Origin: an uncultured Oscillospiraceae bacterium
Lineage (GTDB): Bacteria; Bacillota; Clostridia; Oscillospirales; Oscillospiraceae
Assembly: GCA_944385535.1 (NCBI GenBank)
Contig: CALWXR010000028.1
Location: 1 to 39,308, forward strand
Length of the DNA: 39,308 nt
Direction of reading: 5' to 3'
The translations under genes and the position numbers were made by a program. Below the pieces are notes generated by a model. It saw only the letters and a program-made list of their open reading frames with translations, was not told the DNA's origin and ran no database searches. This document shows, one piece after another, positions 1 to 39,308 of the stretch (positions within the stretch are counted from its first letter, which is position 1; every line of letters begins with the position of its first letter).

Positions 1-206
1 CCTTTTTCTCTACCTACTACCTGCAATTTTTCCTTTCGTCAGGCTCATTTTGGGCTTGACTTTTTATTTGCAGGCTTGTCTGATTTCTCCAAATATACTC
101 CACAAAACGATTGCCTTACGCAAGTCACGGCTATACATCTGTTTCCGTTTATACATCGCTGGTAAACAGCCGATATCTAGGAATTGACAGCTGTGACATA
201 CTTTCG

Positions 207-1466
207 TCAGACTTCAACAAAAGCACTGCCACCAATAAACAGCGTGGGCACGCTGCCAACGTCAATTGCCGGCTTAAAAAAAGGAACACCGGCATAAGGC
301 AGAATCAAAACATCCTTCGGTCCCTCTCCAATGGCGGCAACAATTTCGCTCCAGCGGTTGCTCCAGCGGAATCTGGGGTCCTTGGCATCATAGTGATACT
401 GCTGTGCAGTACCCCGATCCAGGTGCTCGGAAAAAGCGAAGTATCTTCCCACCCGTTCCGGAACAGCGGAGTCTCCATAATATGCCAGTCCACCAATCCC
501 GCTGTCTCCCCATTTACCAAACAGATAATGGGTAGCTGCTCCCATAGGAGAGTTGGCTGCAACAATCAAATCTCCGCCGGGCTTTATAAGCTCAAAAAAC
601 TCAGGATAGTTCAACACCACATTTGCTTCCGAGGGTTTGAAATAGTTGTTGGCGATCACAACATCCGCAGGTTCCGGACAATCCGCACTGAAGAAATCAA
701 AAATATCTTCAAAATTCTTTTCCAGATTTTCTCGGCAGCTTCCCGCATAAAGCTGTGCGATCTCACCGGCACCATTTAACAGTGCGTCAAACTTTACATT
801 CAGGTTGAGCAACTCAGATGCCTCTACGGTTATCCTCCGGGCGTCCAAATTCTGATTCCACTTCTCCCGGGGAGTCAAGTGGTATCTTCGAATCGTCTCA
901 CTGGAGGCAATTCCCGGAACGATCAGTTTTCCACCCCCTGCAACACCTGTGTTTGGATGGCCGAACAAAGATCCAATACCAATTTTAAAGTCGGCATTTA
1001 CACACTCGGCGTTCAGTTCAATGGGCATACCGTTGAAACAAATGCCTACCATGACATTATTGAAGAAGGGATTATGGCTGTATGTAGCAAAATTGCTGAC
1101 GATCTCTTCTCCAAGCTTACGGACAAAGTCCTCTCTGGCCATGGCGCGATGCATACCCGTTGCACCCACAAATCGGATTTTATTCTCCGGAATTCCCGCC
1201 TTCACCAATTCCTCGATAATGATCCCAGCCAACTGGCCGCAAGGCGTAGGCCGTGTCGTATCATCAATAATAATGACAGCATCCCGGCATCCTTTGGCTT
1301 TGCCTGCGATATCCGTTCCATAGACAACTGAACACAGCTGCTGCTGCGTCATCTTAGGCGCAACAGCCCCCTTATATGAGCAGACACGAACATTCCAGCC
1401 ATCCGGCAGATCTATGATCACAGGTTCATTTCCATATAAACTGTTTGCTGGTAATGGAAACTGCAT
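207..1466 (-). CDS. LarA-family nickel-pincer racemase/epimerase homolog (LarA-1)
   Basis: A 419-residue protein of the lactate racemase LarA (DUF2088) family, close to the usual length of about 420. Enzymes of this family invert the C2 stereocentre of 2-hydroxyacids using the nickel-pincer nucleotide. The sequence shows DDTTRPTP at 68-75 (R72), GMHRAM with H106, H170 in FGHPNTG, K180 in GGGK and H196. These match R75, H108, H174, K184 (cofactor-linked) and H200 (nickel ligand) of Lactiplantibacillus LarA in order and spacing, so an active holoenzyme is likely. The start has a good AAAGGAG site. It is the last gene of the cluster, 27 bp after the UxaA-type large subunit. Known family members include malate racemase and gluconate 2-epimerase, so lactate should not be assumed. 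No larB, larC or larE cofactor genes are in the window. Family confidence is high; the substrate is unknown. Confidence 0.9.
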   Translation of the reverse strand: MQFPLPANSLYGNEPVIIDLPDGWNVRVCSYKGAVAPKMTQQQLCSVVYGTDIAGKAKGCRDAVIIIDDTTRPTPCGQLAGIIIEELVKAGIPENKIRFVGATGMHRAMAREDFVRKLGEEIVSNFATYSHNPFFNNVMVGICFNGMPIELNAECVNADFKIGIGSLFGHPNTGVAGGGKLIVPGIASSETIRRYHLTPREKWNQNLDARRITVEASELLNLNVKFDALLNGAGEIAQLYAGSCRENLEKNFEDIFDFFSADCPEPADVVIANNYFKPSEANVVLNYPEFFELIKPGGDLIVAANSPMGAATHYLFGKWGDSGIGGLAYYGDSAVPERVGRYFAFSEHLDRGTAQQYHYDAKDPRFRWSNRWSEIVAAIGEGPKDVLILPYAGVPFFKPAIDVGSVPTLFIGGSAFVEV

Positions 1467-1493
1467 ACGCTTCTCCTTTCTCTGTTATCCCAT

Positions 1494-2717
1494 CTAATAA
1501 TAAAGATGATCAATCACGTTTTCTGCTGCCTGATTGTTAAAAGAAAGTGAGACAAAGGACGCACCATGCCGCTCTGCACACGTTTCTTTTCCATTGATCA
1601 CACAGACCACTTGTTCAAGCAGCTGCTGCAACTCACATGCCTGCACGCCATCTGTTCCGATTCTCACCGATGCATCAAAATCCAAATCGTCATTCATGTG
1701 GACAAAAGTGCGGGCATTTCCTGTAATTTTGAAGGTTGGGCTTACCGGTGTTCCGCCGGTATGTCCACGCCCGGTGGTCAAGAAAACCATCTGGCATCCG
1801 GCACTGATCAAGTTCATCATGGACGAAGCGTCTCCGCCGCGAAACACATCTGCAGAAGGAACAAAATCCGGAAGTTCATCTAAAATCCACATGCCCCTAC
1901 CCGGAATGGTTTGTCCCAGCTTCAGCACGCCCTGTATGGGTGTGCTTCCGGATTTTACAAGGGCACCGGCGCTTTTTTCTTCGATTGTGGAAAGACCGCC
2001 TTTGAAATTGCCGTGGGAAATGGAAAAGCGTTCCGTTGCTTTGCAGAAATTGATCATTTTATCGTAGGTCATTGCCAAATCCCTTGCCACGTTACTGTCG
2101 GCCGCCCGTCTGACAATCGTGTCCCGCTGGCCTACCATTTCCGTAATTTCTCCAACCACGCCAGCTCCACCAAAGAAAATCACCTGATCGATAAATTCTC
2201 CCATCAGAGGGTTGGCTGCAATCAGTGACGTGTAATCCGATGCGCCGCATTCTATTCCAAAGCACAAATCGGCAAAAGAAATGTCCGTCTTTTGCAGCTT
2301 GTTCAGCTTTTCCAAAAGCTTCATTGCCAGCGCCACACCGACCTGCACACTTTTTGCCGTTCCGCCGCAGCTTTGTACATCCATGATTTCGGCATATCTG
2401 CCAGCTTCCACGGCAATTTCGTAAAGACGCTTACCGTCTGCTTCCTCGCAACCCATGCCAATCACAAGGACAGCACCCACATTGGGGTGGGTCACAAAGG
2501 ATGCCAGCTGCCGGTATATGACCTCATTTGCCGCACAGGCTTCATTGCCAATGCAATCGATATCCCCCAATTGAGCCAGCTGCTGTGCCACTTTGTGGCA
2601 CACAGAACGGCTGCACTCCACGGTATATAGAATCAGAAGCTTGTTGCGAATGCCCGGTCTTCCGGTTTTTCGGGCATATCCTTGCAATTTCGGCATGGCA
2701 ATATCATGGATTGTCAT
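1494..2717 (-). CDS. UxaA/GarD-type hydro-lyase, large (catalytic) subunit
   Basis: A protein of about 407 residues matching the C-terminal catalytic domain of altronate/galactarate dehydratase (UxaA/GarD). It opens with a typical GYARKTGRPGIRN segment and has Gly/Cys-rich blocks such as IGNEACA, MGCEEADG, QSCGGT, GIECGASD and TTGRGHTGG. The family removes water (or sulfite, in SuyB) from 2,3-dihydroxy acids in an iron-dependent reaction. I start at 2717 (MTIHDI), which has a GGGAGGG site, rather than at the upstream frame opening at 2843. It overlaps the SAF-domain gene by 14 bp, so the two are translationally coupled and together equal one full UxaA (about 500 residues). The split arrangement is like sulfolactate sulfo-lyase SuyAB, but the surrounding genes point to a sugar acid or hydroxyacid. 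The exact substrate cannot be read from the sequence. Confidence 0.87.
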   Translation of the reverse strand: MTIHDIAMPKLQGYARKTGRPGIRNKLLILYTVECSRSVCHKVAQQLAQLGDIDCIGNEACAANEVIYRQLASFVTHPNVGAVLVIGMGCEEADGKRLYEIAVEAGRYAEIMDVQSCGGTAKSVQVGVALAMKLLEKLNKLQKTDISFADLCFGIECGASDYTSLIAANPLMGEFIDQVIFFGGAGVVGEITEMVGQRDTIVRRAADSNVARDLAMTYDKMINFCKATERFSISHGNFKGGLSTIEEKSAGALVKSGSTPIQGVLKLGQTIPGRGMWILDELPDFVPSADVFRGGDASSMMNLISAGCQMVFLTTGRGHTGGTPVSPTFKITGNARTFVHMNDDLDFDASVRIGTDGVQACELQQLLEQVVCVINGKETCAERHGASFVSLSFNNQAAENVIDHLYY

Positions 2718-3009
2718 AGCGATGCCCTCCCGTATCCGTAAAACTGCAAAGATTATGAATGTGCACATGTTCTCCCGGCAGAATATCCCTACAGGCAACA
2801 CCGATGGCAAAGCCGCCTTTGACAATGGCTTCACCGGATACAATTTGTTTTACGGAAATTTTATGGCCTTCCGAAATCGTATCCCGGCAGCACAGCTTCC
2901 TGTCATCGTAACCGCATAAGACAGCATAGTCTCCCTGTTGCATCTGCCCCAGCGCTACAGCAACATTATCTTCTGGGGCTATCACATATCCGTAAATGTT
3001 CTGTTCCAT
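2704..3009 (-). CDS. SAF-domain small subunit of UxaA-type hydro-lyase
   Basis: About 101 residues forming a SAF (UxaA N-terminal/SuyA-like) domain: a short beta-rich fold that includes VIAPEDNVAVAL, EGHKISVKQI and LPGEHVHIHNLCS. In UxaA this domain caps the active site and helps bind the substrate; here it is a separate gene. The chosen start (MEQNIYG, 3009) has AGGAAGGTGG upstream. The frame stays open to 3075, but that extension is Arg/Lys-rich and unlike the family. The stop overlaps the start of the large subunit by 14 bp. The gene lies 106 bp after the 2-hydroxyacid dehydrogenase gene. The C-terminal HIHNLCSF resembles the UxaA segment that connects the domain to the catalytic half. Confidence 0.85.
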   Translation of the reverse strand: MEQNIYGYVIAPEDNVAVALGQMQQGDYAVLCGYDDRKLCCRDTISEGHKISVKQIVSGEAIVKGGFAIGVACRDILPGEHVHIHNLCSFTDTGGHRYDNP

Positions 3010-3115
3010 GTTCCACCTTCCTGCGTGCAATCTTTTTTTCCAAAGAAATCTTGTGTTTTTGTGTAGACTCACCACTCCAGAATGGGTACGTTACCCAACT
3101 GTTACATGCATTGTG

Positions 3116-4087
3116 TCATATTTTCCGATAGCCGGTATTTATATCAACAACATTCTTCAATGGGCGTGCATGTAAATAGTTTTCAATATTTTCCAGACAT
3201 ATACTCCAGATCCGATGCTGGGACGGGCTGTCCGGCGAAAAGTCATTGCCCGAAACATGGGGTGTCAACAACAAACGTTCCTGCGACCAGAAGGGGTGAT
3301 CTTCCGGTAACGGCTCCACTGCAGCAACATCCAAGCCCACGCCAAACAAGTGTCCCTGCTGCATAATCTCCGTAAGATCTGCTTCCACAATCAAAGTGCC
3401 GCGGCCCACATTGACCAAAACCGCGTCCTTTTTCATCAGTCTCAGCCGCCGTCCATCCAAAAGGCCACGGGTCTGGGGGGTATCGGGAAGGCATGCAACC
3501 ACAATGTCCGCCTGGGGCAGAAGTGCATCCAGCTGGAAGAAATCCTCAATTTCGTCGTACATCGGTGGCACAGCCCGCTTTACACGGCGGATTCCGATGA
3601 TGCGTTTCACAAGAGGACGCATCCGCTTGGCCAGTTCGGTTCCAATATCCCCCGCACCGAGAATCAGCACAGTTGCATCCTCCAGGGATTTGCTGTAATG
3701 GATATGCTCCCACGTGCCAGATTGCTGCAAGCGCGCATATTGGGGAAAATGACGGCACAACGTCAATACCATACCCAGGGCATACTCTGCAATCACCGGT
3801 CCATAGCCGCCGGTCATGTTGCATAGAACCGCACCCTCCGAAAAACACGGACAGCCTACAAACTGGCTAACTCCCGCCCACGTTGTTTGCATCAGCTTGA
3901 GGTTTTTGCAATACAGCAGATCTTCCGCCTCCGGATCGCCCAGCAAAATGGTGGCCCGTGCCATCTGGTCAGGATATTCCACGTCCTCCCGCTGTACAAA
4001 GGCAATGCTGCACCGGTCTTTTGCCATATGTACAAGGCGGGCTTTCTCTTCTTCCGGAAAAGGAATCAGGCAAACCAGGTGTTCCAT
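3116..4087 (-). CDS. D-isomer-specific 2-hydroxyacid dehydrogenase
   Basis: A 323-residue NAD(P)-dependent dehydrogenase of the D-2-hydroxyacid family (glyoxylate/hydroxypyruvate reductase and phosphoglycerate dehydrogenase relatives). It interconverts a 2-keto acid and a D-2-hydroxy acid in the cytoplasm. It has the Rossmann GAGDIG at 144-149 and the catalytic triad R229 (NVGRG), E258 (VEPLPEDHPFW) and H277 (TPHVSG). Length is normal for the family. The start at 4087 has AAGGAG. It sits between the DUF1667 gene and the SAF gene. In this setting it could reduce or oxidise the keto acid produced or consumed by the LarA and FAD enzymes, which makes stereochemical interconversion a theme of the cluster. 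The precise keto acid is not evident. Confidence 0.9.
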   Translation of the reverse strand: MEHLVCLIPFPEEEKARLVHMAKDRCSIAFVQREDVEYPDQMARATILLGDPEAEDLLYCKNLKLMQTTWAGVSQFVGCPCFSEGAVLCNMTGGYGPVIAEYALGMVLTLCRHFPQYARLQQSGTWEHIHYSKSLEDATVLILGAGDIGTELAKRMRPLVKRIIGIRRVKRAVPPMYDEIEDFFQLDALLPQADIVVACLPDTPQTRGLLDGRRLRLMKKDAVLVNVGRGTLIVEADLTEIMQQGHLFGVGLDVAAVEPLPEDHPFWSQERLLLTPHVSGNDFSPDSPSQHRIWSICLENIENYLHARPLKNVVDINTGYRKI

Positions 4088-4118
4088 AGCATAGCTCCTT
4101 CCTGAAATATACCGTGTC

Positions 4119-4490
4119 TTACTCCACCGCTTCCATATTCTTTGTAACGATCACATCACTGTCCAGTCCACAAACATTTTCGATCACAATTTGTCCGATC
4201 TTGACCGGTGCCCGCAGAGTAATTCCATCAATTTGTTCCATCACACGGAAGATATCCTTTTTGGGGATTGGCCGGTCCAGCCGCACGCTACACAAGGGCA
4301 GTGCCGCACCTTCAATGCGCACAGTCGAAGCAATGGTCCTTCTGGGATCCAGCACTTCCTGACGAACGTACTCCTCGCCCCGGGGACAAGTATGGCCTTT
4401 CACCTCAACCACAACACCGTCTTCCAGAACTGTGGTGATATTGCAGCCGTTGGGACAAATAATACACGTAAAAACACGTTCAGATCTCAT
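4119..4490 (-). CDS. DUF1667 cysteine-rich protein (partner of FAD oxidoreductases)
   Basis: A 123-residue DUF1667 protein with C9, C12 and C16 in CIICPNGC plus C35 in HTCPRGEEY. This four-cysteine pattern fits a small metal or iron-sulfur site. In many Firmicutes the family is encoded with a GlpA-like FAD dehydrogenase and a second FAD/NAD-binding protein, usually near glpK. Here all three are together but no glycerol kinase is seen. The start overlaps the end of the FAD/NAD-binding gene by 11 bp. It probably serves as an electron-transfer or assembly component of that complex, which is an inference from gene order. No catalytic role can be assigned from the sequence. Confidence 0.85.
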   Translation of the reverse strand: MRSERVFTCIICPNGCNITTVLEDGVVVEVKGHTCPRGEEYVRQEVLDPRRTIASTVRIEGAALPLCSVRLDRPIPKKDIFRVMEQIDGITLRAPVKIGQIVIENVCGLDSDVIVTKNMEAVE

Positions 4491-5718
4491 TTACAGACAC
4501 CTCGATTCTCTCACCGGATACAATGGCATCCGCCTTGACCGTAAACTGAATCATCTCTGCCGGAATTGCTTTGGGAAGCGTAACGCGCCGCAGCACCGTA
4601 TCGCCTTGCTTTACAATCACGCGGCAGCGGCCCATGGGCTTTCGTACACGCATGGATAACTGGAAATCCTGGGTTCCGCTGATGTGCTGGGGAATGATAT
4701 GTCCCAGCTGTGCAGAGGCAACCAACTCAATATCGCACGCAGGAAGTGTGCCTTCCTTCAGGTAACGGACTGCACCGTTGGCCAGCGCTTCTGCCTCCAA
4801 GGATACAAAGTCCACCAAATCATGTACGTGCAGTACATTGCCTGCCGCAAAGATACCCGGTACGGAGGTCTGGCAGAACTCATCCACATAAGCACCCTTC
4901 GTCCGATTGTCCAGTTCCACTCCCGCAGCAATAGACAGCTCGTTTTCCGGAATCAGACCCACAGACAGAACCAGCGTATCGCAGGAAAATTCCTTTTCTG
5001 TACCGGCAATCGGCTGCATGCGCTCGTCCACTTCCACCACCGTAACACCGGTAATCCGCTCAGTACCGTGGATCTTCACGACGCTGTGGCGCAGGTATAG
5101 AGGAATGCCGTAATCGTTCAGGCACTGCTCAATATTTCTGGGCAGACCGCTGGGGTACGGAAGAACCTCGAAAACCGCTTTGACTTTCGCTCCCTCCAGG
5201 GTCATACGCCGGGCCATAATCATACCAATATCACCGGAACCCATAATGATAACCTCCCGGCCAACCATGGTGTTGAAAAGATTGATGTAGCTCTGTGCAA
5301 CACCGGCATTATAGATTCCGGAAGGACGTGTTCCGGGAATGGCCAATGCACCGCGGGTTCGCTCCCGGCATCCCATGGCAAGAATCACTGCCCGCGCCTG
5401 GATCTGACGCAGTCCGTCCCGGGTGGCTATTGTAACGATTTTCTCCTCAGACAGGTCGATAACCGTAGCATTGGTCAGGGTTTCAATTTGCATTTGTTCT
5501 GCTTCATCTATGAAACGCTGGGAATATTCCGGGCCGCTGAGTGTCTGCCCAAAGCGCTTCAGTCCAAAGCCATCGTGAATACACTGCCGAAGAATACCGC
5601 CGAGCTGTTTTTCACGCTCTACAATAAGAATATCCGTAATGCCCTGATTCCTCAGCGCAACTGCTGCGGCCAATCCTGCAGGTCCTCCACCAATGATAAC
5701 AACATCTCTTTTTTCCAT
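4480..5718 (-). CDS. FAD/NAD(P)-binding pyridine nucleotide-disulfide oxidoreductase family protein
   Basis: A 412-residue flavoprotein with an N-terminal dinucleotide-binding GGGPAGLAAA (10-19), a mid-protein GCRERTRG segment and a second nucleotide-binding region with IIMGSGDIGMIMARRM, followed by the FAD-closing motif FAAGNVLHVHD. It resembles the HcnB/OoxA-like subunit that accompanies GlpA/LhgO-type dehydrogenases and would pass electrons from the FAD/iron-sulfur partner to NAD(P) or another acceptor. It starts 1 bp after the stop of the FAD-dependent oxidoreductase gene (ribosome site AAGGTG) and overlaps DUF1667 by 11 bp, so the three form one translational unit. No redox-active CxxC of the thioredoxin-reductase kind is evident. 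Confidence 0.87.
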   Translation of the reverse strand: MEKRDVVIIGGGPAGLAAAVALRNQGITDILIVEREKQLGGILRQCIHDGFGLKRFGQTLSGPEYSQRFIDEAEQMQIETLTNATVIDLSEEKIVTIATRDGLRQIQARAVILAMGCRERTRGALAIPGTRPSGIYNAGVAQSYINLFNTMVGREVIIMGSGDIGMIMARRMTLEGAKVKAVFEVLPYPSGLPRNIEQCLNDYGIPLYLRHSVVKIHGTERITGVTVVEVDERMQPIAGTEKEFSCDTLVLSVGLIPENELSIAAGVELDNRTKGAYVDEFCQTSVPGIFAAGNVLHVHDLVDFVSLEAEALANGAVRYLKEGTLPACDIELVASAQLGHIIPQHISGTQDFQLSMRVRKPMGRCRVIVKQGDTVLRRVTLPKAIPAEMIQFTVKADAIVSGERIEVSVNEI

Positions 5719-5719
5719 C

Positions 5720-7174
5720 TTATTTCACCTTCCCTGTAAACAAGTAGGCACCGTTTTTGTTTAATAAGATATCTTCTTTTCTCATGTCCGCCTCATCCTG
5801 CAGGATCGCTGCGATACGGGTTTCGCAGTAACCGCCCTGGCAGCGTCCCATGGTTGCCCGCGTGCGGTATTTAATACCGCTAACAGTACGAACACCCAAA
5901 ATATTGTGCACCGCCTGCTTGATTTCTGCCTTTGTTACGCACTCACACCGGCAGAAAATCTCACCGTAGTCTGGATCGCTTTGAATCAATCGATTCTGCT
6001 CCTGCACACTCTGCTCTGCAAAGCGAGTGATTCCCTTGCGAACAGGATTAAAGTTTACATTCTCCTGCAGGCTCTCCTGCTCCAGAACCAGCTTGACAAC
6101 CCGGCGCGCAATGGGCAGGGCACTGGTAAGACCGGGGGAGTTGATTCCCACAAGGTTCACTGCATGGGGAATCTCCTTGCTGGCTTCAATGACAAAATCT
6201 GTGTCCTTCCCGGTTGCAGGATCGGTAACTGTTGGGAACACACCGGCATAATTTCGAATAAAATAATCTCTTTTCACGTAAGCGAACATTTTTTCTCCGC
6301 TTTCACTCAGGATTTTAATCATATCCTGTGTAACATCATAACTGATGTTTTGCTGAATGTTCTCAATCGTCGGACCAACCAGCACATTGCCGTCTATGGT
6401 CGGCGTCACGTGTACGTCAAACTCACCTACTTCATTGGGTGTGGGATATACGGGCATGGATAGGAATTTTCCTGTCTTTTTATCCAGAATCTCGTACTGT
6501 CCCTTGACCCGGTTGGGTATGTAGGCTGCAAACCCCAGCATAGCCGAAATCTTATATGCATACAGACCCGCACAGTTTATCACCCAGCGGGCACAAACCG
6601 GTTTTTGGCTGGTCTTCAGGATAAATTCGCCCTCCGGATTGCGGCTGATGTCCAACACCTCATGGTCAAACAGATATTGGACACCGTTTTGTGCGGCATT
6701 TTCCGCCAGTGCAATGGTGTAGGTGAAGGGACACAGTATGCCTGCCGTGGGAACATAAAGGGCAAAGTTGCCGCTGGCATTGGGTTCCATGGCCTTGAGG
6801 GTATCCCGATCAATCATTCGAAGCCCCTCAACCCCGTTGCGAACGCCGTTTTCCAGCAAAGCCTCCAGGCGAAGTCGCTCTTCTTCGCTAAAACCCACAA
6901 TCAGCTTGCCGCAGCGGCGAAAAGGAACATCCAACTCTTTGGCAACCTGATCAAATTCCGCGTTGCCTTCCATGCTACACTGTGTACGCATCAAGCCCTT
7001 TTTATACAAAATGCCCGAATGAAGCAGTCCCGTATTGTGGCCACTCGTTCCGTTGCACACGTCCAATTCACGTTCAAGGACACAAATACTCAACTGAAAA
7101 CGGGACAGTTCTCTGGCAACCGCACTGCCAACAACACCGCCACCAATGACAGCTACATCATACTTCTTCATCAT
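5720..7174 (-). CDS. FAD-dependent 2-hydroxyacid/glycerol-3-phosphate dehydrogenase-like protein with BFD-type [2Fe-2S] domain
   Basis: A 484-residue DAO-fold flavoprotein. The N-terminus has GGGVVGSAVARELS (11-24), followed by ERE and SGHNTGLLHSGILY, as in L-2-hydroxyglutarate dehydrogenase LhgO and GlpA. The C-terminal part (roughly 410-455) has a CRCE...GRCQGGYC arrangement typical of BFD-like [2Fe-2S] domains. It would oxidise a 2-hydroxy acid or polyol phosphate and send electrons to the neighbouring FAD and DUF1667 proteins. The ATG at 7174 overlaps the end of the upstream LarA gene by 4 bp (ATGA), which ties racemisation to oxidation. A glycerol-3-phosphate role is possible but is not supported by the neighbours. 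Family confidence is high; the substrate is open. Confidence 0.87.
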   Translation of the reverse strand: MMKKYDVAVIGGGVVGSAVARELSRFQLSICVLERELDVCNGTSGHNTGLLHSGILYKKGLMRTQCSMEGNAEFDQVAKELDVPFRRCGKLIVGFSEEERLRLEALLENGVRNGVEGLRMIDRDTLKAMEPNASGNFALYVPTAGILCPFTYTIALAENAAQNGVQYLFDHEVLDISRNPEGEFILKTSQKPVCARWVINCAGLYAYKISAMLGFAAYIPNRVKGQYEILDKKTGKFLSMPVYPTPNEVGEFDVHVTPTIDGNVLVGPTIENIQQNISYDVTQDMIKILSESGEKMFAYVKRDYFIRNYAGVFPTVTDPATGKDTDFVIEASKEIPHAVNLVGINSPGLTSALPIARRVVKLVLEQESLQENVNFNPVRKGITRFAEQSVQEQNRLIQSDPDYGEIFCRCECVTKAEIKQAVHNILGVRTVSGIKYRTRATMGRCQGGYCETRIAAILQDEADMRKEDILLNKNGAYLFTGKVK

Positions 7175-8448
7175 AGCGCCTCTCCTTCATTCTGCGGCAT
7201 TGCACCGATCTGGATTGCGCCCATGGGGTAAATGGCTACCAGAGGACGCTCCTTGTTCTTGTATTTTTCCTCAAGTTGTGCAAGCACAGCCAGCCAATCA
7301 TCGTACAAGGCCGGTATTTCACCGGTGTAGAACTGCCGGATATCAATTCCACGCACACCTTCTGTGTAAACCATGGTCTGTACACCATGCAGTTCCAGCG
7401 GGGGCATATTGTCGTCGTGGGGAGAAAACAGCCGCATTCCGGGACCAAAAAGTGCATGGAAACCAGCACCCTCACTGGCTGCTGTCACGGCAACAATCGT
7501 ACCGTCGCGGCGCACACATTTTTCCTTGTAATGACCCAGGACGGCAAAACAGGTTCCAACCTGGGAATACTCCGTATCCTTGGGATAGGCAGAAAGCACC
7601 ACAATATCTGCATTGGGCACAAGCTCGGTGTGCAGGCTCTGCATTGCACATTTGCAGGCTTCCCGGTGTGCCTTCACGAAATGTCCGGCAAACAGATCGG
7701 CAACCTGCATCTTGCTGTTAAGAACGACATTTACAATAAAGTCCAAACCAACTTTCCCAACAATCTGCTCCATGTTCTGGCGCATGGGATTATCCGGATC
7801 GCAGGTGCTGGTCTTAAACGCTTTGCTTTCACTTTGATTTGCATAGACCAATGTGTGGTTGCTCTGCAAGGTTTCTATACCGCCAATACCGGGAATGACC
7901 GCTTTCGCGCCACCGGAAAAACCGGCCAATGTGTGGGGAACAATGCATCCCACAGCAATACGCAGATCAGCATCCATGTAGTTTTTGTTGATCTTAATGA
8001 CCTGATCATCATCCGGTACTGTAACCAAATCCGCTGCGAAGGGAAAATGGTTCAGCACCTGAACATGCTCCAGAACCCAGCTGCCCACTTTTTTCTGCAT
8101 TTCCTGCTTGGTCATGGGGCGGTGACCACCCAAAGCAACAACCACCTTAATATGAGAATAGTCGATGCCGCAGGCAACAAGCTTTTTAATGACAATGGGC
8201 AACAAGAGGTCACCCGGCGTAGGTCTGGAAATATCATCGATTATGATACACGCACTTTTCTTTTCCCGGGCAAGGACCTCCAAAGGCTCTGTACCAATTG
8301 GTTCATCCATCTTGATCATAATTTCTTCCAGGGTCAGTTCTGGACGTTCGGGCATAGCCTGGTAACGGATGTCCCATTTATCCGGGAAAACGAGTGTCCG
8401 CTCAGACTGCTCATACCACTGGCCCCAGGGAATTTTCACTTTCTGCAT
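7171..8448 (-). CDS. LarA-family nickel-pincer racemase/epimerase homolog (LarA-2)
   Basis: A 425-residue second LarA homolog, clearly different from the one at 207-1466. It has DDISRPTP at 71-78 (R75), GGHRPMT with H109, H172 in VPHTLAG, K182 in SGGAK and H198. All catalytic and cofactor-binding positions of LarA are therefore present, with K182 to H198 spaced 16 residues as in the model enzyme. The start has AGAGGAAG. It overlaps the FAD dehydrogenase gene by 4 bp, suggesting stoichiometric expression and a substrate relationship. Two LarA paralogs in one operon suggest either two stereocentres or substrates to invert, or a heteromeric pair; the sequence does not say which. The cofactor must be made by lar genes elsewhere in the genome. 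Confidence 0.92.
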   Translation of the reverse strand: MQKVKIPWGQWYEQSERTLVFPDKWDIRYQAMPERPELTLEEIMIKMDEPIGTEPLEVLAREKKSACIIIDDISRPTPGDLLLPIVIKKLVACGIDYSHIKVVVALGGHRPMTKQEMQKKVGSWVLEHVQVLNHFPFAADLVTVPDDDQVIKINKNYMDADLRIAVGCIVPHTLAGFSGGAKAVIPGIGGIETLQSNHTLVYANQSESKAFKTSTCDPDNPMRQNMEQIVGKVGLDFIVNVVLNSKMQVADLFAGHFVKAHREACKCAMQSLHTELVPNADIVVLSAYPKDTEYSQVGTCFAVLGHYKEKCVRRDGTIVAVTAASEGAGFHALFGPGMRLFSPHDDNMPPLELHGVQTMVYTEGVRGIDIRQFYTGEIPALYDDWLAVLAQLEEKYKNKERPLVAIYPMGAIQIGAMPQNEGEAL

Positions 8449-8568
8449 AGCTCTTCCTCTTATGTAAAGTCAGTTTGCTGTGACTTTGTGTCAAGTGTTG
8501 TTTTTCTTTATTTGGGGGCAACACCATGCGCGCTATCCTGGCACAAAGGGTGTTTATTGTTCCATAAG

Positions 8569-8607
8569 GATTCGATGCCATTGTGCAAAGCACTATGGCA
8601 TCGATTC
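8569..8607 (-). terminator. Strong stem-loop after the Gfo/Idh/MocA gene
   Basis: An 18-bp-arm hairpin (16 of 18 positions paired, loop AAA) begins 4 bp beyond the oxidoreductase stop codon. It is followed on the minus strand by CCTTATGG rather than a run of T, so it is a weak or partial terminator, or an mRNA-processing or stabilising stem inside the operon. Downstream LarA-2 expression may thus differ from upstream genes. The remaining intergenic DNA (8449-8568) shows no other gene. Confidence 0.6.
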
Positions 8608-8611
8608 ATTC

Positions 8612-9694
8612 TTACAGATCCACCGGTCTTCCAATTTGTGCAGAGTGGTACAGTGCCTCTGTGATCTTCGTCACAACAGCCGCCTGCCGGGCGTTGCCCA
8701 GAGAAGGATCCTGTGCCTTCACAGCCTCAATAAAGGATGCAGCTTCTCTGTCGTTGGCCGAATTGACGTTGTTGCCGGGAGCCAGGGCCTGGCTGGATTC
8801 TGCTGCCACCGAGGGCTTGATCTCAACCAACGAGCCGTTCATTTCACGGACAATGGTTAAGCCGTTACGCATCTCCGCACCTGCTTTGCTGCCATACAAC
8901 GATACACAGGCCGTGCGCTCGTCAGTGGTGTGCATAGCCCAGGCAGTTTCAATGGAAATGGTCATTCCATTTTCCATGCGAACAAAGCCGAATGCACTGT
9001 CCTCGATATCGTATTCCTCGTTCGGCCAGGGACCCCAACGGTTGCAGTCACTGCCCAATCTACCGATATGATTATATGCAGCGCCTACAACATAGGCCGG
9101 TTTATAGTTATTTGTGAGCCACAGCGCCAAATCCAGCACGTGAGAACCTAGGTCAATTAAAGGTCCGCCACCCTGAATATCTTTATTTAGGAAGGCGCCC
9201 CAATTGGGAATACCCATTCTCCTAACCGTGTATGCTTTGACGTAGTACATATCGCCAAAGAAGCCCTCGTCACCCAAAGACTTCACCATCATATAGTCGT
9301 CTCTGAAACGGTTTTGGAACCCTATGCTCAGAACCTTCCCCGCCTTTTCCGCGGCATTGAGCATATTGACTGCTTCACCATAAGACAGAGCCATGGGTTT
9401 TTCACACATGACGTGCTTGTTATGGTTCAGCGCAGCAATCGTCAGCTCAGAATGTGTGCTGTTTGGTGTGCATACATAAACAGCGTCAATCCTGCTGTCA
9501 TTCAAAACCTGCGTCAGAGTATCAGCCACATAGGAGCGTGCATTACCAAACTGGGCACATGCCGATTGGGAATTTCGAGGATTGTTATCATAAAAAGCAC
9601 AAACGTCAACATCCTCACGCCGCAAAAGGGCCGGTAATATTTTTCTTTGGGCGATTGAACCACAGCCAATTATGGCAACATGAACACGATCCAT
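8612..9694 (-). CDS. Gfo/Idh/MocA-family oxidoreductase
   Basis: A 360-residue NAD(P)-dependent oxidoreductase with Rossmann GCGSIAQ (10-16), the family signature CEKPMAL (K99 is the usual catalytic lysine) and a downstream DLGSHVLDLALW segment carrying the conserved Asp/His region. Members oxidise or reduce a hydroxyl of sugars, inositols or sugar derivatives. Length is typical. The start has a strong GGAGG. It lies 37 bp after the second VOC gene and is followed by a stem-loop. Together with the ribose-type ABC importer it suggests that a sugar-like or polyol-like compound enters the pathway. The particular sugar and oxidised carbon cannot be told. Confidence 0.9.
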   Translation of the reverse strand: MDRVHVAIIGCGSIAQRKILPALLRREDVDVCAFYDNNPRNSQSACAQFGNARSYVADTLTQVLNDSRIDAVYVCTPNSTHSELTIAALNHNKHVMCEKPMALSYGEAVNMLNAAEKAGKVLSIGFQNRFRDDYMMVKSLGDEGFFGDMYYVKAYTVRRMGIPNWGAFLNKDIQGGGPLIDLGSHVLDLALWLTNNYKPAYVVGAAYNHIGRLGSDCNRWGPWPNEEYDIEDSAFGFVRMENGMTISIETAWAMHTTDERTACVSLYGSKAGAEMRNGLTIVREMNGSLVEIKPSVAAESSQALAPGNNVNSANDREAASFIEAVKAQDPSLGNARQAAVVTKITEALYHSAQIGRPVDL

Positions 9695-9731
9695 CCTTGT
9701 CCCCCCTCCTGCCTTTTTTATTTAACGGATA

Positions 9732-10208
9732 TTACAAATACTGTGCCAGTTCAACAATGTTTCCTTCCGGATCCTTGATGCCAAAGGAAATCTTTTTGTC
9801 GTAATCTGCCTCAAGGCTACTGACATCACCGGTAAATACGGTATCAAAGCTTGTCCCGTTTTTTACATACAGGGTCTGACCCTTGTCAAGAAGCTCTTTG
9901 GCAGCCTCTGCCAGGTCTTCCACGGTGATGGTCAAACAGCTGTAACTGAAATCGCCCGGGTTTTCCAGCTTCTCGTATTTCTCATCAAACAACTCCACAA
10001 ACATGTTCGGTGCGATCTTAAAATACTTGATCCACTCATCGCCCACGTTCTTGATGCCCACCTGCTTTGTACGAATCAAGCTTGCTTCGTTATGCTGCAG
10101 GGTGAACAGTTCCTGAAGGCCCAGAGTGTCTCTGTAGAAACTGACCATTTCCTGGAAACAATTTGTCTTAAACGCACAGTGCGGCAATGCTAAAATATGT
10201 TCGTTCAT
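9732..10208 (-). CDS. VOC (glyoxalase/dioxygenase fold) protein 2
   Basis: About 158 residues with two beta-alpha-beta-beta-beta halves. Candidate metal ligands are H in LPHCAFK, E in MFVELFDE and E in DPEGNIVELAQ; the usual second-half first-strand ligand is replaced by SCLTI. VOC enzymes include lyases, isomerases and epimerases acting on 2-keto or hydroxy acids. I prefer the ATG at 10208 (MNEHIL), preceded by GGAGGGTGAGGAA, over the one at 10223, which lies on the ribosome site itself. It follows VOC protein 1 by 14 bp. The two are paralogous only at fold level. The reaction is unknown. Confidence 0.8.
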   Translation of the reverse strand: MNEHILALPHCAFKTNCFQEMVSFYRDTLGLQELFTLQHNEASLIRTKQVGIKNVGDEWIKYFKIAPNMFVELFDEKYEKLENPGDFSYSCLTITVEDLAEAAKELLDKGQTLYVKNGTSFDTVFTGDVSSLEADYDKKISFGIKDPEGNIVELAQYL

Positions 10209-10222
10209 TTCCTCACCCTCCA

Positions 10223-10672
10223 TTACAGCAGCTGTTTACTATCCATTGTGTACATCTGCAATTCGATATCATTTCCATCCGGATCCTTAATAAAGGAATT
10301 GAAGCAGCCGCACACACCTTTACGCAGAACATCGGGATCCTCAATGGGATACCCCTTTGCTGTTCTGGAATTGTACACGGTTGTTCCCCGACGAATAATA
10401 TCCCGGTTTCCTTCCAAATAATCATCAAGCTGGAAGCACATATGAATGAAGGAACGATTCATCTCATTGCGCTCGGAAGGATATTCACCCCGGCACAAAT
10501 GCAAGATCTGACCGTTGGCAAAGCATACATCTGTTGCAACAACATTTCCTTCGCCATCCACAATATCACGCTTTTTGTCCAAACCGACTTTATTGACGTA
10601 AAAATCCACAGTTTCTTCAAAATGTTTGCAAATCAGAGTAACCTGACTTAAAGCCTTGTACTTAATTGCCAT
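10223..10672 (-). CDS. VOC (glyoxalase/dioxygenase fold) protein 1
   Basis: A 149-residue VOC-fold protein. Candidate metal ligands are Q in LSQVTLI, H in SFIHMCFQ and E in DPDGNDIELQ, so a divalent metal site looks intact. Such proteins commonly act as isomerases, epimerases or lyases on small oxygenated acids. It overlaps the end of the ABC permease gene by 11 bp, with GGAGGAG inside that gene. Its place directly after the importer suggests it acts early on the imported compound. No particular reaction can be assigned. Confidence 0.82.
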   Translation of the reverse strand: MAIKYKALSQVTLICKHFEETVDFYVNKVGLDKKRDIVDGEGNVVATDVCFANGQILHLCRGEYPSERNEMNRSFIHMCFQLDDYLEGNRDIIRRGTTVYNSRTAKGYPIEDPDVLRKGVCGCFNSFIKDPDGNDIELQMYTMDSKQLL

Positions 10673-11669
10673 TTTTCTCCTCCTTATGCTGCTGCTCTAC
10701 CTTGTTGCGAATACTGATTTTTTCATATGCACGCGTGGTGGTGGCATCCAGGATCACGGCAAACAGAATGATCACACCCTTTGCCACAATCTGCCAGTTT
10801 GCATCGACGCGGAGCAAATTCAAGCCATTGCTTACAATTCCCACAACCAGACAGCCGATCAGTGAACCCCAAACATTGGCGTTGCCGCCTTTCATGCTGG
10901 TACCGCCGATAACTGCGGCTGCAATAACATCCATAGACAAGTCCTGGCCGGCACTCAGCTGGGCAGAAGCACTGCGTGCTGTCTGAACAACAGATGCAAG
11001 GGCAGCACAAGCACCCAAAACACCATAGGAAACAATACGGACGCGATTGATGTTAATGCCGCAGGCTCTGGCTGCTTCCGCATTACCACCCATAGCCAGA
11101 GCATGTCTGCCATAGGACGTGAAGCTGAGCAGGAAGCTGATGATGATAATTGTGCCGATCATGATAAAAACGGGAATGGGGATGATACCAACATAGCCCT
11201 GGCCAATCTCCACAAATTCGCTGGGCAGGTTGCTTACGGGAACGTTGCCGGTAAGTACGTATCCAAGGCCCTTAAAAATGTACTGGGAACCTAGGGTTAC
11301 AATGAACGGAGGCAAAGAGAAAACCGTTATCAGCACACCATTGAACATTCCACACACGGCACCCAGCAGAAGGCCAATGGCGATTGCGATGGGTATCGCT
11401 ACCTCATTGCAAATCAACTGGGCTACTACAACGCCGGTAAGCATCAGGATCATACCAACAGAAAGATCCATGTGTCCGGAACCCAGCAAAAGCGTATAGC
11501 CTGCACAGGCAATCGTTGTGACACACACCTGTCTAATGACATTGAGCAGGTTTGCCTGTGTTAAGAAGATAGGAGATAGGCAAGTCAAAATGATAATCAA
11601 TATGGCTAAAATAAAATACGATTTATTACCTAATAAAATATCATCCTTAAAGTTAATTCTTTTTTTCAT
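10662..11669 (-). CDS. Ribose-type sugar ABC transporter permease
   Basis: A permease of about 335 residues of the RbsC/BPD_transp_2 family with repeated hydrophobic helices and the family segments LLGSGHMDLSVG, YGRHALAMGGNAEAARACGIN and AAVIGGTSMKGG. It forms the membrane channel of the importer with the double ATPase upstream. I start at 11669 (MKKRIN) with AGGAG seven bases upstream; the frame opens earlier at 11702 but that overlaps the ATPase end. Substrates of this class are monosaccharides, autoinducers or sugar derivatives. The downstream enzymes suggest an acidic sugar derivative here. Confidence 0.92.
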   Translation of the reverse strand: MKKRINFKDDILLGNKSYFILAILIIILTCLSPIFLTQANLLNVIRQVCVTTIACAGYTLLLGSGHMDLSVGMILMLTGVVVAQLICNEVAIPIAIAIGLLLGAVCGMFNGVLITVFSLPPFIVTLGSQYIFKGLGYVLTGNVPVSNLPSEFVEIGQGYVGIIPIPVFIMIGTIIIISFLLSFTSYGRHALAMGGNAEAARACGININRVRIVSYGVLGACAALASVVQTARSASAQLSAGQDLSMDVIAAAVIGGTSMKGGNANVWGSLIGCLVVGIVSNGLNLLRVDANWQIVAKGVIILFAVILDATTTRAYEKISIRNKVEQQHKEEKNGN

Positions 11670-11682
11670 TTTCAAACTCCTA

Positions 11683-13179
11683 TTATTTGCGACCGAACGC
11701 ATATTCCATCAACAGTTCCTGCGTAGCATCTGCTCTGTCACAAACATGAACGATGCTGCCTTCACGGACCACAGCAATTCTGTCACTCATTCCGAGAATC
11801 TCCGGCAGTTCCGAGGAAACCAGAATAATCGCGACACCCTGCTGTGCAAGTTTGCTTATGAGCAAATGAATGTCGGATTTACTGCCCACGTCAATGCCGC
11901 GGGTTGGCTCATCAATGATAAGAACTTTCGGCTTTGTAAGCAGCCAGCGCAGCAGCAATACTTTTTGTTGGTTGCCGCCGCTCAGCTGGGCAATTCTTTC
12001 TTTTGGCGAAGAGTATTTTACGCTAATGGCAGAGGAAATCTCGTTAAAGGCCTTCTTTTCACTGGACTTGCGGTACAAACCAAGCTTGTTGCATAGCCTT
12101 GTGAAGTATGCAAGGGTTGTATTTGCCATGACAGATAGCTGATAAATACATCCCGTACGCAATCTGTCTTCGGTCAGCATGCCAATACCATATTTAATCG
12201 CATCAGAAGGAGCCGTGATCTTAACGGTTTTGCCGTTAATCACAATTTCTCCAGATGTCAGTTTATCCAATCCAAAAACTGTCCGCATGATTTCGCTGCG
12301 TCCAGATCCGATCAAACCGGAGAATCCCAGGATTTCACCTGCCCGGACCTCAAACGATACATCGCGGAAAACACCGGTGCTGGTAAGGTTTTTCACTTCC
12401 AAAACAGGTTCCTTAATCTCGGCTTCCAGTTTGGGGAAACGGGCTGTCAGCTGCCGTCCCACCATATAACCGATCAGCTGCTTGTCATCAATCTCGGAGC
12501 AATTTCTTGTTACAACATACTCGCCATCGCGTAACACAGTAACGCGATCGCAGATTTCAAATATCTCCTCCAACTTGTGGCTGATAAACACGATGGACGT
12601 ACCATTTTGTGTTAAAGACTTAATAATCTTAAACAGCAGGTTGATTTCAACATTTGTCAAGGAAGATGTTGGCTCATCCATAATAATAATTTCAGAATTC
12701 AGGGAGATCGCCCTGGCCAACTCAACCAACTGCATATTTGCAATACTTAGCTTGTTTACGAGGGTTTGCGGAGATAATTGTATCCCCAAACGATCCAGCA
12801 AATCGACCGTGGCTTTATTGCGCGCTTTAACGCTCAATATTCCTCCTTTCTTAAATTTTTGTTCCTGACCAAGCCATATGTTTTCGGAAACACTCATAGT
12901 CGGGACCAGACTGATTTCCTGATGAATCATGGAAATGCCGGCAGTGATTGCTTCAGCAGGTGACTTGGGCATGATTTCCTTTCCGCCAATGGTGATAGAA
13001 CCCTCATCAGCAGAATAAATGCCCAGTAAAACCTTCATCAATGTGGATTTTCCCGCGCCATTCTCACCGATCAAGGCATGAACTTCACCTTTTCTGACTT
13101 CGAAATGCACCCCTTTGAGGGCAATCGTTCCCGGAAAGGCTTTTGTAATATTCTCCATTTTCAAAGCGATGTCTTGCAT
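11683..13179 (-). CDS. Ribose-type sugar ABC transporter, double ATPase
   Basis: A 498-residue fused ATPase of the RbsA/MglA/XylG type with two ABC domains. The first has Walker A GENGAGKS (38-45), a degenerate signature LSIANMQ and Walker B IIMDEPTS. The second has the characteristic altered Walker A GLIGSGRSE (around residue 285), signature LSGGNQQK and Walker B LIIDEPTRGID. This asymmetry is normal for the family. The start is preceded by AGGAG. The gene lies 13 bp before the permease and 118 bp after the lipoprotein gene, with a stem-loop in that gap. Confidence 0.94.
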   Translation of the reverse strand: MQDIALKMENITKAFPGTIALKGVHFEVRKGEVHALIGENGAGKSTLMKVLLGIYSADEGSITIGGKEIMPKSPAEAITAGISMIHQEISLVPTMSVSENIWLGQEQKFKKGGILSVKARNKATVDLLDRLGIQLSPQTLVNKLSIANMQLVELARAISLNSEIIIMDEPTSSLTNVEINLLFKIIKSLTQNGTSIVFISHKLEEIFEICDRVTVLRDGEYVVTRNCSEIDDKQLIGYMVGRQLTARFPKLEAEIKEPVLEVKNLTSTGVFRDVSFEVRAGEILGFSGLIGSGRSEIMRTVFGLDKLTSGEIVINGKTVKITAPSDAIKYGIGMLTEDRLRTGCIYQLSVMANTTLAYFTRLCNKLGLYRKSSEKKAFNEISSAISVKYSSPKERIAQLSGGNQQKVLLLRWLLTKPKVLIIDEPTRGIDVGSKSDIHLLISKLAQQGVAIILVSSELPEILGMSDRIAVVREGSIVHVCDRADATQELLMEYAFGRK

Positions 13180-13219
13180 GTCAAATCTCCTATTCGGTTT
13201 CGAATTATAAAACTAACCG

Positions 13220-13264
13220 TTGGGCGTTGTGCAAAAAATGCAATATTTTATGCACAACGCCCAA
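13220..13264 (-). other. Perfect 14-bp-arm stem-loop between lipoprotein and ATPase genes
   Basis: The arms TTGGGCGTTGTGCA (13220-13233) and its exact complement (13251-13264) enclose a 17-base AT-rich loop. On the minus strand the stem is followed by CGGTTAGTTTTAT, not a clean T-run. It lies between the substrate-binding-protein gene and the ATPase gene, where such stems often protect the upstream message or cause partial termination, so more binding protein is made than ATPase. That role is inference. Confidence 0.7.
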
Positions 13265-13297
13265 ACTTAATCGACCATGGAAGACAATAACTTAGTA

Positions 13298-14344
13298 TCA
13301 GTCAGCGTCTTTCATTTCCGCTACATTGTCAGCGGTAACAACAGCAACACACTTCTTACCTGCATTGTAGACGTTTTCGGAATATTCACCTTCCAGCATC
13401 ATCAGAGCCAGATTAACCATTTCTTCGCCACGCTTCATCATCAGAGACTTGATATCGATCTGAATCCAGCCTTCTTCAACCAGCTGCATACCAATCTTGG
13501 TGCCATCAACAGAAGAAATGAAGATATCACCAGGGTTGTAACCGGCTGCCTTCAGTGCATTGACAGCACCCAGGGACATATCGTCGGAAGCGGAGCAGAT
13601 GCAGTTCAGCTCGTCACCATACAGCTGCAGCCAGTCTTCCACCAGCTTCTGAGCCATGTCGGTGCTCCAGTCAGCATAGTTTTCATCCAGAATCTTAACT
13701 CTGTCAGGATACTTCTCGGCCAGCTCCTTAATTGCGATGTGACGGGCAAGCTGGACAGTCTGGCTGGCACGGCCGTAAATCAGAACGGCATTCAGAACCA
13801 GATCGGGGTCCTTGTTCAGCTGCTCTTCATACCAGCTTGCGATCATAGCAGAGCTTGCGGGCTCGTCAGTACCCTGGAAGAAGCAGTCAATGTACTGTGT
13901 GTCGATACCGTTCTTCTCAATGCACAGAATGCCTGCATCACGGATGACCTGTGCAGCGGGAATGGAACCGGAGGTGTCAACTGCAGACAGGATGATGGCA
14001 TCGGGCTTCTGAAGGACCATGGTTTCCACGTCGGACAGCTGCTTTTCAACAGAACCCTGGCCGTCACTGAAGATAATTTCAACTTCAATGTCGTCTCTTG
14101 CTGCGTTAATATCTTCAGCTGCCTTCTGCAGGCCCTTGAGATTACGGTTCATGTTCTCGTCCATGGTGTTCATTGCAAAGCCAATGACGATCTTCCGGGG
14201 TTCATTTTCAGGAGTATCATCGTTACTTGCAGGAGCATCATTTGCGGGAACATCTGCGGCGGGAGGATCTTCCTGCGCGCTGCCACATGCAGCCAAAGCA
14301 AAAATCATCAAAGCCGCCAAGAGGATTGCAATAAATCTTTTCAT
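13298..14344 (-). CDS. Ribose-type ABC transporter substrate-binding lipoprotein
   Basis: A 348-residue periplasmic-binding-protein-like lipoprotein (Peripla_BP_4, RbsB-like). It has a lysine/arginine start, a hydrophobic stretch and the lipobox LAAC with the lipidated cysteine at 20, then an Asp/Glu/Pro/Asn-rich linker to about residue 50. The mature domain begins RKIVIGFAMNTMDENM and contains DAIILSAVDTSG and SSVDGTKIGMQLVEEG, typical of sugar binders. It would capture the substrate outside the membrane for the downstream ATPase and permease. The start has AAAAGGAGT. A candidate regulatory motif lies about 90 bp upstream. Confidence 0.93.
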   Translation of the reverse strand: MKRFIAILLAALMIFALAACGSAQEDPPAADVPANDAPASNDDTPENEPRKIVIGFAMNTMDENMNRNLKGLQKAAEDINAARDDIEVEIIFSDGQGSVEKQLSDVETMVLQKPDAIILSAVDTSGSIPAAQVIRDAGILCIEKNGIDTQYIDCFFQGTDEPASSAMIASWYEEQLNKDPDLVLNAVLIYGRASQTVQLARHIAIKELAEKYPDRVKILDENYADWSTDMAQKLVEDWLQLYGDELNCICSASDDMSLGAVNALKAAGYNPGDIFISSVDGTKIGMQLVEEGWIQIDIKSLMMKRGEEMVNLALMMLEGEYSENVYNAGKKCVAVVTADNVAEMKDAD

Positions 14345-14430
14345 GATAGTTTACTCCTTTTCTTGATTGTTTTATTTGGAAAGTTCAGTCATGTATAGTT
14401 GCTTTCTGTACATCCGACAGAAAAATCAAT

Positions 14431-14449
14431 CACCAAACCCGCTTTTGTG
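14431..14449. promoter_or_regulatory. Candidate operator upstream of the ABC lipoprotein gene (motif copy 1)
   Basis: CACCAAACCCGCTTTTGTG is an imperfect palindrome (CAC.AAA...TTT.GTG when read on the other strand). Its first 12 bases recur exactly at 15781-15792 in front of iclR, followed by a similar TTTGTG end. A looser third copy (AAAACCCGCTTTT) occurs at 14511-14523. The 251-bp gap 14345-14595 otherwise shows no gene and no convincing -10/-35 pair. The binding protein is presumed to be the adjacent IclR regulator. Confidence 0.5.
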
Positions 14450-14595
14450 AGATAGCCTGTCAAATCACTTTAAAAAGCATCAACACTTATAAACTTTTTC
14501 CTTTTTGGTTAAAACCCGCTTTTTATAGAAAACATATATGATTTAGGAAGAAAATGAAAAAGACTGCAACGGTGATTATCAAGATCCGCCGGTGA

Positions 14596-15513
14596 TCAAT
14601 CCAGATAACCGTAAAATCTCAGGGTCTCCTTCAGACGGTTCATCGTCTCTTCAGGCAGCTCGGACAGAACAGGCTTACGGCAGTAGCCAGCGTCAACACC
14701 ACGCAGCTTCAGGCCTTCCTTGATGATCTGCAGCCACAGTACATCGCCGTTGGAATCGGCCTCGGAGAACAGATGCAGATAAGGACGAATCTTGTCGGTA
14801 TGTGCCTGCATTGCCTCTTCAACCTTCTTGGCCTTTGCCAGGTTGTAAACCTCGCTGTTCTCCTTGGGGAACAGGTTGCCGGTACCGCAAACCCAGCCGT
14901 CAGTCCAGCAGCTCAAGGTCTCAACGGGACATACATCGTAACCGTAGAAAATACCGAAGTTATCGTCCGTCAGGTGGCGCAGATTCTGCTGACGGTATAC
15001 GTCTGCCTGACGCTCCTTAACAGCATCCACGCAGCCTTCGTTGTAAAGCTTTGCCATGAACTTGTCGCTCAGCAGGCAAGTGGAATAATAGGGGTTGTGA
15101 TAGAGCATGACAGGGATATCGATTGCATCATGCAGGGTCTTATAGTGGACGTACAGTTCCTTTTCATTTGGTGCCATGTACCAAGGAGTAACTGTCATGA
15201 CGCCGTCGGCTCCATGAGACTGTGCAGCCTGGGACATCTTAACCACATCACTGGTACGATATGCGCCGGTAGAAGCGACGACTTTAATGCCATTGTCGTG
15301 GCCTGCTTCAATGTAGGCCTTGTTGACTGCAATCTGCTCTTCTACAGTCAGTGCAATAATCTCACCAGTGCTGCCAGAGGGGATAATGCCGGTCACGCCA
15401 TTTTCGGCCAAAAACTTTGCGATTTCCTTAATTGCGCTAAAGTTGATGGACTCGTCCTTGTTAAATGGGGTAATAACAGGAATATAAATGCCGCTCAGTT
15501 TTTCTCGTGCCAT
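14596..15513 (-). CDS. DapA/NanA-family class I aldolase or dehydratase
   Basis: A 305-residue (beta/alpha)8 Schiff-base enzyme of the dihydrodipicolinate synthase/N-acetylneuraminate lyase family. It has GSTGE (47-51), the catalytic tyrosine Y138 in YHNP and the Schiff-base lysine K166 in DAVKERQ, spaced as Y133 and K161 of E. coli DapA. The arginine that binds the carboxylate in true DHDPS (R138, in NVPSRT) is replaced by Y143 here. It is therefore probably not lysine biosynthetic, but a keto-acid aldolase or a keto-deoxy-acid dehydratase yielding pyruvate or a related product. The start has AAAAGGAG. The gene is divergent from iclR and heads the cluster, with its own promoter and a palindromic operator. 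Confidence 0.9.
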   Translation of the reverse strand: MAREKLSGIYIPVITPFNKDESINFSAIKEIAKFLAENGVTGIIPSGSTGEIIALTVEEQIAVNKAYIEAGHDNGIKVVASTGAYRTSDVVKMSQAAQSHGADGVMTVTPWYMAPNEKELYVHYKTLHDAIDIPVMLYHNPYYSTCLLSDKFMAKLYNEGCVDAVKERQADVYRQQNLRHLTDDNFGIFYGYDVCPVETLSCWTDGWVCGTGNLFPKENSEVYNLAKAKKVEEAMQAHTDKIRPYLHLFSEADSNGDVLWLQIIKEGLKLRGVDAGYCRKPVLSELPEETMNRLKETLRFYGYLD

Positions 15514-15537
15514 GTAATTTCACGCTCCTTTTAATAT

Positions 15538-15555
15538 TTGGAATAACTATTCCAA
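15538..15555. promoter_or_regulatory. 18-bp palindromic operator candidate over the dapA-like start site
   Basis: TTGGAATA-GT-TATTCCAA (minus-strand reading) is a perfect inverted repeat with 8-bp arms. It overlaps the expected transcription start of the dapA-like promoter. It resembles the E. coli IclR consensus TGGAAATnATTTCCA, and an iclR-family gene is adjacent. A single half-site (TTGGAATA) recurs at 15667-15674. Confidence 0.65.
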
Positions 15556-15559
15556 TAAC

Positions 15560-15588
15560 ATAGTATCCTAAGATTTTCCAAATTTCAA
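15560..15588 (-). promoter_or_regulatory. Sigma-A-type promoter for the dapA-like gene
   Basis: On the minus strand, -35 TTGAAA (15583-15588) and -10 TACTAT (15560-15565) are separated by 17 bp. The expected start near 15553 lies in the palindrome at 15538-15555, so a bound regulator would block it. The leader to the ATG is about 40 bases. Confidence 0.6.
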
Positions 15589-15719
15589 CTAATATTTTCA
15601 AATAATCTATACTTTTGTCTATTTGTACAAAAAGCAAAACCATTTTTGTAGGTTGTAACAAAATAATTGGAATACTCATTTCATTTTCGATTTCTTTGCT
15701 TGTTTTCTTGGAAAAAATG

Positions 15720-15761
15720 TTGACATAACCTATTTGTTAATGGTAGTATATACAATATAAT
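15720..15761 (+). promoter_or_regulatory. Promoter region of the IclR-family gene
   Basis: Two overlapping solutions exist on the plus strand: TTGACA (15720-15725) with TAGTAT (15744-15749) at 18 bp, and TTGTTA (15734-15739) with a perfect TATAAT (15756-15761) at 16 bp. The long AT-rich gap 15514-15939 between the divergent genes contains this promoter, the dapA promoter and both operator candidates; I see no gene in it. Confidence 0.5.
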
Positions 15762-15780
15762 TAGGAAAAAAATGGTAGCG

Positions 15781-15800
15781 CACCAAACCCGCAATTTGTG
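15781..15800. promoter_or_regulatory. Candidate operator downstream of the iclR promoter (motif copy 2)
   Basis: CACCAAACCCGCAATTTGTG shares 12 leading bases and the TTTGTG end with 14431-14449. It lies about 15-20 bases past the expected iclR start, a position that would suit autoregulation by roadblock. Confidence 0.5.
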
Positions 15801-15939
15801 TGTCCTGTTTTATCCGGAAAACGTAAAAGAAGTGTAGCAATCTGACCCTTAACAGACCACGTGCGTTCATCTTTGAAAGTTGTTAACATTTTTTACTCAT
15901 CCGAAAAAATTTGAAATCACAGTGAATATGGAGACGAAT

Positions 15940-16767
15940 ATGACGAAAGCAACGAAAAATGTCGATACTATTAAAATGGTTGATAAAGCCCTGGCAATTT
16001 TAGATGAACTCAGGACCTCAAACACAAAGCTGGGCGTAAACGAAATTGCCAAACGTTGCGCAATCAACCCCTCAACCGCATTCAGAATCCTGAAAACCCT
16101 TACTGTAAATGGTTGGGTTTTCCAGTGCAGTGACAACAAATACATCCCAGGGAAAAAACTTTCATTCGTTACTGAAAAGAATAATATGTATCTTGCACTG
16201 AAGGATGTGGCATACTTCACCATGAACAAATACACGTCGAAGTATAACCTGCCGATGAACCTGATTGTACGGGACAGTGCCAATTGCTTCATCATCCAGC
16301 AATCACGCACAAATCAGTTTGTGGATTATGTGGTTCCCATTAACACGATCATCCCCTTCTACGCCTGCGCCGGCGGAAAAATTCTGCTTTCTGAATTGCC
16401 GATCTTAATGGTGGACATGCTTTTAGATGCCACGAATTTTGAGGCGTTTACCCCCCACACGATTACAAATGCAGAAGTGTTCTGGAAAGAACTCCGAACC
16501 GTTGCCGCTCAGGGATATGCCTTTGATATCAAAGAATCTTCTCCTAATGGATCGTGCGTAGCAGTTCCCGTACGGGATGAACAAGGTACAATTATCGCAG
16601 CCCTATCCTTCAGTGGCTTTGTGGGTCTTGAAGACACCAGCCAGCTGCATCAGTACATCCCTCTGCTCAAGGAAGCCTCTACCGAAATCACCCGCAACTT
16701 ATTTCAATATCAGCAGTTCCCCATATTCAATGGGGAAAACACCGAGCAGCTTCCCAACAACACATAA
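15940..16767 (+). CDS. IclR-family transcriptional regulator
   Basis: About 275 residues: an N-terminal winged helix-turn-helix (LGVNEIAKRCAINPSTAFRILKTL) joined to a C-terminal IclR effector-binding domain (YVVPINTIIPFYACAGGKILLSELP, GSCVAVPVRDEQGTIIAALSFSGF). IclR proteins sense small acids and control adjacent catabolic operons. I start at the ATG at 15940 because GGAG lies six bases upstream; earlier in-frame starts at 15880 and 15928 lack a ribosome site. The gene is divergent from the dapA-like gene and is the only regulator beside the cluster, so it is its likely local controller. It ends before a strong terminator. Confidence 0.92.
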   Translation: MTKATKNVDTIKMVDKALAILDELRTSNTKLGVNEIAKRCAINPSTAFRILKTLTVNGWVFQCSDNKYIPGKKLSFVTEKNNMYLALKDVAYFTMNKYTSKYNLPMNLIVRDSANCFIIQQSRTNQFVDYVVPINTIIPFYACAGGKILLSELPILMVDMLLDATNFEAFTPHTITNAEVFWKELRTVAAQGYAFDIKESSPNGSCVAVPVRDEQGTIIAALSFSGFVGLEDTSQLHQYIPLLKEASTEITRNLFQYQQFPIFNGENTEQLPNNT

Positions 16768-16792
16768 AGTACACAGTTGTAGCCAAAAATAT

Positions 16793-16825
16793 GAACCGGA
16801 GAGTATATACTCTCCGGTTCCTTTA
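16793..16825 (+). terminator. Rho-independent terminator of iclR
   Basis: A perfect 28-base palindrome (16793-16820) beginning GAACCGGAGAG folds into a 12-14 bp stem and is followed by CTTTACTTTA. It lies about 25 bases after the iclR stop codon. Confidence 0.8.
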
Positions 16826-16914
16826 CTTTACAAAGCATATCCTTGCAACTTTCATACTTCTGTCTTTCCTTTAAAAACTGCTTCTTTTTTCTCCATGTAC
16901 AGCAAGAACGCATA

Positions 16915-16958
16915 AAACCCCGGTACCGCAAATATATTGCGGTGCCGGGGTTTATTTT
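16915..16958. terminator. Bidirectional terminator after the symporter remnant
   Basis: A stem with arms AAACCCCGG(T/C)ACCGCAA closes on a TATA loop, flanked by T-rich sequence on both strands. It sits just past the stop codon of the symporter pseudogene and was presumably its original terminator. Confidence 0.75.
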
Positions 16959-16961
16959 CAC

Positions 16962-17433
16962 TTATTTTTCTGCGTTTTCCATTTCCTTCTGGATGTCGGC
17001 ATCGTAGGACAAAACCGGAGCAACTTCCTTGTTCTTGATCTTACGGGCAACATAGTTTCTGGTAATCTTTACCACCAGAGGAGACAACGCCACAACACCG
17101 ATCAGGTTTGGGAACATCATCAGACCGTTGAAGGTATCGGAGATATCCCATGCCAGGGAAGAAGTCATTACTGCACCCAACAGAAAGGTAACCAGGTGAA
17201 TGAGCTTGAAAATGTAGGTAGTCTTGGAACCGAACAGGTATTCCCATGCCTTGGCACCATAGTGAGATCAACCCAGAATGGTGGTAAAAGCAAACAGGAA
17301 CATGGCGATGGCAATGAAGCGGCTGCCCAGATTGCCCTAGGAGAATACCGTATTAAATGCGCCGCCCACCAAGGTAGCGTCTGTGTAGCCCGCCAGAATC
17401 TCGCCGGTTTCCAGATTGTAAGCACCACAAGCC
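16962..17433 (-). pseudogene. Remnant of a sodium/alanine symporter (AGCS family), C-terminal part
   Basis: Read in one frame on the minus strand, about 157 codons match the end of AGCS transporters. The order is GAYNLETGEILAGYTDATLVGGAFNT..., RFIAIAMFLFAFTTILG, YGAKAWEYLFG, LAWDISDTFNGLMMFPNLIGVVAL and a charged tail. Two in-frame stops interrupt it: TAG at 17337-17339 and TGA at 17268-17270 (where family members have Trp in GWS/YYG). The N-terminal two thirds of the gene are missing; at about 17433-17445 the sequence changes to a serine recombinase end on the other strand. The family call is strong. The gene is dead by truncation plus nonsense mutations. Confidence 0.85.
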
Positions 17434-17691
17434 AGTATCTTGCAACTACAGTTGGAGCGCCGCAAGTTCACCAAGGAAGAGATCGTGGATTGGATCAGCA
17501 AGTACAAGTATGGCAATATCAATGACCTCGATTACAGAAAAGAAATTATCGACACTTTCGTAAACTCCGTCTTTGTATATGACGATAAATTGATTCTCAC
17601 CTACAACTACAAGGACGGAACTGAGACCCTGACCCTGCAAGAAATTGAATCTGTTTTAAGTTCGAATTTAACCAGTATGTGTCCACCATAA
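17434..17691 (+). pseudogene. C-terminal remnant of a large serine recombinase
   Basis: About 80 residues match the extreme C-terminus of large serine recombinases of Firmicutes mobile elements: KFTKEEIVDWISKYKYG, then DYRKEIIDTFVNSVFVYDDK, then a LILTYNYKDG segment, then EIESVLSSNLTS. The catalytic resolvase domain, the zinc-ribbon domain and most of the coiled coil are missing, so it is non-functional. It abuts the truncated symporter tail-to-tail and has its own terminator after it. It marks a past integration and deletion event. Confidence 0.82.
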
Positions 17692-17693
17692 AT

Positions 17694-17726
17694 AAAGGCT
17701 GTCTCACGAAGAGGCAGCCTTTTTCC
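17694..17726 (+). terminator. Terminator of the recombinase remnant
   Basis: The stem AAAGGCTG.CTC / GAG.CAGCCTTT with an ACGAA loop is followed by TTTTCC. It is a standard intrinsic terminator that has outlived the gene body. Confidence 0.75.
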
Positions 17727-17752
17727 TGTTTCCCAGGGTTAATTTTCAAAGC

Positions 17753-17786
17753 AACGAGCCGGTCCTGATCACGGAGCCGGCTCGTT
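17753..17786 (-). terminator. Stem-loop after the AI-2E-family transporter gene
   Basis: AACGAGCCGG pairs with CCGGCTCGTT, plus an inner TCC/GGA pair with one bulged base. It lies 7 bp beyond the transporter stop codon. The minus-strand tail (GCTTTGAAAATT) is only moderately T-rich. Confidence 0.6.
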
Positions 17787-17793
17787 GGTGCAG

Positions 17794-18930
17794 CTATTCG
17801 GTTACAGGGCCGGATTCCATCTCATCGTGTGGGATACGATTGACATCCTCTCCCAAAAGGCGATATACGGTTGCGGCAAGCGGAACGCCTAACAGCATCC
17901 CCCCGATCCCCATCACACCGCCGCCGATGGTTACAGCGGCAAGCACCCAAATACCGGGCAGCCCAATGGACGAGCCGACCACACGGGGATAGATAATATT
18001 GCCCTCGATCTGCTGCAGGATGACCAGGAATACGATAAATATAATTGCTTTTACGGGAGAAACGGTGAAAATCATAAACGCGCCGATTCCACCGCCGATA
18101 TAAGCTCCCGCGACGGGAATCAACGCGGTCAGCGCAATGACCGCGCCGGTCATTGTCGCGTACGGCAGCCCAAGAAGCAGCATCCCCACCGTACAAAGAC
18201 CGCCGAGAATAACCGCTTCCGTGCATTGTCCGATGATGTATTTTCGGAAGCAATCGTTCATCGTGGAGAGAACATGGTTGATTTTCTCCACAACGCCCGG
18301 CTTTCCATATCGCTTCATCAGCTTATGATACTGCCTCCCGATCTTTTCTTTGCCGGATAAAATATAAATGGCAAAAATGAAAGCAATCAGCAATGTGACA
18401 ATGCCGCCAAAAACAGAGGAAATTGTGCCGACGGCCGTGCCCATTACATTTCCAATACCCGAAGTAATCACGCCCAGGATCTGTTCGATTTTCGATTTCC
18501 AGTCCAGGGTGTTCAGATGTTCCAAAGCTTCTTCGGAGAGAACATTCCATTCCTCCAGATACTGTGCAATCGCTTTGATTGCTTTGGGCACCTCGCTGAA
18601 AAGCAATGCCACGCACTCTCCAAGCTGAGGCAATACCAAAGCGACTACCAACGCAATGACCGCAACCAGTGTTACGATGGCAAGGAGAATACACACCGGT
18701 CTGCGGCTCTTGATCAGAACAGGCTTTTTTGATCTTGGAAAATACCGCTTCTCATATACATTCATCAGTATATTCAGCAGGTAAGCAATCACGCAGCCAA
18801 TGAACAATGGCGCGGCAGCCGAAAGCAAGGATGCCAGCAGATTACCCGCTTTGGGAAGCGCCATCACACATATGATGAGAAGCAGAAGTGTCACACCGAC
18901 GCGAAAGCAGGATTTCCATTCTATCTTCAT
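17794..18930 (-). CDS. AI-2E family (PerM-like) membrane transporter
   Basis: A 378-residue multi-helix membrane protein of the AI-2E exporter/PerM/UPF0118 family. It shows the N-terminal helix pair, a long amphipathic central region (residues about 100-150) and the conserved C-terminal block with IPVAGAYIGGG, YPRVVGSSIGLPG and GIGGMLLGVPLAA. Family members export small molecules or act as ion antiporters; true AI-2 export is shown only for a few, so this is a family label. Its start overlaps the end of the upstream DUF308 gene by 4 bp, so the two are co-translated. Regulation is likely by the divergent TetR gene. Confidence 0.9.
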   Translation of the reverse strand: MKIEWKSCFRVGVTLLLLIICVMALPKAGNLLASLLSAAAPLFIGCVIAYLLNILMNVYEKRYFPRSKKPVLIKSRRPVCILLAIVTLVAVIALVVALVLPQLGECVALLFSEVPKAIKAIAQYLEEWNVLSEEALEHLNTLDWKSKIEQILGVITSGIGNVMGTAVGTISSVFGGIVTLLIAFIFAIYILSGKEKIGRQYHKLMKRYGKPGVVEKINHVLSTMNDCFRKYIIGQCTEAVILGGLCTVGMLLLGLPYATMTGAVIALTALIPVAGAYIGGGIGAFMIFTVSPVKAIIFIVFLVILQQIEGNIIYPRVVGSSIGLPGIWVLAAVTIGGGVMGIGGMLLGVPLAATVYRLLGEDVNRIPHDEMESGPVTE

Positions 18931-19517
18931 TCCACAACCTCACACTCAGAATCATTGCCCGCAACGGTTTCTTCGCTTCCAGCCCCTTCTCTATTAGCAT
19001 TTTGGGCATAGATAAGGGCAACCAAGTCAAAAATCGCATCCACGATCAGAGAAATGCCTGTAAACATCCAGAGCGCGGCTGTAGAGCTGAAGGGGTTCAT
19101 AATCACGATACCGGCGCAAATCAGGGTAATGGCCGCGCTGATGAGATGCCAAAACCAGTTCTCTTTTCTGCGAACCGCGTCCATGACAAGCTGAATTTTG
19201 GACAGGCCAATCACAAGCATAATCACGCCGTAGAGAATTGTGATGATCGGGAATGTGGCAATCAGCCAACCGGTTCCAAACATACAGAACACACCGGCCA
19301 ATGCAGTCAAAAGACCTTTGGTCAGTGTTTGGCTTTTGGCGGCTTCCGCCACAGGTGTTTTGAAGTATTTGATGATACTGGCAATGCCCATGATCACCAG
19401 GAACACACCAAGGGCGATAAAGATGCCGGATGTGAAATCAACAGGGTTAACAAGAAGCAAAATCCCCGCGATCGCTTGCAGAATACAATATAGTATTCCA
19501 ATGCTTTTTTGTTTCAT
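18927..19517 (-). CDS. DUF308/HdeD-like membrane protein
   Basis: A 196-residue protein with about six hydrophobic helices arranged in pairs, as in the HdeD/DUF308 family. Segments such as GILLLVNPVDFTSGIFIALGVFL and AGIVIMNPFSSTAALWMFTGISL each carry the typical NP turn of that family. The tail is acidic. HdeD proteins are linked to acid and envelope stress, but the mechanism is unknown. The start has GGAGG nine bases upstream. It is the first gene of a pair with the AI-2E-family transporter and faces a tetR gene. Confidence 0.85.
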   Translation of the reverse strand: MKQKSIGILYCILQAIAGILLLVNPVDFTSGIFIALGVFLVIMGIASIIKYFKTPVAEAAKSQTLTKGLLTALAGVFCMFGTGWLIATFPIITILYGVIMLVIGLSKIQLVMDAVRRKENWFWHLISAAITLICAGIVIMNPFSSTAALWMFTGISLIVDAIFDLVALIYAQNANREGAGSEETVAGNDSECEVVE

Positions 19518-19555
19518 GACCGAATACCTCCAACATGTAAACTTCTTTCGTAACC

Positions 19556-19611
19556 TTGACAGATCACTTTGTCTTTGATATTATATTAAACACTTGTCGC
19601 ATTCGCAACAA
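19556..19611. promoter_or_regulatory. Overlapping divergent promoters with TetR operator candidate
   Basis: Plus strand: TTGACA (19556-19561), 17 bp, TATTAT (19579-19584), reading toward tetR. Minus strand: TTGCGA (19603-19608), 17 bp, TATAAT (19580-19585), reading toward the DUF308 gene. The two -10 boxes overlap. An imperfect palindrome TTGTCGCATTCGCAACAA (19594-19611) covers the minus -35 and the plus start site, so one bound repressor would silence both directions. TTGTCGCA recurs at 19656-19663. Confidence 0.65.
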
Positions 19612-19695
19612 CAAGTCTTGTGCAAAACGTTGTGAATACAATAAATACAGTGAAATTGTCGCACTGTTCATAAAATATTTACGAAGGTATTTTAT

Positions 19696-20265
19696 ATGGA
19701 AAAAGAAAACCAGAGAATCGCCATCAGCAAAAGGCTTCTGAAAGAGGCGCTTTTCAGATTGCTGAAAGAAAAGGATATCAGTAAAATCAGCATTACGGAG
19801 CTTTGCCAGGAAGCCGGGATCAACAGAGCCACCTTTTACCGCCACTATACCGTGCCGCAAGACGTTCTTGTGGATATGGAAAAGGAGCTTATTGAGCAAG
19901 CACACAAAATCGCGCCGCTGCCTGCAACCACCCAAGGCATCATGCCGCATCTGGAAAAGCTGTTTACGTTTATCTATGACAATCGGGAGCTTGCCCGAAT
20001 TCTCATTCGTTCCAATACGGAAACCCATCTGTTCCAGCTGTTTGACGTGCGCAGCTTGGCCATTCTGGAAGCAAAAGCCGCGGCAAAGGATGAATTCCTC
20101 TTCGACAAAACCAACCTGAAGCTGCTCTCGGCCTTTCTGGGCGGCGGCGGATATTTTCTAGTCCGCGCGTGGCTTATGGATGATGTGTCCAAGACGCCGA
20201 AAGAAATCGCCCAATTCACTTATGAGCTTCTCAATCAGAATTTGAATTCCTATATCGTTGGATAA
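19696..20265 (+). CDS. TetR/AcrR-family transcriptional regulator
   Basis: A 189-residue regulator with a canonical N-terminal TetR helix-turn-helix (SITELCQEAGINRATFYRHY, about 32-51) and an all-helical effector domain. The C-terminal half resembles the TetR_C_8/DhaS-like group common in Firmicutes, with GGGYFLVRAWL near the end. It starts at 19696 with GAAGGT upstream, about 105 bases from its predicted promoter. It is divergent from the DUF308/AI-2E-family gene pair, which it probably represses together with itself. The ligand is unknown. Confidence 0.92.
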   Translation: MEKENQRIAISKRLLKEALFRLLKEKDISKISITELCQEAGINRATFYRHYTVPQDVLVDMEKELIEQAHKIAPLPATTQGIMPHLEKLFTFIYDNRELARILIRSNTETHLFQLFDVRSLAILEAKAAAKDEFLFDKTNLKLLSAFLGGGGYFLVRAWLMDDVSKTPKEIAQFTYELLNQNLNSYIVG

Positions 20266-20285
20266 CCCATATATGACAAATCAAT

Positions 20286-20359
20286 AATGCGTACTGCATA
20301 ACGCAAAAACAATGGGAAGCCCTGGCTTTCCACTGTTTTGTGCTGCTCAGTACGCATTT
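20286..20359. terminator. Nested bidirectional stem-loop between tetR and GNAT genes
   Basis: An outer stem AATGCGTACTG/CAGTACGCATT encloses an inner stem AAAACAaTGGgAAGCC/GGCTTtCCAcTGTTTT. The inner stem with its flanking A and T runs would terminate both converging genes. The size and nested form could also mean a small palindromic repeat. Confidence 0.65.
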
Positions 20360-20439
20360 CTATACAGGAATAACCGAAAAGGTTAGGAACTAAAAAGCAT
20401 GCTCATGACCAAAGATCCCAAATGATAAGAATGGGATTT

Positions 20440-20925
20440 TTACCGCAAATCTAATTGCATAAAGACAGCGGTGCTTGCCGGATTGTCATTGTATCGATCA
20501 ATATAGTAAAAGCCGTTTTTCTCATAAAGATGAATGGCGGCCTCCATGAAAGGAAATGTATCCAGACGCATATGCTTATAACCGATGCGCTTAGCATCCG
20601 CGATGATTTGATCTAAAAGACATTGGCTGAGATGTTGACCACGAAATTGAGGGCGGACATATAACCGCTTCATTTCACAAAAATCACGATCGTTTCCAGT
20701 TAATCCAACGCACCCGGCAAGCTCCCCATGAACGGTGCAAAGGTATAACCGTCCATCAGGCAGTGCGTATTTCTTCTGAATATCTTCCAATTCAGCGTCA
20801 AGATGCTGAGAACGCAAGCACTGCCGGACATCCTCTCCCTGTTGGAGAAGCCCATCCGTATATTCTCGAACAAGGGTTAAGACATCTGTAATCGCGTCAT
20901 AGGCCAAAAAAATTTCCATATCCAT
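20440..20925 (-). CDS. GNAT-family N-acetyltransferase
   Basis: About 161 residues with the GNAT core: motif A as MKRLYVRPQFRGQHLSQCLLDQIIADAKRIGY (acetyl-CoA pyrophosphate loop Q-F-R-G-Q-H), preceded by the substrate-side strand AGCVGL and followed by the RLDTFPFMEAAIHLYEKNGFYYI segment typical of the fold's end. I start at 20925 (MDMEIF), with GGAGG seven bases upstream. The longer frame to 21060 runs through repeat DNA and is rejected. The acceptor (amine of a small molecule or protein) cannot be identified. It stands alone, converging on tetR. Confidence 0.88.
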   Translation of the reverse strand: MDMEIFLAYDAITDVLTLVREYTDGLLQQGEDVRQCLRSQHLDAELEDIQKKYALPDGRLYLCTVHGELAGCVGLTGNDRDFCEMKRLYVRPQFRGQHLSQCLLDQIIADAKRIGYKHMRLDTFPFMEAAIHLYEKNGFYYIDRYNDNPASTAVFMQLDLR

Positions 20926-20957
20926 AGTTGAACCTCCAAACAGCAAGAATCTATTTT

Positions 20958-21166
20958 TAGGAAGCTCTGATGAAATCGGCAAGAGCGGATGCCGAGAGAT
21001 TTGACGCCGCAAGGCGGTGCCTTCTTGACCCAAATACTCCCCCGCTTTGAATGATTCCAAATTCAGGACAATAGCGCGAACTAGGGAAGATCTGAATAAA
21101 TCATCCCCGGCTGAGCAGCAGATTGTTTGCTGTCAGCTCTTGCTGATTTCATCAGAGCTTCCCTAG
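20958..21166. repeat. Palindromic repeat family A, copy 1 (composite)
   Basis: This 384-bp gap without genes (20926-21309) holds a repeat starting AGGAAGCTCTGATGAAATCG (20960-20979) and running to 21000. Its near-identical copy is at 27416. At 21084-21166 there is a separate imperfect hairpin of about 83 bases whose ends are GGGAAGATCTGAATAAATCA and, inverted, TGATTTCATCAGAGCTTCCC. The outer left and right ends are inverted copies of each other, giving a MITE-like unit of about 209 bp. No coding sequence is seen in it. 21167-21309 shows nothing recognisable. Confidence 0.7.
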
Positions 21167-21309
21167 AAAAATTGTATTCCGGTTTTTAAGAAAACACAAG
21201 CGCGGTGTATGAAGTGAAGGTTCGTGAAGTAAAACGAGCGTACCGGCTTCAGGAATGGAATGGGACAAAAAGCCGTTTTATTTCTGCCCCAGCCACTGAC
21301 CCAGAACCT

Positions 21310-22251
21310 TTATTTGCCGGTAAACTCCTTGGCAGCCTCCACAATGTGCTCGGCGCACAATCCGAAGGCCTTCAGCACTTCATAAGCAGGGGCGGAGAAG
21401 CCGAAGGCGTCCTCCACGCCGATGCGCTTGACGGGCGTGGGATTGTGCTCCGACAGGAAACTGCACACCGCTTCTCCCAGGCCGCCGATGACGGAATGCT
21501 CCTCGCAGGTAATGATCCTGCCGCACTCCTTGGCGCACTTGAGCACCAGCTCCTCGTCCAGGGGTTTGATGGTGGACATGTTCACGATCCGGGCGCTGAT
21601 GCCCATTTGGGCCAGGGTCTGACCTGCCTGGATGGCTTCGTACACCATCAGGCCGTTGGCAATGATGGCCACATCGGCGCCGTCCTGGAGGATCTCGCCC
21701 TTGCCGATCTGGAATTGGAAGCCCTCCTCATGGAACACCGGCACCGCCAGACGGCCCATCCGCAGATACACCGGGCCCTTGTGTTCATAGGCGGCCTTCA
21801 CAGCAGCCTCCGCCTCCACGCCGTCGGCAGGACAGATGACCACCATGCCGGGGATGGAGCGCATCAGGGCAAAGTCCTCGCAGCACTGGTGGCTGGCCCC
21901 GTCCTCACCTACGGACATGCCGCCGTGGGACGCGCCGATCTTCACGTTCAGCGCCGGATAGCCGATGGAGTTGCGGATCTGCTCATAAGCACGGCCGGAG
22001 GCGAACATGGCAAAGCTGGAGGCAAAGGGGGTCAGGCCGGTGGCTGCCAGCCCCGCCGCCACGCTCATCATATTTCCCTCCGCGATGCCGCAGTTGAAAT
22101 GCCGCTCCGGATACGCCTTGGCGAACATACCGGTTTTGGTGGAGCCGGCCAGATCCGCGTCCAGAACCACCACATCCTCATGCTCCGCCCCCAGGGCAAC
22201 CAAGCCCTTGCCATAGCCGTCCCGGGTAGCCATTTTCTTCACTTCTGCCAT
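21310..22251 (-). CDS. Transketolase, C-terminal subunit
   Basis: A 313-residue subunit carrying the transketolase pyrimidine-binding and C-terminal domains. It has IAEGNMMSVAAGLAATG (with the family's catalytic Glu in IAEGN) and GMSVGEDGASHQ. It pairs with the separate N-terminal subunit encoded immediately upstream (1-bp gap), as is common in Firmicutes and archaea. Together they transfer two-carbon ketol units in the non-oxidative pentose phosphate pathway. The start has a purine-rich site inside the end of the upstream gene. High GC and codon use differ clearly from the catabolic cluster at the window's left end. Confidence 0.95.
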   Translation of the reverse strand: MAEVKKMATRDGYGKGLVALGAEHEDVVVLDADLAGSTKTGMFAKAYPERHFNCGIAEGNMMSVAAGLAATGLTPFASSFAMFASGRAYEQIRNSIGYPALNVKIGASHGGMSVGEDGASHQCCEDFALMRSIPGMVVICPADGVEAEAAVKAAYEHKGPVYLRMGRLAVPVFHEEGFQFQIGKGEILQDGADVAIIANGLMVYEAIQAGQTLAQMGISARIVNMSTIKPLDEELVLKCAKECGRIITCEEHSVIGGLGEAVCSFLSEHNPTPVKRIGVEDAFGFSAPAYEVLKAFGLCAEHIVEAAKEFTGK

Positions 22252-22252
22252 A

Positions 22253-23098
22253 TCACATACCCTCCACTTCGGTAAGCCGGGCCTTCAGTTCCGCCATTGC
22301 CTGGTCGTACTGCCCATCGTTGGGGGCCACGCCGTGCCAGCCCGCATTGTTTTCCATAAAGGAAACGCCCTTGCCCTTCACCGTTTTCATCACAATGGCG
22401 CTGGGACGGCCCTTCACGGTTCTGGCGGTATTCAGCGCCGCCTCAATCGCCTCAAAGTCATGTCCGTCAATGGTCTGCACGTGGAAGCCGAAAGCCGCCA
22501 GCTTCTCATCTATGGGGTAGGGGCTCATAACCTTGGCCACCTCGCCGTCGATCTGCAGGCCGTTGTTGTCCACGATAACCACCAGGTTGTCCAGATGGTA
22601 GTGAGCCGCCAGCATGCAGGCCTCCCACACCTGTCCCTCCTGGATCTCACCGTCGCCCAGCAGGGTGTAAACCCGGTAGTCCTTCTTCCGCAGCTTTCCG
22701 GACAGAGCCATGCCGCAGGCGCAGGAGATGCCCTGACCCAGGCTTCCGGTGGACATGTCCACGCCGGGAACGGAGTTCATATTGGGGTGGCCCTGGAGAT
22801 AGCTTCCGGCCTTGCGCAGCGTCACCAGATCCTCCACCGGGAAGAAGCCCCGGTTCGCCAGCGCGGCGTACAGACCGGGGGCGGTGTGGCCCTTACTGAG
22901 CACGAAGCGGTCCCGATCCTCCCATTTGGGATTCTTGGGGTCTACATTCAGCTCCCGGAAATACAGATAGGTGAACATATCCGCTGCGGACAAGCTGCCG
23001 CCGGGATGGCCGCACTTGGCGGCATGGGTGCTCTCAATGACGCCCATGCGCACTTTGCAGGCCATTCCCTCCAGCTGTTTTTTTTCCTGGGATGTCAT
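22253..23098 (-). CDS. Transketolase, N-terminal (TPP-binding) subunit
   Basis: A 281-residue subunit with the thiamine diphosphate motif GDGEIQEGQVWEA...DNN (148-179), the conserved KCGHPGGSLS (29-38) and SKGHTAPGLYA (68-78) histidine segments and TGSLGQGIS. It binds TPP-magnesium and, with the C-terminal subunit, forms a full transketolase. The start has AGGAGG upstream and a strong predicted promoter about 60 bp away. The pair is probably the housekeeping transketolase, though isolated split transketolases can also serve sugar catabolism. Confidence 0.95.
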   Translation of the reverse strand: MTSQEKKQLEGMACKVRMGVIESTHAAKCGHPGGSLSAADMFTYLYFRELNVDPKNPKWEDRDRFVLSKGHTAPGLYAALANRGFFPVEDLVTLRKAGSYLQGHPNMNSVPGVDMSTGSLGQGISCACGMALSGKLRKKDYRVYTLLGDGEIQEGQVWEACMLAAHYHLDNLVVIVDNNGLQIDGEVAKVMSPYPIDEKLAAFGFHVQTIDGHDFEAIEAALNTARTVKGRPSAIVMKTVKGKGVSFMENNAGWHGVAPNDGQYDQAMAELKARLTEVEGM

Positions 23099-23155
23099 AA
23101 GCTGCCTCCTTATATTACAAAACAGTTTTTTGCCCTAGTATGCCAGTATAAGTGT

Positions 23156-23185
23156 AGTATACATGGCCCGGGCGGCTTTTGTCAA
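23156..23185 (-). promoter_or_regulatory. Promoter of the transketolase pair
   Basis: On the minus strand a consensus TTGACA (23180-23185) is followed after 18 bp by TATACT (23156-23161). The interval up to 23268 also has GC-rich inverted repeats (GGCGGCTTTT at 23171-23180 against AAAAGCCGCC at 23203-23212) that overlap the -35 box. Confidence 0.75.
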
Positions 23186-23268
23186 CTGCCGGGATGTAGA
23201 AAAAAAGCCGCCTTTTCTCCCGGCTTTTGCTCACCTATACAGCCCGCCCCTTTTCCAATTGTTTCCAT

Positions 23269-23302
23269 AAAAATGCCGTGGCATAGCTGCCACGGCATTT
23301 TT
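23269..23302. terminator. Bidirectional terminator after the Lgt-like gene
   Basis: The stem TGCCGTGGCA/TGCCACGGCA with a TAGC loop is flanked by AAAAA and TTTTT, so it can stop transcription on either strand. It lies 17 bp past the Lgt-like stop codon and separates that operon from the transketolase promoter. Confidence 0.88.
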
Positions 23303-23319
23303 AATTCCTTTTGGTTCTA

Positions 23320-24333
23320 TCACCGGCGCGCCGGCTGACGGGCAGCGCGGGGTCTGGGCTTGCGGCCTCGCTTCTCCCCTCCCATGGACATGGCACGGAT
23401 CAGCAGCGTCAGGGCCGAGACGCCTCCCAGACACAGACTCATAATGCTGTAGGAGAACAGGCCCATGCTGCCATGGCGCTGAACGAACCATTCCATGAAA
23501 CCGGCGCCGCCGATCAGAGCCAGAATGGCCAGCCAGGCCAGTACATTCCAGGCCCGGAAGCCTCGTTTTTTTACCATCCGAACGGAGAACACCACCACAG
23601 CCAGAACCAGGCCAATGGCGCTGAATACCTGCACCACACTGACAAAACCGTTGCTCCGGAAGAACAGCTTGTCGTACCGGGTGCTGTCCAGCACCACCTG
23701 GGAGGCGCCGTAGCACATCAGAAAGATCAATGTCACATCCCCGTCTCTGGGGGCCTTTTTCAGATAGAACCGGGCCAGCAGGATGAACAGCACCAGGGCA
23801 ACCGCCGCCTGGATCAGGAAGGTGGCCAGGCGGTATTCCGTAGCGCCGGAGACCGTGTTGGTCACCGGGTAGGCAAAGGGCAGGAAGGTCAGATTCTCCA
23901 TCACCTGGCCCCGGTCGGAGGAGTTAAAGAAGGAAGCCAGCCGCCCCACGGCAATGCCCGCCGCTCCGGCGACGCACAGGCAGTCCAGCATCCGGGGCAG
24001 ATTGTGGTGAAGCCTAACCAGCCGCAGCAGGGCTGCGGCCAGGGCGCACCCGGCGAACACGCCGATCAGGGCATAGCCGCCGGAGGAATAGTCCGTCATG
24101 GCGGAAGCAAAGCTTTCATAGCTGTCCGTCCGGCAGTACCAGTGGACAAACCGGGCAAACAGCACCGACAGCACCATTGCCAGAGGGATCAGGCCGAAGC
24201 CGGAAGCGGCGCTTCCTCCCTTGGCCAGATACAGGGAAAGGAAGAAGCAGATGGCCACCGCGGAAGCCAGCGCCAGCACCACACCGCTCCAATAGATATA
24301 GGTTTCCCCCACGATAAAAGCGATTTTTTCCAT
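23320..24333 (-). CDS. Divergent Lgt-like (prolipoprotein diacylglyceryl transferase family) membrane protein
   Basis: A 337-residue protein with about seven hydrophobic helices and an Arg/Lys-rich C-terminus. It follows the Lgt pattern: GGYALIGVFAG (Lgt GG..F.GG..G), GRLASFFNSSDRG (Lgt GR.GNF.N.E.) and VVLDSTRYD near the place of Lgt EFFRE. The histidine of the Lgt GG.SFHGG loop is absent (Ile), although the two arginine-bearing motifs remain. It may be a paralog with altered function rather than the essential lipoprotein transferase. It is the third gene of an operon with a phosphodiester glycosidase-like protein (4-bp gap) and an anchored NTF2-like protein, so it probably acts on envelope lipids or glycans. 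That role is inference. Confidence 0.75.
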   Translation of the reverse strand: MEKIAFIVGETYIYWSGVVLALASAVAICFFLSLYLAKGGSAASGFGLIPLAMVLSVLFARFVHWYCRTDSYESFASAMTDYSSGGYALIGVFAGCALAAALLRLVRLHHNLPRMLDCLCVAGAAGIAVGRLASFFNSSDRGQVMENLTFLPFAYPVTNTVSGATEYRLATFLIQAAVALVLFILLARFYLKKAPRDGDVTLIFLMCYGASQVVLDSTRYDKLFFRSNGFVSVVQVFSAIGLVLAVVVFSVRMVKKRGFRAWNVLAWLAILALIGGAGFMEWFVQRHGSMGLFSYSIMSLCLGGVSALTLLIRAMSMGGEKRGRKPRPRAARQPARR

Positions 24334-24337
24334 AGGG

Positions 24338-25540
24338 TCACGCTCCTTCCGGAATGGATGTGGCGAAGTAGATGATATCGCTGATCTTTCTCTGCTCGCC
24401 GTATACCGGCCGGTTGATCAGCTCGTCGTTCATGACGATGGCGGCGGTCTGACCGCCGTCCAGGCAGTAGGCCATGCGGCAGCCGGTGGTGGCGATCTGC
24501 TCAGCGAACTGGGCCACATTGGGCACCTTGCCGTAGGCGCCTTCGGTGTTGGCGGTAGCCACAACATAATGCAGATCTCCCAGCTGGCACAGGGCCGCCC
24601 GGGCATAGCTGTCCCCAATCTCGCCTACGCCGTACCAGTCGTGCTCTACAATCTCATAGTTGTCCACCAGGATGGGGCCGAAGCACAGGCTGAACTGGAT
24701 GTCATTTTCGTCCACATACTCCTGGGCCACGCTGCTGGAGAGAATGTCCCCGCCGTAGGCAAAGTGCATGTCGCCGTTGCTGTCGATAAAGCAGGTCTCC
24801 GCGTAAAGGCCGTCCACTCTTCGGACCTTGCCTTCATACACGCAGATACCGAAGGACCGGTGCCGGTAGAAGTCGCCGGAGGAGGCCACCACCGCGTTGA
24901 CGCTGGATGCCATTTCCGTGGTATACAACTGTTCGGCGGAACCGAACTCACCTCCGGCCAGATGCCGGCGAAACTGGGAAGGATGGTTGACCTTCACCTC
25001 AGAGAAGGTATACACCGTCTCGTCCCGCACCTCTTTCCAGGTGATGGCAAAGATGGTATCGTCCAGATAATAGTTCACCGTGCTGCCCTCAAACAGCTGC
25101 ACATCGGTATTAAAGAACATCTCCTGGCCGTCCATGATAAATGCCGCGTCCTCCAGCAGCCAGTCCAATGTGGTGGGATCGTCGGTTTTTCCGAACAGCT
25201 CCTGGTTAGGCTCCGGGGCCACCTGGGCGTCGGCGGGGATCTCGTAGATCACCTTCTGGGGGGTGGTTTCTTCCGGGATTTCCTCGGATCCTTCCACATC
25301 CAGAATCGTTTTGCGAATGCTGTCCGCCTGGGCAGAAATCTGGCTGTCAAATTCCTGGGCAATGGCCATATCGGCGGTTCTGTTCTTGTCCGACGGCTTG
25401 CTCCCGCCGATATTGCCCACCATCTGCCACAGCAGCACGACAGTCAGCGCCAGAGCCACCGGCGTGACGAGCACATCCGCCATCACCGCCCCCGGTCCCC
25501 GCCGCTGGGATTTCTTAATATATTTCGGCTGATAACTCAT
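24338..25540 (-). CDS. Phosphodiester glycosidase (NAGPA/DUF2233)-family membrane-anchored protein
   Basis: A 400-residue protein with a single N-terminal membrane helix (about 20-46), a Glu/Pro-rich linker and a C-terminal NAGPA-like domain. That domain is seen in FGICVYEGKVRRVDGLYAE, FGPILVDN, SYARAALCQLGDLHYVVA (the R.A...G pattern) and CLDGGQTAAIVMN (the LDGG.S/T core). Family members remove or process sugar 1-phosphodiesters and are common beside exopolysaccharide and wall genes. The domain would face outside. It lies between the NTF2-like gene (10-bp gap) and the Lgt-like gene (4-bp gap). Its target in the envelope is unknown. Confidence 0.8.
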   Translation of the reverse strand: MSYQPKYIKKSQRRGPGAVMADVLVTPVALALTVVLLWQMVGNIGGSKPSDKNRTADMAIAQEFDSQISAQADSIRKTILDVEGSEEIPEETTPQKVIYEIPADAQVAPEPNQELFGKTDDPTTLDWLLEDAAFIMDGQEMFFNTDVQLFEGSTVNYYLDDTIFAITWKEVRDETVYTFSEVKVNHPSQFRRHLAGGEFGSAEQLYTTEMASSVNAVVASSGDFYRHRSFGICVYEGKVRRVDGLYAETCFIDSNGDMHFAYGGDILSSSVAQEYVDENDIQFSLCFGPILVDNYEIVEHDWYGVGEIGDSYARAALCQLGDLHYVVATANTEGAYGKVPNVAQFAEQIATTGCRMAYCLDGGQTAAIVMNDELINRPVYGEQRKISDIIYFATSIPEGA

Positions 25541-25550
25541 AGGTTCCTCC

Positions 25551-26204
25551 TTACGCGGCGCCGGAAATGGCCTGAAGCAGCGCCTGATCCGGCACCGCCC
25601 ACCACTGGCCGTCCTGACAGATCAGGTTCAGGGTGGCGTTCCAGGTATTCATCACCGCGTCCTCCGCCAGAGCCTGTTCCACGGCCTGGGCAAGGGCCTG
25701 CTCCACGTCCTCCACGTCCGGCTCAGGCTCCTTCTGGTAGGCAGTGGGCCGGTTTTCATCCTTGGGCATGGCGTCCGCTTCCTTCTGCATCTGCTCGGCC
25801 ACCAGCGTTTCCGTCCGCTGGGCCAGGGTATCGGTCACCGAGGAAATATTCAGGGCCGTCACCGTCACATCCCGGGCGATCCCCTCGTCGGTCGCGTAGC
25901 AGGGGCCGTTAAATTCATAGCTCAGGCTGTCCTGGAAGGCGGACCACAGAGCAATGCTCACCGGGTCGTCGCTTTCCTGGGTGCCGCCCAGCTCCGGCTG
26001 ACCGTAGATCATGGCGGAAGCGGCCTCATAGTCGCCGGCGCACAGAGCCTCCATCAGCTCCTCCGAAAGGGTCTGGGCTTCCTCAGGGGTTTCCACCAGC
26101 CGGGGTTCGGCGTTTAAGGAAAGCAGGCACAAAAGGATCGTCCCCACCATCAGCACCAAACCCAGCACTGCAAAGAATCCGGAAAAAATATTGGCTGGTT
26201 TCAT
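25551..26204 (-). CDS. Membrane-anchored protein of unknown function (NTF2/DUF4878-like features)
   Basis: A 217-residue protein with one N-terminal hydrophobic helix (about 9-30), an alpha-helical segment (ETPEEAQTLSEELMEALCAGDYEAASAMIYG) and a C-terminal strand ending in QDGQWWAVPDQ. The layout suggests a cone-shaped NTF2-like fold, as in many anchored Firmicutes proteins. The middle is acidic with helix-rich VEDVEQALAQAVEQALA. No catalytic motif is seen. It is the first gene of a three-gene operon with the glycosidase-like and Lgt-like proteins, under a consensus promoter. A scaffold or stoichiometric partner role is possible, but no function is assigned. Confidence 0.7.
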   Translation of the reverse strand: MKPANIFSGFFAVLGLVLMVGTILLCLLSLNAEPRLVETPEEAQTLSEELMEALCAGDYEAASAMIYGQPELGGTQESDDPVSIALWSAFQDSLSYEFNGPCYATDEGIARDVTVTALNISSVTDTLAQRTETLVAEQMQKEADAMPKDENRPTAYQKEPEPDVEDVEQALAQAVEQALAEDAVMNTWNATLNLICQDGQWWAVPDQALLQAISGAA

Positions 26205-26299
26205 ACATTCACCTCAAAATCAAGTCCATCCATCCCAAAAACGGGAAAAAGGGCGGTTCACAGGGATCTCCCCCATTGCCGCCAAATTCAGCACAGATT

Positions 26300-26328
26300 A
26301 TTATACAGGGCAACGCATTTCTTGTCAA
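26300..26328 (-). promoter_or_regulatory. Consensus sigma-A promoter of the envelope operon
   Basis: On the minus strand TTGACA (26323-26328), exactly 17 bp, TATAAT (26300-26305): a full match to the consensus in both boxes. It gives a leader of about 90 bases to the ATG at 26204. Such strength suggests constitutive high expression. Confidence 0.85.
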
Positions 26329-26391
26329 TTCATGAAACCGCTAATTCCCACCGGGAATTCTTAAGAAAACCTTGCGTTTTGCTGTTTGGCC

Positions 26392-26423
26392 TAAAAAACC
26401 CGCCGCGGTTTTCACCACGGCGG
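26392..26423 (-). terminator. Terminator with T-tail downstream of the HD-hydrolase region
   Basis: On the minus strand CCGCCGTGG-TGAAAA-CCGCGGCGG is followed by GTTTTTTAGG. A near copy of the stem without the T-tail lies at 26759-26780, so the pair brackets repeat family B copy 1. Confidence 0.8.
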
Positions 26424-26444
26424 CAGAGTGTTGAAAAAGCTTCT

Positions 26445-26720
26445 GGCGCTTACAGCGCCAAAGGCCCCCTTGTGCAAAGGGTAAGCGAAGCGCAGTCGCG
26501 GTAGTGAATGACAGCGTAAGTGGGCAGTCAGAGCCGCGACCGGGCTCGCCGCAGCGAGCTGTCACGGCTAAGCCGTGACTGGGGGATTGTGCGGTACAAT
26601 GTGCGAATTCGCCCGCGCTCCGGCAAAGAGAGAACATTCTGCCGCTTCAATCCCTCCGAGCAGGCTTCGCCTGCCCACCTCCCTTTGCACTTCGGAGGCT
26701 TTGGCGCGGCGCTTGTTTAT
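26445..26720. repeat. Palindromic repeat family B, copy 1 (MITE-like)
   Basis: A gene-free stretch (26424-26758) holds an element of about 276 bp. Its ends are inverted: GCGCCAAAGGCCCCCTTGTG (26456-26475) against, reversed, GCGCCAAAGCCTCC. It contains internal hairpins such as GTCACGGCTaAGCCGTGAC. An 8-bp direct repeat AAGCTTCT (26437-26444 and 26721-26728) flanks it and may be a target-site duplication. Parts (GCGAATTCGCCCGC, then CAATCCC) are shared with 32943-33111. No protein is encoded. Confidence 0.75.
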
Positions 26721-26758
26721 AAGCTTCTACCCGGAAACTTACTTTCTCGACAGCCTGC

Positions 26759-26780
26759 CGCCGTGGTTTTCACCACGGCG
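26759..26780 (-). other. Terminator-like stem without T-tail after the HD-hydrolase gene
   Basis: Perfect CGCCGTGG-TGAAAA-CCACGGCG begins 7 bp past the HD-hydrolase stop codon. It lacks a T-run, while the duplicate stem at 26400-26423 has one. It looks like a terminator separated from its tail by the repeat insertion. Confidence 0.55.
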
Positions 26781-26787
26781 AAGTTCC

Positions 26788-27354
26788 TTACGGGGTCTGT
26801 TCCCGGATTTTCCTTCTGGTCCAATCGTTCACCTGGGCCTTCAGCTCCCTCAGCCAGGGATGAAATGCCACGTTTTCCGCCCCGTAAACCAGCTGCAGCT
26901 CATATTCCAGAGGCAGCCAGGTAGAAATATCCGACTCATTGTGCTGGATCACCGCCTCCATCTTGTCCAGAGCCTTGTAGATTTTGGCCTCCTGGGTTTC
27001 CAGTGCGTTCATTTCCGAAAGCAAAGCGGCAAATTCCCCCCGGGTCGGCTCCGGCAGGGTGTCTACCCAGGCGTCGAACAAAGCGTCCTCCTTCCGGGTG
27101 TCCTCCGCCGTTTTCTGAAAGGAAGGAATGTCTCCGGTAAACGCCTCCCCCAGGTCATGGATCAGGCACATGCGGATCACCTTGTCCATATCCGCGTGGG
27201 GAAACTCCGGCGTCAGCAGCATCGCCATCAGGGCAAGCCGCCAGCTGTGCTCCGCCACGCTCTCATGGCGGCCGGTGGAGGTATAACAGTGGCGGGTATT
27301 GCATTTGAGCTTCTCCGCCACGGAAAGAATTTTCAGAAAATCCCTTTGCTTCAT
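26788..27354 (-). CDS. HD-domain hydrolase (YfbR/HDDC2-like)
   Basis: About 188 residues with the HD signature: ESVAEHSWRLALMAMLL, then IHDLGEAFTGDIPSF, then a later aspartate in ALDKMEAVIQH. These give the His/His-Asp/Asp metal set of HD phosphohydrolases. Members of this branch dephosphorylate deoxynucleoside monophosphates (YfbR), but some have other nucleotide substrates. I start at the ATG at 27354 (MKQRDF), which has GGGAGGA upstream; the longer frame to 27438 runs into a repeat element. It is a single gene with a hairpin upstream (27374-27407) and a disrupted terminator downstream. Confidence 0.85.
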   Translation of the reverse strand: MKQRDFLKILSVAEKLKCNTRHCYTSTGRHESVAEHSWRLALMAMLLTPEFPHADMDKVIRMCLIHDLGEAFTGDIPSFQKTAEDTRKEDALFDAWVDTLPEPTRGEFAALLSEMNALETQEAKIYKALDKMEAVIQHNESDISTWLPLEYELQLVYGAENVAFHPWLRELKAQVNDWTRRKIREQTP

Positions 27355-27373
27355 AGTTCCTCCCATCTTCAAA

Positions 27374-27407
27374 ATGCCGGGGCATGCCTTCCGGCACGCC
27401 CCGGGGG
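27374..27407 (-). terminator. Stem-loop between the ABC importer operon and the HD-hydrolase gene
   Basis: CCGGGGCaTGCC-TTCC-GGCAcGCCCCGG has 11 paired positions of 12. It is followed on the minus strand by GGCATTTTGAAG, so termination of the upstream ABC operon is plausible. Confidence 0.6.
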
Positions 27408-27415
27408 TATTTAAA

Positions 27416-27580
27416 GGAAGCTCTGATGAAATCGGCAAGAGCCGATGCCGAGAGATTTTGTCCCAGCCGAAAGTTCAAAAAGTGGTGGAATACTGGATGT
27501 ATTTCCCATTTTTTGAACTGCACGGATGGGGCAAAAGATCCGGCATTCAGCCGAAGACGATTTATTCAGAGATGCCTTAG
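27416..27580. repeat. Palindromic repeat family A, copy 2
   Basis: An imperfect 165-bp hairpin. The left end GGAAGCTCTGATGAAATCGG continues to the CGAGAGATTT shared with 20960-21000. The right end is CGATTTATTCAGAGATGCCT, and the centre GTTCAAAAAGTGG faces CCATTTTTTGAAC. The right end covers the stop codon of the ABC ATPase gene, so the element supplies the last bases of that reading frame. Confidence 0.75.
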
Positions 27581-28371
27581 GAAAGCAGCAGCTTATCGTC
27601 GGCTTCGTCGGAGCCGGAGGCCTGGCTGAACAGGTTCAGCAGTTGCTCCACGGTCAGGTTTTTCTTCTCCTTGCCGGAGATATCCACCACGATATGCCCA
27701 TCGTACATCATGATCAGCCGATCCCCGTAGGCAATGGCGTCGCGCATATTGTGGGTAATCATCATGGTGGTCAGATGATCCTTCTCCACGATCTTTTGCG
27801 TGGCCTCAAGAACCTTGGCGGCGGTTTTGGGATCCAGGGCAGCGGTGTGCTCGTCCAGAAGCAGCAGCTTGGGCTTTCGCAATGTGGCCATCAGCAGGGT
27901 CAGCGCCTGACGCTGGCCGCCGGAAAGCAGTCCCACCTTGGCGGTCATTCGGTTTTCCAGCCCCAGATCCAGGATCTTCAGCTGGTCCATGTACGCTTCC
28001 CGTTCCGCCTTGGTAATGCCCTTGCGCAGTGTCCGGGGCTGTCCCCGGCGGGCGGCCAGAGCCAGATTCTCTTCAATCTGCATGGTGGCGGCGGTGCCCA
28101 TCATGGGATCCTGGAACACCCGGCCGATGTACTTGGCCCGCTGGTATTCCGGCAGGTTGGTGACATCCACCCCGCCAATGGTAATGACCCCTTCATCTAC
28201 GCCCCAGACCCCAGCCACAGCGTTGAGCATGGTGGACTTGCCCGCGCCGTTGCCGCCGATGACGGTGACGAATTCCCCTTCCTTCAGGTGCAGGTTCAGC
28301 CCGTTCAGAGCCACCTTTTCATTGACGGTTCCGGGGTTGAAGGTTTTCTTTACATTTTGAATCTTCAGCAT
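27577..28371 (-). CDS. ABC transporter ATP-binding protein (COG1101 type)
   Basis: A 264-residue ATPase with Walker A GGNGAGKS (39-46), signature LLSGGQRQALTLLMA, Walker B LLLLDEHTAALD and the H-loop in MMITHNM. The DEHTAALDPKTA wording is typical of the COG1101 ATPases that work with COG2984 lipoproteins and COG4120 permeases, a system reported to import tryptophan or tyrosine in some species (TrpXYZ). It starts 3 bp after the permease stop codon. Its stop codon lies in repeat family A copy 2. The actual ligand is not known. Confidence 0.92.
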   Translation of the reverse strand: MLKIQNVKKTFNPGTVNEKVALNGLNLHLKEGEFVTVIGGNGAGKSTMLNAVAGVWGVDEGVITIGGVDVTNLPEYQRAKYIGRVFQDPMMGTAATMQIEENLALAARRGQPRTLRKGITKAEREAYMDQLKILDLGLENRMTAKVGLLSGGQRQALTLLMATLRKPKLLLLDEHTAALDPKTAAKVLEATQKIVEKDHLTTMMITHNMRDAIAYGDRLIMMYDGHIVVDISGKEKKNLTVEQLLNLFSQASGSDEADDKLLLS

Positions 28372-28374
28372 AGC

Positions 28375-29313
28375 TCAGTCCTCCTTCTTAACAGCTGTTT
28401 TTTTCTTGCGGAAATACTGCTGCTTCCAGTAGGGCATAGCCAGGAAAAATGCCACGATCAAAGCGGAAATGAGCTTCAAATAGTTGCTGTCGATCTTCAG
28501 CAGGCTGATCACCGCCTGGATGACAATATAGTACACGATGGCTCCAAGGCTCACCGACATCAGCTTCAGGGCAAAGTTCCGGAAGAAGTGACCGAAGGCA
28601 ACCTCGCCGATGATGATGGCCGCCAGGCCGATGACAATGGCGCCCCGGCCCATGTTGATCTCCGCGTAGGACTGGTACTGGCAGAGCAGGGCCCCGGAAA
28701 AGGCCACCAGTCCGTTGGCCAGGGCCAGACCCAGCACCTTGTTCACATTGGTGTTGATGCCCTGGGCCCGGGCCATATTTTCATTGGCGCCGGTGGCCCG
28801 AATGGAGCAGCCCCGCTCTGTGCCGAAGAACCAGTACATCACCCCGATGACTCCGGCGGTGACCAGGCCCACTACAAAAATGGGATGCTGATAAAAAGGC
28901 CGGGTGCCCTTATTCACATCCTGCAAATACCGCAAGGATACCAGCAGGTCATATTTATTCACATTCAGGGCGGTATTTGCCTTCATCCCCATGATCGCCA
29001 GGTTCACCGACCACAGCCCCAGCTGGGTGAGAATGCCGGACAGGATCGCCGGGATGCCGCACTTGGTATGGAAGAACCCGGTGACCAGACCGGTCACGGC
29101 TCCCGCCAGGAAAGCCCCCAGCATGGCGGCCCACACGTTCCAGCCGTTGACCATAAGCATAACGCAGACCACGCCGCCGGTGCAGAAGGAGCCGTCCACG
29201 GTCAGGTCCGACAGGTTTAATATCCGATAGGTAATGTACAGGCCGATGGCCATAATGCCCCAGATCAGGCCCTGGGAGACGGCTCCGGGCAGAGCGTTGA
29301 TAAAGCTTGTCAT
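28375..29313 (-). CDS. ABC transporter permease (COG4120 type)
   Basis: A 312-residue permease with about eight helices and family segments such as LSDLTVDGSFCTGG, FHTKCGIPAILSGILTQ, IRATGANENMARAQGIN and ANGLVAFSGALLCQYQSYAEINMG. It forms the membrane component with the ATPase downstream and the binding lipoprotein upstream (156-bp gap with a stem-loop). An aromatic amino acid or related ligand is expected from the family, not shown by the sequence. Confidence 0.92.
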   Translation of the reverse strand: MTSFINALPGAVSQGLIWGIMAIGLYITYRILNLSDLTVDGSFCTGGVVCVMLMVNGWNVWAAMLGAFLAGAVTGLVTGFFHTKCGIPAILSGILTQLGLWSVNLAIMGMKANTALNVNKYDLLVSLRYLQDVNKGTRPFYQHPIFVVGLVTAGVIGVMYWFFGTERGCSIRATGANENMARAQGINTNVNKVLGLALANGLVAFSGALLCQYQSYAEINMGRGAIVIGLAAIIIGEVAFGHFFRNFALKLMSVSLGAIVYYIVIQAVISLLKIDSNYLKLISALIVAFFLAMPYWKQQYFRKKKTAVKKED

Positions 29314-29425
29314 TCAGAACATCCTCCGAATCTATAATGGTTACAGAGCAGGGGCATACCCACGGAAACCCCTTCGCCGGCATGCCTCCGCTCTGTAATT
29401 GAAAAACGTCCCCTTCGCAGGATTT

Positions 29426-29454
29426 GGGGGTGCCGCTGTTTCAGCAGCACCCCC
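29426..29454 (-). other. GC-rich stem-loop between binding protein and permease genes
   Basis: GGGGGTGCcGCTG-TTT-CAGCaGCACCCCC pairs 12 of 13 positions. It lies 15 bp after the lipoprotein stop codon, with no T-run following on the minus strand. It resembles the stem-loop at 13220-13264 in position, and suggests differential expression of the binding protein. Confidence 0.65.
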
Positions 29455-29469
29455 AGGATCTTTGGGGAA

Positions 29470-30528
29470 TCAGCCGATGGCCACGTAGCCCTCGGGAACG
29501 GTCAGACCCAGCTCTTCGCAGATCTCCGGGTTGTACTTGGGGGTCACTTCCCCGGCGTAGCCTACCGGCATGGTGGAGATGTCCGCCTCACCGGTCAGGA
29601 TCTGGGCTGCCATTTCGCCGGTGGCATAGCCCAGGTCGTAGTAGCTGATGGACAGGGTGGCCACGCCGCAGCCGGCGCAGATGCCCTCTTCACCGGCAAT
29701 GATGGGCACGCCGGCAGGACGGCAGATGGCGTCAACGATATCGGTGCCGGAGGCTACCGCGTTGTCCGTAGGCAGGTAGAGCACATCGGAATAGTCGCAG
29801 GCCTCCTGGGCAACGGCAGGCATGTCGTTGGAGTCCACAAAGGCGAACTGCTTGCATTCATAGCCCTTCTCCTCCAGCAGCGCCTGGACGGTGTCCACCT
29901 GGTACTTGGAGTTGGCCTCGCCGGAGCAGTACAGCAATCCCACGGTTTTTGCGTCGGGGAACCAGGTCTGGAGCATATCCGCCTGCTCGGTCAGCGGCGC
30001 CAGGTCGGAGGTGCCGGAGACGTTGCCGCCCACGGTGCCAGAGAAATTCTCAATGCCCATGGCCACGCCGTACTCGGTGACGGAGGTGCCCAGAATGGGG
30101 ATGTCGGCGGTGGCGGCGGAGGCGGCCTGGAGGGCGGGCGTGGCGTTGGCCATGATCAGATCCACTTCCGCGGAGACAAAGCCGTTGGCGATGGTGGCGC
30201 AGGTGTTGGAATCACCGGCTGCGTTCTGCAGATCGAATGTTACCCTGTCCTCTCCCAGAATCTCCACCAGCGCGTCCTGGAAGCCCTGGGTAGCCGCGTC
30301 CAGAGCGTCATGGGTAACCAGCTGGCAAATGCCCACGGTGTAAACCTGATCCGCGGACGCCTGGGTTTCTTCCGCAGGAGCCTGGGTCTCTTCACCAGCA
30401 GGGGCCTGGGTTTCTTCGGTGACAGCGGCTGTCTGGCCGGTCGTCTCCTGCTGGCCGCTGGCGCCGCAGGCAGCCATGCTCAGCGCCATCATCAGCGCCA
30501 GAAGAAAGGCAATGGTCTTTTTCATCAT
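29470..30528 (-). CDS. ABC transporter substrate-binding lipoprotein (COG2984 type)
   Basis: About 352 residues with a signal peptide ending in lipobox SMAAC, then a Thr/Glu/Ala/Pro-rich linker (repeats of APAEET) of some 40 residues. The ABC_sub_bind domain has VGICQLVTHDALDAATQGFQDAL, NGFVSAEVDLIMANATPAL, TVGLLYCSGEANS and ISYYDLGYATGEMAAQIL. I start at 30528, with AAAGGAG upstream, instead of the frame opening at 30561. Family members bind tryptophan, tyrosine or other small organics. Confidence 0.92.
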   Translation of the reverse strand: MMKKTIAFLLALMMALSMAACGASGQQETTGQTAAVTEETQAPAGEETQAPAEETQASADQVYTVGICQLVTHDALDAATQGFQDALVEILGEDRVTFDLQNAAGDSNTCATIANGFVSAEVDLIMANATPALQAASAATADIPILGTSVTEYGVAMGIENFSGTVGGNVSGTSDLAPLTEQADMLQTWFPDAKTVGLLYCSGEANSKYQVDTVQALLEEKGYECKQFAFVDSNDMPAVAQEACDYSDVLYLPTDNAVASGTDIVDAICRPAGVPIIAGEEGICAGCGVATLSISYYDLGYATGEMAAQILTGEADISTMPVGYAGEVTPKYNPEICEELGLTVPEGYVAIG

Positions 30529-30593
30529 CTTATTCTCTCCTTTGTTTTGTATTCCGCGCACATTTGTGCGTGTGCTAGGTACTTGATTGTCCT

Positions 30594-30623
30594 ACTATAT
30601 CACCCCGCACCCACAAATGTCAA
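30594..30623 (-). promoter_or_regulatory. Promoter of the COG2984-type ABC operon
   Basis: On the minus strand TTGACA (30618-30623), 18 bp, TATAGT (30594-30599). A short palindrome CGCACA-TT-TGTGCG (30557-30570) lies in the leader and could be an operator. No T-box or other long leader fold can be fitted in the roughly 60-base leader. Confidence 0.7.
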
Positions 30624-30680
30624 CAGGGAAATGACAAAATATACAAAAAAACTTTCCCTTTCTTGTGAAATACCATCCTC

Positions 30681-31958
30681 TCAATCCAGCCGCAGCTTCC
30701 GGCAGGCGGCGCTCAGCTCCCGCAGATTGGAGCAGGGCACCATGGGGCATACCGCCGCCATCGTCTGCACGCTGCGCAGGTACTGCCACTTATTCTCCGG
30801 GATGGGATTGAGCCACAGCACCCGGCCGGATAAACGCTTTGCCTGCCCCAGCGCCGCCGCCGCTCTCGGCTGGTCAATGGTCTTGGTATCCGACAAAATC
30901 AGCAGGGTGGCTCCCGGGGTGAGAACCGCCGGCTGCTCCCGGCACAGCCGCTCCAGGGCGGAACCCAGATCCGTCCCCCGGCCATAGATGCCGGAGGAAC
31001 GGACATAGCCCCGGAAGGAATCCATATTTTGCAGCTGAAAGGCATCCGCCTCCACCATGGCCTCGGAGAAAAGAAACACCCGGGAGCTTTCCGACACCTG
31101 GTTCAGCGACTGGATGAACCGCAGGGCAAATTCCGAAAACTGCACCATGGATCCGGATACGTCGCACAGCAGCACCAGATAGCTGCGTCTGCCCCGCCTG
31201 CGCTTATATTTCAGCCGGTAGAAGCTGCCGCCTGTCTCCAGGCCCTTTCGAATGGTTTTCCGGAAATCCAGCTTGCCCATATGGCCTCCCGCCTTCTTCC
31301 TGGCGGACATCTCGCCGCTGAGCTGCCGGGCGGCGGATTGTAAAATGGCAATGGCCTTGGGGATTTCCCCGTCGGAAATCTCCGTCAGGCTTCGGTAGTA
31401 GATACCAATGTCCGGATCCGCCTCCTGCCCTCCAAGCCCGGCATTTTCCATGAGCAGCTGCTGCTCTAAGATGGTCTTGGCAAACACGGAGTGGATAAAC
31501 TCGCTGTAAAGCCGGGGATTGCGTTGGGAGGAATCCCTATATTTCTCCAGGAAGGACCGGAGCCGCTGCCGGGCTTCCTCCGGCATGGCGGCGTAAGTCT
31601 CCCGCTGCTGCTCGCTCAGATCCATAGGCTGGCCGTTCAGCCGCAGCTCTTCCTCCGCCTCCCGGCGGCGCTGCTGAAGCTCCTGTTCCCGCTCCATCTG
31701 CTCCTTCGCCTGGCGGCGCATCCGCTCCTCCGAAATGAAGAAGCTGTCAAACACCCTATCAAAGGTAATCTGTTCCTCCCGGGTCTTGGCGAACACCGTG
31801 CGCAGACCGGTCTTCACCGGTTCCCGATCCACCATGCCCAGGGAAATGAGCACCCGGGCTGCGTCCTCCGTCTCCTTGGGGCTCACCGCCAGCCCTTCCA
31901 GCCGAAGCATCCGGGAGAAGGCGGACAGCTTTTCTAAGTATACCGACGGCTCAGCCAT
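30681..31958 (-). CDS. VWA-domain (CoxE-like) protein, MoxR partner
   Basis: About 425 residues. The N-terminal half is helical and highly charged (MEREQELQQRRREAEEEL), and the C-terminal von Willebrand A domain has the MIDAS motif DVSGSMVQFS plus downstream GRGTDLGSAL and LILSDTKT. Such proteins pair with MoxR AAA+ ATPases as a chaperone-like system that matures or inserts metal into partner enzymes (RavA-ViaA and CoxD-CoxE are analogues). I choose the ATG at 31958 (MAEPSV), with GAAGGA upstream, over a GTG at 31973. It overlaps the MoxR gene by 8 bp. The client is unknown. Confidence 0.9.
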   Translation of the reverse strand: MAEPSVYLEKLSAFSRMLRLEGLAVSPKETEDAARVLISLGMVDREPVKTGLRTVFAKTREEQITFDRVFDSFFISEERMRRQAKEQMEREQELQQRRREAEEELRLNGQPMDLSEQQRETYAAMPEEARQRLRSFLEKYRDSSQRNPRLYSEFIHSVFAKTILEQQLLMENAGLGGQEADPDIGIYYRSLTEISDGEIPKAIAILQSAARQLSGEMSARKKAGGHMGKLDFRKTIRKGLETGGSFYRLKYKRRRGRRSYLVLLCDVSGSMVQFSEFALRFIQSLNQVSESSRVFLFSEAMVEADAFQLQNMDSFRGYVRSSGIYGRGTDLGSALERLCREQPAVLTPGATLLILSDTKTIDQPRAAAALGQAKRLSGRVLWLNPIPENKWQYLRSVQTMAAVCPMVPCSNLRELSAACRKLRLD

Positions 31959-32838
31959 GGCAGTGTCCTTCACAGCCGCAGCTGTGGGCCCGGAGGGCGG
32001 TTTCCGGCTCCAGGGTGTCCAGATCCTCGTTGTTTTTCAGCACAAACCCCGCGGTCTGGCGAATGGCGTCGGGGGTCAATTCCCGGATCCCCAGGGCTTC
32101 CAGAGCCGCCGCCCAGTCCAGGGTTTCGGCGATGGAGGGCTTTTTCAGAATGGTGTCACTGGCCCGAAGCTTCTGCACCGCCAGAGCCACCTGGACGCAC
32201 AGCCTGTCATCCACGTGAGGAAGCTTGGCCCGGAGGATCGCCAGCTCCTTGTCCATATCCGGATATTCGATATACAGGTAGGCGCACCGCCGCCGCAGGG
32301 CCTCGCTTAGGGGCCTTGCCCGGTTGGAGGTGAGCACCACAAAGGGGATGGAATTGGCCTTCACCGTGCCCACCTCGGGAATGGACACCTGCATTTCCGA
32401 CAGCAGCTCCAGCAGGAAGGCCTCAAATTCTTCGTCCGCCTTGTCAATCTCGTCGATAAGCAGCACCACCGGCTTTTCTGACCGGATGGACTTGAGCAGC
32501 GGCCGTTCCAGCAAATACTCGTCGCTGAACAGGGAGCGGGTCAGGGCGTCCTTATCCTGGGCGTTCATATTCACCTGGATGGAGAGCAGCTGCTTCTGGT
32601 AGTTCCACTCGTACAGGGCCTTGCTTTCATCCAGCCCCTCATAGCACTGCAAGCGCACCAGCTCCCGGTCCAGGGCAGCGGCCATGACCTTGGCGATCTC
32701 CGTCTTTCCCACGCCCGCCGCCCCTTCGATCAGCAGAGGCCGCCCCAGCAGCAGCGCCACATACAGCACCGTAGCCATGGCATCATCGTAAATATAGCGT
32801 TGTTCGTTCAATTTCTCTTTCAGCTGTTCCAGCGTCAT
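31951..32838 (-). CDS. MoxR-family AAA+ ATPase
   Basis: About 295 residues with Walker A GAAGVGKT (39-46), Walker B LLIDEIDKAD, sensor-1 VVLTSNRARPL and the arginine finger region EALRRRCAYLYI. MoxR ATPases remodel partner complexes with a VWA protein, here the overlapping downstream gene. The protein ends in HSCGCEGHCHG, a short Cys/His cluster not usual for the family and able to bind a metal. I start at 32838 (MTLEQL), with GGAG upstream at a rather long spacing; the longer frame to 32946 runs into repeat DNA. The client substrate is unknown. Confidence 0.92.
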   Translation of the reverse strand: MTLEQLKEKLNEQRYIYDDAMATVLYVALLLGRPLLIEGAAGVGKTEIAKVMAAALDRELVRLQCYEGLDESKALYEWNYQKQLLSIQVNMNAQDKDALTRSLFSDEYLLERPLLKSIRSEKPVVLLIDEIDKADEEFEAFLLELLSEMQVSIPEVGTVKANSIPFVVLTSNRARPLSEALRRRCAYLYIEYPDMDKELAILRAKLPHVDDRLCVQVALAVQKLRASDTILKKPSIAETLDWAAALEALGIRELTPDAIRQTAGFVLKNNEDLDTLEPETALRAHSCGCEGHCHG

Positions 32839-32942
32839 AGGGGGATGTTCTCCTTTGTATTTTATAGTTCGATCATACGGATTCTCTTTTAAAGCAGATT
32901 TGAAGAATGCACAATTTGGGAATTGCACTGGAGCGGGAGCTC

Positions 32943-33111
32943 CCAAGGCTCCAAAAGTGTAAAGGGAGCTGGCCTGTAGGGCCTGAGGGATTGTGCAGTG
33001 AAATGCTGCGAATTCGCCCGCACTTCGGCGAAAAGGGAAGCGCCCTGCCGCGTCAATCCCCCAGTCACGGCTTGGCCGTGACTGCCCCCTTTACACAAGG
33101 GGGGCCTTTGG
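32943..33111. repeat. Palindromic repeat family B, copy 2 (MITE-like)
   Basis: In the gene-free gap 32839-33282 there is an element of about 169 bp with inverted ends CCAAGGCTCC..TGTAAAGGG and CCCTTTACACAAGGGGGGCC.TTGG. It has an internal GTCACGGCTTGGCCGTGAC hairpin and the GCGAATTCGCCCGC core shared with copy 1. The remaining 33112-33250 is AT-rich and could hold the moxR promoter (TTGATG-17-TCTAAA on the minus strand, weak); no gene is seen. Confidence 0.75.
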
Positions 33112-33143
33112 CTGCTTCCTTTATCTGCAAGTTGTACATAATC

Positions 33144-33162
33144 TGAATTTGCTCATTTAGAG
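33144..33162. repeat. 19-bp sequence repeated at the window's right end
   Basis: On the minus strand CTCTAAATGAGCAAATTCA is identical to plus-strand 39234-39252. It may be the edge of a larger repeat; both copies lie outside genes. Confidence 0.5.
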
Positions 33163-33250
33163 GAAAGTTAAATACTTTCATCAAGAAATAGTATCAGTAT
33201 ACCATATTTCCCGGGAAAAAGGAAGGGCCTTCCCCTGTCCCAAAAGAAAA

Positions 33251-33272
33251 TCCCCGGCCAGCTGGCCGGGGA
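33251..33272 (-). terminator. Terminator of ridA
   Basis: A perfect 22-bp palindrome (TCCCCGGCCAG and its complement) is followed on the minus strand by TTTTCTTTT. It lies about 10 bp after the ridA stop codon. Confidence 0.88.
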
Positions 33273-33282
33273 TGGATGGTTC

Positions 33283-33660
33283 TTATTTGCAGGCGATGGC
33301 TTCAATCTCCACCAGCGCGCCTTTGGGAATATCCTTTACGGCGAAGGCCGCCCGGGCGGGGCAGTTTTCCTCAAAGAACTCACTGTACACGCTGTTCATG
33401 GCGGCAAAGTCCTGGATGTTCGCCAACAGCACCGTGGTTTTCACCACATCTGCGCAGGAATAGCCCGCCGCTTCCAGAATGTTTTTCACATTGGTCAGAG
33501 ACTGGCGGGTCTGGGAAGCAATGTCCTCTCCCGCGAAGGCACCGGTGGCAGGGTCAATGGGCAGCTGCCCGGAAACGAACAGCAGATTTCCCGCCTGAAC
33601 CGCCTGGGAGTAAGGGCCGATTGCGGCAGGGGCTTTGTCTGTGTGGGTGGGTCGATTCAT
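33283..33660 (-). CDS. ridA: RidA-family enamine/imine deaminase
   Basis: A 125-residue RidA (YjgF/YER057c/UK114) protein of normal length. It has IGPYSQAVQAGNLLFVSGQLP and the active-site arginine R103 in CPARAAFAV, with ALVEIEAIA at the end. RidA releases ammonia from reactive 2-aminoacrylate and similar imines made by PLP enzymes, protecting the cell. It works as a trimer in the cytoplasm. It lies 24 bp after the LRR-like protein gene and ends at a perfect terminator, so the two may be cotranscribed. Confidence 0.94.
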   Translation of the reverse strand: MNRPTHTDKAPAAIGPYSQAVQAGNLLFVSGQLPIDPATGAFAGEDIASQTRQSLTNVKNILEAAGYSCADVVKTTVLLANIQDFAAMNSVYSEFFEENCPARAAFAVKDIPKGALVEIEAIACK

Positions 33661-33684
33661 AATACAATCTCCTTTCCGGGATTA

Positions 33685-35487
33685 TTACTGATCGTCGGTC
33701 TGGCTGTTTTCCTGGGATGCTTCGGTTTCCTCAGGCTGGGTTTCCTCAGGCTGAGTTTCCTCCGTGGGCTCGGCGCTGTCCTCCTGGGCTGTCTCCGTAG
33801 ACAGATCCTCCAATTCAATACCCACATCCGCCAAATACCAACCGGTATTGAAGGGGGGATCGGGGTACTGGAAGGCCGTGGCCATCAGGGAATAATGGGG
33901 CAGCGGCGTAATCTGATCTTCGTCATACCGCCAGCCGCTGCCGTAGGGCTGGGAGCCGGTGAAGCTGGACCAGCAGTCGGGGTGCTGCTCCTGGAAGCGG
34001 GTCTGCTCGTCACTGGGGATCCGGCTGCCGCCATTGGGGTTCAGACGGGCGCACAGGTAGGTCATATCCAGCTCGTCCAGAGGGGACAGATCCTTCACAT
34101 GGGTGTTGCTGATGTTCAGCATCTGCAAATTCTTACACTGGGCCAGGGGGGTCAGATCCTCCACCTGTTCACAGAAGGCGATCTCCAGCAGCTTCAGATT
34201 GGCGCAGTTGGAGAAGGGAGTCAGATCCTTCACCAAAGATCCGGAGAGGATCACGTACTCCAGGCTCTTCATACCGGACACGAATTCCGCGGTGGTCAGC
34301 CACTCGTTGTGGCCCATATCAATAAACCTGGCGTCCTCGCAGTAGTATAGACCGGCCACATTGCTGTCCCGCAGGTCAAAAGCGGCGTAGATAACTTCCA
34401 CATCCGTCAGGGCGCTGCCCTTGCCGAAGCTGACCCGCCAGACCACCTTTGTCTTTTCCCGGTATTCCTCCCGGATCTGGGCCATGGTTTCATCGGAGAT
34501 CTGGCAGTTGTCCAGAACAAAGCGCCGGCAGTTTTCCATCATATCCAGCGCCAGCCTTACCTGATCCGCGCCTTCGTCTCCAATTTCCTGATCCTTAATA
34601 TAAACCTCTTCATCGGTGGTGGAAACCGTTTCGCCGTAGAAGTCGAACACATAGTGGAAGGATGCCTGAGGCGCGGCGTCCATCAAAAGCTTGGCTTCTT
34701 CCATAGTCAGCTGGCTGGCTCCCTGGGCGTCTGCCAGCTCCACGGTGGTCAGTCCCGGCAGCATGGCCAGCTTCTCCGCCGCGGCTTCCACGTCCGCAGA
34801 AGTCAGCGCCGACAGATCCAGCTGGGTGGTCTCGGTATCGTACTCCTGGCCCAGCAGTTCCACCGTACAGGAAACGGCCATTTCCGAATAGGTCTGCTTC
34901 AGCTGTTCGACCTGCTCCAGGGAAAGCTCCGGCATCCGCAGGGTCAGGCTTTGCAGCTGGGGAAGGAATTGCAGATTGGTTATCAGGGTCTCATAATCAT
35001 ACTCACCCACCTCCAGGGTCAGTTCCCCGATATCGTTGGCCACCGCTTTCCCTCCCAGATCCACCTCATAGGTGACCTGGCAATCCGTCCGCTGGGTCTG
35101 GAAGATCTCCAGCATTTCATAATCATGGCAGCCCACCGCGTTCAGAGCGGTCAGATCCGGGAAATAGTTCAGCAGGATCTCCACGTCCTCCGCGGTCAGG
35201 CTGGTAACGCTGATGGTCTGCGTATCGCTGGAATACTTCCCATTCTGAAAGGGCACGTCCCATAAGATCTCACAATAAGGAAGCTGGGTATGGACCGTAT
35301 CATAATGGTCAAAGGAGATGTCCTCCCCCCGAAGGTCCAGGCTCTCCGCGTGGATGGGATAGGCTTCCCCCTCCACAAAAATATGGTTGTTTTGGTACCA
35401 TGCAAATCCGAAACCCGCCGCCACTGCCAGGGAAAACACCACAACAATGGCAATGACAATACACAGTACCTTCTTTTTTACACTCAC
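33685..35487 (-). CDS. Membrane-anchored leucine-rich-repeat-like protein
   Basis: A 600-residue protein with one N-terminal helix (about 7-29) placing the rest outside. Irregular LRR-like units begin around residue 50 (AESLDLRG, LTALNAVG, LQSLTLRM) and become regular at about 400-500 (LEYVILSG..VKDLTPFSNCANLKLLEIAF..VEDLTPLAQCKNLQMLNIS..VKDLSPL). The last 40 residues are an acidic tail with EETQPEE repeats. It starts with GTG at 35487, preceded by GGGAGG. It is divergent from the VanY-like gene and upstream of ridA. A binding role at the cell surface is likely; the ligand is unknown. Confidence 0.82.
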   Translation of the reverse strand: MSVKKKVLCIVIAIVVVFSLAVAAGFGFAWYQNNHIFVEGEAYPIHAESLDLRGEDISFDHYDTVHTQLPYCEILWDVPFQNGKYSSDTQTISVTSLTAEDVEILLNYFPDLTALNAVGCHDYEMLEIFQTQRTDCQVTYEVDLGGKAVANDIGELTLEVGEYDYETLITNLQFLPQLQSLTLRMPELSLEQVEQLKQTYSEMAVSCTVELLGQEYDTETTQLDLSALTSADVEAAAEKLAMLPGLTTVELADAQGASQLTMEEAKLLMDAAPQASFHYVFDFYGETVSTTDEEVYIKDQEIGDEGADQVRLALDMMENCRRFVLDNCQISDETMAQIREEYREKTKVVWRVSFGKGSALTDVEVIYAAFDLRDSNVAGLYYCEDARFIDMGHNEWLTTAEFVSGMKSLEYVILSGSLVKDLTPFSNCANLKLLEIAFCEQVEDLTPLAQCKNLQMLNISNTHVKDLSPLDELDMTYLCARLNPNGGSRIPSDEQTRFQEQHPDCWSSFTGSQPYGSGWRYDEDQITPLPHYSLMATAFQYPDPPFNTGWYLADVGIELEDLSTETAQEDSAEPTEETQPEETQPEETEASQENSQTDDQ

Positions 35488-35531
35488 GGCAGTATACCTC
35501 CCATAGATGAACGCAATTGATATCTTGTTGC

Positions 35532-35560
35532 ATCATAGCATATTTTAAGAAAAAAAGCAA
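35532..35560 (-). promoter_or_regulatory. Promoter of the LRR-like gene
   Basis: On the minus strand TTGCTT (35555-35560), 17 bp, TATGAT (35532-35537). Confidence 0.6.
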
Positions 35561-35617
35561 CACTCCCGCCCAAAGGTTAAAGTTTCCTTCAAATTTTCCC
35601 CCCTGTCCCGACTCAGC

Positions 35618-35646
35618 TTGCTTTTTTGGGGGAAACATGGTAAAAT
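35618..35646 (+). promoter_or_regulatory. Promoter of the VanY-like gene
   Basis: TTGCTT (35618-35623), 17 bp, extended -10 TGGTAAAAT with TAAAAT at 35641-35646. The leader to 35789 contains a GC-rich hairpin CCCCGCC/GGCGGGG (35703-35725). The 301-bp divergent gap 35488-35788 holds both promoters and no gene. Confidence 0.55.
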
Positions 35647-35788
35647 GCAGGAAGTTTTTAAGAAAAGGGAATGGTTCGCCTGCGGATGCATGCCAGGTGG
35701 TTCCCCGCCCAAACCGTCGGCGGGGCCTCCTTTGCCCGCGCGCTTGCCGGCTTCCTTTGCGTTTCCATGATTCCCGGGAGAGATGTAA

Positions 35789-37180
35789 ATGAGCAAAAAA
35801 CAATATCGGATCATGGCCGTGGCGGCCTTTATTCTGGCCATGACATTTCTGGGCAGCGCCACCTGGCTGTGGTATGACTCCCACGTAGACCGCAGCGGCT
35901 GGGTGGAAAAAGACGGGGTCCGCTACTACCGGGACTTTCACGCCCAGCCGGTGTCCGGCTGGCTGGATGTGGACGGCCAGCGCTACTTCTTTCTGGAGGG
36001 CGGCATTCCCCACACCGGCTGGCTCCGGGAAAGCGCCTCGGCCCCATCCGACGCCGGCCCCACCGTGTCCCTGGCCGCCGGCGGGGAGACAACCTATTAT
36101 TTCGGCAGCAACGGCGTGATGCAGACCGGCTGGCAGGAGATCGAAGGCAGCCGCTACTATTTTGACGGCAGCGGTATCATGCAGACCGGTTTTACCGACA
36201 TTGACGGCAGCACCTACTATTTTCAGGAGGACGGCGCAAACGTCACCGGCTTCGCGGACATCGGAGAAAACCGCTACTATTTTGACGACAGCGGCGTGAT
36301 GGCCGCCGGATTCACCCAGATTGAAGACAGCACCTACTATTTCCAAGAGGACGGCCCCATGGTCACCGGAGCGGCCACCATCCAGGAGGAACAATACCTG
36401 TTCTCCGACCAGGGTGTGATGCACACCGGCTGGCTGGATACCGAGGAAGGCCGCCGCTATTACCGTGCCGACGGCCCCATGGTCCTGGATTGCTGGCAGG
36501 AGATCGAAGAGAAGCTCTACTTCTTTGACGAAGAGGGCCTGATGCAGACCGGCTGGCACCAGGAGGGAGAATACATGTATTATCTCCAGGACGACGGCTC
36601 CGCCGCCATCGGCCCGGTGGAGATCGACGGAGAAACCCACTATTTCACCCCCCAGGGCATTGAGGTGATCCTGGTAAACCGGGACCATCCGGTGCCCAGC
36701 TATTACGAACTGGATCTGGTCACCGTGGTGGACTGGCACCAGGTGGACCGGCGGTGCTATGACGCCCTGATGCAGATGCTCTCCGACTGCAGCGAGGCCG
36801 GGATCGAATATATCTTCAACTCCGGCTACCGCACAAAAAAGCAGCAGACCCTCATTCTGGAGACCCGCACCCAGGAGCATATGGAAGACTTTGACCTGAG
36901 CTATGACGAAGCTTATGAGAAAGCTTTGGAAACCGTGGCCATTCCCGGCACCAGCGAGCATCACTTAGGGCTGGCGGTAGATCTGCTGGGGGACGAAGCC
37001 ATCCCCTGGCTGACAGAGCACTGCTGGGAATACGGCTTCATCGTCCGCTACACCGAGGAAAAGGAAGCCATCACCGGCATCATCGACGAGCCCTGGCATT
37101 TCCGGTACGTAGGCCCCGCCGTGTCCCTGGACATGCAGTTTTCCGGCTTGTGCCTGGAAGAATACCTGGGCGCAGCGTAA
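35789..37180 (+). CDS. Cell-wall-binding-repeat protein with VanY-type D,D-carboxypeptidase domain (M15B)
   Basis: A 463-residue exported protein. It has an N-terminal membrane/signal helix (8-28), then roughly nine units of about 20-25 residues with the pattern TGW..I.G..YYF...G.M.TG (residues about 33-285), like choline/glucan-binding repeats. The C-terminal VanY/D-Ala-D-Ala carboxypeptidase domain has SEHHLGLAVDL (HxxxxxxD zinc motif), a later EYGFIVRY and DEPWHFRYVG with the second zinc histidine. It probably trims peptidoglycan stems while attached to wall polymer. Resistance to glycopeptides is not implied without vanHAX. The ATG at 35789 has GGGAGAG upstream. Confidence 0.9.
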   Translation: MSKKQYRIMAVAAFILAMTFLGSATWLWYDSHVDRSGWVEKDGVRYYRDFHAQPVSGWLDVDGQRYFFLEGGIPHTGWLRESASAPSDAGPTVSLAAGGETTYYFGSNGVMQTGWQEIEGSRYYFDGSGIMQTGFTDIDGSTYYFQEDGANVTGFADIGENRYYFDDSGVMAAGFTQIEDSTYYFQEDGPMVTGAATIQEEQYLFSDQGVMHTGWLDTEEGRRYYRADGPMVLDCWQEIEEKLYFFDEEGLMQTGWHQEGEYMYYLQDDGSAAIGPVEIDGETHYFTPQGIEVILVNRDHPVPSYYELDLVTVVDWHQVDRRCYDALMQMLSDCSEAGIEYIFNSGYRTKKQQTLILETRTQEHMEDFDLSYDEAYEKALETVAIPGTSEHHLGLAVDLLGDEAIPWLTEHCWEYGFIVRYTEEKEAITGIIDEPWHFRYVGPAVSLDMQFSGLCLEEYLGAA

Positions 37181-37219
37181 AAACATCCCGGATGTCCGAT
37201 TATGGATAACCCCCATTTT

Positions 37220-37249
37220 AGCAGTTACCCGATGGGTAGCTGCTTTTTT
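37220..37249 (+). terminator. Terminator of the VanY-like gene
   Basis: AGCAGTTACCC-GAT-GGGTAGCTGCT is followed by TTTTTT, about 40 bases after the stop codon. Confidence 0.9.
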
Positions 37250-37357
37250 AATGCGAGACGGGGAAACACGCCCCCCTTCGAACCCGTTCCCGTTGTATTG
37301 AAGCCCAAAGCCGCTTGCCCGGGCGCAGCGCTGCTTGCATCTTTCTTCAAACACCCA

Positions 37358-37410
37358 TTGACATTCTCGAATATCGAGTATATAATCATTACAGATACTC
37401 GATTATCGAG
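37358..37410 (+). promoter_or_regulatory. Consensus promoter with two PadR operator palindromes
   Basis: TTGACA (37358-37363), 17 bp, TATAAT (37381-37386) is a perfect promoter. CTCGA-ATA-TCGAG (37366-37378) fills the spacer and CTCGA-TTA-TCGAG (37398-37410) follows the start site. Both extend to AT(T/A)CTCGAnnnTCGAG(T/A)AT. The spacing suggests dimeric PadR binding that blocks polymerase, giving autorepression of the padR-DUF2812 pair. Confidence 0.8.
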
Positions 37411-37415
37411 AATAG

Positions 37416-37751
37416 GTGGTGATCCCTCTGGCAAGAGTAAAATTCCAAACGCTGACCGAGCAGATGTTCTACGCCCTGCTTTGCTTAAAAGACGAGTGCT
37501 GCGGAACGGACATTCTGGATCGCGTTCCGGCAATGACCCATCGGCGTTTGAATATTGGCTCCGGAACGCTCTACACCCTGTTGGAACAGTTTTTAGAAGC
37601 TGGGATGATTCGGCAGACCAAAGCAGAAGGCCGCCGCCGAAGCTATATTCTTACGGATAAAGGGCTGGATATATTGGAGAAAGAGCGCGTCCGTATCGAA
37701 GCCCAGTTATCGGATTATTACGCAATCATGGGGAAGGAGGACGCCCGATGA
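37416..37751 (+). CDS. PadR-family transcriptional regulator
   Basis: Up to 111 residues: a winged helix with LTEQMFYALLCLKDECCGTDILDRV, GSGTLYTLLEQFLEAGMIRQ and RRRSYILTDKGLDILEKE, the compact PadR form. The start is uncertain. GTG at 37416 or 37419 keeps the frame, but the best ribosome site, AGGTGG (37414-37419), is eight bases before a CTG at 37428 that would give the usual short N-terminus LARVKFQ. The stop overlaps the next gene's ATG by 4 bp. It probably represses its own promoter through two palindromes just upstream. Confidence 0.9.
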   Translation: MVIPLARVKFQTLTEQMFYALLCLKDECCGTDILDRVPAMTHRRLNIGSGTLYTLLEQFLEAGMIRQTKAEGRRRSYILTDKGLDILEKERVRIEAQLSDYYAIMGKEDAR

Positions 37752-39142
37752 ATGACACAAAACGCCGCATTGAGATTTTTTCGTTTTTCAATCAGAACGG
37801 CATCCGCGACCACCTGGAGAAAATAGCGCAAAAAGGGTGGATGATCGAGAAGCTTACCAATTTTGGATGGATTTATCGGCCTATCGAGCCAAAGAAGATA
37901 CGGTTTGCGGTTTCCTATTATCCGAAAGCTTCGGAGTTTGATCCGGAGCCGTCGGAGGAGCAGAAAACGTTTCATGATTTCTGCGCCCACACCGGATGGG
38001 AACTGGCCTGCGCCTCTGCCCAGCTCCAAATCTTTTATAATGAACGGGAAAATCCCACACCCATCGAAACAGAACCAAAGCTGGAGCTGGAAGCCATTCA
38101 CGCGTCCGCGAAAAAGAGTTTTCTTCCCGCGTATTTTGTACTGCTCGGAATCTCCATTCTTCAGGGCGTAATGTTTGTATCCGGTTTGCTGGGGGACCCC
38201 ATCGGACTGTTGGCAAATCCTACGCGGCTGTTTGCCGGTTTTTGCTTTCCCCTATGCATGGCGCTGTGTCTTGTGGAATTGGCGTGCTATTTCGGTTGGT
38301 ACAGCCGGGCCAGGAAAGCCGCTGCCATGGGCGCGTTTCTGAATCCGCCGGACACATCCAACGCGCAAAAAGCCGTGCTGATCGCGCTCATAATCAGCGG
38401 TGGGTATTATCTGGTAAATACGCTTTTCTCCGGCGACCCGTTAAGAAGGTGGCTGGTCTTTCTGATGTGCCTGATATATCCGCTTGTGTATATGCTTGTA
38501 AACGGCGTAAAGGAATATTTAAAGCGGAGAAAAGCGTCCAAAGAGATCAATCGGGCTGTGACAATCGCCTCCAGTTTTATTCTAACCTTTGTTTTGATGG
38601 GCTTGATTACGTTCGGAACCCTTCGGCTCTCTCAAAACGGATTCTTCGCTTCCGCTGACGAAGAAACCTACACGCATAGGGGAATGACTTGGGTAATTCA
38701 TCACGACGAGCTTCCCCTTACCATCGAAGATTTAACAGATGTTGAATTTGACGGATATACCCGGCAGCAAAGCGGTGATGAATCCCTCCTGCTGGGGAAA
38801 CTGGATTTTCAGCAGCGCCCACGCTACGATGCGGATGATTTCGCAAGGATCCCCACCCTGGAATACACCATGATTGTGGTAAAACTGCCATTCCTTTATG
38901 ATCTGTGCAAAAATCAGCTGCTTGAGAAACCGGGGAATACCCATGAGACTATGGTTCAAACCTATCAAAGGGTACCTGCTGAGCCCTGGGGGTGCAGCGA
39001 TGCTTATCAACTGAATGACCCTGAATACGGCCCTCGCAGCACATATCTGCTTTGTTATGACCATGTGATCGTGGAAATTCAGTTTGATTGGGAACCTACA
39101 AACGAGCAAAAAGAAATCGTGGGCCAAAAATTGGGGGTCTGA
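37748..39142 (+). CDS. DUF2812-domain membrane protein
   Basis: A 464-residue protein. The N-terminal DUF2812 domain (about 1-125) has IEIFSFFNQNGIRDHLEKIAQKGWMIEKL and W-IY-RPIEP. Four or five membrane helices follow (about 123-145, 155-178, 205-225, 232-250, 270-295), then a soluble C-terminal domain facing out (FASADEETYTHRGM to the end). DUF2812 proteins are typically encoded right after a padR gene, as here with a 4-bp ATGA overlap, and are thought to respond to envelope stress or antimicrobials. The mechanism is unknown. Confidence 0.85.
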   Translation: MNDTKRRIEIFSFFNQNGIRDHLEKIAQKGWMIEKLTNFGWIYRPIEPKKIRFAVSYYPKASEFDPEPSEEQKTFHDFCAHTGWELACASAQLQIFYNERENPTPIETEPKLELEAIHASAKKSFLPAYFVLLGISILQGVMFVSGLLGDPIGLLANPTRLFAGFCFPLCMALCLVELACYFGWYSRARKAAAMGAFLNPPDTSNAQKAVLIALIISGGYYLVNTLFSGDPLRRWLVFLMCLIYPLVYMLVNGVKEYLKRRKASKEINRAVTIASSFILTFVLMGLITFGTLRLSQNGFFASADEETYTHRGMTWVIHHDELPLTIEDLTDVEFDGYTRQQSGDESLLLGKLDFQQRPRYDADDFARIPTLEYTMIVVKLPFLYDLCKNQLLEKPGNTHETMVQTYQRVPAEPWGCSDAYQLNDPEYGPRSTYLLCYDHVIVEIQFDWEPTNEQKEIVGQKLGV

Positions 39143-39176
39143 AAAAACGGCAAAAGAAGCACATATACAAAGCAGG

Positions 39177-39229
39177 AAATGAGCAGGTCCTAAGGCCTGC
39201 TCATTTGCGCATAAAGCGCCATTTTTATG
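39177..39229 (+). terminator. Tandem terminators after the DUF2812 gene
   Basis: First stem AAATGAGCAGG..CCTGCTCATTT (39177-39206), then a smaller GCGC-ATAAA-GCGC followed by CATTTTT (39207-39229). The rest to the window end shows no gene, only the repeated 19-mer. Confidence 0.75.
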
Positions 39230-39233
39230 GAAT

Positions 39234-39252
39234 CTCTAAATGAGCAAATTCA
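39234..39252. repeat. Second copy of the 19-bp repeat
   Basis: CTCTAAATGAGCAAATTCA is identical to the complement of 33144-33162. Confidence 0.5.
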
Positions 39253-39308
39253 AAAAATAGACAAAGTGCCCCTATAGCGTCGAATACCCACAGAAAAAGG
39301 CGGAACAA

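Follow-up and report, generated by a model that had tools for sequence, protein, structure and literature searches.

In this gut-type bacterium, the 15 minus-strand genes between positions 15513 and 207 may well form an operon that imports and breaks down a sugar-like 2-hydroxy monocarboxylic acid via the nickel-pincer epimerase homologue LarA1, the flavoprotein trio FADa/FADb/DUF1667 and a DapA-family enzyme. The new point is FADa: this protein, encoded beside LarA1, carries active-site residues that mark it as a 2-hydroxyacid dehydrogenase. We found no description of this gene set in the open-access literature.

Gene layout and conserved core

Since the window (the whole stretch of 39,308 nucleotides that was analysed) is the entire contig C28 and the LarA2 gene stops 206 bp short of the contig end, the operon may extend past it. 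Gaps within the run of 15 genes range from -20 to 251 bp, and a divergent IclR gene lies outside the run. The gene set stood as a sequence-only reading had listed it. Profile searches confirmed the families named there, namely DHDPS/DapA, a CUT2 importer, two Glyoxalase/VOC proteins, Gfo/Idh/MocA, two Lar_N proteins, a DAO+BFD flavoprotein, Pyr_redox_2, DUF1667, 2-Hacid_dh and GD_AH (the C part of UxaA):

15880..16767, plus strand: IclR-family regulator, divergent (PF01614/PF09339)
14596..15513, minus strand: DapA-family protein (Schiff-base lyase), core (PF00701, E 5.9e-53)
13298..14344, minus strand: CUT2 sugar-binding lipoprotein (PF13407; closest PDB entries are sugar-binding proteins)
11683..13179, minus strand: CUT2 ATPase (PF00005, twice)
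10662..11702, minus strand: CUT2 permease (PF02653)
10223..10672, minus strand: VOC protein 1 (PF00903, E 7e-9; weakly YaeR glyoxalase-like)
9732..10223, minus strand: VOC protein 2 (PF00903, E 4e-7; 22% identity to VOC protein 1)
8612..9694, minus strand: Gfo/Idh/MocA dehydrogenase, close to DgpA (PDB similarity to DgpA1/DgpA)
7171..8448, minus strand: LarA1, nickel-pincer epimerase homologue, core (PF09861, E 2e-48)
5720..7174, minus strand: FADa, L2HGDH-like flavoprotein with BFD [2Fe-2S] domain, core (DAO+Fer2_BFD)
4480..5718, minus strand: FADb, pyridine-nucleotide-type flavoprotein, core (PF07992)
4119..4490, minus strand: DUF1667 protein, core (PF07892); the only such gene found in the window's own genome
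3116..4087, minus strand: D-2-hydroxyacid dehydrogenase, accessory (PF02826)
2704..3009, minus strand: UxaA/GarD N-terminal (SAF-like) part (weak match to galactarate dehydratase residues 5-76, E 1.4e-5)
1494..2717, minus strand: UxaA/GarD large part (PF20629, 6.5e-60; PF04295, 1.7e-26)
207..1466, minus strand: LarA2, second nickel-pincer homologue (PF09861, E 1.7e-35)

Orthologues of LarA1 (68-76% identity) were found in four other genomes. DapA, LarA1, FADa, FADb and DUF1667 lie together in all five loci having a LarA1 orthologue (the window counted), a co-occurrence weaker than it appears because these core genomes may go back to a single recent origin. DapA orthologues are 73-85% identical in 4/4 other core loci (two genes incomplete) and those of FADb 71-79%; in locus L091 both DapA and LarA1 are broken. 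IclR is present in the four core loci where its place falls on the contig, the fifth being a contig end; its orthologue (61-63%) adjoins DapA in three of the four other core loci, and the remaining one stops at the contig edge.

The expectation that all these genes stay together did not hold: in the four other genomes recurrence is limited to IclR, DapA, a sugar ABC importer, LarA1 and the trio, and the full 15-gene set was in none of the loci fetched. None of LarA2, the two UxaA parts and the two VOC genes was detected in the four other core loci. Nor do the two LarA types always co-occur, as had been supposed, since a LarA2 orthologue is absent from the four other core genomes (best match 31% identity). 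The MocA protein has a 42% homologue in L079 and the D-2-hydroxyacid dehydrogenase a 52% homologue in L091, with none detected in the respective three other core loci. More distant LarA1 relatives (33-37%; L068-L077, many on short contigs) do not share the operon, and those of LarA2 (L035-L037) share none of the window type. Beyond LarA, the few matches of window proteins there were scattered and weak, namely D-2-hydroxyacid dehydrogenases, a partial ABC ATPase and one MocA at 22%. Plasmid records yielded nothing but LarA matches below 35% identity.

The active site of FADa and its LarA neighbours

The LarA1 and FADa genes overlap by 4 bp in the window. We take the anaerobic glycerol-3-phosphate dehydrogenase trio to consist of GlpA/GlpB-like proteins plus DUF1667; its glpK-linked examples (L130-L132) share the three-gene architecture of the window trio, and they differ from FADa in active-site signature and from the operon in having glpK. 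For FADa, residues were read against Drosophila L-2-hydroxyglutarate dehydrogenase (L2HGDH), in which, as described in PMC10726252, Tyr289 and His302 hold the alpha-carboxylate and Arg393 the far (C5) carboxylate. Both are DAO-type flavoproteins, and FADa keeps the equivalents of His92, Tyr289 and His302. The Tyr289 and His302 equivalents were conserved in 20/20 aligned members of the FADa clade, whereas glycerol-3-phosphate-type relatives had Phe and Leu there (4/4, three of them near glpK); the His92 equivalent was kept in all 24. Ser88 is replaced by Thr in FADa. The Arg393 equivalent is Phe in 5/5 core FADa proteins, and therefore the substrate tail is probably uncharged. With Tyr289 and His302 kept but Phe at Arg393, FADa may work like L2HGDH, from which it further differs by its BFD [2Fe-2S] domain and by being encoded with FADb and DUF1667; we do not class it as one.

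The same residues bear on the idea that the trio works as an anaerobic glycerol-3-phosphate dehydrogenase, linked to LarA by accident. The single best NCBIfam match of FADa is indeed type 2 glycerol-3-phosphate oxidase (NF033460), at 239 bits against a cut-off of 460 that it does not reach, and its top PDB match is a glycerophosphate oxidase. But FADa has neither the glycerol-3-phosphate-type signature nor the anion-binding Arg, the operon's families include no glpK-like gene, and LarA neighbours of three kinds recur. We judged this role for the trio unlikely on active-site residues, and the explanation as a whole is extremely improbable.

LarA members of group 22 (L112, L113) and of group 18, 'putative hexonate epimerase' (L121), adjoin the same kind of trio; L112 also carries a DapA, only 26% like that of the window. 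A LarA homologue recurring immediately ahead of a flavoprotein whose active site can be read as that of a 2-hydroxyacid enzyme would narrow the substrate to a monocarboxylic acid with an uncharged tail, and the neighbourhood offers a coupled assay. In the genomes sampled, only 3 of the 17 loci having an FADa relative at 44-54% identity show a LarA member next to the trio, which therefore often operates without LarA. A sugar-acid neighbourhood alone is weak evidence, since the glycerol-3-phosphate-type locus L131 has one too. The trio, to which the sequence-only reading gave no role, is present in 5/5 core loci.

The two LarA homologues

Both LarA proteins contain the Lar_N domain (164.7 and 122.5 bits; cut-off 23.3) and are the only above-cut-off matches in the window genome. 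A third, weaker match there was assigned by eye as a DUF362-like ferredoxin protein. The window genome is nearly complete and also encodes LarB, LarC and LarE, grouped as larE-larB-larC on contig C68, which bears out the presence of larBCE elsewhere in the genome; the check for larBCE was positive in 5/5 core genomes, LarC being present in each.

Aligned in the L. plantarum numbering of PMC7583248, LarA1 and LarA2 both keep the NPN ligands R75, K184 and H200 and the catalytic D72, H108 and H174. The claim that every cofactor and catalytic residue is intact thus stands for these six and fails for K298, which is Thr in LarA1 (4/4 full-length orthologues, counting the window) and lacks a lysine counterpart in the alignment of LarA2. 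K298 is described in PMC7583248 as catalytic in LarA, Mar2 and GntE2 and as absent from some groups of unknown specificity; groups lacking such residues are there considered possibly unable to invert a stereocentre. We considered K308 as a replacement lysine and judged it unlikely, because in an AlphaFold2 model of LarA1 (mean pLDDT 83.6) a single helix (294-311) carries both Q296 and K308, separated by twelve residues versus three in LarA. The named NCBIfam LarA families that matched (LarAH5, 6, 10, 14-16, 18 and lactate racemase) did not reach their cut-offs, the best scoring 249 against 500 bits.

By domain, residues and LarBCE, membership of both proteins in the LarA superfamily (PMC7583248, PMC11770544, PMC12611868) stands; on the same alignments, neither can be placed in a characterised racemase group. 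The D-gluconate 2-epimerases GntE and group 18 are, like the homologues here, LarA relatives tied to sugar acids, but their loop signature after H174 is E-V/S as given in PMC7583248, against T-L in LarA1 and P-N in LarA2. The text consulted in these three papers ties no superfamily member to this flavoprotein trio, and in vivo roles of LarA homologues are named as an important remaining question (PMC7583248). Our reading would predict epimerase activity for a homologue lacking the lysine at K298, against the suspicion voiced in that paper.

LarA2 and the D-2-hydroxyacid dehydrogenase might be an unrelated 2-hydroxy acid/2-oxo acid pair lying downstream by chance, which is possible, if doubtful. 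LarA2's three nearest relatives (L035-L037, 33-39% identical) are near 2-oxoacid:ferredoxin oxidoreductase genes, each with a CoA-transferase or acyl-CoA synthetase gene, and have no UxaA match. However, this explanation relies on three relatives among 150 genomes of one family, and in the window gaps of 27-106 bp suggest co-transcription.

Proposed pathway and accessory genes

From the residue pattern of FADa we propose that LarA1, with nickel-pincer cofactor from LarBCE, would invert the configuration at C2. FADa would then take a hydride from the C2-OH of one epimer, giving a 2-oxo acid, and electrons would pass from its [2Fe-2S] domain to FADb and DUF1667 and presumably to NAD+. The DapA-family enzyme would cleave the 2-oxo acid through a Schiff base to pyruvate (or a relative) and an aldehyde. 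What we observe is the gene content, the conserved core, the active-site residues and larBCE; from these we infer each reaction, the path of the electrons and a shared C2 as the site of action of all three enzymes. The importer type, MocA, VOC proteins, D-2-hydroxyacid dehydrogenase and LarA2 with the UxaA pair would be interchangeable add-ons that bring in other compounds or dispose of products.

The hydroxyproline pathway uses a 2-epimerase, an FAD D-hydroxyproline dehydrogenase and a DapA-family deaminase. Its logic (C2 inversion, flavoprotein C2 oxidation, DapA-family processing) is that of the proposed core, with amino-acid chemistry in place of nickel-pincer hydroxy-acid chemistry. The Lys of (V/I)KERQ, presumably the catalytic Schiff-base lysine, is present in 5/5 core DapA proteins, and the window's DapA also matches PF00701. 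It reached none of the NCBIfam equivalog cut-offs listed (TIGR00674, dihydrodipicolinate synthase: 174.7 versus 206.15 bits). DapA cleavage normally requires a 3-deoxy 2-oxo acid, and it counts against the proposed pathway that the core contains no dehydratase. So do the glycerol-3-phosphate oxidase match of FADa, below cut-off yet still its best, and LarA1's lack of K298, listed as catalytic in PMC7583248.

It is quite unlikely, though conceivable, that the core serves 3-deoxyaldonic acids, for instance metasaccharinic acids. These form from 3-deoxyglucosone when sugar is heated (PMC13280894) and would exist as C2-epimer mixtures. LarA1 would interconvert the epimers, FADa would oxidise one to 2-keto-3-deoxygluconate with no dehydratase needed, and DapA would split this into pyruvate and glyceraldehyde; in the window, the two glyoxalase-type VOC proteins might form the acids from the dicarbonyl. 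In broader terms, a nickel-pincer epimerase and an L2HGDH-like trio would then form a modular anaerobic route burning both epimers of a 2-hydroxy acid.

The MocA protein is a putative DgpA-type glycoside 3-oxidase, similar over its full length to its best PDB matches, DgpA1 (1.2e-84) and DgpA (1.1e-83). PMC11239390 describes C3 oxidation of C- and O-glucosides by DgpA-type enzymes, and one could envisage a glycoside operon in which MocA oxidises glucoside C3, the VOC proteins open the glycoside and the rest degrades the freed acid. We regard this as most unlikely: MocA occurs in 2/5 core loci, only 42% alike there, and the operon's Pfam matches include no xylose-isomerase-like (DgpC-type) domain.

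The sequence-only reading had suggested epimerisation, dehydration and splitting. C2 inversion and DapA splitting are supported, by inference; dehydration is not, the UxaA pair being in the window only among the five core loci. On that route, LarA would epimerise an aldonate or aldarate at C2, the UxaA pair would dehydrate it to a 2-oxo-3-deoxy acid and DapA would split this, the flavoproteins being secondary. The UxaA pair, LarA2 and DapA do share one operon in the window, and in L113 and L115 related trios have a full-length UxaA in their vicinity. But UxaA, sought at the loci, and LarA2, sought genome-wide, were not detected for the four other core loci, and the route gives the conserved trio no task. 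It is thus unlikely for the operon as a whole, and may be a side branch in this organism, at most an add-on to the proposed core.

By its domains (GD_AH second and C), the large UxaA part appears to belong to the UxaA/GarD dehydratases; it stays below the galactarate equivalog cut-off (134 versus 731 bits), and the small N part has no Pfam match. At E <= 1e-60 the large part was found in 2/295 genomes of the order: that of the window itself and G301 (44%), in which an N part of 33% identity adjoins it (locus L129).

Operon and genomic setting

The gene set that the sequence-only reading took for an acid-catabolic cluster is real, and it lies in a genome of 2.85 Mb (99% complete, 2.3% contaminated), of which the window makes up one entire contig, C28 (39,308 bases).

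15513-207, minus strand: fifteen genes with intergenic gaps of -20 to 251 bp, in the order DapA (aldolase family), CUT2 importer (three genes), two VOC proteins (glyoxalase type), MocA (a Gfo/Idh/MocA dehydrogenase), LarA1 (nickel-pincer racemase/epimerase homolog), the flavoprotein trio FADa, FADb and DUF1667, D-2-hydroxyacid dehydrogenase, UxaA dehydratase N part, UxaA C part, and LarA2 (second LarA homolog)
15880: start of the IclR regulator gene, divergent from the operon

Because LarA2 stops 206 bp short of the contig end, further operon genes may lie beyond the contig and be missing from view. The operon (207-15513) has a G+C content of 48.7% versus 54.3% for the remainder of the contig, and in a first sample none of the four other listed genomes of the genus held a LarA1 ortholog (one had a LarA at 36%). 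Together these two observations suggest that the operon was gained by transfer. The larE, larB and larC genes are indeed found elsewhere in the genome, contiguous on contig C68. Genome searches detected no Lar_N protein over the cut-off besides LarA1 and LarA2, and no second DUF1667 match.

Elsewhere in the window, inverted repeats lie just downstream of IclR at 16793-16820 (12 pairs; listed as terminator-like on both strands) and 16915-16953 (17 pairs). A transketolase is split into two separate genes, its C and N parts (21310-23098), and a 600-aa open frame at 33685-35487 has no Pfam match at 1e-10.

A core shared by five genomes

A contig scan for LarA1 with six short patterns, whose counts are lower bounds, gave at least two loci: L078 from Oscillospiraceae bacterium RGIG4239, roe deer colon (LarA1 76%), and L079 from Ruminococcus turbiniformis (71%). 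Whole-genome searches at E <= 1e-60 detected LarA1 in one of 394 genomes from the order to which the window belongs, namely the window's own (runner-up 38% identity, 6.7e-56), in 3 of 397 from the family that includes R. turbiniformis (the R. turbiniformis genome, G729 and G832) and in 1 of 341 from the class of R. turbiniformis, again its own genome. Counting the window's, five genomes contain the core.

DapA, LarA1, FADa, FADb and DUF1667 occur together in all five loci. IclR accompanies them in four, and in the fifth, L078, the contig begins within DapA. A sugar ABC importer separates DapA from LarA1 in four loci, of CUT1 type in L078 and L079, CUT2 in the window and CUT1 in L089 (named by eye; there, two overlapping frames encode the binding protein). 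In L091 the importer is lost, and truncated DapA and LarA1 adjoin each other. This broken copy (7599-14606, G832) also has an IS110-like transposase gene, identified by eye, between FADb and DUF1667.

Accessory genes, scored by tblastn (E <= 1e-4), were less constant: MocA and the D-2-hydroxyacid dehydrogenase each occurred in two of the five loci, and the UxaA pair, LarA2 and VOC each in one, the window. No LarA2 ortholog was found in the four other core genomes (best 31%), so the two LarA types do not always co-occur; nor does the set as a whole hold together. A permease of AEC type lies after the core in L079 and, as judged by its sequence, one lies after the D-2-hydroxyacid dehydrogenase in L091. 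LarC was present in all five core genomes, always with LarB and LarE beside it (in one, LarE aligned in two pieces).

Active sites and candidate chemistry

Work on LarA describes R75, K184 and H200 as NPN ligands and D72, H108, H174 and K298 as catalytic residues; for groups without H174 or K298 it gives specificity as unknown and stereocentre inversion as perhaps impossible (PMC7583248). In our alignment, LarA1 and LarA2 alike keep equivalents of R75, K184, H200, D72, H108 and H174. LarA1 carries Thr at the K298 position, as do the other three full-length orthologs, and an aligned Lys is missing in 4/4 of the LarA2 clade, which has its own N-x-x-x-K-x-x-E-A motif just ahead of that position. 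The description of both proteins as intact thus stands for cofactor binding and both histidines, but not for K298. LarA1 and LarA2 share 26% identity and form two separate clades (support 1.0 each); in the tree the two clades group together (0.93), to the exclusion of the lactate- and malate-racemase-like sequences. Neither reached the NCBIfam LarA family cut-offs.

In the Drosophila L2HGDH structure, Ser88, Tyr289 and His302 are described as binding the C1-carboxylate, His92 as the base and Arg393 as binding the C5-carboxylate (PMC10726252). The first four were mapped through a phmmer alignment of FADa to the Drosophila enzyme, which ended short of Arg393; that residue was mapped through alignments to 3dme and glycerophosphate oxidase. 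We aligned 24 FADa sequences: five from core loci (window included), 15 at ~44-54% and four at ~40-43% identity to window FADa. Outside the alignment were L120, L123 and L127, for which the open frame picked was the wrong one, and L126, whose FADa lies within a longer fused frame. The His92 equivalent is present in 24/24, and those of Tyr289 and His302 in all 20 core and ~44-54% sequences; the four at ~40-43% have Phe/Leu there, and three of their four loci have glpK nearby. The Arg393 position is Phe in 5/5 core sequences, Arg in 12 and Leu in three of the 15 at ~44-54%, and Arg in 4/4 at ~40-43%. From these residues we infer that core FADa would oxidise, at the C2 hydroxyl, a 2-hydroxy acid without an acid at its far end.

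The chemistry of the operon, inferred throughout, would begin with inversion of C2 by LarA1, followed by oxidation of C2 by FADa and attack on the resulting 2-oxo group by DapA. Action of all three on the same carbon would explain why they are retained together, and the step order resembles the hydroxyproline pathway. DapA-family aldolases usually cleave 2-oxo-3-deoxy acids. Since no dehydratase is among the core genes, the substrate would already be 3-deoxy, or DapA would perform another reaction, which could be dehydration, or cleavage to hydroxypyruvate reducible by the accessory dehydrogenase. Of the earlier proposal to epimerise C2, dehydrate and split, inversion and splitting are kept as probable steps, but dehydration loses its central place, given the UxaA pair in one of five core loci. 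In the window, LarA2 together with UxaA could open a second route to that same 2-oxo-3-deoxy acid, but 2-oxoacid:ferredoxin oxidoreductases near LarA2 relatives point to a different acid for LarA2. These relatives, in L035, L036 and L037, lie within ~6 kb of the oxidoreductase subunits and have CoA enzymes within ~9 kb, a neighbourhood that may be the sign of a 2-hydroxy acid fermentation still uncharacterised. The closest solved relatives of MocA are DgpA enzymes, described as oxidising C- and O-glucosides at C3 (PMC11239390). As MocA lies outside the core, it is a better guide to which compounds this organism channels in than to the core reaction.

LarA genes beside related flavoprotein trios

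What is new here is that LarA-type epimerases are repeatedly paired with a flavoprotein trio of the L2HGDH-like kind. The FADa search (E <= 1e-100) had matches in 99 of 397 genomes, and from the matches listed we took 23 non-core loci, 17 with FADa at 44-54% (L109-L125, several shortened by contig ends) and six at ~40-43%. A LarA-superfamily gene adjoins the trio in three of the 17: L112 and L113 (NCBIfam group 22; 525 and 536 bits, cut-off 400) and L121 (putative hexonate epimerase; 538 bits, cut-off 500). Four LarA queries (tblastn, E <= 1e-8) found none in the six others (L126-L128, L130-L132).

UxuA lies near the trio in L117 and L120, with a fructuronate-reductase-like gene also in L117, and full-length UxaA in L113 and L115. 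Such sugar-acid neighbours alone prove little, because the G3P-type locus L131 likewise has UxuA and a fructuronate-reductase-like gene. In L112, a DapA only 26% like the window's accompanies the group 22 LarA and the trio, and the locus is, as predicted from sequence, the same three functions drawn from different branches. Next to these genes (L112, region 1720-10189) are a regulator resembling PrpR and an aldo/keto reductase, both named by eye.
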